Assembly (NCBI GenBank): GCA_030998225.1 | Contig: JAPYXD010000755.1 | Span: 1,116,001 to 1,180,000, forward strand | DNA from: Diplolepis rosae | Taxonomy: Eukaryota > Arthropoda > Insecta > Hymenoptera > Diplolepididae | Direction: 5' to 3' | Length of the DNA stretch: 64,000 nt | Translations under genes and position numbers: made by a program | Shown: piece after piece, positions 1 to 64,000 of the stretch | How the letters are laid out: the number at the start of each line of letters is the position of its first letter | How positions within the stretch are numbered: the stretch's first letter is position 1 | The notes under the pieces: model-generated | Seen by the model: only the letters and a program-made list of their open reading frames with translations | Databases searched by the model: none | Told to the model about the DNA's origin: nothing

Positions 1-420
1 ATGCGCCTATTACGATACAGCGGAGCATAATCTTCTTCTTATTCTTCTTCGTACAGCGTTGGCACCGTACTAACAAGCCTTGTACATTTGAACTGCGCAT
101 GCGTCTATTACAATACGCTACTACTAACTACTACACAAGATCGAGAAAATCAAAATGGCCGAAAGTATTCGCGAAATGTTGAGTGAAATTGGCGATAAAC
201 ACGGCAATTTCGACCTTTTCAAATTGGATTCGAGTGTACGCAGAAAAACTCGTAAATGCGCCGAAGTCACATGAAATAGAATATGCGCCAATGCACAAAA
301 TTCGGGTAATTACGAGACTCACTTAAAATGCTCGCAGGACTGATAGCGCCTTGGCTTCGATCTCCTGCGAGCATTGTCCCTCGTCGCGTAATAACCCTCA
401 TTATGCGCCTAGGCACATAA
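1..420 (+). repeat. Family A MITE-like repeat, copy A1 (cut by window edge)
   Basis: This segment recurs at 20636-24064 (interrupted), 34613-35009 and, inverted, at about 50560-51081. The family starts with TTATGTGCC and ends with GGCACATAA, so it has short terminal inverted repeats. Near the 3' end AATGCTCGCAGGA and TCCTGCGAGCATT form a stem. No coding capacity is apparent. This copy lacks its 5' end because the window starts inside it. It is probably a non-autonomous DNA transposon; the superfamily is not clear. Confidence 0.7.
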
Positions 421-1640
421 TATAGTATTATAGGAAAACAAACGCGCTGAAAATAGCTCCACCTTCGTGAACCCTTATTTTCTTTTCAGCGAAAAACGAC
501 GAAAACTCGTGACGGGTCACCCTGTACTTTCGTAACCGAAGCTACAGGGACCACTGAAATTACCGCGGAGAGCGCGGGGTAAGGAGCAGCATCACTGCTC
601 GCGATCACGGACACTTAGTGTTCGATTTATAATATTATTATTAGTGGGCGCAAGAACCCGTGCCCTTAGAACGGCCTTGCGAGTTCCAGCCAATTAAATA
701 CGCAAACACTGACTCTAATTTTACTTTAACTAACGAAGTTGACCTAGAGTCTGCCGCCTCGGAATTCTCGTGGCGAGGTGTTAGCGTCGCACACCACCCG
801 AATTTACCACTCACTTTATTTTACTACTATTGAGATTCGAAACACAAAGAGAAATAGGTCAAAAGCTACCTGCAATCCTTCGGCGTCCCCTCCAGTTTGC
901 TCGACTTGCCATTTTTGGTAAATTTTATTAGAAGAGACTGACTTAATAAAATTAATCCTTCCTTTGGCACCTGCCACTTCAAAAGCCGAACATAGAATGA
1001 ATAAATATGGCGAGATCCGCTGGCGTGCTCGCGAAACCGGAAGACGGTGGCGCTTACAAAGCTTACCGATATTACCGACACTTACGCTGAGTTCATATTC
1101 GCGAGCAACAGATGGCGAAGGTACGCCGATCTCTAGCGCCGCTACGTGGTGATTACCGGAATTAACCTCGTCACACAGGTTAGTTTGTTGACCACCTGTC
1201 AACAAAGCGACGGCGAACTCCTCTCCTTGGTGTTCTTGAGCAGGCGGGACTTACACCCGCCTGACGCACCAAGGATCCACTTCGTGGTGTGCTAAAGTGT
1301 CGTGGTGCCGTGTAGAGTTATTTCCTCCATCGCTCGTAGTGAAGCCTCGGCCGTGGCGCGAGTATTGATCGCCATCGACCGGACGGTGATCTCGTGGTAC
1401 TCGCGTGTGTGTGAAACAATGTGAAAAACAGGATTAATTTACTATTAACGCTCTAATGACTGTCACAGACAGCCTCAGGCAGAGTCTCCAGAACGTGGGA
1501 TTTTTCGGCCCCCACCACGTTCCCATCTGGGAGAAACACATGCAAACGTGGCGTGTCAGTGTGTCGGCTCTGCTACACGCTGCGGTCACCAGCTTCGTGT
1601 AAAGCCGAAGGTGCACGAAGACGGACTTCGTTACAATGCT
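421..1640. other. Unidentified stretch of raised GC content
   Basis: This stretch is clearly richer in G, C and CpG than its surroundings, from about 480 to 1620. A 130-codon open frame on the minus strand (1205-816) resembles nothing I recognise. No LTR, TIR or splice pattern could be supported. It could be part of an LTR or 5' untranslated region of a retrotransposon, or a host promoter or first-exon region. Confidence 0.3.
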
Positions 1641-2287
1641 TGAGTTTTCAAGTTATTTTTAGATTTCACGCTTTCGTTTATCGAGTCGAAATTAAGAATT
1701 GTATTTTTCTCGAGTACGTGCAAAAGAGGCGCGAAGCAGACGACGAATTTGAATTTACGAAGTATATAGTTCAAGAAATAACACTTTTCTTCAATTTATT
1801 GAAGAAAGTCTGCATGAAATAAACATCAGTATGATCTTGGAAAATTTCATGAGGATTTCAACACTTCAAAAATAAACTTTCAGTGAAATTTAGTGACAAT
1901 AAATGTATAAAATGTGAATCAATATATAATTTTCCATTCAAATTTATATACTTCTTACTAATTTTGTACATTTAACAATTTTTCAATTAGAACAATATTT
2001 TCTACCAAGATAAAATGAACATAAAGTTCAAGTTCATAATTTATATTTTCAGTTATGTTAGAAATATTTTCATCTCACATTTTTGTAGCCTAAGCACAAA
2101 CTTTTCATTCCAAAACTTAAAATCTCTACGGAAATGGAAAATTGTCTAATAGCAGTAGATAAGCAATCTTTTGGATGAAATATTTTTTAGTTCTTAATTT
2201 GTCTGTCCGTCTGAAATCGTAGTAAGATTTGAACAGTAAACAACAAATTTTCCAATAGAATTCAGGATCAATAATAATTGATTCAGG
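1641..2287. other. AT-rich spacer, nothing recognised
   Basis: AT-rich sequence with short open frames only and no repeat partner found in the window. Confidence 0.5.
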
Positions 2288-4297
2288 AAATACTTCAACT
2301 CTGTAGAGCATTTTTGTATTTCGAATTCAAAATGTGTGCTTAAGCCACAAAAAAGTAAGCTGAAAATGTAGATATCAAACTAATTATGTCATGTTTATGT
2401 CTTCTTAATGGAAAATACTTTGCATATAATTCTCTAATTCGATATTTTTTTAATGTATGAACATTCAAGAAATTGATAAATATTCCATCTTTTCATAGGA
2501 ACTAAAAATTTCCGGATAATGCTTTGATTGAGAAAGCTAAAAATTTGTCAAATATTGATATAAATTGCAATTTTACAATTGCATTATTTTTCAAATATTT
2601 TAACATCTCTTCAATCTTGATAATTCTTACAGAAGTTTATTTCATGTGAGTGACTTTTTCTTTTTCTAATGAAAGATTTCGTAATTCTAAATTCGGCCCA
2701 ATTCGTAACATTGTAAAAAGATTTTAAAACTTCATAAAATTTTTTTTCTGTTTTATTCAAAGTCAATAAATATTCAATGTTTGGAATCGAAATATTAAGT
2801 AAATGATTTTTAATTTCTGGGAATAAACTGCTTTAATAAGACAATCTTTCTTCTTTGTGAGAAATCTCAATTTTAAAATTAAAATTCTACGCATAGGATA
2901 CAAAAACATAATATGAAAATACTTTTATTACAGAATTTTGAAATATACAAGTTGATCAATTTTTAATCGAGTAAATCGGCTACTTTAAGCAACAAATTAT
3001 GTTAAAAATATTTTATCAAAAAAAAAATAAGACACATTAAATTACGCTTTAAAATCCACATTCATAGATTGATGGTAAAAGCAGTTTAAAGTTTTTTAAT
3101 CTTACGTTTTAGTGACGTATGCACAGACTTTTAATCAGATAAATGAAATGCTTTATAGAAAGTCAAAATTTTCTTATTAGTGCACTTAATCAAATTTATA
3201 AAGTAAAAATATTTTTTAATTGATGCTTTCACTCAATTCTTTAAACATTCATTAATTGAAAATTGTACTCAAAATTTAATCTTGCAGCGTTCCAATATTC
3301 CCACAATGTTACAAAATCTTATTAATCATTATTTTAGTCGAATTATTTTCAAAATATTTAAAAAATAAATGTAAATATTTTGATTAAATACTCTGTCAAA
3401 TTTTGCATTTGACTGATCTTGCAAAATTGTTGAAAGTTTTGAATATCGATAGAAGAAACTTTAAATGAAATTTTATGTCCATAAATGCTTAAAGTTCTAT
3501 ATAGAAATGTCAACTACAACATTCTCAAATTTTATAAATAAACTACTAAATTCAAAAAGTTTCGGATTTTTTTAAAAACTGTACAAATTTCAAATATGAA
3601 TCAGTCAAAATCTACTGATTATCAGTGAAATTTGACTGATTTAAATAACTAAAAACAGGTTACTGTGAATCAGTCAAATTTCACTGATTACTTCAGTGAA
3701 AAGTAACTGATTTAACAGTGAAAAATATTGTTTCCACTGATGATTCAGTGAAAAGGCAAATCACTAATTCAATCAGTGAAAATTTGACTGATTCAGATTT
3801 AGAGTGTATACAAATTTCAAATATAAAGTGTACTCTGTACATTAATCAAACAAATTTAGAAGATGAATATTTTAATAAATATTCCTAAATATTATTGGAA
3901 TATGATACATATCGATTTAGAAAAACTTCTTCAAAGTACTCAGACATTTTTCTTATTTTACGACATTTTTGCACCATGTTTGACCTTTGGGTAGGATTCA
4001 AGAAAACAATTGTAGACATACTTTCATTACTTAGTAAAATACTATGAAGACTTGCTTTTTAAATTAAAGCGAAAACTTTTAAAACCTTTAACAATCGGTT
4101 GCATAGATTCTGCTCTAATCTTGGACGCAATTAGAGAAATAGGTTTTTTTGCTTTTTTTAGATCTAGTTTTTGCCTTAAACATAAAAGAAAGAAAACACA
4201 TTTGAAATATTAAAATAAAAAAGCTGGTTCATTCTTAGAGAATCCCAAATATTCTGAAATAAAACTCCTTTCCACACCACCACGGAGGTAGAGTTTA
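2288..4297 (+). repeat. Left arm of the 2-kb inverted repeat
   Basis: Reverse complement of 7803-9809. The inner edge reads GGAGGTAGAGTTTA and the outer edge AAATACTTCAACTCTG. The arm is AT-rich and non-coding. It contains the AATCAGTGAAA motif cluster at 3598-3808. Confidence 0.9.
3598..3808. repeat. Motif-dense insertion (AATCAGT[G/C]AAA) inside the left arm
   Basis: About ten copies of CAGTGAAA or CAGTCAAA, in both orientations, are packed into 211 bp. The block is flanked by direct repeats of TACAAATTTCAAATAT (3582-3597 and 3809-3824), which look like a target-site duplication of about 16 bp. The mirrored block is present in the right arm (about 8280-8515), so it was already there when the palindrome formed. 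It could be a non-autonomous element, or a set of transposase-binding sites. Confidence 0.6.
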
Positions 4298-5107
4298 CTA
4301 TTAATAGTTCAATAAATTTTATGTACTCTAAATAAATTTTTTCGTAATTGCAGAAAACTTATTCCAAATACAAAAATTGTATCTTTAAATGTACAGGATA
4401 ATTAATTATAAAAATCTTTCGAATTTGAATTTCAAGAACTTGTACACACTTTCAAGGCACATCGTTTTTCCTTTTGCAAAAATTTTTAAAACTTCTAATT
4501 TTTCAAGTAACTGGGAGAAGTACATTTAAAAAAAAAATTGTTTTCTCTACTTCCACTCGCGCTAGCTTAACAAATTTTCGGAATTTTACGATTTTATTAA
4601 TATTGTATTAAGTGTCTACATTTTCTGAAACTATCTACAGGAGAAAAATTTTAATACTTTAGTAAAGAAAGTTTTCTGAAAAGTTGTAGCTCAATCAGAT
4701 TAATAGCCAAAAAGTTACCAATGTTTTAAATCGCAAACGAACGGTATAGAGGTCAAATTGGAGACGAAAACAAATAATAATAGCAACCTTCTTTTGTTTT
4801 CTTCTAAGATATACTTGATTCTCGCTTTATGCGTTATTTGAGAAGGCAAGAGTGTGGATTCTTCATATTTTTATCGTAATTCCTTATTGAAAACGGCAAA
4901 AGTAAGAATATTATATTATTATTTGGTGATACGTGAGTGCTCTTACGTACGTTATTGTTTGATGCTTGTGGGTAAGTTTATTTTGTGAATCTTAATTTGT
5001 GTGCAGATTACAAATTATTCACATTCGCTCAATTTTATCGACTTTTCATCTTATTAATTCTTTTCAAATAATTCTGTTTTCCTTCGTCGTATAATTTATT
5101 GTTCACA

Positions 5108-7327
5108 ATGAGTAATCCGGTTGACCCAAATTCGAGTGCTTTGAAGGACAGCCAGGTTCAAACGAAGGTTGACCACCGTTTGAACTCTGGTTCAAACGAA
5201 TGTCAACCCGCTAGAAAAGTCATGAAAAATGCAAAAAACTTTCAGTTGGGATGGTTTGAGGAATTTCCGTCGTGGAGAGAGTGGGTGGTTACATTAGCAG
5301 ATGAAACAAGATTTCATTGCAAAATTTGCAATAAAACGTTGCTATGTGGCAAATCGGAAATTGAAAAGCATGAAGCATCTTTATCACACAGAAAGAAGCA
5401 AGAGTTTTCAAATAAATTAGAATGTTATGGAGTAGTAAGTGAAAATTCTTCTAATGTAACTGCCAATTCTTACAGTGTTGAACCTTGTGTAGCAAGTTCT
5501 TCTGCTTCAGAATTCACAAATTCCACGATTCCGGAAAGTGTTACTTTCAAACAGAAAGTACAAGAAGCAGAGATTAGGATTAGTACATTTTTCGTAGAGC
5601 ATAATTTACCATTCGCGATTTCATCAGAATTGATAGGACTTTTCCAAGATATGGAACCTTCGGTTTTAAAAGACGTTAGATTGAGCCACACTAAAATGGT
5701 CCTAGTTGTAAATAACGTCGTATGTGCTGCTGAAACTGATCGCATGGCAAATATTTTGCGTAAGCAATCATTTTCAGTGTACGAAGACGAAACGACCGAC
5801 AGGACTCTAGAAAAGTGGCTGTCATTAATGGTTCGATATGTGGAGCCAACGACATTTTCTGTCAGGGTGGAATTGCTCCAGCTTATTAATGTAAATGCTT
5901 CGGATTGTTCTGCCTCTAAAATTATTGATGCGTTCGAAAAAGCATTGTCCGGGCAGAAAATCCCTTTATCTAATATCTGTGCTTTAGCTTGTGATAATGC
6001 ACAGGTGATGGTCGGCAATAGGTCCTCATTTAAAACAAAATTAAAGGAAAAAAGTCCCCGTTTAATTGTTTTCCCGTGTGTCTCGCATTCGTCAGCAATT
6101 GCAGCAAAATATGCTTGTGCCACAATCCCAGATGTAGAGGATTTAATCAAAGATTTGCCAGCTTTTCTTAATGCTAGCTCCAAGCGAACGGCTATTTTTC
6201 GATCGATTGTTTTGAAATTAGGAAATGACTATCAAAAAATTCCTAGTCATTCTGAAACTCGCTGGCTTGTCTGCTATCGATGCATAGATATTATAATAAA
6301 GAATTGGGAAGTTATTCTTCAGTATCTTATGGTCCTCGTATCTGAGAAGGTAGAGAAGGCCAAAGACATGTTAGGAAAAATGCAGAATCCTTTGACACTC
6401 GCATATTTCCTATTCTTGAAATTTACTTTGAATAGGTTCAACGTATACAATGCGAAATTTCAAAGTCGCGAAACAATGGTTCAGGAACTCCAGCCAAACT
6501 CGGCTAAATTCTTCGTATGGATTCTTAGCAGTTATTTGAAAGAGGGTCTTCTTCAACCGAATTTATTCTTTCAAATCATTAGAAATGTTAACTTTGCAGA
6601 TCCTAGTAATCAAAAGCCGCTTCAAGACATTGACGTTGGTAAGGAAACGCGAGAATATTTCCAGCAGCAACTTACAAACAAGAAATTGCAAATAGTAGAA
6701 GTGGATCTATTTCTTCGTAATTGCTTGAAATTTTATGTCACAGCAAGCGAAGAAATTCGCAATCGACTTCCTTTTGATGACATCTTTTTGTCTTGCGTTG
6801 CTGTTTTCCGGCCTCAAGTAGCTTTCTATGCTGATCGAAGCGAAGCTTTTCCTTGGGTCTGGAAATGTTGTGAAGATTTAGGGTCGTTTGATAGAATAGG
6901 TGTACAAAAAGAGTGGGATTCTTTACACAAAATCAGACAGGAACTCAAAGAAAAGTGGTCGAATTTATCTTTTGACGAAATGTGGTCTAGTATCGGTGTA
7001 TCTTCGACGAGTACAGGAGAAAAACTTTTTCCAAATTTGACCTCAGTATTGAATCATGTTCGGAGTCTTCCTCATTCAAATGCTGAGGCGGAGCGAGGTT
7101 TCTCCATGCTCACGGACGCGAAAACTCCCAAAAGAAATCGCTTAAGAAACAGGACGGTCAACTCAATTTGTGTTACTCGATCAGCCCTAAAGGCGAGAGC
7201 TGAAACAGCCAGAACAACGAGCATCACTTCGAAGCATTTGCAATTAATGACCGAAAATCTATATGAGATGGCAGAAAGTGATAGGGAAAGTGGTTTGTCG
7301 CTCTTCGCTCACGAAGGAGAGGATTAA
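5108..7327 (+). CDS. hAT-superfamily transposase, intact reading frame
   Basis: A 739-codon open frame from ATG at 5108, chosen over an upstream TTG. An N-terminal C2H2 finger of BED/TTF type uses C71, C74, H88 and H94. The RNase H-like transposase core follows: DETTD (first acidic residue near D227) and CDNAQVMVG (D296). The C-terminal hAT dimerisation region has NAEAERGFSML near residue 660 and a basic RNRLRNRT segment. The length fits full-size hAT transposases, and no stop or frameshift breaks it, so activity is possible. It would bind the element's ends and move DNA by cut-and-paste. It is the only gene in the palindrome. The 3' motif at 7530-7566 lies 200 bp past its stop. A domesticated ZBED-like host gene is less likely, given the setting. 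Confidence 0.9.
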   Translation: MSNPVDPNSSALKDSQVQTKVDHRLNSGSNECQPARKVMKNAKNFQLGWFEEFPSWREWVVTLADETRFHCKICNKTLLCGKSEIEKHEASLSHRKKQEFSNKLECYGVVSENSSNVTANSYSVEPCVASSSASEFTNSTIPESVTFKQKVQEAEIRISTFFVEHNLPFAISSELIGLFQDMEPSVLKDVRLSHTKMVLVVNNVVCAAETDRMANILRKQSFSVYEDETTDRTLEKWLSLMVRYVEPTTFSVRVELLQLINVNASDCSASKIIDAFEKALSGQKIPLSNICALACDNAQVMVGNRSSFKTKLKEKSPRLIVFPCVSHSSAIAAKYACATIPDVEDLIKDLPAFLNASSKRTAIFRSIVLKLGNDYQKIPSHSETRWLVCYRCIDIIIKNWEVILQYLMVLVSEKVEKAKDMLGKMQNPLTLAYFLFLKFTLNRFNVYNAKFQSRETMVQELQPNSAKFFVWILSSYLKEGLLQPNLFFQIIRNVNFADPSNQKPLQDIDVGKETREYFQQQLTNKKLQIVEVDLFLRNCLKFYVTASEEIRNRLPFDDIFLSCVAVFRPQVAFYADRSEAFPWVWKCCEDLGSFDRIGVQKEWDSLHKIRQELKEKWSNLSFDEMWSSIGVSSTSTGEKLFPNLTSVLNHVRSLPHSNAEAERGFSMLTDAKTPKRNRLRNRTVNSICVTRSALKARAETARTTSITSKHLQLMTENLYEMAESDRESGLSLFAHEGED

Positions 7328-7529
7328 TTCTAATGGCCAAGGCATGGCGTTAATCAATTTCAAACCCCTTTCTTACTCACAAAATAATGACATTTTATTT
7401 CTTATATCAGAGATACGTTCTTTATTCCTTTCTTCGCGTGCCTCGGGTATGGAAATTGTTTAGTTTTAATTATTATTTTGTGAGTAAGAAAACATACTGA
7501 AATTGAGTAATATCACGCTTTGGGCATAA

Positions 7530-7566
7530 GTGAGAGGCAAGGGGACTCACAATAATCAAGCACCCC
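7530..7566 (+). other. Conserved 3' motif (candidate RNA pseudoknot), hAT copy
   Basis: Stem GTGAG, loop AGGCAAGGGGA, stem CTCAC, linker AATAATCAAGCA, then CCCC. The loop GGGG can pair with the trailing CCCC, giving an H-type pseudoknot. The same arrangement occurs at 18656-18694 and three times at 61001-61123, in unrelated transposons. Here it is outside the reading frame of the transposase. Recurrence is seen directly; the structure is inferred. Confidence 0.55.
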
Positions 7567-7802
7567 AAATCATCCCGAATTAATCAAACTTCTTCATTAT
7601 TTGATTTAAAACAAAACATTTTTGTTCGACGTATACTGGCATTTGATAGAGGCAAGCCTGAAGTACGGGCTACATTTGTAGCGTTTTTTACCACTTTGCT
7701 TCATGTTTTTCCTTTTTTCTTTTTGCTTGAAAGCAAAAACCCTTTTCGTTTCGTAGGATGTGGACTAGGCCTACAGGGGATACCACGTAAACAAACGAGC
7801 CT

Positions 7803-9809
7803 TAAACTCTACCTCCGTGGTGGTGTGGAAAGGAGTCTTATTTCAGAATATTTGGGATTCTCTAAGAATGAACCAGCTTTTTTATTTTAATATTTCAAAT
7901 GTGTTTTCTTTCTTTTATGTTTAAGGCAAAAACTAGATCTAAAAAAAGCAAAAAAACCTATTTCTCTAATTGCGTCCAAGATTAGAGCAGAATCTATGCA
8001 ACCGATTGTTAAAGGTTTTAAAAGTTTTCGCTTTAATTTAAAAAGCAAGTCTTCATAGTATTTTACTAAGTAATGAAAGTATGTCTACAATTGTTTTCTT
8101 GAATCCTACCCAAAGGTCAAACATGGTGCAAAAATGTCGTAAAATAAGAAAAATGTCTGAGTACTTTGAAGAAGTTTTTCTAAATCGATATGTATCATAT
8201 TCCAATAATATTTAGGGATATTTATTAAAATATTCATCTTCTAGATTTGTTTGATTAATGTACAGAGTACACTTTATATTTGAAATTTGTATACACTCTA
8301 AATCTGAATCAGTCAAATTTTCACTAATTGAATTAGTGATTTGCCTTTTCACTGAATCATCAGTGGAAACAATATTTTTCACTGTTAAATCAGTTACTTT
8401 TCACTGAAGTAATCAGTGAAATTTGACTGATTCACAGTAACCTGTTTTTAGTTATTTAAATCAGTCAAATTTCACTGATAATCAGTAGATTTTGACTGAT
8501 TCATATTTGAAATTTGTACAGTTTTTAAAAAAATCCGAAACTTTTTGAATTTAGTAGTTTATTTATAAAATTTGAGAATGTTGTAGTTGACATTTCTATA
8601 TAGAACTTTAAGCATTTATGGACATAAAATTTCATTTAAAGTTTCTTCTATCGATATTCAAAACTTTCAACAATTTTGCAAGATCAGTCAAATGCAAAAT
8701 TTGACACAGTATTTAATCAAAATATTTACATTTATTTTTTAAATATTTTGAAAATAATTCGACTAAAATAATGATTAATAAGATTTTGTAACATTGTGGG
8801 AATATTGGAACGCTGCAAGATTAAATTTTGAGTACAATTTTCAATTAATGAATGTTTAAAGAATTGAGTGAAAGAATCAATTAAAAAATATTTTTACTTT
8901 ATAAATTTGATTAAGTGCACTAATAAGAAAATTTTGACTTTCTATAAAGCATTTCATTTATCTGATTAAAAGTCTGTGCATACGTCACTAAAACGTAAGA
9001 TTAAAAAACTTTAAACTGCTTTTACCATCAATCTATGAATGTGGATTTTAAAGCGTAATTTAATGTCTTATTTTTTGTTGATAAAATATTTTTAACATAA
9101 TTTGTTGCTTAAAGTAGCCGATTTACTCGATTAAAAATTGATCAACTTGTATATTTCAAAATTCTGTAATAAAAGTATTTTCATATTATGTTTTTGTATC
9201 CTATGCGTAGAATTTTAATTTTAAAATTGAGATTTCTCACAAAGAAGAAAGATTGTCTTATTAAAGCAGTTTATTCCCAGAAATTAAAAATCATTTACTT
9301 AATATTTCGATTCCAAACATTGAATATTTATTGACTTTGAATAAAACAGAAAAAAAATTTTATGAAGTTTTAAAATCTTTTTACAATGTTACGAATTGGG
9401 CCGAATTTAGAATTACGAAATCTTTCATTAGAAAAAGAAAAAGTCACTCACATGAAATAAACTTCTGTAAGAATTATCAAGATTGAAGAGATGTTAAAAT
9501 ATTTGAAAAATAATGCAATTGTAAAATTGCAATTTATATGAATATTTGACAAATTTTTAGCTTTCTCAATCAAAGCATTATCCGGAAATTTTTAGTTCCT
9601 ATAAAAAGATGGAATATTTATCAATTTCTTGAATGTTCATACATTAAAAAAATATCGAATTAGAGAATTATATGCAAAGTATTTTCTATTAAGAAGACAT
9701 AAACATGACATAATTAGTTTTATATCTACATTTTCAGCTTACTTTTTTGTGGCTTAAGCACACATTTTGAATTCGAAATACAAAAATGCTCTACAGAGTT
9801 GAAGTATTT
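7803..9809 (-). repeat. Right arm of the 2-kb inverted repeat
   Basis: Reverse complement of 2288-4297, length 2007 against 2010. Differences are rare, for example a shortened A/T run near 9075. The mirrored motif block lies at about 8280-8515. No coding sequence. Confidence 0.9.
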
Positions 9810-9911
9810 TTTTCCAATAGAAGACACATTTGTGGATTTTAGCAGATTTTTTATGCATAATTCGCAATGCAAAAAATTGCGAACATTTATGCACGCAATT
9901 TTATTCATGTG

Positions 9912-10799
9912 TCATAAATAAATAATAATACTTCTTATATTAATGAATGAATTTACAATTGTAAAATATGCGAAAACATTAGATGCGTAACGTAAACAAG
10001 TTGTAAAGGGAAAGAGAGGAGTGAAAAACCATGAATGAACATAGTAAGGGTATTAGTTATTTTTGGAAGAGGAACTCCGTCTAACCGTGTTGTGTCAACA
10101 GACCTCCCAGACCTGTAGGCACGGGTAGAGGATTAAGCGGGGAGTCTGCCGCTACGGAAAGAAGGAAAATCGGAGAAACCAACGAGGAGTACTGCACTAG
10201 ATCTTTTTCCTAATATGGAAAATCTGACCACAGGAAGAGACGAGTTCAGCCACGCGCCAAACTATAGGCATGCATTGACGAAATAATTCTTGGAAAACGA
10301 GTCAACGGGTTCTTCGTGACTAATAATATCGACTACTAGAGGGGATTTTGACCCAGATGAGGGTCTATAAAACTAGCTGCTAATTGGGAAAAGTCAGTGT
10401 CTTCTTCAATCTTCGCCCGGCACTCCGCTTTCAACAAGTATCTCCAGTAGATCAGTTTTTCTTCAACCATCGTCCGGGAGTTCAGTATTCTTCAAACCTT
10501 CGTCATCAGTCAGTATTCTTCAACACGTCCTCAGTATTTTTCTTCACGTCCCATTGTTCAGTTGAGACAAACTTTATAACACTCCCCAAGTTTTCGTCAA
10601 GTATCGGAGCGTACCAGTCGCGAGTTTTCAACGTTTTGGATTGAATAAAGTTGATAATTGCAAAATATTTGAGTGATTATTTGTTGTTGGCTTCCCTCAC
10701 CCAGTTTCGGTTTAGAAATCCACTGGACTTCTTTACTGTTCTAAACGAGGAAAAACAAATTAAATAATATAATAAAGGGTGAGTAACCAAGACGTTACA
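9912..10799 (+). mobile_element. Solo LTR of the TGTCACGTCC family
   Basis: Starts TGTCATAAATAAATA and ends GACGTTACA. It aligns with the solo LTR at 22054-23224 except for a deletion of about 25 bp near its 5' end. Flanks are CATG (9908-9911) and TATG (10800-10803), against CATG at the empty site near 13270, so the TSD is 4 bp with one mutation. A TATA box (TATAAAA, 10366-10372) lies upstream of a CAGTGTC start-like site, and AATAAAG occurs near 10643. No internal retrotransposon sequence remains. The 4-bp TSD fits Ty3/Gypsy or BEL. Confidence 0.8.
10366..10372 (+). promoter_or_regulatory. TATA box of the solo LTR
   Basis: TATAAAA about 27 bases upstream of the conserved CAGTGTCTTC start-like site. 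The identical arrangement is found in the related LTR at 22526-22532. Confidence 0.6.
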
Positions 10800-10811
10800 T
10801 ATGTTTGATTT

Positions 10812-11060
10812 CACTGAGAAAAATGGATTATAAAATTTAATATCCAGGTCCAGTGACTATGGGACAGTTATTTAGATTATAAATACTATAATCTGGATTA
10901 TAAGAAGCATAATCCAGATCATAAGTGACATAACCTACAATTTATTCTCTATTCTAACATCATACCGCTTATAATCGAGATTATAGCTTCTATAATTCAA
11001 ATGGCTGTCCTATAGTCACTGTATCTAGATATTAAATTTTATAATCCATTTTTCTCCGTG
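10812..11060. mobile_element. Palindromic MITE with CACTGAG/CTCCGTG ends
   Basis: A 249-bp element. Its first and last halves are inverted repeats, starting CACTGAGAAAAATGG and ending CCATTTTTCTCCGTG. The interior is built of ATAATC(C/T) motifs in both orientations. Comparison with the empty site near 13260 (GATTTGCGC) shows a clean insertion with at most a TT duplication. No coding capacity. Confidence 0.8.
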
Positions 11061-11135
11061 TTGCGCGACCACTCTTTTGAATTATGCTATTCATTAGTTA
11101 CCTATCGGTAATCGTATTCTTGAATATTTTTCGAA

Positions 11136-11485
11136 TATACAGGTTTTGCCCGTTGGAAATTTGGTTTGTTCAGAAAATGTCCGTTTTCAAACAAAAGTGG
11201 TATACAAAAAGTAAAATTGGTTTTCCTACAAACTTACAGTTATAAACGAAGATAGCGATGATGACTAATTTAAAATTTAAAAAAAATTTTATGCTTGGCA
11301 AATGTTCAGCCTATTTATGGAGTATAAAGTGCTATTAAAATACAATTAATCGTCTATATTTGTAAAAAATCGATGGTAAATAAATGTAGTTTGTAGGAAA
11401 ACCAATTTTACATTTTATATACCACTTTTATTTAAAACGAACAGTTTTTGAACGGACTAAATTTTCCACGGGCAAAACTTTATAA
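11136..11485. mobile_element. Palindromic MITE with GTTTTGCCCGT TIRs
   Basis: The first 100 bp or so (GTTTTGCCCGTTGGAAATTT onward) return as reverse complement at 11388-11483 (ending ACGGGCAAAAC), with about 85% agreement by eye. The spacer of about 140 bp is non-coding. Confidence 0.7.
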
Positions 11486-12039
11486 AGAAATGTAACGAAA
11501 ATGTAAGTAATGCAATGCAAAATAACAGCTAAAAATTGTTTGCTATACAGAAATCCAAGTTAATTACTTATTTAATGTACGAGATTTTCTTATCATTTGT
11601 GTTTATTAAAATTTCAAGAACTAAACTAAATGGAGGACAATTCGAGGGTATTTTCGATGCCTTGTGTAAAAAAATGAGTATGTTATTTTTAACAAAGGGA
11701 AATGAATTTCACCTGTATATTCGGAAAATATTAAAGAATACGAAAAGATATTTTTCGCAACACTCTTTCGACTTGAAAATAATCACAGTCAACCATTTGT
11801 TTAGAATGCATATAAAAACTTCGCTTTTTCGCAACAAAAAAAAATTTACAAAATATTTTGTAAAATTTTTGCAACTTTCGTCAAAATTTTAGCAGTAAGC
11901 CCTGTTAGAGCTTGATTACCAACTAAATTTTTTTTTTTTCGTTAGTCTACTATTATTATAAAATGTGCTTTAATAGTAAAATGTTGGAAGAATGCATATT
12001 TCGAAGCTTTTTATTTTTTCTTATATCTGTCCACACCTT
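11486..12039. other. AT-rich segment, nothing recognised
   Basis: Interior of the 9.8-13.4 kb inverted repeat. A 118-codon open frame (11536-11892) is lysine- and phenylalanine-rich, as expected from AT-rich DNA, and shows no domain. Confidence 0.4.
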
Positions 12040-13180
12040 TGTCACGTCCCGTGACCGTCACTAATTATTTATTCATAATATAAAAATATTTAAAATTAAT
12101 AAAAGATTTTAACATAAAACATACATGAGCAATAGGCATTAAAAAGCATTGATTAGACGAAACTTTAATGTACGAAAATAAAATTGTAATAGAAAGAGAG
12201 ATAGTAGTGAACTTATAAATAGAAAACATCGTAAACTCTTGACTACCTGTTAACGAGGGAACCCCATCGGAATGTCCTAAGTACACATGAATATCGACAG
12301 GTGCCGCAAAGGATAGAAACTAAAAAATGAATCATCTCAAGAAGAAGGAACGTCGGGGAAACCAGAATAAGGAAACGAAGTTTCCCCTTTTTTCTTCAGT
12401 ACATAAAAAAATGGCAACCCAAAGGAAAAGAGGCCAGCTCAGACACGTGCCAAGGTCAGGCCAATATCAGAAGAATATTAGCAGGGCAAAATTAAACATA
12501 GCCAGTATCGACCGAAAATTAGCACATAAAAGTACCTGCGAATCTGCGAATCTTCAGTTGCCGCCGGGAAATCTTCAGAAACGGAACTCCTCTAAAAAGT
12601 ACAGAGTTGATGTCGGACCATCTTAAAATTTAAGAACTCTCTACCGAAGTTACCCCGGTCAACTCAGTCCATCTTTGTCAGTATCTTCCTCGTCAATTTA
12701 ACATTACATAGAAATTCAATTTAGTGGAACATTGTTCGTGAGTTAAAAAGTGGAACCTGTGAACGGTTCATATATTGAAGTGTCTACGATTTGATTACAC
12801 CGAGGTCCCACATCGTATATATTGACAGGTGCATCTTCAACTCACCCTTCGGGATCGTCACTAGTCCAGCCCGAAATAGATTTGTGGATTTAAGGCCCAC
12901 CTTGTCACAGTTTCCCTATTTGGATTTTGGTCTACCTGTCAGAATTTTAACGCATCGTAAAGTGAATTAGAAGGTGTGTACCCCTTCCGGATTATCAATG
13001 GTTCCAGCCTGGATCAAAATAAAGGTTAATAATTGTAAATTCAGTAAGTTTCGAGTTTCATTTTAGTTAGCTACCCTCATCCCAGTTTCGGTTTAGAAAT
13101 CCTCTGGATTTCTTTACCGATCTAAAACGAGGGAAAAATAAAATATATTATTAAAGGAAGGTAAGTGTCAGGACGTCACA
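12040..13180 (+). mobile_element. Solo LTR, second subfamily of the TGTCACGTCC family
   Basis: A 1141-bp unit from TGTCACGTCC to GACGTCACA with a perfect 4-bp TSD CCTT (12036-12039 and 13181-13184). The last 120 bp share CCAGTTTCGGTTTAGAAATC and the following hairpin with the LTRs at 9912-10799 and 22054-23224, but the middle differs. AATAAAG occurs near 13019. No internal retrotransposon sequence remains, so it is a solo LTR. Confidence 0.85.
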
Positions 13181-13375
13181 CCTTGAAAAAATCTACAAAA
13201 ATTCTGTTTTGATTATCGATAGGTAACTAATGAATAGCATAATTCAAAACAGTGGTCGCGCAAATCTAACATGAATAAAATTGCGTGCCAAAATTTTCGC
13301 AATTTATTGCATTGCGAATTATGCATAACAAAATTTGCAAAAATCCATGAGTGTGTCTTCTATTGGAAAAAATAA

Positions 13376-13921
13376 CCCTGATTTTTAAAAATATTTTTCA
13401 ATGTTTAGTTAAGCTTAAAATATCACGAAGAAAACAATTTTTTCATCAAAAAATCATAACTCGGAAAAAAAAATTTTTACCTGCTTAGTAGTTGAATTGA
13501 AACTCAAGGTCTCTTTTTGATGCGAAAAAAGTTTAAAAGAAAAAAAATACATTTTACGAGATATTGAACTTCAAAAAAAAACTGCAATTTTTGTTTATTG
13601 TTAAATAATAAATTAATAACAATCAACAAGCAATTGTTTATAACTGTATTCGGTAGTGCAAATTATTACAAACATTTAAAAGTGAAAATTGTTAAAGTCG
13701 GTCCATTTTTGACAAAGTTATAGACAATTGAAAAAAAAGTTCTCGCGAATAATTGCAAAAATCGATTTTGACCCCAAAAACAACATCATTATTTCAATCA
13801 AAGAGCAACATATTTGAGTTTCGTTGAAAAATAAATTCGTGTCCCGAATGGACCGGTTGAATTGAGATGGAAAGCATGCAAAGAATTTTAAATTGAAAAT
13901 GTAGTTGTGATTCGCCGTGAG
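13376..13921. other. AT-rich spacer, nothing recognised
   Basis: Runs of A and T with no long open frame and no repeat partner seen. Confidence 0.5.
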
Positions 13922-14125
13922 GGGTAAACCACTCTAAAATTATGATTTTAAAAATTAAAAATCAACGGCTAAGGAAAGAAATCACAAGTGTAGCTATACA
14001 CAACTCGCCGCGAAATGAAATAACGATGCGATAAGCGTCGAGTAAGAAACAATAGCATTCGTTCGCTTACTACAGCGTTCATATAACGATGAACGTTGTC
14101 TCGGTGATTTTAGAGTGGTTTACCC
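13922..14125. mobile_element. MITE with GGGTAAACCACTCTAAAAT TIRs
   Basis: About 19-bp TIRs: GGGTAAACCACTCTAAAAT at the left and ATTTTAGAGTGGTTTACCC at the right. The 12-bp flanks GATTCGCCGTGA (left) and GATTCTCCGTGA (right) match at 11 of 12 positions and may be a target duplication. The centre is GC-richer and non-coding. Confidence 0.75.
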
Positions 14126-14559
14126 TTCGATTCTCCGTGAAAGGATCCTATTTTTATTCCTGTATTTACATTTTAATATTTAATAAAATTACAAAGAATT
14201 GAAAAAATCGTCTCTAGATTTACGAAACTCGAATAAATTTGTAATAATTGCATTAAACTTTAATTGGCCAAAACGTGAAATTTTTTCTAATGCAAGTTTC
14301 ACGATTTTCCGATGCAAAAGTATGAGGATATTTGGTAATTTTCTCAAATTTTATTTTTATATTATAAAATAATATAGATAAATATAATACGTTGACCGTC
14401 AGTCACCGCTTTTGGAAAATTCCGGAAAGAAATTTTGATAGTGTAGGGCTAAAAAAGTAATGACTCAAAAATATTTTTCATAGTATCCAAAGCTAGAACT
14501 TGAAGGATTAGGCGGATTTAATTATAGAATTAACAATCCAGCCGTTAAACCTTTCATTG

Positions 14560-15145
14560 CCCTAATGGCAAGGGTAGCTGGCTCAGGTATTTAGTGAAGA
14601 ATTTACTGCTACCCAAATCATAGGTTTTAAAAACTCTAAGAACAATAAAAAAAAATTTCAATTAGAAAAAAAAATTGTTTTTATTTTTTAACAGGCAGAT
14701 CGTAATTAGATGATAAATTTTCGTATAAAACGAAAAAGTGTTTAAATGTTTACATTTTTCCTGATTAGCTCTTAATGTGTTACATCGGAATATAACATCT
14801 TCAGCTACAACACTTTTCTTGTTTTATATGAAAATTTATCGTGTAATTACGATTTGCCTGTTGAAAAATAAAAACTATAAAATTTGTTTTTCTAATTCAA
14901 AGTTTTTTTTATTGTTCTCAGAGTCTTGAAAACTATTAGTTTTGTGTTTCCTAACGTTTTTAAATTGTTTCTAGTGACAAAAAAAAATTTGAAAATTCGT
15001 CCAACTTTTATATTCTTTTTACTTTTCAGCAGGTAAATCGTAATTATACGGTAAATTTTTATACAAAACGAGAAAAAATTTATAGCTAAGGATATTATAT
15101 TCTGATGTAGCACATTAAGAGCTACTCAGGAAAAAATTGAAACTG
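14560..15145. repeat. Palindromic composite of three related units
   Basis: A unit containing GTAATTA, AAAATTTTCGTATAAAACG and TTAATGTG(T)TACAT(C)GGAATAT occurs three times. The second copy is inverted relative to the first, and parts of the third revert. Together they form nested hairpins of several hundred bases. No coding sequence; probably an old fold-back element. Confidence 0.6.
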
Positions 15146-15632
15146 AAATTCTTTAGATCAGGCGACCCTCAATGTATGTCAGGCGACGCTCTTAATGTAT
15201 GTGTTTCTGGGCAGTGCCCATAATCTGTTACCTGTTAACTTTACTCTCACTACGGGGCTTCTCCCCACACAGTCGATCAATTGTCACCAGCTTCTGCCAG
15301 CGGGGGTTCTTTGTTCTCAATAGACATTTAATTAAGGCCATGGGCCATGCAGTTCACGTGGCAAAAATTATGTGTTAATTCGACCTGGTAAAATAACTTT
15401 TTTTTACATTTTCATCATGGATGAGAAGGTATTAGTTTTATTTTTAATACCATACGGAAAGAAATTAATAGTTGAACAAACAATATTTATCCCCGATTTC
15501 ACCGTTAATATCCTCAAAAACGAACAAAGGATATTGAGAATATAGTGAAAGCAATAATAAAGATTATATGACTATATATTTTAAGGGAATTCTATATAAA
15601 ATTCATGATTATATGTTTTATGGGGCAAAATT
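15146..15632. other. Spacer, nothing firmly recognised
   Basis: A short block around 15420 (CATCATGGATGAGAAGGTAT) also opens the repeat at 27468. No coding region supported. Confidence 0.4.
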
Positions 15633-16641
15633 CGTCAAGTGTACCTGCCTAAAAACTTTTGTCTCCGATTTCCTTAAAAGTTCGCGAAATTATTGTCCTA
15701 GTAAACCTCTTTTAATTCACTTAAGAGAACGTCTCTAGTACGACGGGTTGTCAGTATACAGGGACTTGAATTTTCAACCTTTTACCGCGCACGCTGATAC
15801 TCAATTAACCATAACTTCTACAAAAGCTACCCAAATTAATTTTTTTATGGAGGTCTTAGAAACGTTTTTTCATCAGCTTTACGCTGAAAGCAATGGTTTT
15901 AGATTTTGAACATTATTTGAGCTTCATTTTTTAATTTTAAACATATTTTTGAGTTTTTCTCCAAGTGCGGCCGTTGATTTTCTTTCCAAAATTATGTTTA
16001 AAAAAAAGCTTGATTTTTTCCCTTTAAAATGAGCCATGGTAGAAAGTGGGGCGAAAGAAATTGGTGGAGATGTATAAAACTCCTTGCGCGCGGCTTCTGC
16101 CTCGCGAGCGCCCATGCTTCAAATTCAGAATGTACGGTTTCTAGTCGACTACAAATAATCGACTACAATCTGCATTTTTTTAACCAAATAATTATTATCG
16201 TTATAAATTATTTCACGGATAATAATTCTTATTATTTATTGAACAAGTAAAATCCACTTTTATGTCGATACTTCATTTTTAAGACTTTAGAGAGAATTTG
16301 AAAAACCCGCCGAAAAAATTAGTACACATATTTGACCACTAGATGGAGGTCTTCGATACCTTTCTTGCAACAAAACTCATTGGCAGTTATTATAATTGCC
16401 AATTATTTTTCGATCAGAAATTGCTTTGATGCGATTTAACTTTGGCTTATTTCGACGTCATAATACTGCAGGTTTGAACTTTCCCGTACATTATTAATTC
16501 TCATTTACTTTTCTCATCATTCAGAATAGACATAGTATTACTTGAATACTATATTTCGAACACTTACCCACCTTCCGTGGTTGGACTCACATTGTTATTC
16601 AGTGCCCCAACTTAGCTTTTTCTTCTGCTTAATTTTCAATC

Positions 16642-18707
16642 ATGCCAAGAAGAACCAGCTTGGGTCGTCGTTGCTACAGTCCTTTTTCGAAGGAAAATCA
16701 TAAGCGTGATCCATGCAGTTTAAGAATAATTTCTGCAGCTCTTCAAAAAAAGTATCGCAGTATACTCATCGATGCGAAACTGTGTGTAAATTGCAGAAAA
16801 GAAATTTCTCAACTTGCATTGCTATCCTCTTTGTATTCTCATACTGATCCATCAATTGAAGATGCTTCAGTGATCAACGATAATTCACCTCCTATTCTCG
16901 AGAATGATATTTTAATGGAAGACGACGATATCTTTGCCGATCCTTCGACATCCAAGTTTGAAAAATCTAAAACTGATTGTTCTGATGAAAATCATTACGT
17001 CGGAATGGAGGTTCTTGAACAAATAAAAGAAAAATTTCAAAAATCTGCAAGTAATTCAGAAAAAGTGTTACTTTTAACTCTTGCTCCGAAATCTTGGGGC
17101 CACAGAAAATTGGCTAAAGAATTTGGTGCTTCTGAACGCCAAACTAGAAAGGCTAATAAATTAGTAGCTGAGAATGGTATTTTAACTTCTCCTAATTTAA
17201 AAAAAGGTAAAACTTTAGATTCCGAGATTGAAAATTTGGTCAAGCAAGTTTACCTTGATGATGAGAATAGTCGTATGATGCCTGGCATGAAAGATTTAGT
17301 TTCCGTAAAAAAGATGATGGCTCCCGTGAGCACGTTCAAAAAAAGTTAATTCTGTGCAATCTTTCTGAATTATATGCAAATTTTAAGGCTCAGCATCCTA
17401 CAGTTAAAATTTACTTATCAAAATTCTCTCAGCTTAGACCCCGAAATTGCATACTCGCTGGAGCCAGTGGTACGCATACTGTTCGTGTTTGTGTCCATCA
17501 TGAAAACGTTAATCTAATGCTAGATGCTGTAGATTTGAAAGAACCAACCTGCGAAAATTTTTCCCCCATTAAGACTTATCATGAAGCTATGAACAGGATT
17601 ATGTGTAGCGTTCCGACTTCAGAATGCTACTTGAATGAATGCACAGCGTGTCCTGGTACAAGCGCACTTAAGGAGTTTATAACATCAGTTCTCGCAGACC
17701 AGTGTATTAACAGAATAGAATTCCAGACTTGGCAACAAACTGACAGAAGTACGTTACGCACGGAAATAACAGACGCAGAAGATTTTGCTGAACAGATTTG
17801 CGAACGCTTGCTTAAGCTTAAACCTCACTCTTTTACAGCCAAACAACAGTCGTATTTCTTCAAAAGCCTTAAGGACACACTGAAAGAAGGAGAATTTCTT
17901 ATCCTTTGTGATTTCGCTGAAAACTATGCCTTTGTAGTCCAGAATGCAGCTCAGTCATTTCATTGGAACAATGATCAAGCTACCATTTTTACAGTGGTAA
18001 TTTATTATAAAGAGGACAACATTCTAAAGCACCGCAGTCTTGCTATGCTATTAGACTGTTTGACTCATGACACAATTGCTGTGTACAAATTTCAAAAAAT
18101 TATCACACACTATTTGAAAGAGAATTTTCAATCCAGAAAAATGATTTATTTTACAGATGGAGCCGCCCAGCACTTTAAAAATAAATATAACTTCATCAAT
18201 TTGCTCCACCATGAAATGGATTTTGGTATTCCAGCCGAGTGGCATTTCCATGCAACGGCGCACGGAAAAGGCCCTTGTGATGGTATTGGGGGAAATTTAA
18301 AAAGACTAGCAGCGCGAGCTAGCCTACAGGCGTCATATAAAGATCCGATTTTGACTGCTGATGCCTTGTATCAATGGGCAAAGAAAAATTTAGTTGAAAC
18401 TTTAGTATTCTTTAGTCCCAAAGAAAATAACGCCATCACAGCTCAAGAACTTAAGAGTAGATTTGCATCAGCAAACACAGTGCCTGGTACACGAAAGTAT
18501 CACTCTTTCGTCCCCTCTGCTGAATTAACTCTCATGTTGAGAAAATATTCGTCATCATTAGAATGTGATGTTTTTCCGAAAAAAAACTGCGAGGCAAAGA
18601 AGAAAGAGAAGTGCACATACACTGAAATAAGAAAATTATTTGACTCAATTTTCGATGTGAGAGGCGTGGGGACTCACACTAAAAAATCACCCCGAATTAC
18701 AAATTAA
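16642..18707 (+). pseudogene. Transposase of the AATT-TSD element, one frameshift
   Basis: The first frame runs from ATG 16642 to 17349, about 235 codons. The second, in another frame, opens well before 17400 and runs to 18707. Reading continuity shows one missing base near 17312-17316, after a run of A. The joined gene would encode about 690 residues. The N-terminal third is acidic and holds a helix-turn-helix-like block (SWGHRKLAKEFGASERQTRK). The C-terminal part has FTDGAAQHFKNKYNF near 18155 and EWHFHATAHGKGPCDGIGG near 18240, conserved-looking segments with Asp and His of a probable DDE/D core. I do not recognise the family by name with confidence. A single defect suggests a young copy. 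Confidence 0.75.
18656..18694 (+). other. Conserved 3' motif, copy in the AATT element
   Basis: Stem TGTGAG, loop AGGCGTGGGGA, stem CTCACA, linker CTAAAAAAT, then CACCCCG. The stem gains an outer T-A pair where the copy at 61086 has C-G, a compensatory change. The loop GGGG and trailing CCCC are kept. Here it overlaps the last codons of the transposase frame (reading DVRGVGTHTKKSPR), unlike the hAT copy. Confidence 0.55.
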
Positions 18708-19075
18708 TTTTTATTTTTAATTTCGTACCAGCCAAAAATAACAGTTTTACTAACAAATTATACAAAGTACAATTAAATAAGTTCCCAATGGACGGTACGT
18801 CGTGATCGTGGCGCCTAGCTGCACTGCGACATGAAAAAATGTTTCTAAGACCTCCATAAAAAAATTAATTTGGATAATTTTTGTAGAAGTTATGGTTAAT
18901 TGAGTATCAGCGTGCGCGGTAAAAGGTTGAAAATTCGAGACCCTGTATACTGACAACCCGTCGTACTAGAGACGTTCTCTTAGGGGAATTAAAAGAGGTT
19001 CACTAGGACAATAATTTCGCGGACTTTCAAGGAAATCGGAGACAAAAGTTTTTAGGCAGGTACACTTCACGAATT

Positions 19076-19740
19076 ATTATTAACTTTAACCTTGAGTAGT
19101 ATGTAAGAAAAAAATTAGACATTAATTCTAAGAATTTGATACGATTTTGTAAAAATTTAGCTTTAAGATTAGTCCAAGAAAATTAAAAAATGTTGATTAT
19201 TTCGGAAGTTATTTAAAATTTAAGGAAACATTGAAATTTTGACTTTTTCTGCAATAACTTCTTTAAAATTTAACGAAACGACTTCATTCCAAACTAATTT
19301 TAAATATAAGTTCGGTGGCTTTCGCATTATTAAGAGTACAAATTTCATCATTCACAGAATTTAAATTAAGATACTTTAAGCAATCATCGAAAAACAGGTG
19401 GTTCCACAATTCTGACCGGTAGTGTACATGAGTATACTAAAGTTATTATTTTTCAAATTAATGCAAATGCAAATACTGTTTAATTATAAATATTGTATCT
19501 CTCATCCATGAGTCAATAAATTAAAAATTGTACCAAGATACTTGTGCGTATTTTGAATTCTTTACCAGTGCGATAATTTTAAGATATGTACATATATTAA
19601 CTTTATTCTTATATTTTGAAGCTTTATTGTGAAAATAGGCAATGATGTAAAAAATCTTATTTAATGTGATATTTCCTTGTAATATGCATTTCTCCAAATC
19701 ATTTATCAACACGTTTTAGGAAATACTTTTTAGGATTTAT
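19076..19740. other. AT-rich spacer, nothing recognised
   Basis: No open frame with recognisable features and no TIR pair found. Confidence 0.5.
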
Positions 19741-19741
19741 T

Positions 19742-20110
19742 ACTGTGGTCCATAAATTTGCATCATGCATAAAAGTAAGAAATGACAATTGAATGACATC
19801 AGAGACATTGAAAAATACTGTTTACATTATTCATGCAACTTTAATTAATTTCAGCAACTTTTATTACGTAAAGTTCATTATTTAATTAATTTATTTTACA
19901 CATTTGCATTTCTGAATCCAAATGATTTGTTTAATTTGTCACGGTGGTGTGTAAAGTCGCATCATGCACAAAAGTAAAAAATTACAATTGAATGACATCA
20001 GAGACATTGAAAAATACTGTTTACATTATTCATGCAACTTTAATTAATTTCAGCAACTTTTATTACGTAAAGTTCATTATTTAATTAATTTATTTTACAC
20101 ATTTGCATTT
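19742..20110 (+). repeat. Tandem duplication, period 199 bp, two copies
   Basis: A block containing TGACATCAGAGACATTG, CATTATTCATGCAACTTT and GTAAAGTTCATTATTTAATT occurs at 19794 and again 199 bp downstream, nearly identical over about 150 bp. The left parts differ (ACTGTGGTCCATAA against ACGGTGGTGTGTAA). A recent local duplication in non-coding sequence. Confidence 0.85.
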
Positions 20111-20140
20111 CTCAATCTTTAATTCTGTTTTTAAATTTAG

Positions 20141-20336
20141 AACGCAAAATGCTAGTGAGAGCAGTTGAAGCTGCCCTCAATGACAGGTATTATATATTTT
20201 TAGTTTTTATCGCTGAAAAAGAAAATAATATTATTTATTGCTACACCTTCTAATTCAAATTTTGCCACAGAATTGTAATTGCAATGTTTTTAATGTCTTT
20301 TTTACCCTTCTTAGCCGTAATAATGCGAGGTCATAG
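20141..20336 (+). other. Possible 3' end of a host gene (two short exons)
   Basis: Segment 20141-20186 is preceded by TTTTTAAATTTAG and followed by GTATTATAT, as an internal exon would be. It is open in one frame (KMLVRAVEAALND). A second acceptor-like CCCTTCTTAG ends at 20314; joining there gives a few codons and a stop at 20334-20336. AATAAA occurs near 20480. These signals are short and can arise by chance, no homologue is recognised, and no upstream exons are seen. Confidence 0.2.
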
Positions 20337-22525
20337 AACGGTCAGAGAAGTCAGAGTATTCTATGATCCTTCTCTCAACCGGGTCCGCTAGGGTAGGTTA
20401 TGCATCATTAAAAATAATTCGTTATTGTAAATCTTTTAATGTTAATTAATTGTTTTGTATAAATATTGTATGGGAAGGAATAAACTACTGTGATCAGCAA
20501 TTAGAAAAAAATTTAATTAAGAGAGTGATAATTATAGGAAATGAAATTCGTTATTGAGAGGTTTTCGTTGTAACTAGGCTGGTTAACGATTTTTTTTAGA
20601 TTAGAAATACAATGATATTTATGTTGAAATTATTTTTATGTGCCACCGGCGCGCAAACTCGTTTTTTCGCTACAGTAAACAGTAACGCAATGTAGTATAT
20701 TCCGCTACAGAGGAATGAAATGTAAAAATTGGACTGCGCATGCGCATATAGCCATGCAACGGAGCACAATCTTCTTCTTATTCTTCTTCTTCTTCGTATA
20801 GCGTTAGTACCTTACTGGCAAAGCCTTGTATATTTGCACTGCGCATTCGTCTGTTAAAATCCATTACTACTACACAAGATCGTGTGACATCCTCTGTACA
20901 TCATTGACATTAAAATATGTTCTGAAATTCCTCTTTATTTAAAAATTTCTTTTTTCTAAAAATCAAAAACCTTTTATAATTATCAGCGTTCGTTAAACTT
21001 AAACAACCGTCTCTAAAACCATACTTTTTTTTATAATGCTCTTATAGTTAAGCTTTAGTAAATACAAATAGACCTAGATGCATTTCCTGTTCTGAAATAA
21101 CGTCATATAGGAATAAATCTTAATAAACTTAAAATCCAGAAAGCTACAATCAAACAGAGAACAAAATTAACATTAAAGAAGTTTTTCTGTGATAAAGGAA
21201 CGCTTTCACTCCGCTGAATAATAGGTTGATAAGGTCGATATAGTAGAGTTCCGTTATCACGTACAGTGATACACTCTTCTAATGATCGACATAATCGACT
21301 GAGATGATTTAGAAAAATCAAAAAATTAACATTATTTTGCACATGATAATTATATAACAAAAAAAATTAACATATATTACATATAATTCCAACAGACTAA
21401 ATGATATTTCAGGTCTATTTGAAATTAATTCTAATTGTTTTTCCAATAACATCTTTTCTTTTGGACATAGAAAATGTAATACCAATCAAATATCAAACAA
21501 ACTAAGATTTTATAATTGAAAATACATCAAGTTTCGAATGAATCTTTGCTTGAAAACCCTACTTTATAGCAATATATTAACTTACAAAATTTATTTCAAT
21601 ATAACTTCATTCTTATGAATTTTAAATATCATTGTAGATCAACATTAAAATGTCAAATAAACTCGATTATTTTCCATTACAAATCACATAAAAATATATT
21701 TATGAATAAAAATATGTATATATATATATATTAAAATTCAATACGATAGTTTAAATATCAGTAGTTTTCGAAAGTTGTGAACGATTTCTGTCGATCAGAT
21801 ATATTGTAACTCCGCTTTCATTTTTTACAGCAATAAAAATTAGGAATGTCGTTAATCAGATTAGTTAATTACATCATTCTTTAGTTTATAAATTATTGAA
21901 ACATAATAGAATATCCCGTGTAATAATCATCGTAATCATGTAAATTACGTCTCAAATTTTATATCGCAAAAGTTTTGTAATTAACAATGAATTATTAAAT
22001 GTTTTGTCTCGTAAGAATGAATTTATTAAATGAAGAATGGTTTATTAAAATAATGTCACGTCCTGTGACCATCTCTATTACATAAATAATTATAATACTT
22101 TTTATATTAATCAACGAATCCACAATTGTAAAATAAGCGGAAGCACTAGATGCGTAACGTAAACAAGTTGTAAAGGGAAAAAGAGAGGTGAGAATTAGTG
22201 AATGAACATAGTAAAGGTATTAGCTATTTTTGGAAGAGGAACTCCGTCTCGCCGTGTTATGTCAACAAACCTCCCAGACCGGTAGGCACAGGTAGAAGAT
22301 TAAGCGGGGGGTCTGCCGCTACGGAAAGAAGGAAAATCGGAGAAACCAAAGAGTAGGAGTACTGCTCTAGATCTTTTCCTAATGTGGCAATTCTGACCAC
22401 CGGAAACGACAAGTTTGGCACGCACCGAGCTCAGAACCAGCATTTAACAAAACAATTCTTGGAAAACACGTGAACGCATTGTTCGTGACTCGTAATAGAG
22501 GGGATTTTCGCCCCAGATGAGGGCC

Positions 22526-22532
22526 TATAAAA
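22526..22532 (+). promoter_or_regulatory. TATA box of the inner LTR
   Basis: TATAAAA followed 22 bases later by TCAGTGTCT, a likely initiator; the same pair is seen at 10366. Confidence 0.6.
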
Positions 22533-22553
22533 CTAGCTGTTAATTGGCAAAAG

Positions 22554-22760
22554 TCAGTGTCTCTTCAACCATCGCCCGGCACTCGGCAGTGTCTTTTCAA
22601 CCATCGCCCGGTACTCGGCAGTGTCTTCTTCAATCTTCGCCCGGCACTCGGCTACCAAGAAGTTCTCCAGTGTCTTTTCAACCATCGCCCGGCACTCGGC
22701 AGTGTCTTCTTCAATCTTCCCCCGGCACTCGGCTACCAACAAGTTCTCCAGTGTCTTATT
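22554..22760 (+). repeat. Minisatellite in the LTR, just after the promoter
   Basis: Units of about 32 bp with core CATCGCCCGG(C/T)ACTCGG alternate with longer units ending in GTTCTCCAG, giving a higher-order pattern of five units. The LTR at 9912-10799 has only decayed traces. The repeats lie at the start of the predicted transcript (R region). Confidence 0.8.
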
Positions 22761-24064
22761 CAGTCCTCGACCAGTACTCTTTGTCATCAAGTGCCAACGA
22801 CCCGTCTTCAGTATAAATTCTTCAAGTCCCAATTGTTCAGTTCGGCAACTTTATAATACTTCCCAAGTATCTTCAAGTATCGGAGCATACCGGTCACAAG
22901 TTTGGATTATCAGTGAGGACAAATTTCGGATTATCAGTGGTTCCTGAGAGGATTCTTCAACAAGTAAGTCCTTTTAATAACCAACAAGGAAGGAATTTGT
23001 ATTCAGAAATCAGTCTCAATCTCTCTCTCTCTCTCACGATTTATATTTAAATATGAAAAAGTCTCATTGAATAAAGTGGATCATTGTAAAATATTTGATT
23101 AATTATTTGTTGTTGGCTTCCCTCACCCAGTTTCGGTTAAGAAATCCTCTGGATTTCTTTACCGTTCTAAACGAGGAAAACAAATTAAATATAATAATAA
23201 AGGGTAAGTGACCAAGACGTCACAATAAGAAAAATTATTAGAAATAAGATAGGACATTGTAAATATGAATTTAAAAGTTAACTATTATTTATCAATAATT
23301 TGAAGTTTTTAGAAACTATTTTATAATAACTACATTTCAATTTTGTTAATAATTATTCATAACTATGTAAAAATTTATATTTCATTGTAAAATAGTACAA
23401 ATGTCTCCATCTTTTGAGAAAAGAGAGAAACCTTTTTCTTTCTATTATATTTACAATTGTTTATTTTTATATTCCTCCATACAATTTCTTGGGTACCAGT
23501 AACCACTCTGGTACTGGAAATTGTACAAATTCCTCACCCAACCTATCCTCGAGTATTAAACAATTTGACGTGCTCCTTATGAGATGAACGATTTTGTTTA
23601 ATACTCAAATTTCATCTCTCCAAGTGTAATTTTTCCCCTAGGAGTCACTTTAGGAAGAGAATTCTAACAGCAGTATTCCCGAGTCATTGGAGTGCAAGCT
23701 CCAGACTCAAAAATAATTATAAATTATTTCTTCTTAAAAGAAATAATTTAATATATTATAAAAGCTTGTGTGATTACAGACGTCACAATCGATAAAATCA
23801 AAATGTCCGGGACTAGTCGTGACATATCAAGTGTAATAACTAGCGCCGCATACAACTACAATACTAGATTAGATTCGAGTGTACGCATAAAAACTCGTAT
23901 ACGCACCGAAGTCACATAAAATATAATACGTGCCAATGCACACAATTCGGGAAATTACGAGACTCGCGACAATGCTCGCAGGACTGATCGCGCCTCGGCT
24001 TCGATCTCCTGCGAGCATTGTCGCTCGTCACGTAATAACCCTCATTGTGCGCCTAGGCACGTAA

Positions 24065-25377
24065 TATACTATTATCGTATTCCATGGAAGAGATAGTATT
24101 ATTTTAAAGGAATAGAAAATTTCAAATAAAGTTAGGTGGCCTTTCTGTTTTGTATAATCTTTAAAATAAGTATTTATTTAAATTATTGAAATTTTGGATG
24201 AATGTCGTTATTATTCTCGGATAATATTATAAACTTCAAATTAATTTTCATGGCCACAAGAACGTAGAAAATAATACAATAAATATCTTCAGCTCAAACA
24301 TTTTAACATAAAAAGGTTAGATTGTAGTCAGGGTACATGTCACTTCCATTTCGTCCGACATTTTCAATTTGCGATGTTGCCTATTTCATTAGGCATTTCG
24401 AGTTTAGACATTACTTGATCCAACGATATCAATATCCTAAAGCTGGACATACACGTAGCTGGTTTAAATAGACGGTTGGCAGTAATATGAATACATTGCA
24501 CTATTTTAAGTAAATTCTATGTGTCATTCAATGATATTATGAATTTGAATAATTTAAGCAAATAATCATTTGTCTCACTTAGTAACATACAAAATAAAGC
24601 TAATTGCAGTATTACGACAGACTTAATGCAAAAGGAATATGCAGTCATTTTAGTAAATATGATACGTAAATCAAATATTTTACTTCTTTGACTAATTCCT
24701 TTCCTATGTATTTTATTGAAATAGTTATTAGTTTTTTTCCATGCAGTTCTACAACTACATTTCCACACAAAATGAAATATCAGTTTGAAATTTTAAGAAA
24801 TGAATAAAAAATTACTGAGACAGATCTGTTATGTCTTGAATATTCATAATGATATGAAAAAATTTCGATAAAAATAAGTAACTATAGAAAAATTTCAGAC
24901 TATATTATCGACAGTGTTAGACTAGTGCAGTCAGACTCAAGGCATTCCGTTGGTATTATTAAAATAAATAAAAACAGAATTCATTTTAATGAACTATGCC
25001 TTCACCTAATAGTTCTTCCATCTGCTATTATTGACCGTTTCCTAAATTTTGACCGATTTTTTCGATTTGAAATTTTATACATGGAGCAAAAAATCGATAA
25101 CCAGTGACTGAATTTGTCACGTGACCTACCTGGCCTTAAACAATGCAAAATTTGTTTAATTTTACAGTGTTTTATTTGTAAATATTATATCTGGCATTTT
25201 TACATTTTTACGATATTGACATGTTATTTTCTTAAGGGTAAAAATATATGTTTTGAAAATGCATCTATTTCAAAGGTGTGCTGTCGATGGATTTGAATCA
25301 AGCTGTGTCAAGTAAAGAATGGTGTGTGTATTGCGTGACAAAAGGTATAATTTTTATGAAAGTTGTATTTCTCATAC
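24065..25377. other. AT-rich spacer, nothing recognised
   Basis: Only short open frames, no TIR pair and no recognised domain. Confidence 0.5.
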
Positions 25378-25908
25378 CAATACCTCCACTGAAATTGTTG
25401 TATTTCAAGCCCGTTTCGAGGAATGAAAGTTGCGAATTTCATGCGTATGTAGTAAACTTATAAAAGTTGCGAGAAAATCAGGAGGGACTCGTCTGAAAAG
25501 TCATAGCAAAGGTCTGAAAAGTCGTAGCAATGGACTGAAAAGTTATAGCAACGGCCTGAAAAGTAAACAAGGTCCGTTACTATCCATAAAAATTCAAATG
25601 CAACTGTCAGTTGTTTGAACAAATTCAACGCAACTGTCAGTCGCTTGCTTGACAAAACGAAAATTAAATATCTTCTTTTCCCTTAACGAGCTTGAAAACA
25701 CAACGCTTTTCAGTGGAGTAATTGGAAAAAGTACAGTGTTCGACACGAGTTGAAAGGTGATTTCAGACTCGTGTGATTGCTCCCCTCGCGCGAAATCTTC
25801 ACGTTTAAACTCTTGTTGAACAATCTACTATTTCTACATTCGCCTGAAATTCGCAATTTTCATTTCCCGAAACGGGCTTGAAATAAAAAGACTTTAGTGG
25901 AGGTATTG
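25378..25908. mobile_element. Element with CAATACCTCCACT TIRs
   Basis: Left CAATACCTCCACTGAAAT...TTTCAAGCCCGTTTC and right GAAACGGGCTTGAAAT...AGTGGAGGTATTG are inverted repeats of about 60 bp. A degenerate internal copy of the right end occurs near 25690-25725. The interior holds the 21-bp minisatellite. No transposase; non-autonomous, class unknown. Confidence 0.7.
25491..25572 (+). repeat. 21-bp minisatellite, four units
   Basis: Units are variants of GTCTGAAAAGTCATAGCAAA, period 21 bp, so any frame through them repeats every 7 residues (for example LKS(H/R/Y)S(K/N)G). Units differ at a few positions each. Confidence 0.85.
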
Positions 25909-26288
25909 AAAAGAATTAATTTTTTTCAAAGTATGGAGAGAGACGGAAAGTATGACCGGGACAGGTAGTATGACTTTTACAAATAAAGTAAGTGCTTGTT
26001 GATTTTTATGATAATTCTTGGTAGGAAATGGCATTTCTTGATTAATAGTTTTTTTTTTTAATAGTTTCTTGACTAACAGTTGGGAAATTTAAAAAAAATC
26101 CACAGCATTTAGTCTTATCAAGAGAAACTTCTGTAAATTTTTCGCGGATTTTTGCGCGTAAAATTCGCAAAAACTTTTGTGTCAATAATATGTCTACTAA
26201 AGACGCGTATGTCATAATTTTTTCAGATTTTTAAAAAATGTGGACGACACTTAAAAAATCGATAATGTCCAAAATCGGCGGTTTCAAT
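25909..26288. other. AT-rich spacer, nothing recognised
   Basis: No open frames or repeats that can be supported. Confidence 0.5.
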
Positions 26289-27240
26289 GTTACTCGTCGT
26301 TGGAAATGTATCATTGCCTGTTTTTGTTGTAGACGTTATTCATTTAATCGGTGATATACTCGCATTCATGATAATTTTCACGATAATTTTCTAATTCTAT
26401 TATCGATATATTTTCGCTGATTATGCAAATTCTGTTTGTCACATTTTTTAGTGAGACTGGTATTGGGAAAAATGTGGAAGATTGAACTCCAATTTATTTA
26501 GAGACATCTACGTTCATTTTTTCGCGAAACTTTCTACCCGCAAATCGTGTTGGATAAGATAGCAACAACTTCTGGACGCAATTCCTTCATAAATGAAAAT
26601 CAGTCACCGAAGCCGATTTTTTCAGCAAAAAATAAGTCTACCAAAAAATCATATTATCTAATTTATTGAGATTTTCCAACAATGTAGACAGTAAAGTACA
26701 TCACTTCATTACTTTGTAACACTTATTACAACATTCTTATTACATTTCATATTACCTTGCATAGAAAATAAAATAATTACGTTGGAATTAAATTATTGTA
26801 TGTTATCACACTAAAAATTCACTGTTTTGATGAAACTTTTATTGTTCAAGAAAAATTTATTTATTGGGAACAAGAAAATTTGTTCACAATATAGACAGTA
26901 AAAATTTCATAAATTTTTCCTGATTTTCATTTATGAAAAATTGCATGCAGAAGTTGTTGCTATCTTATCCAACACGAATTGCGGGTAGAAAGGTTCGCGA
27001 AAAAATAAACGTAGATGTCTCTAAATAAATTGGAGTTCAATCTTCCAAATTTTTCCCAATAGCAGTCTCACTAAAAAATACGAAAAACAGAATTTGCATA
27101 ATCAGCAAATACTGACTCAAATAGCGATAATAGAATTAAAAAATTATCAAGAAAATTATCATGGATGCGAGTATATCACCGATTAAACGAATAACGTCTA
27201 CAACAAAAACCGGCAATGATATATTTCCAACGATGAGAAC
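26289..27240. mobile_element. Fold-back element with arms of about 320 bp
   Basis: 26289-26603 is the reverse complement of 26920-27240 with modest divergence. Matching landmarks are GGTGATATACTCGCAT / ATGCGAGTATATCACC and TTGGATAAGATAGCAACAA / TTGTTGCTATCTTATCCAA. The spacer of 316 bp is AT-rich and has no gene. Confidence 0.85.
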
Positions 27241-27417
27241 CGTTGAATTTATTTATAATTTATTCGATATTCTATAGAAATTTCTGTAAATGTCTAATAA
27301 ATTATATAATTAAAATAATTTTTTTTCTTCGAAACATCTCAAACTGGGAAAAAAATCGTACAATTTATTTAAGGATACGATTTGTCATTTTAAAGCTTTT
27401 TTGGTATCTCACATATT

Positions 27418-28430
27418 ATGATTAAAAAATGGAATTTTTTATTTTCAATAGTGTTTTTTACATTCTCATCATGGATGAGAAGGTATTGGTTTTATTTGAA
27501 AAATGACTCCAAATTTTCATCAAATCTTTACGTTTTGAGACCCCCTGAGTCAGAAAAAAGGGTTTTTACGAAAGTGTCTGTCTGTCTGTCTGTAGTAGGT
27601 CTTGTGCGGCATAACTCTCGATAGAATTATCAGATTGAATTGAGCTTTGGTACACTTTATCGGAGCCGAAAAAGTAAGGACAAGTTCGTTAACCAGCCAC
27701 ATCCAATCAAAATTGAGGGATGGAGCACTACTTTTGTGATTTTTAAAATAATTTTTTGAAAAAATCAAAAATTTCAATACTGGTTTTTGATAGTGCTCAT
27801 AAATCTCTACAAATTATCTTGATAACATTTTTTGATTAAATCAAAATTGGAAATGTTACAGCATATTAAAACTTGAAAAAAGTCAATATCAAAATTCAAT
27901 TTTCCAGTTAAATTATACGAGATACGAAAAAACGTTATCATACAATATTATTTTCTACATAAAGACGTTCCTTAAATAAAGTCTACGATTGTTTTTTCTT
28001 TTTGAGAGATTTGGAAGAAAATAAATTATTTTAATCATGTAATTTATTAAGAAGTTACTGAAATGTATACAGAAAATCGAGCGCGAAGCGCGAGCGTCAT
28101 AATGAGAATGTGTTCCTTAAGGCTGATAGAGCCTTAAGTAAATTGAATATCCTGTTTCACTTAAATTCAAAAATAAATAGAGTGACTTTGAGAAAATGTG
28201 TAATTCACATCATCTGTAATATTATTATAAAATTGGTTTAAGCTCCAATATCAAATTATAAGAAATAAACCTGAATGTATGCGAAGAGCACAAGACCGAG
28301 CGCGAAGCGCGAGGTCCAGAAAGAACGGAGCGCGAAGCGCGACGATCGAATCGCGCGCCCAAGGCGCGCGATAAGAATGTGCCCGCGAAGTGGGCAGATT
28401 TTTTAAATTCAAAATAAAGGGTTTCCCACT
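27418..28430 (+). repeat. Repeat family D with GCGCGAAGCGCGA segments
   Basis: Diverged copies of its parts recur at about 32100-33030: GTTAACCAGCCAC (inverted), ATTATACGAGATAC, and the GAAAATCGAGCGCGAA block. A CTGTCTGTCTGTCTGT run sits at 27577. From 28078 to 28380 the palindromic unit GAGCGCGAAGCGCGA appears at least three times. Open frames here are products of the repeats. Class unknown. Confidence 0.6.
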
Positions 28431-30240
28431 CGGAGAGAAGAGAACGCAGCTGTCATGTGCGCGAGACAAAGCAGAACTGTGTTCTTACGAAAATGTACGA
28501 TTGGACACAGCTCAGCTATGTCCTCGCATAGCCAGAATGTGTGAGCGCACATCTCTGCTTCGCGCTGGGCACACGCCGTTCGGACGAAGCAGAGCTGTGT
28601 GCGAACAGATGAAGGCTTCGTCTAAACACAGCTCCACTGTGCCCTCGCACTCCTCTGCTTCGTGCTAAACACATCGTGCGTGTGCGCCACGTTTGTGTAT
28701 ATGTAATGCATTGATCGGCATTTACCTGCATAAAAGTTTGATATTTATCGAACCAATTTTCATAATTTGAGAATTATTAAACTCTGATATTATAATTGAT
28801 TTATAATTTCAATGTTAAAATGAAAATATGTAAAAAAGCGAATAAAGAGCAACAAAGATTTAGTTGCGTTTGACACGACAGAGATACATTTCTATATGAA
28901 ATACAGGCAACATATAAAAGTATAAAATCAAAAATGTTGTATGTGATGGTTTTTATTAAAATCTGAGTATTTTTAATTAAAACTTGATTGCCCAAAAATG
29001 TTCCGTTCTGTAATGAAAAAAATTTTGAGCTATACGTTACTCTGCGGTAACTAATTATTATATTGACCTAATTGTTTTTCGATTCAAAGCAAAGAAAAAA
29101 TTTAACTTCGGCCTATAACGTAGAGATCTTTTTATTTAAAATCGACTATAAAAAATTATGCGATTCTAATAAATCATGAATTATTTTTTCAGAGAAAAGA
29201 TTTCCAACAACTTCACAGTTTCTGATTTTTAAATATAAATTCTTTAATGGCTGAAAACATTAAAAAAAAAATTTCCAAAACGAAATTTTTATAAACAAAT
29301 TGCTGAATTTGATAATAATTTATTCATTTTCGAAAATTGGAAATGGTTATGTTGTAGGGAATCTTTTTCTCGAAAAAGTGATTTTTAATTTATTAAAATC
29401 GCATAATTTTTTTAAATTTGGCGAAAAGCGATAAGAAAAAAAATTGGGTAAAAAATAAAATTGATTAATAAAATTATTTTTCTGTATTTCCAATTTTTTT
29501 CATAGAAATTAATCTTTTCTCTTCCAAAATAGCCTTTCAATAATAATATTGCTATTCTTGAAAGCAAAATTATCTATTTTTGCCTGAGGTCTAATTTTCG
29601 TGGGTGGTAACTACCTTAAAACTTGATTATCCAAAAATGTTCCGTTCTGTAATGAAAAAAATTTTGCGGTTATATGTTCCTCTGCGGCAACAAATTATTA
29701 TATTGACCTAATTATTTTTGGATTCGAAGCAAAGAACAAATTTAACTTCGGCCTATAACGTACAGATCTTTTTATTTAAAATCGACTATAAATACGTAGA
29801 AACAAAAACTTTTATCAGTGGTTTAGTATTGACGTATTAATTGCAGAAATTTTGTATTTTGAATGATCGTTATACGCACCTTTAAATTCCGCGTCGTTTG
29901 CATCCACGTCAATGAGACACGGCAATTTTTTGACCTTATAAATAATCAAAGTATAATCAATGCATTACATATACACAAACGTGGCGCACACGCACGATGT
30001 GTTTAGCACGAAACAGAGGAGTGCGAGGGCACAGTAGAGCTGTGTTTAGACGAAGCCTTCATTTGTTCGCACACAGCTCTGCTTCGTCTGAACGGCGTGT
30101 GCCCAGCGCGAAGCAGAGATGTGCGCTCACACATTCTGGCTATGCGAGGACATAGCTGAGCTGTGTCCAATCGTACATTTTCGTAAGAACACAGGCCTGC
30201 TTTGTCCCGCGCACATGACAGCTGCGTTCTCTTCTCTCCG
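28431..30240. mobile_element. Fold-back element with 285-bp GC-rich arms
   Basis: 28431-28715 and 29956-30240 are inverted repeats of equal length with only a few mismatches. The outer edge is CGGAGAGAAGAGAACG. The arms are much richer in GC than the 1.24-kb AT-rich spacer. An 80-codon frame is open in both arms, but it consists of repeated AGCTGTGT- and GAAGCAGAG-type words and is probably not a gene. The right arm abuts the IS630-type element at 30247. Confidence 0.8.
28979..29790 (+). repeat. Pair of 172-bp direct repeats inside the fold-back spacer
   Basis: 28979-29150 and 29618-29790 share AAAATGTTCCGTTCTGTAAT, TATATTGACCTAATT and TTTAACTTCGGCCTATAACG, at about 90% identity by eye. They flank 467 bp of AT-rich sequence and may mark an internal insertion or duplication. 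Confidence 0.8.
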
Positions 30241-30246
30241 TGCAAT

Positions 30247-30978
30247 AAGGGTGATATGTCTTGAAATTGAAAAAAAACACTGAATATTCATTCGGAATTG
30301 ATCGAAATCTTTTTTATTATATTGGATATTCTATGCCATTTATGATTTAAACAATATATCGGCCAAATGTCCCCCGAGACTTGAGCCAAAAATGCGCCTC
30401 ATCAGAAAAGATGATTTTTTGATGAAAATTGGGATCATTTTCAATTGATTCCAGAGCCCAATCCGCGAACTCCCGACGCAAACGATGGTCATTAGGCTTC
30501 AGTTCTTGGGCCAGAATCATCTTATAGGGATGCAGGCCAAGATCCAATCGCAAAATACGCCAGGTAGTCATCCTGGACAGGCCCAATTCCTGAGATCGGC
30601 GTGGCACGGACAATTCACGGTTTTCCTCGATACTGGCGTGTACGGCGGCTATATTCTGTGTAGAACGTGCGGTACGCATACGATTTTTAGGCTTAGTATC
30701 CAATAGAGTAAATTCACTCTCCAACTTATCGATTATTCGACGAATTGAGAGCGCGGATGGAGCAGAATGACGACCATATTTTGCACGATATGCTCTTTGA
30801 ACACCGACAAAACTTCTCGAATTTTGATAAAATAATTGGACAATTTCCAAACGTTGTGGAAGCGTGAAACTACTCATGATTAAATGGCAAACCTTGCTGA
30901 TGACAACTGACAGCAGAAGTCAAAAATTTCAGTTCAAATGAGCCCGATAGGGACATTCAAAATCATATCACCCCTATT
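30247..30978 (-). mobile_element. Internally deleted IS630/Tc1-mariner-type transposon
   Basis: TIRs AGGGTGATATG at the low end and GGGGTGATATG (read in reverse) at the high end, flanked by TA on both sides, as expected for this superfamily. Only the 5' half of the transposase remains, so the copy cannot move by itself. Confidence 0.8.
30347..30877 (-). pseudogene. N-terminal half of an IS630-type transposase
   Basis: A 176-codon frame from ATG at 30877. An N-terminal helix-turn-helix region of the DUF4817 type (MSSFTLPQRLEIVQLFYQN) is followed by a second DNA-binding region and LHPYKMILAQELKPNDH. The first catalytic Asp lies in FSDEAHFW. The frame ends soon after it, at a deletion junction, and the second and third catalytic residues are missing. 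Known full-length relatives have about 340 residues. The ends could still be mobilised in trans. Confidence 0.85.
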
Positions 30979-31317
30979 GGGAAACCCTTTATAAGATATA
31001 TAATACATCCTGTCGAAAAATGTCCCAATGAGAATTTGAAGACCCTATTTAGGCAAATGATAATCTATCTTAACAGCGTAGAAACTACACTGGACGAAAT
31101 TTGTGGACCTTACTAAAGTGAACAATTTTGCATTCTTAAATTTTTTTCGTATTGCACATATTCTGGTTAAAAAATTGAATTTTTGATTTTCAACAGCATT
31201 TTTTTAAATTAAAAAGAAAAATATACATCTTATAAAAAATGTTGTGTTTCAAATTTGTAGGTTTTTTTATGTACGTATACAGACGTTGTAAATGACAAAT
31301 TTTCAGACAAATTTAAG
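30979..31317. other. AT-rich spacer, nothing recognised
   Basis: No gene or repeat partner supported. Confidence 0.5.
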
Positions 31318-31675
31318 ATTTAAAAAAATAAATATATCAAAGACATTATTAATACATTAATGAAGCGATGTTTCAGGATCGAAAACATCCCCTCTTCAGG
31401 ACAATTCCGAAATAAATGTAAAGGTCGAATACATAATATTACAATCCAGTTAAAAAAATAGTAATTTTGAAACATAATCAGTTAAGAATTTTCTTATGTC
31501 AATATTATTCAGAAACTTCATATTTTCTCCTTTGTTTGAAGGTTGTGTGAAGAACCAAAAACATCCCTTCACATTTATTTCCAAATTGGCCTGAAGAGAG
31601 GATATTTTTGATCCTGAAACGTCGATTCAAAATTATATTAAAAACGTTTTTAATATATTTATTTTTCGTAGGTTT
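31318..31675. repeat. Palindrome carrying two hammerhead-like motifs
   Basis: The arms 31318-31425 and about 31560-31675 are inverted repeats. Each, read outward, contains CTGAAGAG, a 5-bp stem (GGAT/ATCC), then GAAACGTCG (right arm, plus strand, 31589-31625) or GAAACATCG (left arm, minus strand). The order resembles a hammerhead core (CUGANGA - stem II - GAAA - NUH) with one unpaired G. Probably decayed retroelement ends. Confidence 0.45.
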
Positions 31676-31812
31676 TTTTGTAGTAAAAAATTTTGTATTA
31701 TAATATTCTTTTAGTTTCTTCTCTAGTTTAACTGAAAATTGGATTTTGATATTGGCTTTTTTATAGTCTTCACTTACTCTAACTTTTAAAATTTTGGTTT
31801 AATCGAATAATA

Positions 31813-31998
31813 CACAGAGAAAAAAATGTTACTGAATTTATAGCATTTCTGCTAAAAGCTTGTATATCATTGATTCAAATCAATATGTTGTAGAATTGGC
31901 AGCATATGTAACAGTTTTATTGGCATATTCTTTTGAATCAATAATATACATGCTTTTGATAGAAATGCTATAGATTCAATAGAATTTGTTTCTCAGTG
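31813..31998. mobile_element. Palindromic MITE with CACAGAG/CTCAGTG ends, TA TSD
   Basis: The 186-bp element starts CACAGAGAAAAAAATG and ends CAAATTTTGTTTCTCAGTG-like (AATTTGTTTCTCAGTG), flanked by TA on both sides. Its two halves are inverted repeats (TATAGCATTTCT / AGAAATGCTATA). The ends resemble those of the MITE at 10812-11060. Confidence 0.8.
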
Positions 31999-32099
31999 TA
32001 TTATAAGGATAATTGTTAAATATTTATAAGCAGTCTCAAAAACCATTATTCTAATTTTTCCAAAAAGTTTTCTTCAAAAATATAAAAAATGCTTTCATT

Positions 32100-33030
32100 T
32101 TCACAATTTTGGTCAGTGGTGGCTGGTTAACGAACTTGTCCTTACTTCTTCGGCTCCGATAAAGTATGCCAAAGCTCAATTCAATCCGTTAATTTTATGT
32201 TTAAAATTGCGCAAATAAGAGCATTTTTTATGTTTTTGAAAAAATCCGCAATTCCAATACTTGTTTCTGGTAATGCTCATAAATCTTCACTGATTACCCT
32301 AATAACGTTTTTCGATTAAACTAAAATTAGGAAAGTAACAGCATGTTAAAACTTCAAAAAAGTCAATGTCTAAATTCTATTTTCCAGTCAAATTATACGA
32401 GATACCAAGATAAAACGTATATTAATCATTTCAATTACAAAAAAGACGATTAAAATTTAAAAATTCAATTTTTTAAACAAAATATGTGACATACGAAAAA
32501 AACGTTGGGATGGAAAATTATCTGCCTAAATGAGGTCTATAAATTCTCAGTGAGACATTTTTTGACAAAATGTTCAATTTCAAAAAATACGATTTGAGTT
32601 TAAAAATTCCATTTTGTAAACAGAATATGCGAGATAAGGAAATAGCATTGGAATGCAACATTTTTCACTTAAATAAACTCTACGATTTTTTATCCTCATT
32701 GAGATATTTGGAAGAAAATAAATTACTTTTACCATGTAATTTATTAGAAAGTTACAGAAATGTATACAGAAAATCGAGCGCGAAACGCGAATGTCATGAT
32801 AAGAATATGATCCTTAAGGCTCTACAAATTTGGAACACAATTTTTTTTCATGAGATGTATATTTTTCTTTTAAATTTAAAAAAATACTATTGAAAATCCA
32901 AAACTTAATTTTTCAACAATATGTGAAATACGGAAAAAGCGTTGGAATGCAAAATTGTTCACTTAAATAAACTCTACGATTGTTTCATTCTTTTAACTGA
33001 AGTAGAAGATAATTTTAATAATTTATTAAT
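32100..33030. repeat. Diverged pieces of repeat family D
   Basis: 32110-32240 matches 27625-27740 in reverse. 32250-32420 and 32645-32820 match 27770-27920 and 27960-28110 in direct orientation, including GAAAATCGAGCGCGAA. The 107-codon frame at 32570-32893 falls in this repeat and shows no domain. Confidence 0.55.
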
Positions 33031-34612
33031 TCAAATAAGAAAATAGTTGCAATAAACATTTTCACAAGGTTGCTTAGTTACAAAGTTACCAGACATTTGT
33101 GAGTAAAAGATACTCTTGATTAAAAATTTTTCTTCTGTAATGTATGTAGGCATCAAATGTACATATTTTATTTGTCAAATTTTACAATTGCAGCACGAAA
33201 TTAGCGTTTAAACGCAATATCGCGTGGTTCACGCTTGAACCTGAAAGAAAGTTTATTATCATATATTTAAAATTTTTCTCCACATATTGCATAATTAATT
33301 TAGATGAATACAATAAATACATTCGGAAAACTAGTCTGTTACTCCATCCGAAGTTTAGTTGGGTTAACCAAAAAATTTGTTCTATGCAACCAAAAATGGT
33401 TTATTTTATACGTTCTTATTGAATCAAAGAAATAGTTTAGCTGATTGAATCAAATTTTGTGTCACTTAACCAAATATTTTGGTTGATCTAAGAAAATGGT
33501 ATGATTAAATCAATTAAATCTTTTTTTGGGTGTAGGAGCCTTACGGAACTAAAAGGAATACTAGTCATAGCTGTATGTTCATTTTCACTATTTTTAAAAT
33601 GATTTTAAATGAATACTGAGTTAAAATAATTACATTGGAAGAAATCCATACAGTAATTTTAGCTTAAATGTCCTAACTAAGTATTTATAGTAGAAACTAC
33701 TAAAAACTTGATTATTATAATAAATATTAAATGTTATTAATGGGTACTTTCATCTAAATCATAAAAAACTAAAAAGTTGTACTTTCGCCTGCTTTCGCAT
33801 TTGCCTGACGATGCGGTGCAACTACATTCCCTACCGAAAGGAGCGCTGTGTTCCTTCGACATAAGTCAACTGCTCCCCAAAAAAAGGGCATCTGCTCACC
33901 CACAGAGGGAACGCAGCATACCCAAAAGTATAGTCGTACAACTTTCCTCCGGTAAACGCAATAGCTCTACCGCTAGGGGCAGCATCTGTGCCAAATTTTT
34001 TTCCGTGTACAATTGCAACTAATTTTTGTATAAGCCACAAAATTAATACAGAGCGAACAAAGGGAATCTTGCAACTAATATCTTTTCACTAGTGATGAGA
34101 ATGTAAAAGCATCAGCGAACTTACACATAGCATGCTCTAACTATAAACATACTTTTTTTTTGGTTCTCCATGATTGTTTACTTCAGATCGTTAAGAAATA
34201 TAGTTTAACCTCATATGATCTAAGTTCCTGGACCTGCAATGTCCTTTCAAGACATTAGGAAACCAAGAATGACCAGATTATTGCGCGTTATGACAGGTCG
34301 CTTTCAGAGTTTTTCACTTTTTCATCAGTGATTTATCACACTATGGTTTTGTTTAGCTCTCAACCCGTTGAGCCTTCTTTACATAGATAATCCAAAGTCC
34401 TGTGATAGAGAGAATAATCTTACTACGAACAAAAAAATTACACATTTCTAAATCTGGGTGATCTAAATTGCTTTAACATAAAGCGTTCTACTCCGGAGCC
34501 ACTTGTTTTACAGTGGCTAGAAAAATCTCTACATGGAAGGGTTTGTCGCATCCATCAAGAACCTTTTATTGTGACAGCAGAGTTAAATCTTGATTCCAAT
34601 GTTTTCACTATT
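33031..34612. other. Spacer, nothing firmly recognised
   Basis: 33370-33530 has repeated AACCAAA words in both orientations, perhaps an old MITE. 33800-33990 is GC-richer, with an 81-codon plus-strand frame and no domain. No gene supported. Confidence 0.4.
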
Positions 34613-35009
34613 TTATGTGCCAACGGCGCGCAAACTCGTTTTTTTGCTACAGTTAACACAAGATCGAGAAAATCAAAATGGCCGGAAGTATTTGCGAAAT
34701 ATCAAGTGAAATGGGCGATAATCACGGCAATTTTGACCTTTTCAGATTGGATTCGAATGTACACATAAAAACTCGCATATGCGCCAAAGTCACATAAAAT
34801 ACAATATGTGCTAATGCACACAATTCGGGTGATTACGAGACTCGCTTAAAATGCTCGCAGGACTGATCACGCCTGGGCTTTGTCTCGGCTTTGTCTCGGC
34901 TTCGTCTCGGCTTTGCCTCAGCTACGCCTCGACTACACCTTGGCTTCGATCTCCTGCGAGCATTGTTGCTCGTCGCGTGATAACCCTCATTATGCGCATA
35001 GGCACATAA
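34613..35009 (+). repeat. Family A, copy A3 (uninterrupted)
   Basis: Runs from TTATGTGCCAACGGCGCG to GGCACATAA without interruption and serves as the reference for the empty site in A2. It contains the stem AATGCTCGCAGGA / TCCTGCGAGCATT, whose loop is expanded by an 11-bp minisatellite (34870-34945). Confidence 0.8.
34870..34945 (+). repeat. 11-bp minisatellite in the family A hairpin loop
   Basis: About seven variants of CTCGGCTTTGT or CTCGGCTACGC lie between the two arms of the stem. A1 and A2 have only one unit, while A4 (50575-50640, inverted) is also expanded. Confidence 0.8.
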
Positions 35010-36474
35010 TATACTATTACAATGCCTTTCCTCAATGTTGAAAAATATTTCGGTTTCTTTACAGTTTTCTTAGCCAATTCGTAGGAAGCTTCAGCATCTA
35101 AAATATTCAGAACTGTAACCTATAGCAAGCTGCTTGTTTTTTTAATTTTTCCCTTATACTATCGCAAGCATCCTTTCCGCGAGCTGTAGCATGAAAATGG
35201 CACTCATTTTTGGTATTTATACACAGCGGTATTAATATGATTCAAGTTACCTTATATTATTACCATATTTTTACGTTTCAAGTCGGTGTTTTCAACGTAA
35301 TACGTGACTACTGAAAAAAGAAGCCACGTTCTTGTTTCAATAAAATTACTGAATAGAATCTTGCATCATGAAGGCATAATTTTCAGCGAAATTAGAAGTT
35401 TTAAGAAACACCTCAAGTTATCAATTTTGTTTCAAAATTTTGAAAAAATGTGACTGTCACAGAGTTCACAGTATTCACAGTAGTCACAGTACCGCGACGT
35501 CCCTGCCCTAAAACTGGTATTTCTATGGAAAGAGATGACTTCTCTGCCAAGTATCTTTCGAACAATTACATCTGGAACTATAAACTTCCTTGAATTTTTT
35601 CTGCATAAAAAAAAGGAGAGAATGACTGGCAGTTAACTAAAAAATAAATGATATTCAGTTAAATATAAGACTTTTTGTAAAACTATTTTTTTCGTGTTTC
35701 TCTTTTTTTTTAATTATCTCAGGAAATATGTAAGATATCGGAAAAAAACAACGAATGGATTCTACGTTGAAAAACGCATCAAAATCATGTATTGCTTTCC
35801 ATTCAAAAAATTTTTTACACCTTTTAATCATACGATTTGTGATTTTTCGACGAAAATTTCAACTAAATAATCTCAAAAACCTGACGTACTGGGAAAAAAC
35901 AGAGGCTAGATTTGGATGTAGCACAGACAAATACTCCGGAAATGATATATCTTATTTCATGAACACATAGGTTACATTTTGTTGCTAAGTGTTTCATTCT
36001 CATAAACATTCCTTCTTACATAATTTTCAAATTTTTTAGTGTTATGCAATAAGCCGTTTTTTTATCAATACACAAAATCATTTTTTTATAAATATTTTAA
36101 TTGTTATATTTAAAGAATTTGAAGTTTGAAATTGTCTACGAGGACACCTGTCGACAAGGTATCCTATCTGATACACGACTAGTGAACCTCCGATAATGCA
36201 GGCAGTGACAAAAATTTCAAACTCACCTAATTTATTTGAAATCATTTTAATTGTTATATTGAAGAAAATTTTATTTTGAAAAAACCTCAAATTTAAATAT
36301 TTTATTACAAGATATGTTTACAAAAATGATTTTTTTACCTTTTTAATTATTTTTGTGATTAAATGTTATTCCTATATTAGTATGAAGCACTTTAAGCAAA
36401 AAGAAATTTTTTTTTTTACCGATAATAATATTTGCCATTTTGTTCATGAAATTTGTTTATAACAATTCAGTGAA
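35010..36474. other. AT-rich spacer with one repeat
   Basis: 36080-36290 shares GCAGTGACAAAAATTTCAAA and neighbouring sequence with 39345-39480. The TTCACAGTATTCACAGTAGT run at about 35463 is a short local repeat. No gene seen. Confidence 0.45.
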
Positions 36475-37680
36475 AACCTACCTGCTGGAACGAGCATCAT
36501 CGGCTTCGCGGATGACGCACTTGTCGTGTGAGCTGCTGACAAGGTCGGAATTCTGGAACTGAGGATTAATGATACTCTGTGGCGGGCAAAGCGTTGGTTG
36601 GATAGCAGATGCCTGAAAATGGCCCCTGAAAAGACCGAGGCTTTACTGGTCACGGACAGGAGATCCTTCGAATACCCGAAAATCGTTCTCGGGGAACATG
36701 AAATCAAGTGGAAAAAGAGCATTAAGTACCTGAGTGTGCAGTTGGATCGAAGGCTTAGCATCGGCGAACACGTGCAGATCGCGACTGCCAAAGCCATCCA
36801 ATGTGGAGCCACTCTAACACGGCTCATGCTCAACATTGGTGGCCCCAGGGAAGCCAAGAGAAGGCTGGTGGCGAGCGTGGTAAATTCGAAGCTGCTTTAC
36901 GCAGCTCCGATCTGGACAAGTGCCCTTAATAACCATGCTATCCAGAAGAAACTGTTCTCGGTACAGCGAGGTGTGGTGCTGAGCATTCTCTCAGCATACC
37001 GAACTGTGTCGACGAGCGCTGTGTTGGTCCTGGCGAGCGCCCCACCAATAGATTTATTGACGGAGGAAAGGAAGGAGACCTTTCAGCTCCGTAAGGAGCT
37101 CAACTGCTTGACAAATCTGCAGGAAATCGCTCGCGCGAAGGAGGCCATCCGCAAGGATGGAAGGCGCAGATTCATCGAGAAATGGCAGAAAGAGATGGCA
37201 TGGTGACCAATCCGGGAGATGGACACACCGTCTGATCTCGGAGCTCGCCACCTGGCTGTATAGAAAGTACGGTCAAGTCGGCTTTTACCTGGCGCAAGCG
37301 CTTTTGAGCCATGGTTGCTTTAATGCGTATCTGAAGCGCTTCAAGAAAAGAGACGATGAGTCGTGTCGCTACTGCGGATCCCTTGTGGAAAATGCAGAGC
37401 ACACACTCTTTGTGCCAGGTGGGGCGCGGACAGGGAGGCTGTTGGTCGGGCTGTGGGCGCACAACTCACTCCTGACACGATGGTCTCCCTCATGCGTCTT
37501 GGCCGGACTTGGCTCTCCGCGTCTACCAGGGGAGGAATCTGCTTATTCCTCCCTTGGTTGGCGCGGCTAGTCGGCCTACCTAACGGGCGTGTGAGCGCGG
37601 ATGGGAGTCCCGGGCGAACGGATGACGGAAGAGTCGTATGCGACTTTAAGATGGAACCAACTGCCCGCGAAGTTTAAAGC
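36475..37680 (+). pseudogene. R1-like non-LTR retrotransposon, 3' part of ORF2
   Basis: Reading starts inside the reverse transcriptase at PAGTSIIGFADDALVV, with FADD at 36505-36516 and an in-frame TGA at 36529. It continues open to 37206 through the RT thumb region (KMAPEKTEALLVT, KYLSVQLDRRLS). A frame change near 37190 leads to GRWTHRLISELATWLYRKYGQVGFYLAQALLSHGCF, typical of R1-clade C-termini, then the Cys-His knuckle CRYCGSLVENAEHT. A further shift near 37410 follows. The N-terminal endonuclease and most of the RT are absent (5' truncation). GC content is well above the flanks. Confidence 0.85.
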
Positions 37681-37794
37681 CGAAAGGCGGTTTCGCGGGC
37701 GGTGTATTGGTTCGAGAGAGGGTTTTTTCAAGTTTTAACAGGTATGCCTAGACCCGTCCTAGGAGAGTCCTGTACAACGTCTATAAAAGATTTC

Positions 37795-38150
37795 GCCATT
37801 TTTCCTCCTCACCAAAAAAAAAAAAATTCCCCGTTTGTGGTGTGGGAGTGAGGGAGAGGAGAGAGCGACGAGAGGAATGCTTCACACCGCTCTCACTATT
37901 ATTTAAGTGGGGAAGCCAAAAAAATCCATTTGTCTTCAGTCGCGAGAGGGAGAGAGAAAGAGGGGGAGAGTGAATGATGAGAAGGATGTTCCGCTTCATT
38001 CACAAAAAAGGGGTGAGAAAGAGGAAACGACGAGAAGAATGCTTCGCCCCGTTCCGAGAAAGGGAGAGAGAGAACAACGAGAGAAAGCCTCATCTTCTTC
38101 TCAACGGAAAGCGACGAGAAAATGCTTCGCCCCGTTTCCATTAGTTTAGA
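37795..38150 (+). repeat. Purine-rich GAGA tract with loose units
   Basis: GAGAGGGAGAGAG-type words alternate with GACGAGA(G/A)GAATGCTTC(G/A)C, which occurs three times (about 37867, 38027, 38113). It lies just downstream of the R1-like fragment and may be its 3' tail or a separate repeat. The open frames here are low-complexity. Confidence 0.55.
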
Positions 38151-38600
38151 GAAGGTGGGAATAATGAGCAGGAAAAATATGTATTCGGTACTTTACTTAT
38201 ATTTGGACTGGATCTGTCTCGTGATGAGTGGGGCCTTAGATATGATTTTCCAGGCGAAGGGACCCCCTTTTATATCCGATGGACTCTAAAGGAAAGTGCG
38301 TGGAGATAGACGCCATCGTCGGGGTGTTCTTCTTCTTCTTCTTGTTTGTGGCAGCTTGCAATTCTGCAAATAGCCATATCATAGTATAACAATATCATTC
38401 TAAAATGTGGTCAGCGCAATGTGAGCAGCACAGCAAGCGGCAAGCAGCAGCCAAGAAACCAATAAGTAGGCAGTAGATAGCAGGAGTCCGTAGTTAGTTC
38501 CGGCAAGACGAGAGGTGTCCCAAATGATCAGTCCAGCCCGAACTCGCCGCACAGGAGCAGGAGAAAACGGGAGGCCAGACACCCTCGGCAGCCCTCACAA
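38151..38600. other. Spacer, nothing recognised
   Basis: GC-richer than the flanks, with a TTCTTCTTCTTCTTG run at 38328. No domain recognised. Confidence 0.4.
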
Positions 38601-38617
38601 GCCGAAGTCCCGAGAAC

Positions 38618-39065
38618 TCATATAATAAGATTACCGTGCTTAAAAAATCCCCACAGCTCACTCACAACACATGGATCAGGATCGAACAAAAGCTCTATGT
38701 AATCAAATTGGTCAGGCGGCAAGCCAGGGAATCGGCAGGCCAGGAAGCCGAAAAACCCCGGCCTCCCCTCTAACAATAACGGGCAGTTTAAAAAGAGATG
38801 CTCCAGACTCCTCAGCTCTGCGCCACAGCCACAGCCAGTCTCCAAGTCTCGACCCATGCGCGCACGTCGGGGTGTTCGAGATACGTGGGCATGATGCGCT
38901 TGGTGGCGTCACCACGCTACACGCTAATCGAGGCACTCCAGCACTTCGCACATCCTCTCCGCGCAGCGTGCATCGTACTTTGCGATGGACTGGGTCCACA
39001 GAGCCAATCCTCAGTGAGCACGCGCTTTTCTTTCCCCTGAGTTGTTGGACATATCTCCAATGGGC
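38618..39065 (-). pseudogene. Non-LTR retrotransposon C-terminal fragment (Jockey/I type)
   Basis: On the minus strand, MGRDLETGCGCGAELRSLEHLFLNCPLL (start 38857) shows the Cys-His pattern C-x-C...H...C found after the RNase H or RT region of Jockey/I-like ORF2 proteins. Upstream pieces (WTQSIAKYDARCAERM and so on) lie in other frames, so it is broken. Opposite in strand to the R1-like fragment. Clade assignment is tentative. Confidence 0.65.
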
Positions 39066-39344
39066 CCGTTCAGGAAAATGCTATATTTACAAATAATACT
39101 TAAATTAACTTTTAATCAATCTTATTAATCTATATATATAGATTAAAAATACTACAAATAATTTGAAAATTAATGTCTACTTGTAAAAACTAAATTAATC
39201 CTTAAAATTATTTTTCTGTAATTTTGACGTCGTATAGGCGCTAAAATACTGAAAGGGTTTAAATAACCAAAATTAAAAATTAAACTTGTCCCAAAATAAA
39301 CGGAAAAATATATTGAATCGATTTAATTTAAAAGTCTCGACCAG

Positions 39345-39480
39345 ATTTCATTTATTATTATATTTTATATATTTAAAGAATTTGAAAATCTTTCTGTAGA
39401 AAAAAAGACGCTTTCGACTGCGCTGGGCAGTGACAAAAATTTCAAAACTCAACTAATTAATTTGAAATTATTTTTTATAT
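39345..39480. repeat. Repeat shared with 36080-36290
   Basis: TATTTAAAGAATTTGAA and GCAGTGACAAAAATTTCAAA occur in both blocks in the same order and orientation. The two non-LTR fragments lie between them. Confidence 0.65.
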
Positions 39481-40104
39481 TTGTTTTGGAAAAATGGCAA
39501 GGTTTGTCCACAAAAAAGGTTGGCCAGCCAGCATAGATGTTTATTTTTACAAATGGCGCCTATTACGAGACTACTTTCCAATTGGTTAAAGGCGAGCAAA
39601 CGAGGGTCATTCGTTAAAAATTCTCTATACGCTAATGCGTGTATCAATACTGTGAGTAAAAAAATTATTAATACAAAAATAAAGAAGACAAAAGTTTTGA
39701 CCGCGTAGCTATTTAGAATATAATGCACTTTAATGTCAAAAAAGAAATTTTTTAAATCAGAACAGAGTTGAAGGCTCTGGACATTTTGGAATGAAAGAAG
39801 TGCATTTCCTGCCAGTGTGTGCCGTTGCTTCTGCCAGAACATTGATGAAGTCTGAATTGAGTGAATTATCAAAATTGTATTTGTTTTCTATTCTTTCTAT
39901 TTTATTAAGTTTTTCGAGTTAATTAGTTTATTAACATTACATGAAAGCAATCTATCTTTAACGTGCTCTCAAGTTACATTAACTTTCAACAAAAATGTAA
40001 TTTTTTGTATTTGGCATTAGGCGACTAATTTCATCAAGTTTTTTTATCTAATAAGAGAGACTCAGAAAAAAAAAGATGATTGGAAATGGATAATCTGCCA
40101 CGGA
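39481..40104. other. Spacer with an unproven open frame
   Basis: A 134-codon minus-strand frame (39872-39468) contains a hydrophobic stretch (FVFFIFVLIIFLLTVLI) that could span a membrane, but AT-rich DNA gives such stretches by chance. No homologue recognised. Confidence 0.3.
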
Positions 40105-40285
40105 TCTTAAGGATTTTCTCGTGTAACACGGGTCATTGAAATCAGTATTTTTACCTATGCACCAGTTGTTAGATCGTGTTAAGTGGGCGGAACTTATCGT
40201 TTGTGCATCAACTTTAGGGAAACAAACCGAGTCACTAGAAAGGATTTACCACTAATGACAAATATCCTGGATAATGTTGCGCCCC
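40105..40285 (+). pseudogene. Scrap of a Ty3/Gypsy reverse transcriptase
   Basis: One frame reads VTRVIEISIFTYAPVV, a stop, then GGTYRLCINFRETNRVTRKD and LPLMTNILDNV. This matches the start of Gypsy RT domains (substrate-binding region before the catalytic YxDD). Only about 55 residues remain, with one stop (near 40177). No LTR or flanking pol sequence is visible. Confidence 0.7.
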
Positions 40286-40895
40286 AACAAATAATAATTA
40301 ATTAATTAAACTAAAAAATGGAGTTTGTCCCCAGTAAATAAGTTAAGTACTTGAGATAAGAGTGCAGATGTTACTCTGAAGATGCAAAATCCGGTGCATT
40401 TCTTGGTTGACTCCACTTATCTGTTTTTTTCGGAAATATTATTTCCTCCAGATTTTATTTAATAATATCCTTTTTCTATTCATTTATATAATAGATCAAA
40501 CAAACAAGTATTGCCTAGATTCAAAAACCGTTGAACCTTAATAGAACTTCACACCATACGTATTCAAATTTGTTTTCTTCATTAGGCGTTTCAATAACTA
40601 ATAAGTATGTAGACATATAGCCGCCACGTACGAAATATACACTTCCAATACACACGCGTATCTAAGATATGACATGCAGGTAGTTTTGTTAAAATTGAAG
40701 ATTAATGTTTTCAAGATTTCGCACAACTCTGAATAAATCAAACTCAAAATTTATACTCATAATATGGATATTACATTTTTATATACAAGTTATAAGAAAT
40801 TTGAAGAAGTTCTTACATACGAATGTTACAACTTGTTAAACAACGTAAATTTCAAATAATAATTCAATGAATTAACATCAATAAAATATCTAAAC
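40286..40895. other. AT-rich spacer, nothing recognised
   Basis: No gene, TIR or repeat partner found. Confidence 0.5.
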
Positions 40896-41007
40896 TTTAT
40901 TCGTACTTTATTTGAATAACGTGCAGAGAGTTTAATACAACCAGGCAGTTATTAGTTGAGTCTAAATTTTATTCTTATTTTTTTTTAATAAATTGCTGAG
41001 TGTTTAA

Positions 41008-42216
41008 GGTGGGAAGTAGGTTTAAGGGGTTTTTAAAATGATTTTTATGATTTTTTTTTACAATAAAGGAATGAATATAATTTATTTATATTTTGTGAAC
41101 ATTTTGTACAGATATTTAAGAAAAAATTGTGAAATTTTCAAATTTTTTTTTTTTGAGAAACGGAAGATATCGGCTGCTGCCCATCAAACGTCACTATTTG
41201 AAGTCGGTACTTTCGTACATTCTGGAAACCACAGATTTTATCTGAAATCAATAAGGTTCCAAATTTAGCTTCGTCACATATGTGGTTCCTATTTGAACCT
41301 AAATCCGTAGTTCTATTATTGTTTTATGTATTTCTTAAGCGCAAAAAAAGTTAAGAAAAAATGCCCAAAAATCAATGTCTCCTGTTTACACACCCATGAA
41401 AAATTGAATTTTCTGTTTTTTTTTTGGTGGAATAAGGTTCACATAGAAACCATATATGTGACGAAGCTAAATTTAGTTTGATCGGTAGCAGCCGATATCT
41501 TCCATGTTTCTCAAAAGAAAAATTTGGAATTTTCAAAATTTCTTCTTAACCCTTAGATGACACATGGGGTCCAGTGAACCCCACGTCATTTTCGGATGTA
41601 ATTTTTTATATATTCCCGCTCGAATTGAGACTTAAGGCCCCATCTACCTTTAGTTGGGACATGCGACTACCCCTCTATTAGCATAGGGCAGATCAGTTCG
41701 TTGGCTGGCGTCTAGGAAGAAGGTTTCTTTCCGGTCTGGGGTTGAAAGAATCCCACAGTGTGAGCCCACAATAACTGCCAGTTCTACCTTAAAGTGTAGT
41801 ACTTCAAGCTTACTCCCTTTAATTTTTAGCAAAAAATATTCAAAATTAACAAAGATGTGGTTATTTACGTGAAAATTCGAAAATTTAAGAAAACAATTTT
41901 TCAATAATTTTTAAAAATATGTTCACAACAAAATCTGATCAAGGTCATGTTATACCATTGTTTCAGAAGTATTCAAATATTTCCTGTTAAATTTTCAGAG
42001 CAATATATTGAAAACTTTATGAAATATCGACACTTTTTCACGCTGGGGTTCAAAAGACCCCTTGTGTCATTTATGCAATTATTTTGAAGTGTGTCATCTA
42101 AGGGTTAAATATATGTACAAAATGTTCAAAAAAAAAATAAATTATATTCATTCCTTTATTGTAAGAAGAAATCATGAAAATCATTTTAAAAACCACTTCT
42201 TAAACCTATTTCGACC
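41008..42216. mobile_element. TTAA-target palindromic element inside the minisatellite
   Basis: Flanked by TTAA at 41004-41007 and 42217-42220, with ends GGTGGGAAGTAGG and CCTATTTCGACC. The two halves are extended inverted repeats (for example TTTTTAAAATGATTTT and GGCTGCTGCC / GGTAGCAGCC, ACATATGTGG / CCATATATGT). No transposase. TTAA targeting fits piggyBac-like or some Sola elements. It contains a second TTAA element. Confidence 0.85.
41550..42104. mobile_element. piggyBac-like MITE nested in the TTAA palindrome
   Basis: TIRs CCCTTAGATGACACA and TGTCATCTAAGGG are flanked by TTAA (41546-41549 and 42105-42108). A subterminal GGGGTC / GACCCC pair is also present. The 555-bp interior is non-coding. 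TTAA plus CCCT-type ends is typical of piggyBac derivatives. Confidence 0.88.
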
Positions 42217-42804
42217 TTAATACAATCAGACAGATATTAGCGGATTCTAAATTTTAATTTTACATTATTTTGAATAACGTGCTGAGTGTTTAATACAACC
42301 AGGCAGTTATTAGCCGATATTAAATTCTAATCTTCCTTTATTTGAATAAAGTGCTGAGTGTTTAATACAACCAAGCAGTTATTAGTTGATTCCAAATTTT
42401 AATCTTACTTCATTTTGAATAACGTGCTGAATGTTTAATACAACCAGGCAGTTATTAGTTGATTTAAAATTTTAACCGTCGTTTATTTGATTAACATGCT
42501 GAGTGTTTAATACAACCAGAGAGTAATTCTTTGAATCTGAATTTTAATCTTCGTTTATTTGAATAACATACTGAGTGCTTAATAGAATCAGACAGTTATT
42601 AGTTGATTCCAAATTTTAATCTTCGTATATTTGAATAACATGCTGAGAGTTTAATACAACCAGGCAGTTATTAGTTGATTCCAAATTTTAATCTTCGTTT
42701 ATTTCAATAACATGCTGAGCGATTCTACAAACACATTGTATAATGCTGTCATGGTTTTAATATTAATAAAGTTTTTATAGGTTCTAACCACAAATCCTAG
42801 TATA

Positions 42805-43166
42805 CACAGTGTGATCTAAAAATGACCGAACCTTTTAGTTATAGAATAAAATAAGCATAGTATTATTTTCATCAAAAATTTTTTGACTTTTTTGGTGTTC
42901 GGGCACAGACCTATCTTTTACCCAAATATACAGTTAAAAAGTTAAAAATATTTGCTCTTTGTTCCATTATGTTTTTACGACATAACCACAATAACTACTG
43001 TCATTAAAACGTGCCTAATTCTGTGACCTGCCAACTGATTTTTTTAAACTTGGTTGCGCTTGAAAGAAGAAAAATGTACCTTTGTAACGCTGCCAACGTT
43101 TAATAGATGGCGCTACGTGTTCTATGATTTAAATTAAAAGTTCGGTAATTTTCAGATCACACTGTG
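42805..43166. mobile_element. Tc1/mariner-type MITE, TA TSD
   Basis: TIRs start CACAGTGTGATCT and end AGATCACACTGTG, with TA on both sides (42803-42804 and 43167-43168). The inverted similarity extends about 27 bp (to ACCGAAC). 362 bp, no transposase. Confidence 0.85.
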
Positions 43167-43168
43167 TA

Positions 43169-45090
43169 TGTCAATCAAGCATAACTCCTAGGACTTATAT
43201 CTTGTTAACCCCTATTAGCACTATGTTCCCTATTCTATATTTATTTTTTGCAAAACACGCAATAAATAAGTACTTCGAGTCGCAGTAGAGCTCTAGTAAG
43301 GACATACATTTACGAGCGGCCTTTTCATATTGTATCTGTTTTCGATCCTTAGGTCATACTTTCACTCCTAATGTCCTACTTTTGTTCCTTACGTTCGCTA
43401 AACAGCTGTGACAATATGGGTTACATTTTTCCAATGTGCCCTTATTAGCACGCAACCTATGGTATGGTTCTCTTAAACGAAAAAAAATTCTTACCTCGAA
43501 CCTGCTATTAGTCATCTGATACATATCCATTCACATAGTCATCCATTCAGTCGTAGCCAATCATATTTTTGATTACAAATACACTTAAACATATAACCTT
43601 ACATATATAAACCAAATAACTACACTTATATAGAGTGCGATACGCTTTTGTCGAATCATGCACACACTCGCTTACAATCCTGAGACATAAAACTTGGAAC
43701 TTTCTTATATGTATAGTAACTGCAAGAGTTATTCAGAGCTTGTGAGAGTAAGTGCCGTGACTAGAGTTTTTGAGCCTTACTCAAGTAAAAATAAATCAAA
43801 TTTTTTCATAAATCATTCATAAAATATTTTTTAAAATTAATATAATTGATTAATAACTAAAACAATTATTATTCATATATATTATATAATTATTAAATTA
43901 TATTCAGTATACATTTTTATTATAACTATGTATGAAGTTTAATGAAACTAAGTTTTCAAATGTATTGAAACATTTTCATGTGTTGTTATTAAATATTTAA
44001 TTTATTTTCTCAAATTTTACCTTCCAAAGGTTTGTTTCAGAACATTTTCTCTAGTTTCGAAGATTCAATCTCTTTTAATTCGCTCTTACATTCAGAGCAC
44101 ACGTCAGATTTAAATAGTGTCAAAGGGACACACATGAAGGTGGAGCGTTTCGGCGGATTTTTCACTCAATAGAAAAATATAATTCACGATTTTCTTTCGA
44201 TCTTTTTGGTCACGCGAAGCTAATTAATCCGACGGGTTGAGATCCGTTTTTCTATTAATATTGTACTTTTTTAGGCTCCAGGTTTTCTGCAAGTAGAAAA
44301 CGGGACAAGATGAGAGATCGTGCAGATCTTTTAATCTAAGATATAACGGCTCGCGATGGTTCGAGTAAGGAGGACTTCCACCTGAAAATAAAGTTGGGTC
44401 GAGTTAAGAGCACAAGTTGTTTTTCATACTTTCAAACACCCCATGAACCACACGTTATCAATAAATCAATCATAAGGCGATAGGGAAGTAAAATTTATTT
44501 ATTTCAAACGTGCAGAGATATCAGTTTTGGGCCTGCGTAATTATAAACCAATTTGGTTTAATCGCCACAGCCATTTATCATCACTTATATCTGCACGCTA
44601 CTTCCCTAATCGTGAATACAATCCCGTAAGCTTCTTTTCTCGGACGAATTGAGTATACTGGTAAAAAGGAAAATTTGCAATCATCCACGATGTCCCTTGT
44701 AAAAGGCTTCAAAGTGGACGCTTTAGCAATAAGTGTGGTGAAATTTAGCTGTTCGGCGATGTCTCTTTCGAGTACAAAGCAGTCCTGCCTGACAAAAAGG
44801 CGTAGAGATGGTGGGACTTGTGGAAAGTGCGATGTCCCAAAAGGCTTCAAAGCAGTTCCACTAGTGAGGGTAGGATGTTTTACGAGAAGTTCCGATGTTA
44901 CGAGTTTCTCGCTTTCAAGGGAGCTATCGTGGAGGGATCCGTGGAGGAAAGAAGCAAACACTTAACTTTTTCAGCACGAACACTAAATTTTTAACTCCAC
45001 CGAACCCACAAGAGAATTTTAGGTTGTTGCTCTTAACTCCCTAACTGGAGAGTTGATCCGTATGTATTAAGCGGATTCTCTGAGTCTATC
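43169..45090. other. Spacer, no supported gene
   Basis: A 126-codon minus-strand frame (44961-44581) and a 96-codon plus-strand frame overlap in a GC-richer block at 44580-44965. Neither contains a domain I recognise. They may be remnants of an unknown element. Confidence 0.35.
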
Positions 45091-45095
45091 GCCTA

Positions 45096-45590
45096 TAATA
45101 TTGAGCGGGTGCGACTTGCGATTGAAGGTGACCGTCGATTAACTGTTCGTGAACTAGAAAATGATCTCGGAATATCGAAAACTACTGTTTGGGAAATTTT
45201 GAACAAGATTTTAGGAATGACTCGCGTGTGTGCGGTGAATGGCTTCTTCACCACGATAACGTGCTAGCGCATTTATAGAATTGCGTGCAGTAGTTTCTGA
45301 GTAAACACAGTATCGCATTGCTTCGACAACCTCCGTACAGTCCCGACATAGCCCCCTGTGACTTTTGGCTGTTTTAAAAACTCAAAAAACCACTCAAAGG
45401 ACAGCGATTCGATGACAAAACGACGGTTGAAAATAATGCGACGAGCGTACTCAAGGCCATCCCTAAAAGTGAGTTCCACGACTGTTTCGAGAAGTGGAAA
45501 CAGCGCTGGAACCGTGTTATTCAATCAAGTGGGGATTACTTTGAAGAATTCCACCCGCCCGATGATGAAGAATAACCCCAGCGCGGAGAT
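45096..45590 (+). pseudogene. Mariner transposase remnant 1 (internally deleted)
   Basis: The first block reads RRLTVRELENDLGISKTTVWEIL (second helix-turn-helix of mariner). A deletion then removes the first catalytic region, and the text resumes at LLHHDNVLAH. DIAPCDFWLF supplies the third Asp, 34 residues after the second (DD34D), with in-frame stops between and one before the C-terminal KGQRFDDKTTVENN block. A TIR-like CCCGATACTTTTCGGACAG follows at 45603. The other TIR is not found. Confidence 0.8.
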
Positions 45591-45850
45591 ATAAAGGTAG
45601 GCCCGATACTTTTCGGACAGACTTGTATAGATGACGCAGGTGTTCTTTAAAATGATATAAAATAGTACTGTGACGCAAAAGAAACCAGTTACCTACGAAC
45701 CCAAAGAAATGCAATAACATATTTTTCCATAGCCAAGAATCTCTCATAATATAGTATTCGAGGTCTGTTCAATAAGTCCGTGACTTTAAAATGAAGAACA
45801 CTTTTTATAACAAAAATTCCAATTTATTTTTCAACATAGTCTCCTTTTGG

Positions 45851-47604
45851 GGGTGTATTCTAGTTCGTGGGCTAAAAAAATAGGCTATTTTCGGGAATTT
45901 TTTGTGAGCATGCTATGGAAGATATGGATATAAAAATTGTTAGGTATGATAAATAACGTCTTAAAATACAAAAAAAAAAATTATTTTTTTTATTTTTTTT
46001 AACTTTTACATACGAAATCCTTATTTGAACGCAAGGCAATAACTTAGTAGCAAGTTTCCTTCTCCATGATATCTCAGGAACGGCTTATCTGAAACAAAAA
46101 AACCAAAGCTTTTTGGATTCGGTATGACAGTGGCTACAAAATGAACTACGGACATTAATTTTCAACTAATTTTGTTAATTTTATGTAGAAAAAACAAAAA
46201 AAAATTGAAATTAGTTGTTTTTTTTGCTGTTTTTTGTTTAAAAAATACAGTAAAAATCAAAATTTTAACATGATTGTAGTTCACTTTGTGAGTTCTTATG
46301 TGTAGAATATGTGATTAAAATTTCAGAAGGATCGGTCCACTGGTTCTGGAGAAATCGTGGAGCTAGTCCGAAAAAACGTTGTTTTGAGAAAAACGCGTTT
46401 AAAGTTTTTTTTAACAAAAAATCATTAAAAAATCTTACCAAAATTCAATCTGCGATGCCTGCACCGTACGAAGTGCCTTCTGCTTGCTCAAAATTTTCAT
46501 TCTCAGCTAATCTGGCCTTCTTTCATTCCATTCTGACCTCTTATGAAGTGTCCAAGCTGTGGCGGTTCGCATGTTGGACACGCGTAAAATCGTGGTTGTC
46601 GATGTAATTCGCGGAGCTCGACCCGATTTTCAGACCCATTTCCTCCATGATTTTCAAAACTGGGTTGTAGCCTTCATTAAATATGCATGCAGCTATTTTT
46701 AATGCAATTTCAACTACTTGCTTGCCATTGAAAAGGTGCTTAGGTACCATGTTCCACACACAATGGTTGTAACTTTCGTTATTATTTTGTGTGTGGCCAC
46801 CTAAACAATTTTCAAGTAGTTCGGTCTTCGTCAAATCTTCGTAGATGGGCTTAAGAACCTCTTGCACTTCAGCAGAAAGAGCTGGTTTATGCGTATATTT
46901 CTTAAGAGTTATATTCTCTTTAGCTTTAAGGTGCGTACACCAACTGAGCGAACAGTAGGAATGTTGCGGCTTCTTGTCTGTTGAGATTTTATGATAGAAT
47001 CCGGCCCAGATCTCTTTTCGCGTATTTTCAACAGAATCACAATTTCTACGAACAGCTAAACCATAGTTTTGTGACAGCTCCTTCATCAACTTGATTGTTA
47101 AACTTTGAGTTTTGACAACGGGAACCTTTACGACAGCCTTTTTTTTCGCTGCAACTTTGCTTACTACAGTTTTCTTTACTACGGATTTTTTCGTTGGTTC
47201 TTTTGCTGCGGCTTTTCCTTCAGCTTGCTTTAATAATAACGTACTTAGACATTGGATCGACTTCTACATCAAAACACGAATCATGTGAGTTTTGCAATTT
47301 TTCAGGAGCTTTGCTTGTTGATTCGCTTGGATTTTGTTCACTGGTAAATCTATTGCCACAGAATTTCCGTTTCTTACTTCTATTCGAATGCTTCCTTGTA
47401 CTTTTAGGCATGATGCTAACACGTTTCGATACTGCTCGCACGAAGTCGCGCGTCGCGCGGTCAGGTGATAACGTTTGGGTTAATAAAAAATACTTATACT
47501 GCTCGGATCTACATAAAATTGAAAACAATATTCTTAGATACATATAAATTCGAAAAATGTAAAAAAAAATCGATTTTTCCAAAGTGACCAACTAGAATAC
47601 ACCC
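45851..47604 (-). mobile_element. Internally deleted Mutator-like element (MULE)
   Basis: TIRs GGGTGTATTCTAGTT (left) and AACTAGAATACACCC (right) lie inside the mariner. The minus-strand gene holds the first and last parts of a Mutator-like transposase but no catalytic centre. A 9-bp TSD, expected for MULEs, is not visible at the ends I chose. Confidence 0.75.
46541..47413 (-). pseudogene. Mutator-like transposase, central domain deleted
   Basis: The N-terminus reads MPKSTRKHSNRSKKRKFCGNRF, a start seen in insect Mutator-like transposases. That frame stops near 47220. In the next frame a lysine-rich linker (KEPTKKSVVKKTVVSKVAAK) leads to NYGLAVRRNCDSVENTRKEI and LLENCLGGHTQNNNESYN, the conserved C-terminal block. 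The DDE centre (roughly 250 residues) is missing. The assignment rests on remembered family pattern. Confidence 0.75.
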
Positions 47605-47607
47605 TTA

Positions 47608-48621
47608 ACTGTATACATTTATTATAGCGGTACTCAATCTTCTTTATGCCTTCTAAGAAGTAATTTTTATCGAACCTCTCAAAATACTCGTTTGTCGCAG
47701 CAATGATCTCTTCGTTCGATGGAAATCTTTTACCTCCAAGCCAAGTTATGTTAGGAAACAAAGAATAATCGGAAGGAGCCAAATCTGGGGAATAAGGTAG
47801 ATGAGGAAGTATTTCGTAGCGTTAATCAAATAATTTGGCCGTTGCAATGGCACTCGTGTGAGCTGGTGCATTGTCGTGGTGGAAAAGCACTTTTTTCGTT
47901 AGATGGGGCCGTTTTTCCTTCAGTATGGCATCAAATCGATCTAATAATGAGGCATAATACTCTCGTGTAATAGTTCCTCGCTTCTGTAGAGAATCGATTA
48001 ATATTATACCATGTGAGTCCCAAAAAATTGTGGCCATGACCTTACCGGCTAATGGAACCGCCTTCGCTTTTTCGACGCAGATTCACCAGGCTCAGTCCAC
48101 ATTTTCGACTGATTTTTTGTTTCTGGCGTATAATAATGAATCCACGTTTCATCAACAGTTACGTAACGTCATAAAAATTCCTTTGATTTACGTTGAAACA
48201 TGCCCAGACATTGCTCTGACGCAACCACACGAGCCCGCTTGTGATCGGCTGTGAGCAAACGCGGCTCCCGTCTTGCAGACAGCTTCCTCATGCCCAAACA
48301 TTCATGTAAAATGTGCCATACGCGTTCCACTAAAACGTTTACAGTCTCACTAATCTCACGCACTTTCAATCGACGATCGTTGAGTACGATTTCGTGGATT
48401 TTATCGATCATTTCTTCAGAAGTCATCTCTTTTGGACGGCCAGGACGCTCAGCATCACTTGTGCTAATACAGCCGCAACGAAATTCAATGAACCACTTAT
48501 GAACCATGCCATGCGATGGAGCAGACTCCTTATAATATTTTGCGAGATTTTCTTCAGTTTCTTTGATTGATTTTCCTCGTAGAAAATTTTTAATAAGCAC
48601 GTGAAACTCGCTTTTTTCCAT
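47608..48621 (-). pseudogene. Mariner transposase 2 with two stops and a frameshift
   Basis: From ATG 48621 the N-terminal helix-turn-helix region is open to a TGA at 48169. VDETWIHYYTPETK (first Asp) follows. A one-base loss near 48062 shifts frame to MATIFWDSHGIIL. HHDNAPAHTS carries the second Asp, a TAA stands at 47822, and SPDLAPSDYS gives the third Asp (34 residues apart, DD34D). The C-terminus is cut at 47605 by the MULE; the last few codons (GDYVEK, then stop) lie beyond it at about 45830-45850. Confidence 0.88.
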
Positions 48622-48911
48622 GGTTTTATTTTAATGAAAAACTAAATTCAACTGGTTGTAAAAAATGTTCTAACCAACGTACTGATTTGAAACTTTGTAT
48701 ACGCACTGATATCAGATGGTATCCTCTTAGAGTAGTAACATATTTACGATAACAGCACCATCTTTCGAGAAGTCACGGACTTATTGAACAGCCCTCGTAT
48801 TGTGTTAGGGTGATGTATGAAAGCGTGCATTAAAAATTTCTAAATGTATATTATTACCCGTAGTATAATTATAAAAAACCAATCTTTTATTAAATCACAA
48901 AAATACAATAT

Positions 48912-49640
48912 TAGGTGCGAAACTAAGTTTCCGCTGTTTTTTTGATGAAAATGCAACTTTATTGTGAAAAAATGGTCACAAATGAATCATTCAAATTATT
49001 GCCCATCGTCAGCTACAACTTTTGCCCATCTTTCTGATAGAGCTCGAATACCGTTATGGTAAAAGTGTCCATATTTTGAGGCTATCCACGAATCAAGACA
49101 TTTTTCGATGTCTTCATATGAGCGGAACTGCTGATCAGCCAGACATGTGCCATCTGAGCATTCCCATTCGAGCGTTTCCAGGTAGGTTTTAACGGGTTCG
49201 GCAACGTGAAGCCGAGCGTTGACATGCTGTAGAATCACTTTTTCGGGCCTCTGATCGTATTGTGGCCGTTTTTCGCGCAGCGCTCCTCTCAAACGCATCA
49301 ATTGCGTTCTATAGCGTTCCCCAGTGATGGTTTCGTTCGGTTTCAACAGCTGATAATAAATAACATCAGCGTCTTCGAAGGTTTTTGGCCTTTCTTCACG
49401 CGGACGGTAGTCAACATCGAAATCACCGTCTTTGAAGCGACGGAACCAATCGCGACACGTTGTTCCACTTAGAGCAACATGTCCGTAAACTTTTTGGAAC
49501 TCTCGATGCGCTTTAGGCCTCGTTTTCTTCAAATGAAAGAAAAAAATCAACACTTCCCACAAATGAAGATTATTTGGCACAAATTAAGACATTTTCACAC
49601 AACCATAAGTATATGACGCCAAAACAAAATCACTAATGTG
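48912..49640 (-). mobile_element. Mariner element 3, internally deleted
   Basis: TTAGGTGCGAAACTAAGTTT at 48912 looks like a mariner 3' TIR. The matching 5' TIR was not found near 49600-49650. Contains one shortened transposase frame on the minus strand. Confidence 0.6.
48996..49580 (-). pseudogene. Mariner transposase 3, two deletions, frame kept
   Basis: A 194-codon open frame from ATG 49580. The N-terminal LREVLIF-like helix and SGTTCRDWFRRFKDGDFDV are present. The text then jumps to IYYQLLKPNETITGERYRTQL, omitting the first catalytic Asp. The second Asp is replaced (QHVNARLH, where QHDNARPH is usual), and the segment holding the third Asp is lost before ADQQFRSYEDIEKCLDSW. It cannot be catalytic. 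Resembles the cecropia/vertumnana-type mariners rather than elements 1 and 2. Confidence 0.85.
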
Positions 49641-49825
49641 TCAAAACGATTTGTTTACCATATGTCTAAGCTTGGTTCAGTCACGACGCGACGCGTGCTC
49701 GTGTTCATCTCGCTATATTTTCTATAATAGAAACGTTATGGACCTCATAATTTTCAAAAAGTTCGACAATAAACTAAGGGTCATAGAGAACCCAGAAATT
49801 TTCTTGCGGATGAAACTTCCGTCGA

Positions 49826-49892
49826 CATTTTTTTAATGCGAAACTTGAAAAACGTGGTTTTTCATTCATTCGGATTAAAAAAACATTAATTT
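49826..49892 (+). repeat. 67-bp dispersed repeat, copy 1
   Basis: Starts CATTTTTTTAATGCGAAACT and ends AAAAAAACATTAATTT. A near-identical copy occurs at 52154-52220 inside the Gypsy element. Confidence 0.85.
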
Positions 49893-50559
49893 ATGGTTAA
49901 CTTTATATTATTTTTTTGACACCGTGGTCTTCGCTACAGCCTTCCGAATAAAAGTGAATGACTTTTAATTTTAAAGCGTGACGTTTTTTCGAGCATGCGA
50001 TTGGTTATTACATGAACGCGCTCAATTATGCAAAAACAGATTTGGGAATGGCTCATAATAACTTTAATTCGCTCGTTTTAAATTAAAATCCGTATCTTTC
50101 GACTAGTCTATTTATGTTCTGGTTTTAAACTTCCTCCAGTTTTGAACTATCAGAGATAACTTTTAATTATCTGTATTCAGAAAAATATGTTAATTCTAAA
50201 TTTATTACTTTCAAATCACTAATTTGTATTCCAAAAATAATATTTTGATATTTAATTTTTTCAATCCGTCAAAAATAGGGTTCATTAAGATCCGTTCAAG
50301 TGACGTGACGATGACATACCTGACACTTTAAACTTAAGATAGCTGTAGACCTGGCCTCAAAACAGTTTTATATTTATCAGTAATTTATAAATCGTTTGTA
50401 AATGAATCATATATTGCAGGTATGTTAATGGCAAAAAAAATTTTGAAGGTTTGGAAGACACGTATTCATACATTGTACCTTTATTATTTTATTTTAATAT
50501 CTCATATTATGTATAATATATTTTAACCTTTAAAATGTGCCAGCAGTTTTTATTTGCCA
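49893..50559. other. AT-rich spacer, nothing recognised
   Basis: No gene or TIR pair supported. Confidence 0.5.
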
Positions 50560-51081
50560 AGGCATAGTCGAGGCTTAGGTGAGGTGTAGTCGAGGCGTAG
50601 CTGAGACAAAGCCGAGACGAAGCCGAGGCGCGATCAGTCCTGCGAGTATTTTAAGCGAGTCTCGTAATTAACCGAATTGTGTGCATTGGCGCATATTCTA
50701 TTTTATGTGACTTCGGCGCATTTACGAGTTTTTCTGCGTACACCCGAATCCAATCTGAAAAAGTCGAAATTGCGGTGATTATCGCCCATCTCACTTGACA
50801 TTTCGCGAACACTTCCGGCCATCCTGATTTTCTCGATCTTGCGTAGTAGTTAGTAGTAGCGTATTGTAATAGACGCATGCGCAGTTCAAATGTACAAGGC
50901 TTTGTCAGTACGGTGCCAACGCTGTACAAAGAAGAAGAATAAGAAGATTATGCTCCTATGTATCGTAATAGGCGCATGCGCAGTTCAATTTTTACATTAT
51001 GTTCCTCTGTATCGTAATACACAACATTATGCTACTCTCAACTGTAGCATAAAAACGCGTTCCTGCGCCGGAGGCATATAA
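50560..51081 (-). repeat. Family A, copy A4 (inverted, 3' end lost)
   Basis: Read on the minus strand it starts TTATATGCCTCCGGCGC at 51081 and follows family A through the CGCATGCGCAGTTCAA, AAGAAGAAGAATAAGAAG and hairpin regions. It stops in an expanded CTCGGCT-type minisatellite (50575-50640); the GGCACATAA end is missing. Confidence 0.8.
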
Positions 51082-51383
51082 AAATATTTAATTATATTGT
51101 AGTAATAATAAAACAAATTTCTAATCTCAAAAGCACCCTGGTAGTGATACCGCATTTCGGTACTTCAATACTGAAGGTACGTGATGAGAATCAGAAGGGA
51201 GCAGGTGACATGAACCACCACCCAAACTTTTCCATGCTGAGTCAGGAGTCGTAGTGGGAGAAATGCTACATCTCGAGAAAGAGCCAGACTCTCCTCTCTG
51301 GTGAGGCCTGCTGTGGACTATTGGTACTCAACAGTACTTTAGTCATTATTCTGCGATACTTACCGGTAAAAACCGATACTTTC
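51082..51383. other. Spacer beyond the truncated Gypsy 3' side
   Basis: No copy of the Gypsy LTR is present here, so the element lost its 3' part. No gene seen. Confidence 0.5.
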
Positions 51384-51910
51384 CTATGAAAAAAAACTGG
51401 TCACTAAGTCAATTTTGTACTGGTACATGAATCTATATGAATATGTTACCAGAAAGTGTGTCGAACTTGTTTTTACCCTTTGCACTCGAGAGGGGACACT
51501 CACCACATGATTTAATGCCGTCGGTTCATCGTGTGCTTCTCTCAGCACCCTTTCTTGCTCGGTTCGGGGCACGCATATTTGCCATTGGTCACTTGGGTCG
51601 GTATCGTTAAAATCCAAGGTGTGCAGGATATGTCGGTACAGACTGCCGTCCCTGATAGTGTATTCGGGATGGCCCTTGGGGTCTTCTTCGACCATCCTCA
51701 TACGGCGATGGTACCAGCTCTTTGAGTTAGAAATTTCACATGCCGGTAATGGCTGGCGTGAGAGGGTGTCTGCGAGTAGGTTGTCGCCGCCCTTTCAGTA
51801 TTTAATCGTTAAGTCCCATTGGCCGAGTTCCATGGCCCAACGGGCGAGGCGGCCGGAGGGTTTTCCATTTGCCCGAGCCACTTTAGGGATAAAGGGTCCG
51901 TCAAGAGAGT
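51384..51910 (-). pseudogene. Gypsy pol: end of RNase H region and integrase zinc-binding start
   Basis: After the RNase H domain, a stop near 51800 precedes GGDNLLADTLSRQ, the usual link before integrase. YTIRDGSLYRHI and REAHDEPTALNHV follow, the beginning of the integrase HHCC zinc domain. The Cys pair and the whole catalytic core are missing: reading ends in unrelated AT-rich sequence at about 51480. Confidence 0.75.
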
Positions 51911-51916
51911 AAAATG

Positions 51917-52153
51917 TTACCCCTCGAGGTAGTCTCGCATTTTCCAGGTACCCCATTTGACCGCCAGGCCCTCGAGCTCAGTAGTCGAATAATTCCGATC
52001 GGTTTTTGACAGAGATCGGCTGGCATAGGCGATAGTCTGTTCTCCTTGTTCCCCTGGTTGGGATAACGCGGCCCCAAGTCCTTCCTGGCTAGCGTCGGTT
52101 TGTAATGTGAAGGGTTTGTTCCAAACCGGACAGACTAGCACTAGTGCCGTGGT
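51917..52153 (-). pseudogene. Gypsy RNase H domain
   Basis: PFTLQTDASQEGLGAALSQ (first acidic residue), TIAYASRSLSKTDRNYSTTELE (catalytic Glu region) and KWGTWKMRDYLEG fit the RT-RNase H domain of Ty3/Gypsy. The expected H/F in the segment before KMRDYLEG is altered (usual form VV-W-ThKFRhYL). Separated from the RT by the 67-bp repeat. Confidence 0.85.
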
Positions 52154-52220
52154 CATTTTTTTAATGCGATACTTGAAAAACATGGTTTTTCATTCATTCG
52201 GATTAAAAAAACATTAATTT
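52154..52220 (+). repeat. 67-bp dispersed repeat, copy 2, inside Gypsy pol
   Basis: Nearly identical to 49826-49892. It interrupts pol between the RT and RNase H domains. Confidence 0.85.
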
Positions 52221-53150
52221 GGCCCATTTGGCATTCTTCCTTAGCAGCCGGTGCAAAGGGGCTGCCACGTGAGCCTCTTTAAGGTTTCTTTTACTGCAGC
52301 TACTTTGCTCGGATCCATCCGGAGTCCATGTTGGTCCACGACGTGTCCCAGTTATTTTAGTTCTGCCCAGAAGAATTTGCATTACTCCGGGTTCGGCCTC
52401 AACCTAGCGTCACATAGCCTGTGGAACACGCCAGTCAGTATTTCCAGGTGTTTCTGGAGTGGTGCTACATACCACTATGTTGTCCAGGTAGGCGAATGCG
52501 TGGGGGGCCATGTCGGGTGTGATTACTTGGTCCAGCAGTCTCTGGAACGTAGAAGGTGCGGAGTGTAGACCAAAAGGCATAACGTTGAATTCATATTAAC
52601 CTCTTCCCGAGACCGTGAAGGCGGTGAGCGACTTACTTGCTTTTGTTAACACGTTCCGTGCCAGACTTTTGGAAGTTATTACGTTCAGGCCGCAGCGGGG
52701 GTCGTATACGCCCCACGCGGCACGGAACGTGTTAATGGGACATGCCAGTAGCCATTTTTGAGGTCGATGGTGGATAGGTACCGCGCTCCTCGAAGTTTAT
52801 CCAGAGTGACATTTTCATGCGGGAGGGGGTCGGCGTCCTGTTTCGTGACATTGTTTAATCTTCAGTAGTCGACACAGAATCTTGGTTTGCCGTCTTTTCG
52901 GCGTGTTATTACCACCGTCGAGCTCCATGGGCTGCTTGACGACCATACCACCTCTTCGTTTAGCATTCTCTCGAGTTCCTCATTGATTACGTGCTGCATA
53001 GCCGGATTTCGCGGGCGGTATCGGTGTTTGATTGGCGTTGGGTCTTCGAGTCTTATCTCGAGCTCTATCAGGGGGGTGACCCCCTTGACCTACTCGAACC
53101 GTTTCAGTTGTCGGGCCGAAAATTGCTCGGCCTGGATTTTATCCCTTTTA
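52221..53150 (-). pseudogene. Gypsy reverse transcriptase
   Basis: On the minus strand HVINEELERMLNEEVV and KDGKPRFCVDY (followed by a stop), then DLKNGYWHVPL, the TTAA MITE, and FNVMPFGLHSAPSTFQRLLD. The catalytic box reads YLDN (52490-52479) instead of YLDD, losing one metal-binding Asp. At least two stops and several frame changes occur. The RT is inactive. Confidence 0.88.
52650..52731. mobile_element. 82-bp TTAA-target MITE inside the Gypsy RT
   Basis: TIRs CACGTTCCGTGCC and GGCACGGAACGTG are flanked by TTAA (52646-52649 and 52732-52735). GC-rich, non-coding. RT homology continues on both sides. piggyBac-type target choice. Confidence 0.9.
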
Positions 53151-53500
53151 TCCCTTTTTCCCAGGTTTCCCATTGTAATCGGTTCCTTTGATGGTGCAGG
53201 TATGTCTCGGCTCTTGATTGCCCTTCTGCAAAACCTCAATTCCATTGAGAAATATTTGGAAGTTGAGCCGGGATAGTATGCCCATCCCGAGCAGGACGCC
53301 TGGACTCAGGCTAGGCAGTTCCATGCATTCGGCCTGGATACTCTGGTTGGCAGAGATAATTATACCGGTGTGTTTTCCACCTAGATCAACGGATATCCTG
53401 TCAGCCATGACGGCTCTCGGCGGAATCGTTAGGCGTTTTTCTTGTCAACATATGACCAGACGGATCCAGGATCAACGAGTACGGTCGTCCATTGTTGCCC
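53148..53500 (-). pseudogene. Gypsy aspartic protease
   Basis: The active-site region reads LVDPGS (about 53485-53470), where retroviral-type proteases have D-T/S-G, so the second residue is changed. A one-base gain shortly after shifts the frame to MADRISVDLGGKHTGIII and GVLLGMGILSRLNFQIF (the flap-to-ILG region of the fold). Probably inactive. Confidence 0.8.
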
Positions 53501-54480
53501 TAGCTTTATTTTGATGAACAGCCTTGGGTCGGTACTGCTGGTCTCTCAGACCGGGCTGCGGGTTGTGTTGGCCCGGTCTGTTTGCGTTTCCCAATTTCAG
53601 GCACTTGCAATCCCAGGTCAGGATATTGTCCTTGCCGCACCAAGAACAAAACATCTTGGGTGGATTGCGGCAGTTGAACCGATTGTGTCCCCGCTGTCCA
53701 CACTTCCAGCAGCATTCCTCCCTTACAAATGCTGCTTGAAGGGGTGAGCTGGCCGGCTGGTTTTTCTACGGCTCTAGTTTCCGTCTGGGCTTCTCGGGGC
53801 ATTTGCGCCTGGACCTCCTCGATTTCCTGAACTCGCTGGATGAGTTCTTCCAGGGTTGAGGCCTCTCTTGGCCGCATAAGCAACCGCAGCCAAGGCTTTG
53901 TATTCTGATAGAGGGTTTCCATGATCCATTCATGGTTAAAACCTTCTCGTCGTCGCATAAGGGTGAATAGCGATGACGCCTAGCTGCGCATTGCCTCCCT
54001 GGACTCCTGCCGTCGAGCACTGATCTGTTGGTCCAAGTGTCTCTTTGCCCCGGCGATAGGTAAAAGTTTCTTAGGTCTTGTTCTGAATCCTCCCAGGTGG
54101 TTATGAGAAGCCCCGCAGCAGCAGCTAGTCGGTCATCTGGTTGGATTTTTGTAATTCGCGCACCCGCTCGAGGAATTGATAGACGCCTCTGCCGTCAAAA
54201 TGACAGTTCCATTTCCCCATTTGATCGAGGGTATGGGCCGTTGATTGCCTGTTCGAAGGCAGATCATTGTCTTCGCGGACCATCGCTTGATAGCTTGTGC
54301 CTGGCGAGCAGTTCACATAGCATCCCGGGTGTGGTATACGTCGCTCGAGGGTGGAGCCTACTGAAGAGCTACGAGGTTGCTCCTCTTCTGGATTGAGAGC
54401 AATCACCTCTTTTCGAGTGGATGAGGCCACTAAAATCTCTCTTAATTCGTTTAATTCGGCACTATCCGCTGTCTTATCAC
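53501..54480 (-). pseudogene. Gypsy gag with zinc knuckles
   Basis: Gag core pieces MGKWNCHFDGRGVYQFLERV (about 54220) and, in another frame, HEWIMETLYQNTKPWLR are followed by EASTLEELIQRVQEIEEVQ, a short coiled-coil-like stretch. A CCHC knuckle (CWKCGQRGHNRFNC, about 53735-53695) and a second, defective one (CSWCGKDNILTWDC, no His) complete the nucleocapsid-like end. Frame changes near 53960 and 53700 break the gene. Confidence 0.82.
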
Positions 54481-54613
54481 CGCCAGAGAGCCGCTAGTGT
54501 TTAGCTCATATTTTTCGAGCACCTGGATAAGCTGTTCTTTTGTAAGGTGGTAAAGCCGACTCCCAGCCCGTGTCGAAGGCCGACCATAGGAGCACCTATT
54601 CGTCAACCCCCGG

Positions 54614-54626
54614 CGCGGTCCCACCA
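54614..54626 (-). promoter_or_regulatory. Primer-binding site of the Gypsy element
   Basis: TGGTGGGACCGCG on the minus strand is complementary to a tRNA 3' end closing in ...GGTCCCACCA. It lies about 6 bases past the LTR end. The tRNA species was not identified. Confidence 0.65.
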
Positions 54627-54632
54627 TTTACC

Positions 54633-54895
54633 TGGAAGGTCGGTGTCAGGGATTCTCTCCTATGGGAGAACCCATGCAGAGAGCGTCTCCTAGCCGCTCG
54701 TCCAGGGCGCCGCTCCGGTGTGATCCGGGCCGCCGCCCAAGGCGAAGTACTCTTCTCGGCTCTCCGGCCTTCCCTTTATAGCTGACCGCGAGTGGTGGGA
54801 GAAGGCCGAGAGTAGTGGGGGACGCTGCGCGCACTTATCGGTATTACTGGTGGGGGTAACGTGACTGAGTATACAGTAGTGTACAGTCCGTCACA
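54633..54895 (-). mobile_element. 5' LTR of the Gypsy element
   Basis: Starts TGTGACGGACTG at 54895. A TATA box (TATAAAGGGA) lies at 54780 and the end is near ATCCCTGACA or CTTCCA (54644 or 54633). No second LTR is in the window, so the ends rest on the TG...CA rule and the primer-binding site. Confidence 0.7.
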
Positions 54896-54896
54896 C

Positions 54897-55512
54897 AGCA
54901 ATAGATGGCGCTAAGCGTATATTTAAAAATTTTTAATATTATTTTAGACACAGAAAAATATTCACAACAAGGATAAACGAATATGGAAATTATTAAAAAT
55001 TAGGATATCCTGATGTTATTTCGAAGGTCTTGGCATTCTAATAATTAATCCTGGATGTTATAAGAATGACGCGACATTTGAAACATCATTAGGGTATCCC
55101 AACCAAACTTCCTCGTGGAAGGTGTATTTTTAAGACTTGGACTACCAGGATTAATTTTAAAAGCGACGAGACATTTGGAACATCATCAGGGTGTCATGAA
55201 TTTTAGTATGTAAAACATCTTCCTCGAGGAAAGTATATTTTCAACAATTGGACAACCAGGATTATTATAATAATGCTAAGACCTTCGAAATATCATCTGG
55301 GCATCCTAAATTGTATTTCTCAATTCGACTTCATCTGGAAATATGTATTTTCAATATCTGGACCACCAGGACTACTTTCTAAAGTAAAAAATTTCAAAAA
55401 ACCATGATTTCAAAATAATTTCCATATTTATTTATCCTTGCTGTAGATATTTTTCTGTATCTAAAATAATATTTAAAATTTTTTAAATATACGCCTAGCG
55501 CCATCTATTGCT
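54897..55512. mobile_element. MITE with AGCAATAGATGGCGCTA TIRs and internal tandem repeats
   Basis: The terminal 95 bp or so are inverted repeats (AGCAATAGATGGCGCTAAG...; ...CTAGCGCCATCTATTGCT). The middle holds three imperfect units of about 97-110 bp with ACATCAT(T/C)AGGGT, TTCCTCG(T/A)GGAA and GGACTACCAGGATTA. No coding sequence. It touches the Gypsy LTR. Confidence 0.85.
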
Positions 55513-58029
55513 TCATTCCATAGAATAGCTGCTTTCGTTTACCGACCTTCACACTATTTCAAAGCTACTCTTCACTTTTTATACTCTACTTGCATGTATG
55601 CTCTGAAATTAGCGTTCATCTGACAACATTTTTTTCTGTATAATTCGAGTTCTAGCTATCAATCCCCTACCCTAAACTTCTTCCAAGCAACCAATTTTGC
55701 AGGCTGATTTTTTTGTCATATCTCGCATAGCGTGGATAAAAATATATATATTTTTTTGATCAAAACGAAAAATACAAATCTTATAGAAAAACGTTTAAAT
55801 CGAAACTTTTCGATCTTTTTTGAAAGAACAATTTTGCATTATAACTTTTCTCGTATATCGCATGTTTTTACCGGAAAAAGAAAATATCATAATGGTGCGA
55901 ATTGAATAGTAGTATTAAAAAATTGATCCTCTGAATAGTATAAGAACATATAAAATTATATAGACAATTTTGTATAGCATTTTTTTTTTTAATAACAACG
56001 TATAACTTTTTACATATGCCGTCTTAGAATAGTCAATTAATTTTATATGTCATACTATAAAGAGGCACGATTGTAGTTGACCATTCTTAAATATACTTCA
56101 TATAACCTTTTAATGTTTTCACGAATACATTTTTACATTTGAAATAAACCTATAGTGTGGTCGGAAAATATAGGTGTATCAACTTTAAAATGTTTACACA
56201 AGTTTAATTTTTCCAAATATCAGTCTTTAAAACGCCTTCCTACCGAAAAGTTTTAGTACAATCGAATTCATAGTTACAAAATAATTATTGATATTTAAAG
56301 TCTTTACCGTCTGAATGTCTCGCGCGTGGACTATACGTATGGTATACTGAAAGACTTTTCGTTAGAGTTAATGATAAAATAGAATTAAAATTCAGTATAA
56401 TATTGTTTTATAATGAGTAAAGCTGAGGTTTTAGTACACTTATTCATATTATGACATCGAAATTCAATATAGTCCTAACAAAGTCTTTAAAAGATGTAGA
56501 AGACAAATTAATATTATGAATTTCCATTAGAATAATTAAGTGTACGAAAAAATGATATTATGATTACTAAATTCTCTACAAATAATTTTAATACGTCGAA
56601 CAATGAATATTAATTTGCTAGAAACCTGGCGAAGCGCAGCAAAAAACGAAAATTCATTTTCGGTTTTTCATATAATTCGTTTCAGAATGTCGTTCGAGTG
56701 CTTCCGTCGTTTTCTGATTGGCTTCGTAGACTCAAACCAAGTCTGTTCAACTCAGTAGTAGCGTTAAGTTCCAGCCCTTGCGGGGAAAGACGCCAGGGGT
56801 AGGTTAAGTTCCAAAATCCAACATGGGGATCGACACTTTTGAAAGTCACAAAAATCTCATGGATAAGAAGTAAGTTGTAGGAGTGAGGCCCAAACTTGTG
56901 TTTTTGAGTCTGCTGTATCCATGATAGGGGATTTTACAACACAGCTTTTTCCCTCTTTTCTTCCTACTTCGCTCTTTACTGGTCTTTTCCTGAGATCAGA
57001 TATGTATTTTTTCAAAGTAAAGATATTCAAAAAGAACCATGTTTGGAAATTAACAATTTGTTTTTAAATTTATTGCATATTTATTGACAATATATTTTCA
57101 ATATTCTTTCATTATCTTGATTACAATAATGAAGACATAGTGAAAAAATAAATAATTTATAAATGATAATATTTTGAAAGTTTAATATTCATACAATATA
57201 ATTTTCGTTTATATAGTAAGGTAATAAAGTCAATATTATTCATTGATATATAATAATTTCTCTATATAATAATATAATAATAATCCGTATACATTTTTTG
57301 AGACAAAAAAATGTTAATGTATATAGTATTATATTGCCTTTAAGGTCATAAAATTAATAATGATATATGCATTACTTATTGATAGTCAATGTAACTCCTA
57401 ATTTGAATATTCAAAAAAATATTAATTTGAAATTATGAAACTTCTCTAATATAGTTATTATACGCCTAGTACACATACACTGAGAAACATTTTGTTAGAG
57501 TAAATCATATAATATTGTTTTTAAATGCACGGAGAAAAATGGGTTTCAAAATCTTCGATTTCACTGCTATCATTTCGGACTTCATTCCCAAACGAGTCTA
57601 TCTTTTCAGATTCAGGATGAGAATTCAATAAATGATTCAGATGCAAGCTTTATGATTGGGGGTCAAGTGAACAGGGTATATCAGTAGGCACTCCTACAAT
57701 CTGTCCGGTCGAGTCTAGTACTTAGTCCTATACCAAATTATAAGGTGTTAACGGGCGAATAAAGTATCATTGCCCACGGAAAAGACAGCTACAACTAATA
57801 TATTTTAGCAATGTATAAACTTTTCGAACAAAGTAATTACCATAAATTGAATTGCAAAAGATTCTGTATCAAATCGATCTTTATATTAAAATTGTACACG
57901 GAAAAAACAAGTTCTATGAAGTTTAGGGAACTAGTTCTGGATTAGATGATACAACGGATAGTGGAATAAAAATTAATGCTGTCTGTTATAGGATATAATG
58001 ATATAATGTATGGAAATTTGATGTGATAT
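55513..58029. other. AT-rich spacer with one dispersed repeat
   Basis: 56424-56590 recurs at 62629-62800 in direct orientation (GAGGTTTTA(G/T)TACACTTATTCA; GAAAAAATGATATTATGATT). A GC-richer block at 56620-56840 has no recognised gene. CACTGAGAAAC at 57478 and CACGGAGAAAAATGG at 57534 resemble single ends of the MITE family at 10812. Confidence 0.5.
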
Positions 58030-59250
58030 TGTTACGTCCCGAGCAAAAGGCGAGGGTAGTTTGGATTTTTGGATGTAAGGGAGGCGGTTAGCTGATTATA
58101 TCAGGTTGGTAAGGCCTGATAACTCATTTTTGTTTGTGGGTACGTTGTCACTTGTCAGGTCTATGGACCCTGAGTTGTTCACAATGATAATAAAACACTG
58201 AATATATAAATAAATGAAATAATTTATTATAAATAAATAAGATTTTGCGCAAGTTTTCACACAAGATGATACTTAGGTGGTAACTTACTTGTCTATCTCT
58301 TAATTTAGAGGGCAAAAGAGAGAATTGTCGTTTTTTACTCCTATAATTGCAAGTCAACGGCACAAATCCTTGCAGGATAGTTGGGTTTCGTTTGAGTCTC
58401 TGTGAAGTAGCAAAACAACAATAAATCTTGCAGGAGGTATGATGTAAGGGATGCAAGTTCACCAGCAACTGATGTGATCAATTATCCGCTTACGTATCTT
58501 GCTAAGTACACGAGAAATGAATCAAACCTGCACTTGTTAACAAGATAGGTTAGTTCGTCCCGATTTCAGAAATGAATCACTATTAACCGACACGATTAAA
58601 TACGACGATACACGTAACCCAGAGGAACTATCTAGCACTACGGTTTCCGGACTTGCACCACTTAAGGACCAAGGATTTTATTTACCAAGTGCCGAATGTA
58701 GAATTGCTCATAGAAATCCACTTGAGACTTACGTTTATCGAAGGGTCTGCTCACGACGTTGAATTACCGGTCCGAACCTAATAACCGTACAACGGCTCGG
58801 TACTTAATGACAAACCACCAGAGATAAATCTTGGGGTATATATATTATTGATGCTTCTATTAGTGGGTGCAGATAAACGTAAATCGGTGGCACGGCACGT
58901 TCGAATCGCAAATCGGTGGCAAGGCACGCTCGAATCGCAAATCGGTGGCAAAGCACGTACGAATTGCGAATCGGTGGCCAGGCACGATCTCTGCAAGAGT
59001 TCATGGGTTCATCTCTTCTATTGCCCAATTTTATATCTAGTTTCCAAATAAATGCATTTTTAATTACTTATTTCTGCATTTATTTGTCTATGGTTTATAT
59101 TACTTATTTTACTAAGTATGATCATTAATTTCTTGCCAATGATCAGTCAATCAATTCTTTATTTATGATCCATAATCAATAATCGATTTTCATTCATTGA
59201 TCATGATCGACTTATCGGCAATCAATACATAGGGGCGCTAATATTGATCA
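58030..59250 (+). other. Possible solo LTR starting TGTTACGTCC
   Basis: TGTTACGTCCCGAGC at 58030 resembles the start of the TGTCACGTCC LTRs, and a TATATATA-like box occurs near 58842. I could not find the closing end or a TSD, so the right limit is arbitrary. The 106-codon minus-strand frame (58468-58148) shows no domain. Confidence 0.3.
58886..58986 (+). repeat. 29-bp minisatellite, about 3.5 units
   Basis: Units begin GGTGGCA(C/A)GGCACG and end GAATCGCAAATC, period 29 bp. GC-rich against an AT-rich background, just after the TATA-like box at 58842. Confidence 0.9.
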
Positions 59251-59908
59251 ATACTATTTTACTACCCAAGATATTAATGATAGTTGTGATATAATATTAA
59301 TATAATATTTCCTCAGGTAAAATATTTTTCAAAAAAGTGAAGGCCATTCCTGAAGTAAATTCCAACGAGGAATTCAATGGTGACCTTCATTTTGACCTTG
59401 AAGTTGACCTTCATGGCTTTTTCAAGGTCAACTTTGTTTTTGTTTAAAATGGAAACTCCCTTTTTTTACATCTGCAATCGATAGAGCGGAAAATTCTACG
59501 TTCAAGTACGTACTTAAGTCATAGGTCAATTGTAACGTTCAAGGTCAATTAGAGGTTATTTGAAATTAAAAAAGTTTTACAAGAGGTAAGTGTAATTCCT
59601 GAAGTAAATTTCAACGAGAAATTCATTGGTGAGCTCTGTATTGATCTTGGTTACAGCGTTTTGAATATTGTAAAATCATATGCATAGGAAATTTTTCATT
59701 AAAAGTTCCAGGAGTTCTGGTGAGAGTTCTGTTCCTACCCAAAGAGTTATATCGAAAAGTCCTATACCGTTTTTCAATACCTAAGTCAATACCTAAGGAG
59801 ATACCATTAGTCCTATACCGTTTTTCTATCTCCATACGAATATTACGAATCGAAACTAAATTTACGTATTACGAGTACATACTTACTATCTTTCGCTAAA
59901 AGATTATT

Positions 59909-60998
59909 ATGGCGCAAGCTAAACTTTCGGAACGAGAGAGGGTATCTGTATTAATGATGCGTGGTTGAGGAGATCGAGTTCAATCTTATGATCAAGTTCG
60001 TGTGCTTTTTAATCGCACTTTTCGTAATGGAGAAGGGTTAAATTCTGTCTCAAAATCAACAATTGAAAGAACTGTAAGGCGCTTTATGAATCATGGATCT
60101 ATCAAGGACCTTCAGAGAACTGGTCGGCAGAAATTTGCAGGATCTGAGGAGATGCAGATGGACATAGCCCAAGAATTTGCTGAAAACCCACACCTTAGTT
60201 TACGTCCAGCTAGTGGTGAGCGTCACGTTGCTCCTGAGACAGTGCGAAATATTTTAAAAAGCATTAGTTTCCATCCTTACAAAGTTCATCTTGTACAAGA
60301 GCTCAGTGAAGACGATCCTGATCGTCGGGTTGAATTTTGTGAAATTATGATGGACAGAATTGATAGAGATCCTCTTTTCTTGTACAATACAGTATTTTCA
60401 GATGAAGCTACTTTCACTTTAAAAGGTGAAGTTAATAGGCAAAATCGTAGATATTGGTCCGACACAAATCCTAATTGGATGCTGGAGAGTCACACACAAT
60501 ATCCACAAAAGATTAATGTTTGGGCCGGTATCTTGAATGATACATTGATAGGCCCTTTCTTCATCGATGGTAATCTCAATGATTGTGCATATTAAGAGCT
60601 TCTCAGAAACCAAATAGTACCACGAATAAGGGAGATTACAGGCGATAATTTTCATAATATTTGGTTCCAGCAGGAACGGAGCAGCGTCTCATTACGGTAG
60701 GGAGGTTCGAGCATATTTGGATACTCAGTTCCCTCATAGGTGGATTGGAAGAAGGGGTGAAATCGAGTGGTCAGCTAGATCTCCTGATCTGACGCCACTC
60801 GACTATTTTCTTTGGGGTTATTTAAAGAGCAAAGTATACTTAACGCAACCCCAAAGCTTAGACGAATTGCAGAATCGGATTCTGCAAGAGGCTACTTTGA
60901 TTTATAGGGAGATGATTCGTAATGCTGTAATTCATTTTTACAATCGCATAGCTTTTTGTCAAGAAGCTCAAGGTTTTCAGTTCGAACATCTTCACTGA
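59909..60998 (+). pseudogene. DD41D (rosa-like) IS630/mariner transposase, three defects
   Basis: From ATG 59909 the N-terminus MAQAKLSERERVSVLMMRG meets TGA at 59966, probably a former Trp codon. Two helix-turn-helix regions follow (STIERTVRRFMNHG; VAPETVRNILK). The first catalytic Asp is in FSDEATF. A TAA at 60594 and a one-base gain near 60678, within the codon of the second Asp (QQ-D), break the frame. SPDLTPLDYF carries the third Asp, 41 residues after the second, matching the DD41D group. Stop TGA at 60996. Length of about 363 codons fits full size. Confidence 0.87.
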
Positions 60999-61000
60999 AA

Positions 61001-61123
61001 CGCGAGAGGCAAGGGGACTCATGCTAATCAAGCATCTCCGAAACGTGAGAGGCAAGGGGACTCTCGTTAATCAAGCACCCCGAAACGTGAGAGGCAAGGG
61101 GACTCACGATAATCAAGCACCTC
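61001..61123 (+). other. Conserved 3' motif, three tandem copies
   Basis: Copies at 61001-61038, 61044-61081 and 61086-61123, period 42-43 bp, start two bases after the transposase stop. Each has G(T/C)GAG, AGGCAAGGGGA, CTC(A/T), AATCAAGCA and a C-rich end. Copy 3 has a full 6-bp stem (CGTGAG/CTCACG); copy 2 has the complete GGGG/CCCC pair. In the transposase frame copy 1 would read NARGKGTHANQAS after the stop. Confidence 0.65.
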
Positions 61124-61845
61124 AAAGGGAACAGAATTTACTACATCCACGTCGTTGTTCCTGGGTAATGCTAAACGTAAACGTAAACTGCTTGAAAAAA
61201 ATCTTGAAAAAACCTTGAAGATCATCATCAAGATCAATACACAGCTCACCAATGAATTTCTCGTTGAAATTTACTTCAGGAATTACACTGACCTCTTGGA
61301 AAACTTTTTTAATTTCAAATAACCTTTAACTGACCTTGAACGTTACAATTGACCTATGACTTCGATACGTACTTGAACGTAGTATTTTTCGCTCTATCGA
61401 TTGCAGATGTGAAAAAAGGGCGTTTCCATTTTAAAAAAACAAATTTGACCTTCAAAAAGCCATGAGGGTTAACTTCAAGGTCAAAATGAAGGTCACCATT
61501 GAATTCCTCGTTGAAATTTACTTCAGGAATGACCTTCACTTTTTTGAAAAATATTTGATCTGAGGAAATATCCAACCGTCCCGGGAATTTTTAGACACCC
61601 TGTATAATTATATTAATTAGTAATATAGTAATAATTCTATAAAATCTGTAACTGAAAGCAATATATAGTCTATTGGAGTGGCCTCAAAGCTTTAGAAAAA
61701 TGTTCATTAAAATGATGACTCATTTTTAAACGATAAAAAATATTCTCCATATTATTACCATTTAATACTTAATTTATTTTCGAGTGCACACTAACTCACT
61801 ATTGCAAACACTTACTGCACATATAATTGCCTGTTCAAACGATAT

Positions 61846-61930
61846 TAAAATTATTCCTAGTCGCTACGGGTTCGAACCCTCTATACTTATAACTAAGGCA
61901 TACTAAGCTACCGATTAAACCTATCGGCTA
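61846..61930 (-). other. tRNA-like or tRNA-derived sequence
   Basis: On the minus strand TAGCCGATAGG resembles a pol III A box and GGTTCGAACCC a B box, about 50 bases apart. The acceptor and T stems do not fold well, so a working tRNA is unlikely. A tRNA pseudogene or SINE head is the better reading. Confidence 0.3.
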
Positions 61931-63260
61931 CGCACGCTTAGAGTAATAAAAAGAAAATATCCGTTATAAGCTGCATGTACAGTTGAGATACACGTGGTGC
62001 GGCGGCATGGTGATCAACCTTCCAAATTCTACAAATCACGACAGTTCGAGGTAATCAGCTTATGCATCGTCTTTTGGAAGTATAAGACTGACCACTGAAC
62101 GTTTTGAAGTGTGCGCAAAATTACACTTACAAACTCCACAGAGCGTTCCACAATTTATACTGTGACGCATTTTTTGACCAGTTCCATTTCATCTACATAT
62201 AGTAATAAGCTGTCATTTTATAATTCCAGTTGCAATGATTAATGCTCAAAATATATTTATACCTTTAAACTCAATTTAAAAATAGTTAGGTTTACTTTTA
62301 TTTGAAGAACCGATACATGAGTTTTCTGAAATAGAGCACAAAACTTTGAATTACAATTACATTTTGTAATTAAATACAATCTTAAGATATCTTCAGCATT
62401 GATTTCTTCAACAAAACGTATAGAACTATGACATTTAATGGCACTTAATCTCGTTAGCATATCAAATATTTGGCAAAATATATTTAAGAGTTATTTTAAT
62501 TTATTATGGTTGCTAAAATATCTAGGAACATAATCTATATTCGTGCATTCTTTCCTACTTCAATAGCACTTTTAAAAAAGTTTGGTAGTCTTTCCGAACT
62601 CGAAATTTTCATTTTTCTCCGTGTGGGGAAAACCGAGGTTTTATTACACTTATTCATAACATGGCACCGAAATTCAATATAGTCATAACAAACTTTAAAA
62701 CATGTAGAAGACAAGTCAGTACTTTAAATAGCAAATATTATGAATCTTCATTCAAAAAATTAAGAATACGAAAAAATGATATTATGATTACCAAGTTTTC
62801 TAATAGTACCCTACCCAAGCGACTTTATGTAACACAAATGCGCGTTACGGGCTCCTAGATAAATTTAGCAAAGTGAGGTTATGAAGCTTGACGTGGGACT
62901 TGTTGAGTAGGCACAAAGATGACAGCACTAACAGGGCAATTATTATTCTTTATAGCCGTGATTTCAGGGAAATAATGATAATAGTCTTGACTTCTATAAA
63001 CGGGAACTTACCACTTGCAAAATAGGTGGCGTTAAGTGTTCAAAACAAGCATGTGTTACATAAAAATAATTTTAATGGCTCTCCCACATTTCGTAAATCA
63101 GACACGCGTGCTTAATCTACGAGCAAGCGGCGATTTTCCGTTTGCAGTCGGAAAAACCTTTTCTCGGGAAAATTTAAATTAAATTTTTTTATAGTAGATG
63201 TATATATATAAGTCGATCAAGGTGTGGGTTAGAAAAAATAATTGAAACACTCAACCATAA
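61931..63260. other. AT-rich spacer with one dispersed repeat
   Basis: 62629-62800 repeats 56424-56590. No gene is supported; the 65-codon frame at 62661 lies in the repeat. Confidence 0.45.
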
Positions 63261-63265
63261 TTTGT

Positions 63266-63314
63266 CATGAGCGACGTTTCGTTGGCTTGGTTCGCCAACC
63301 TCATCAGGCTATAT
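63266..63314 (-). ncRNA. Hammerhead-ribozyme-like motif of a Penelope-like element
   Basis: On the minus strand AGC, CTGATGAG, stem II GTTGGC / GCCAAC with loop GAACCAA, then GAAAC, GTC and GCT. The first and last triplets pair as a short stem I, and GTC is a permitted cleavage triplet. Only ACGT stands where stem III should be, as in the small hammerheads known from Penelope-like elements that work as dimers. One G beside stem II is unpaired, so activity is uncertain. It lies about 340 bp downstream of the GIY-YIG fragment on the same strand. Confidence 0.55.
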
Positions 63315-63649
63315 TTGAATGATAAAGTTCATATAAATTAGGAATCACAATAATTTTTACAAATTTTTTTACAAAACAGTGAAAAAACACTTTCTAAAGT
63401 CACAAAACAAATTTTACCTTAAAATTGAAGTCTTTACATTTAAAACATTTAGTCAATTAATAAAATCTAATTTAATTAGTCACATTGTTTCGTCCCGAAG
63501 TGAAATATTAAACTAACTATTCGTAATTTTGTTTCTTTATTTATAAGACGGAGGACACTAATATTAATAAACTAACACTAACTTAAACTTGTATATTATA
63601 CAAATGAGTATTCATACGTTAAATAATAATTTCAAACAAGAATCAGTGT

Positions 63650-63925
63650 TCATAATTTCAAACTCTTCAAAAGTGGAAAGTAGTGAGAATTTAACGTATA
63701 AATATCATCTTTTTTATTTATGCTATTTTTTTGACATTTAATATGAATCATTTCTGATATAAGTCTCTTTTTATAAATAATTTCGAAATCCACTACAGTA
63801 GTCTTATTCCAATCAAATTCATGTTTAAAATTAATTTGATGCTGACAAACAACTGATTCGTCATTTTTATTATTAATGTGTTCCTTTATACGTGTCTTTA
63901 AAGTTCTTTTTGTTTCACCAATATT
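63650..63925 (-). pseudogene. Penelope-like element, C-terminal GIY-YIG endonuclease part
   Basis: The minus-strand frame ending in TGA at 63650-63652 reads IGETKRTLKTRIKEHINNK, VVCQHQINFKHEFDW and KRLISEMIHIKCQKNSIN. This is the second half of the GIY-YIG nuclease of Penelope-like retroelements: the Y-I-G segment, Arg of LKTRIKEH, H-F-(D/N)W and the Glu of ISEM. The frame is closed by a TGA just upstream (63926-63928), so it is a truncated or broken copy. The RT is not in the window. Confidence 0.85.
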
Positions 63926-64000
63926 TCACGAAAGTTATTAATGAAGAATTAAAAAATATTATCAAACTTCCAAAATCACATATAAATAACAGTTTTGAAC

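Follow-up and report, generated by a model that had tools for sequence, protein, structure and literature searches.

A predicted 37-nt pseudoknot motif shared by unrelated DNA transposons of the wasp Diplolepis rosae

We have analysed a 64-kb stretch of the Diplolepis rosae genome (the window) in which one short motif accompanies genes of three unrelated transposase groups: hAT, a Cc8L18.2-like group (the AATT elements) and DD41D Tc1/mariner. That the motif is common to these groups was the core of an original prediction made from the letters of the window, and it is confirmed here. The motif may well act in cis within transposase mRNAs, as an RNA element with the form of an H-type pseudoknot that would recruit a host factor. 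More tentatively, a single modular RNA pseudoknot may be common to wasp DNA transposons from three or more unrelated transposase groups, exchanged among them and used to hijack one host RNA factor.

Motif design and copies in the window

The window holds five copies of the motif, all on the + strand and each where the original prediction had placed it. Matches to GAGAGGCAAGGGGACTC at up to 3 mismatches number five; the mean in shuffled sequence is 0.04 and none of 100 shuffles reaches five. The 37-nt design consists of a stem (GTGAG/CTCAC) enclosing the loop AGGC[A/G/T]A, GGGG and one A, followed by an A-rich linker of 8-12 nt and CCCC, a layout that could form an H-type pseudoknot. The copies are as follows.

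7530..7566, + strand: copy 3' of the hAT gene; stem 1 7530-7534/7546-7550, GGGG 7541-7544, linker 7551-7562, CCCC 7563-7566
18657..18693, + strand: copy overlapping the 3' end of the AATT-element ORF; stem 1 18657-18661/18673-18677, GGGG 18668-18671, linker 18678-18689, CCCC 18690-18693
61002..61038, + strand: array copy 1, 3' of the DD41D gene; imperfect stems GCGAG/CTCAT and GGGG/TCTC
61045..61081, + strand: array copy 2, DD41D; GTGAG/CTCTC and GGGG/CCCC
61087..61123, + strand: array copy 3, DD41D; GTGAG/CTCAC and GGGG/CCTC, outer pair C61086-G61108

The three DD41D copies form a tandem array with spacings of 43 and 42 nt. A change in the pair outside stem 1 from C-G to T-A had been claimed, and both pairs exist (C61086-G61108 in the third DD41D copy, T18656-A18678 in the AATT copy), but the hAT copy, omitted from that claim, has A7529 opposite A7551 and is unpaired there. 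The GTGAG of stem 1 also looks like a splice donor.

Transposons carrying the motif

The elements that carry the motif in the window have the following features.

2288..4297, + strand: left arm (2.0 kb) of the inverted repeat flanking the hAT gene; the two arms are 99.3% identical
5099..7327, + strand: hAT transposase ORF (hAT-1), 742 aa, Pfam Dimer_Tnp_hAT PF05699
7803..9809, - strand: right arm of the hAT-flanking inverted repeat, pairing with 2288..4297
15629..15873, + strand: AATT-element left inverted repeat, 245 nt
16642..17349, + strand: AATT-element ORF 1, 235 aa, without a Pfam match that passes the family cut-off
17517..18707, + strand: AATT-element ORF 2, 396 aa, Cc8L18.2-like, likewise without a Pfam match that passes the family cut-off
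18831..19075, - strand: AATT-element right inverted repeat
59305..59649, + strand: DD41D-element left inverted repeat, 345 nt
60002..60998, + strand: DD41D transposase gene, interrupted in the window copy, longest ORF 60002-60595
61229..61571, - strand: DD41D-element right inverted repeat

The hAT protein contains the C-terminal dimerisation region (PF05699; 30.6 bits, cut-off 21.4, 3e-07), and the motif lies about 200 nt 3' of the end of its ORF at 7327. The final codons of AATT ORF 2, which ends at 18707, overlap the motif, and the first DD41D array copy begins 3 nt after the stop codon at 60996-60998. The catalytic D2-D3 spacing is 41 residues in a DD41D relative (L005). The window DD41D element measures 2.27 kb with inverted repeats of 345 nt, against the repeats of >460 bp and length of >2.3 kb used as the criterion for LTIR DD41D elements. 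In its D spacing, its size of about 2.3 kb and its long inverted repeats it resembles the aphid LTIR DD40-41D Tc1/mariner elements Apismar5.1 and 5.2, described as ~2.3 kb long with long inverted repeats (PMC5490172), although its repeats are shorter (345 nt versus ~460). The passages of PMC5490172 describing Apismar name no knot or array 3' of the gene.

Genome-wide copies and strand

Exact core patterns matched the 757.7-Mb genome 893 + 876 times, while the reversed-pattern control gave 0 matches. We analysed 306 genome copies, having dropped one minus-strand chance window match from 307. The motif lies on the transposase strand in all 45 classifiable locus-strand groups, drawn from hAT-1, hAT-2, AATT-1, AATT-2, DD41D-1 and two diverged DD41D relatives; it is downstream of the gene in 39 and upstream in 6. 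In one hAT-2 element two copies precede the ORF and three follow it, all sense. The predicted tie between motif and transposase gene thus stands, both for the ORF ends in the window and for the 45 sense-strand sites. The 8-12 nt linkers differ in their letters, yet on the sense strand they contain 60% A and 12% T, compared with 36% A and 30% T in the flanks.

These three observations (constant sense orientation, hAT-2 copies that point the same way upstream and downstream of the gene, and an A-rich sense-strand linker) make an RNA element the best reading. They also bear on a common host target, which had been offered as an alternative and is retained here as a DNA-level site: a host protein would bind the duplex motif and aid transposition or expression of the carrier elements. 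The fixed letters and weak covariation of the motif would suit such a site, as would its location near the right inverted repeat and its presence in a non-autonomous-looking hAT-3 copy (L010) in which no gene was detected. We nevertheless consider a DNA-level site unlikely, because the motif is sense to the gene in 45 of 45 groups, because the hAT-2 copies share one direction on both gene sides, unlike inverted binding sites, and because GGGG/CCCC complementarity and a one-strand A-rich linker would serve no evident purpose in duplex DNA.

Tandem arrays and retention

Loci carry between 1 and 12 copies. Tandem units usually measure 42 or 40 nt, whereas those of hAT-2 measure 95-100 nt; given this variation in length, the knot is the constant part of the unit. 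Spacings of 40 or 41 nt occur in 45 of the 188 array intervals (intervals <130 nt). The motif had also been read as a short peptide (VRG-K/V-GTH), and a coding role (translation as VRG-x-GTH, or activity in stop readthrough) could draw on the 14-codon frame that is open in some arrays and on the overlap with the AATT ORF. The 40- and 41-nt spacings and the linker lengths shift the frame, however, the hAT copy lies about 200 nt past the stop, and the AATT protein relatives listed (the best 120 of 530) end before the motif. We therefore reject the peptide, and regard any coding or recoding function as highly improbable.

Flank-anchored searches found 492 hAT-1 copies with the insert and 2 with partial deletions, and 143 AATT-1 copies with it and 0 with a deletion. 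Exact flank patterns, which miss older copies, gave no clean empty sites for hAT-1, AATT-1 or DD41D-1. Such persistence of single copies with almost no loss speaks against a passenger minisatellite, that is, a tandem-prone short repeat without function that passes among transposons by recombination. The range of copy number within loci and the neutral decay of copies are what a minisatellite would produce, but all copies are sense and the motif is kept across families of one superfamily despite unlike linkers, so we hold this explanation to be rather improbable.

Core and flanks

The core aligns between the three groups and the flanks do not. Among 20 hand-picked representatives mean core identity is 0.95-0.98, a figure partly due to construction since sites were retrieved with exact core patterns; fixed 58-nt flanks of the same representatives reach 0.47-0.63, and upstream flanks after shuffling 0.48-0.53. 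The core is this similar although protein identity is only ~60-65% between hAT-1 and hAT-2, 41-51% between AATT-1 and AATT-2 and mostly 35-59% between DD41D and its relatives L046 and L036. Within superfamilies the flanks do show some local likeness. Single-linkage clustering of flanks from 118 sites gave 10 clusters, with 112 sites in four large clusters and 6 alone; the DD41D-like and AATT families were merged by one 35-nt match (L055 versus L067). One longer ordinary repeat inserted three times, which would have refuted the original prediction, is rejected because the flanks are unlike between groups.

Pairing and covariation

Judged by sequence compatibility alone, the motif offers the two crossing helices of an H-type pseudoknot with loops that can bridge them: stem 1 pairs at 5/5 positions in 18 of the 20 representatives (linkers 8-12 nt) and stem 2 at 4/4, also in 18. 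Linkers differ in length and sequence between a constant GGGG and CCCC, and for this reason a pseudoknot design fits. Neither stem 2 (GGGG/CCCC) nor the five pairs of stem 1 show compensatory changes beyond chance, as judged from the 138 of 306 copies whose letters the retrieval pattern had left free (for stem 2, the 117 with the usual linker). Wobble-keeping versus pair-breaking transitions number 36 versus 33 in stem 2, 36 versus 28 in the stem-1 G-C pairs and 9 versus 19 in its T-A pairs; double changes to A-T (3 and 4) equal the computed chance level. An apparent preservation of wobble in stem 2 (88 versus 39) was gone once pattern-fixed copies were dropped. Searches for alternative stems yielded 1 compensated copy for one pair and 3 broken copies for two pairs together. 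Only the extra outer pair covaries, weakly: it pairs in 14 of the 20 representatives (shuffled mean 9.6, P ~0.02) and is unpaired in 6. The claim of pairing-preserving change thus survives, weakly, for this outer pair but not for the five core pairs or stem 2, and the suggested RNA element on transposase mRNA, favoured by strand, has stems without covariation. Plain folding of three window motifs with a program that makes no pseudoknots was no better than for shuffles (z 0.00, 0.16, -0.77).

Proposed function and comparison with known RNA elements

If transcribed with the transposase gene, the motif would fold as a compact H-type pseudoknot with a stem 1 of 5-6 pairs, a GGGG/CCCC stem 2 and an A-rich third loop. 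The fixed letters of stem 1 and loop 1 suggest that a host RNA-binding factor reads them. The most likely effect would be to keep transposase mRNA in use, through nuclear export or protection from decay, and tandem copies may give higher avidity. Should the motif be such a signal, unrelated DNA transposons would depend on one host factor through a 37-nt module, which would point to a dependence on the host shared by many elements, show that non-transposase parts can be shared across superfamilies and offer a handle on export or decay-sparing of transposase mRNA in insects.

In role, this proposed public helper signal of cut-and-paste elements would be comparable to the ENE, though of a new design. 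The ENE is a short, transposon-linked RNA structure of the 3' UTR described as raising both the stability of RNA and the mobility of Evade (PMC12501189). Our motif is likewise a short, predicted RNA structure linked to transposons; the ENE, however, pairs with the poly(A) tail through its U-rich tracts, whereas our motif belongs to DNA transposons and is laid out differently. Identity with the ENE, for which the criterion is U-rich tracts flanked by G-C pairs, was rejected: 1 of 306 copies has five consecutive T within the knot. The musD MTE is likewise transposon-borne with a pseudoknot (predicted in our case), and its tertiary contacts are reported as essential for export (PMC5767303). This likeness is one of description; the MTE is larger and resides in one LTR retrotransposon, and export by the 37-nt motif is our proposal.

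The xrRNA-D of plant viruses and coremin are small structured elements often found in 3' UTRs, the former with a pseudoknot (PMC6299227, PMC10520033). If the knot stopped exonucleases as viral xrRNAs do, copies lying between the gene and the ends of the transcript might shield the coding part or give rise to stable fragments; the small UTR element with its predicted knot, its tandem copies and its occurrence both upstream and downstream of the hAT-2 gene would be in keeping with such a roadblock. We find it quite improbable, since the marker strings of both elements are absent from all 306 copies and the fixed stem letters would be left unexplained. The string GTTGCAAG, by our own reading the conserved string of xrRNA-D loop L2B, is present in 5 of 5 published xrRNA-D sequences and in 0 of 306 motif copies, and the GTCCGAAGAC hairpin with the TTAAACTAC spacer of coremin is also found in 0 of 306; identity with either is rejected. 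Moreover, xrRNA-D stems are reported to covary (PMC6299227), unlike those of the motif, which also has no evident second helix like P2.

Other organisms and databases

No Rfam 15 family matched the window at gathering, or 60980-61160 at E up to 5; across 10 loci there were 3 matches, all below gathering and outside the motifs, so a known Rfam family at the motif is rejected. The core letters were not found by text search of open-licence papers, and among the open-licence literature matches listed none concerned a pseudoknot in DNA-transposon transcripts. The motif had no match in viral contigs or prokaryote genomes, and a viral or prokaryote source is rejected on this basis; the AATT and hAT proteins had no relatives in viral contigs. 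One 26-nt phage match (E 0.4) was disregarded. Arrays of the same kind do occur in another wasp, Trichomalopsis sarcophagae, where they were seen through antisense reading frames.

The motif and its host elements

All five copies of the pseudoknot-like motif that the original prediction reported are present in the window, beyond chance expectation. Apart from small changes, each reads on the + strand as GTGAG - AGGCAA - GGGG - A - CTCAC - linker - CCCC, stem 1 being GTGAG/CTCAC and stem 2 GGGG/CCCC.

2288-4297 and 7803-9809, inverted repeats around the hAT gene (2.0 kb, 99.3% identical)
7530, + strand, motif in the hAT-1 element
18657, + strand, motif in the AATT-1 element
61002, 61045 and 61087, + strand, tandem array (spacing 43 and 42 nt) in the DD41D Tc1/mariner element

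Inverted repeats flank all three host elements (2.0 kb in hAT, 245 nt in AATT, 345 nt in DD41D), and in each the motif sits between the transposase gene and the right arm, overlapping the final codons of the ORF in the AATT element. The hAT repeats could be very long true ends or, instead, two inverted copies. No Pfam family above cut-off was found for the AATT protein (17517-18707), which has 530 relatives; among 120 listed, the named ones include proteins of ants, wasps, a moth and a starfish. The group is transposase-like, and the Pfam library searched has no curated model for it.

The hAT motif starts at the end of a 59-nt imperfect hairpin (7330-7388 with 7472-7530, 76% complementary). 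The sequence GTGGACTAGGCCTACAGGGGATACCAC, with complementary ends, lies at 7760-7786 and at L010:1590-1616; it is conserved between hAT-1 and hAT-3, whose 3' regions are otherwise unlike. Two ORFs (30347-30877 and 48169-48621) look by eye like Tc1/mariner fragments and have no motif copy nearby in the window; thus the motif does not characterise the Tc1/mariner superfamily as a whole here.

Genome-wide occurrence

The pattern GAGNGGCNNGGGGACTC has 893 + 876 exact matches in the 757.7-Mb genome (reversed control, 0), and a pattern avoiding the three commonest forms has 99 + 77 (control, 0). Stretches were read for part of the matches: 30 loci of 3 kb, 20 of 6 kb, four of 5.2 kb and 80 of 0.5-0.7 kb, the last mainly from the avoiding pattern, among the first 100 matches listed. 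Together with the window, and excluding L131-L134, they hold 306 copies in 118 sites. To class locus-strand groups, tblastn with hAT, AATT and DD41D proteins was used to find transposase fragments no more than 1.5 kb away; the other sites were not classable by this proximity. The motif had been placed 3' of transposase genes, and outside the window it lies on the transposase strand in 45 of 45 classifiable groups, 39 downstream and 6 upstream, a count in which L025 and L026 represent the same element from its two ends and members of the same family are not independent. No host gene was identified among the sites classed, which are part of the 1769 matches.

Among the sites not classable in this way, one 2.2-kb element (L132) with 330-nt inverted repeats carries a seven-unit array just inside its right arm, with no gene detected. 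In a further family (L096 and L124) the motifs are spaced by ~95 nt and the linker is 9 nt long; by eye, a mariner-like element seems to be inserted into the second motif copy of L124. A sub-threshold Rfam match to MIR7533 (L048:3993-4226, 82 bits against a gathering score of 230), outside the motif array, is probably a fold-back repeat.

Conservation of the core

Mean identity of core and fixed 58-nt flanks among twenty hand-picked representatives. Core values are partly high by construction, since sites were retrieved by exact core patterns.
Group; core (pairs); flank upstream/downstream; shuffled upstream flank
hAT; 0.98 (10); 0.54/0.54; 0.53
AATT; 0.95 (1); 0.63/0.50; 0.53
Tc1/mariner; 0.96 (78); 0.52/0.53; 0.49
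Between groups; 0.96 (101); 0.48/0.47; 0.48

Local BLAST of 175-180-nt flanks found likeness between AATT-1 and the related AATT-2 upstream, where the flank is coding, between DD41D and other Tc1/mariner families downstream, and of hAT-2 to hAT-3 and the L096 family, partly via motif copies; hAT-1 showed no likeness to any other family in these flanks. Between superfamilies there was a single 35-nt match and flank identity is near the shuffled level, so that the three groups are not one longer shared repeat, in agreement with the original view of a motif common to unrelated transposons. Protein identity is ~60-65% between hAT-1 and hAT-2 (45% in one stretch), 47% over 397 residues between AATT-1 and AATT-2 (41-51% in others), and mostly 35-45% (L046) or 51-59% (L036) to DD41D-1. 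With its high core identity against diverged flanks and proteins, the motif is common to the groups and, within each, persists where much of its surroundings has changed.

Looser searches lessen the concern that this identity was built in by retrieval. Allowing another A-T pair in stem 1 gave one match, which was compensated; altering two other stem 1 pairs together gave three, all unpaired; and another first loop base gave 27, which are single-letter variants or have loops 1-2 nt shorter. When searches were anchored in the flanks and the motif left free, 492 hAT-1 copies had a 30-50-nt insert and two had less, both partial deletions; for AATT-1, 143 had the insert and none less. In the first 100 matches listed of each, the motif is present, intact or recognisably broken.

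Pseudoknot or plain sequence

After CTCAC come 8-12 nt and then CCCC or a wobble variant of it, and stem 2 pairs at 4/4 positions in 18 of 20 representatives. Linkers vary in letters and length, but in every group their sense strand is rich in A (A:T 36:6, 16:2 and 86:20, against about 864:720 in flanks). This layout has the geometry of an H-type pseudoknot whose third loop is A-rich. The proposal that changes preserve pairing found weak support. In 14 of 20 representatives the outer pair, just beyond stem 1, is formed as C-G, G-C, T-A, A-T or wobble (shuffled mean 9.6, P 0.02) and in 10 it is Watson-Crick (mean 5.8, P 0.03), which is weak covariation because the representatives are related and hand-picked; over 306 copies it is frequently unpaired (C-A 58, G-G 28). 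Within stems 1 and 2 no covariation was found. Changes that keep a wobble pair at first seemed to be in excess in stem 2 (88 against 39), but this was an artefact of the retrieval pattern, and without pattern-fixed copies the counts are 36 and 33. Plain folding of the motif was unremarkable. A neutral pattern of change is expected, since most copies are probably dead, and it cannot decide for or against structure in active elements.

Possible function

The motif could act in DNA or in RNA. Transposase sites at the two ends of an element would be expected to be inverted, unlike the copies of the hAT-2 element (two overlapping loci), where two precede the ORF and three follow it, all in the same direction. 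Tc1/mariner arrays mostly repeat with a unit of 42 or 40 nt and the hAT-2 unit measures 95-100 nt, which leaves the knot as the constant part. The sense orientation of all classifiable copies, their shared direction in hAT-2 and the constant knot favour a role in RNA, without proving it. A hAT-3 copy (L010) that keeps the motif with no gene detected is neutral, or favours a DNA-level site. A passenger minisatellite is a further rival explanation.

Our preferred explanation, at about even chances, is a cis-acting RNA element: a host factor would read the motif in transposase mRNA and, once bound, would aid its export or stability. The invariance of the stem letters points to a reader protein rather than bare structure. 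According to the available text of the papers, a transposon RNA can gain stability and mobility from a 3' UTR structure, the ENE (PMC12501189), and a pseudoknotted element, the musD MTE, can serve export (PMC5767303). ENE marker strings, tested on the motif copies, were nearly absent, and the motif was rejected as an ENE. It was likewise rejected as xrRNA-D or coremin, whose marker strings are lacking, which argues against the rival of a nuclease roadblock.

No Rfam family matched at the motif. In the open literature, none of 5.39 million papers contains the core letters, and among the papers listed for pseudoknots or xrRNA with transposons there was nothing of this sort; the available text of the papers on aphid long-TIR DD41D elements (PMC5490172) and on bees (PMC8472432) does not mention such a repeat. 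Structured RNA signals in transposon transcripts are an already known kind; what appears new is the module, together with its host elements and the fact that several transposase groups share it.

Other species

Since 42 nt equals 14 codons, an array can be read through, and one antisense frame gives VSPLASHxSGCLI. A profile of five antisense translations matched 27 proteins at E up to 0.01 among the 7995 candidates scored, those sharing most words; a second round gave 22, five of them new. The 14-residue repeat is visible in many of these proteins, and four (P0131, P0132, P0133 and P0142) come from the annotation of a pteromalid wasp, Trichomalopsis sarcophagae. Judged from these translations, arrays exist outside the Diplolepis rosae genome. 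Some matches fit the DD41D flank of this genome closely and may come from the same or a near species. Behind the window array lies CCACGTCGTTGTTCCTGGGTAATGCT (61147-61172), and altered forms of it follow the arrays in other Tc1/mariner-like families (e.g. L059, L073 and L083); read antisense, it corresponds to the QRRGRG that precedes the repeat in proteins from other sources.
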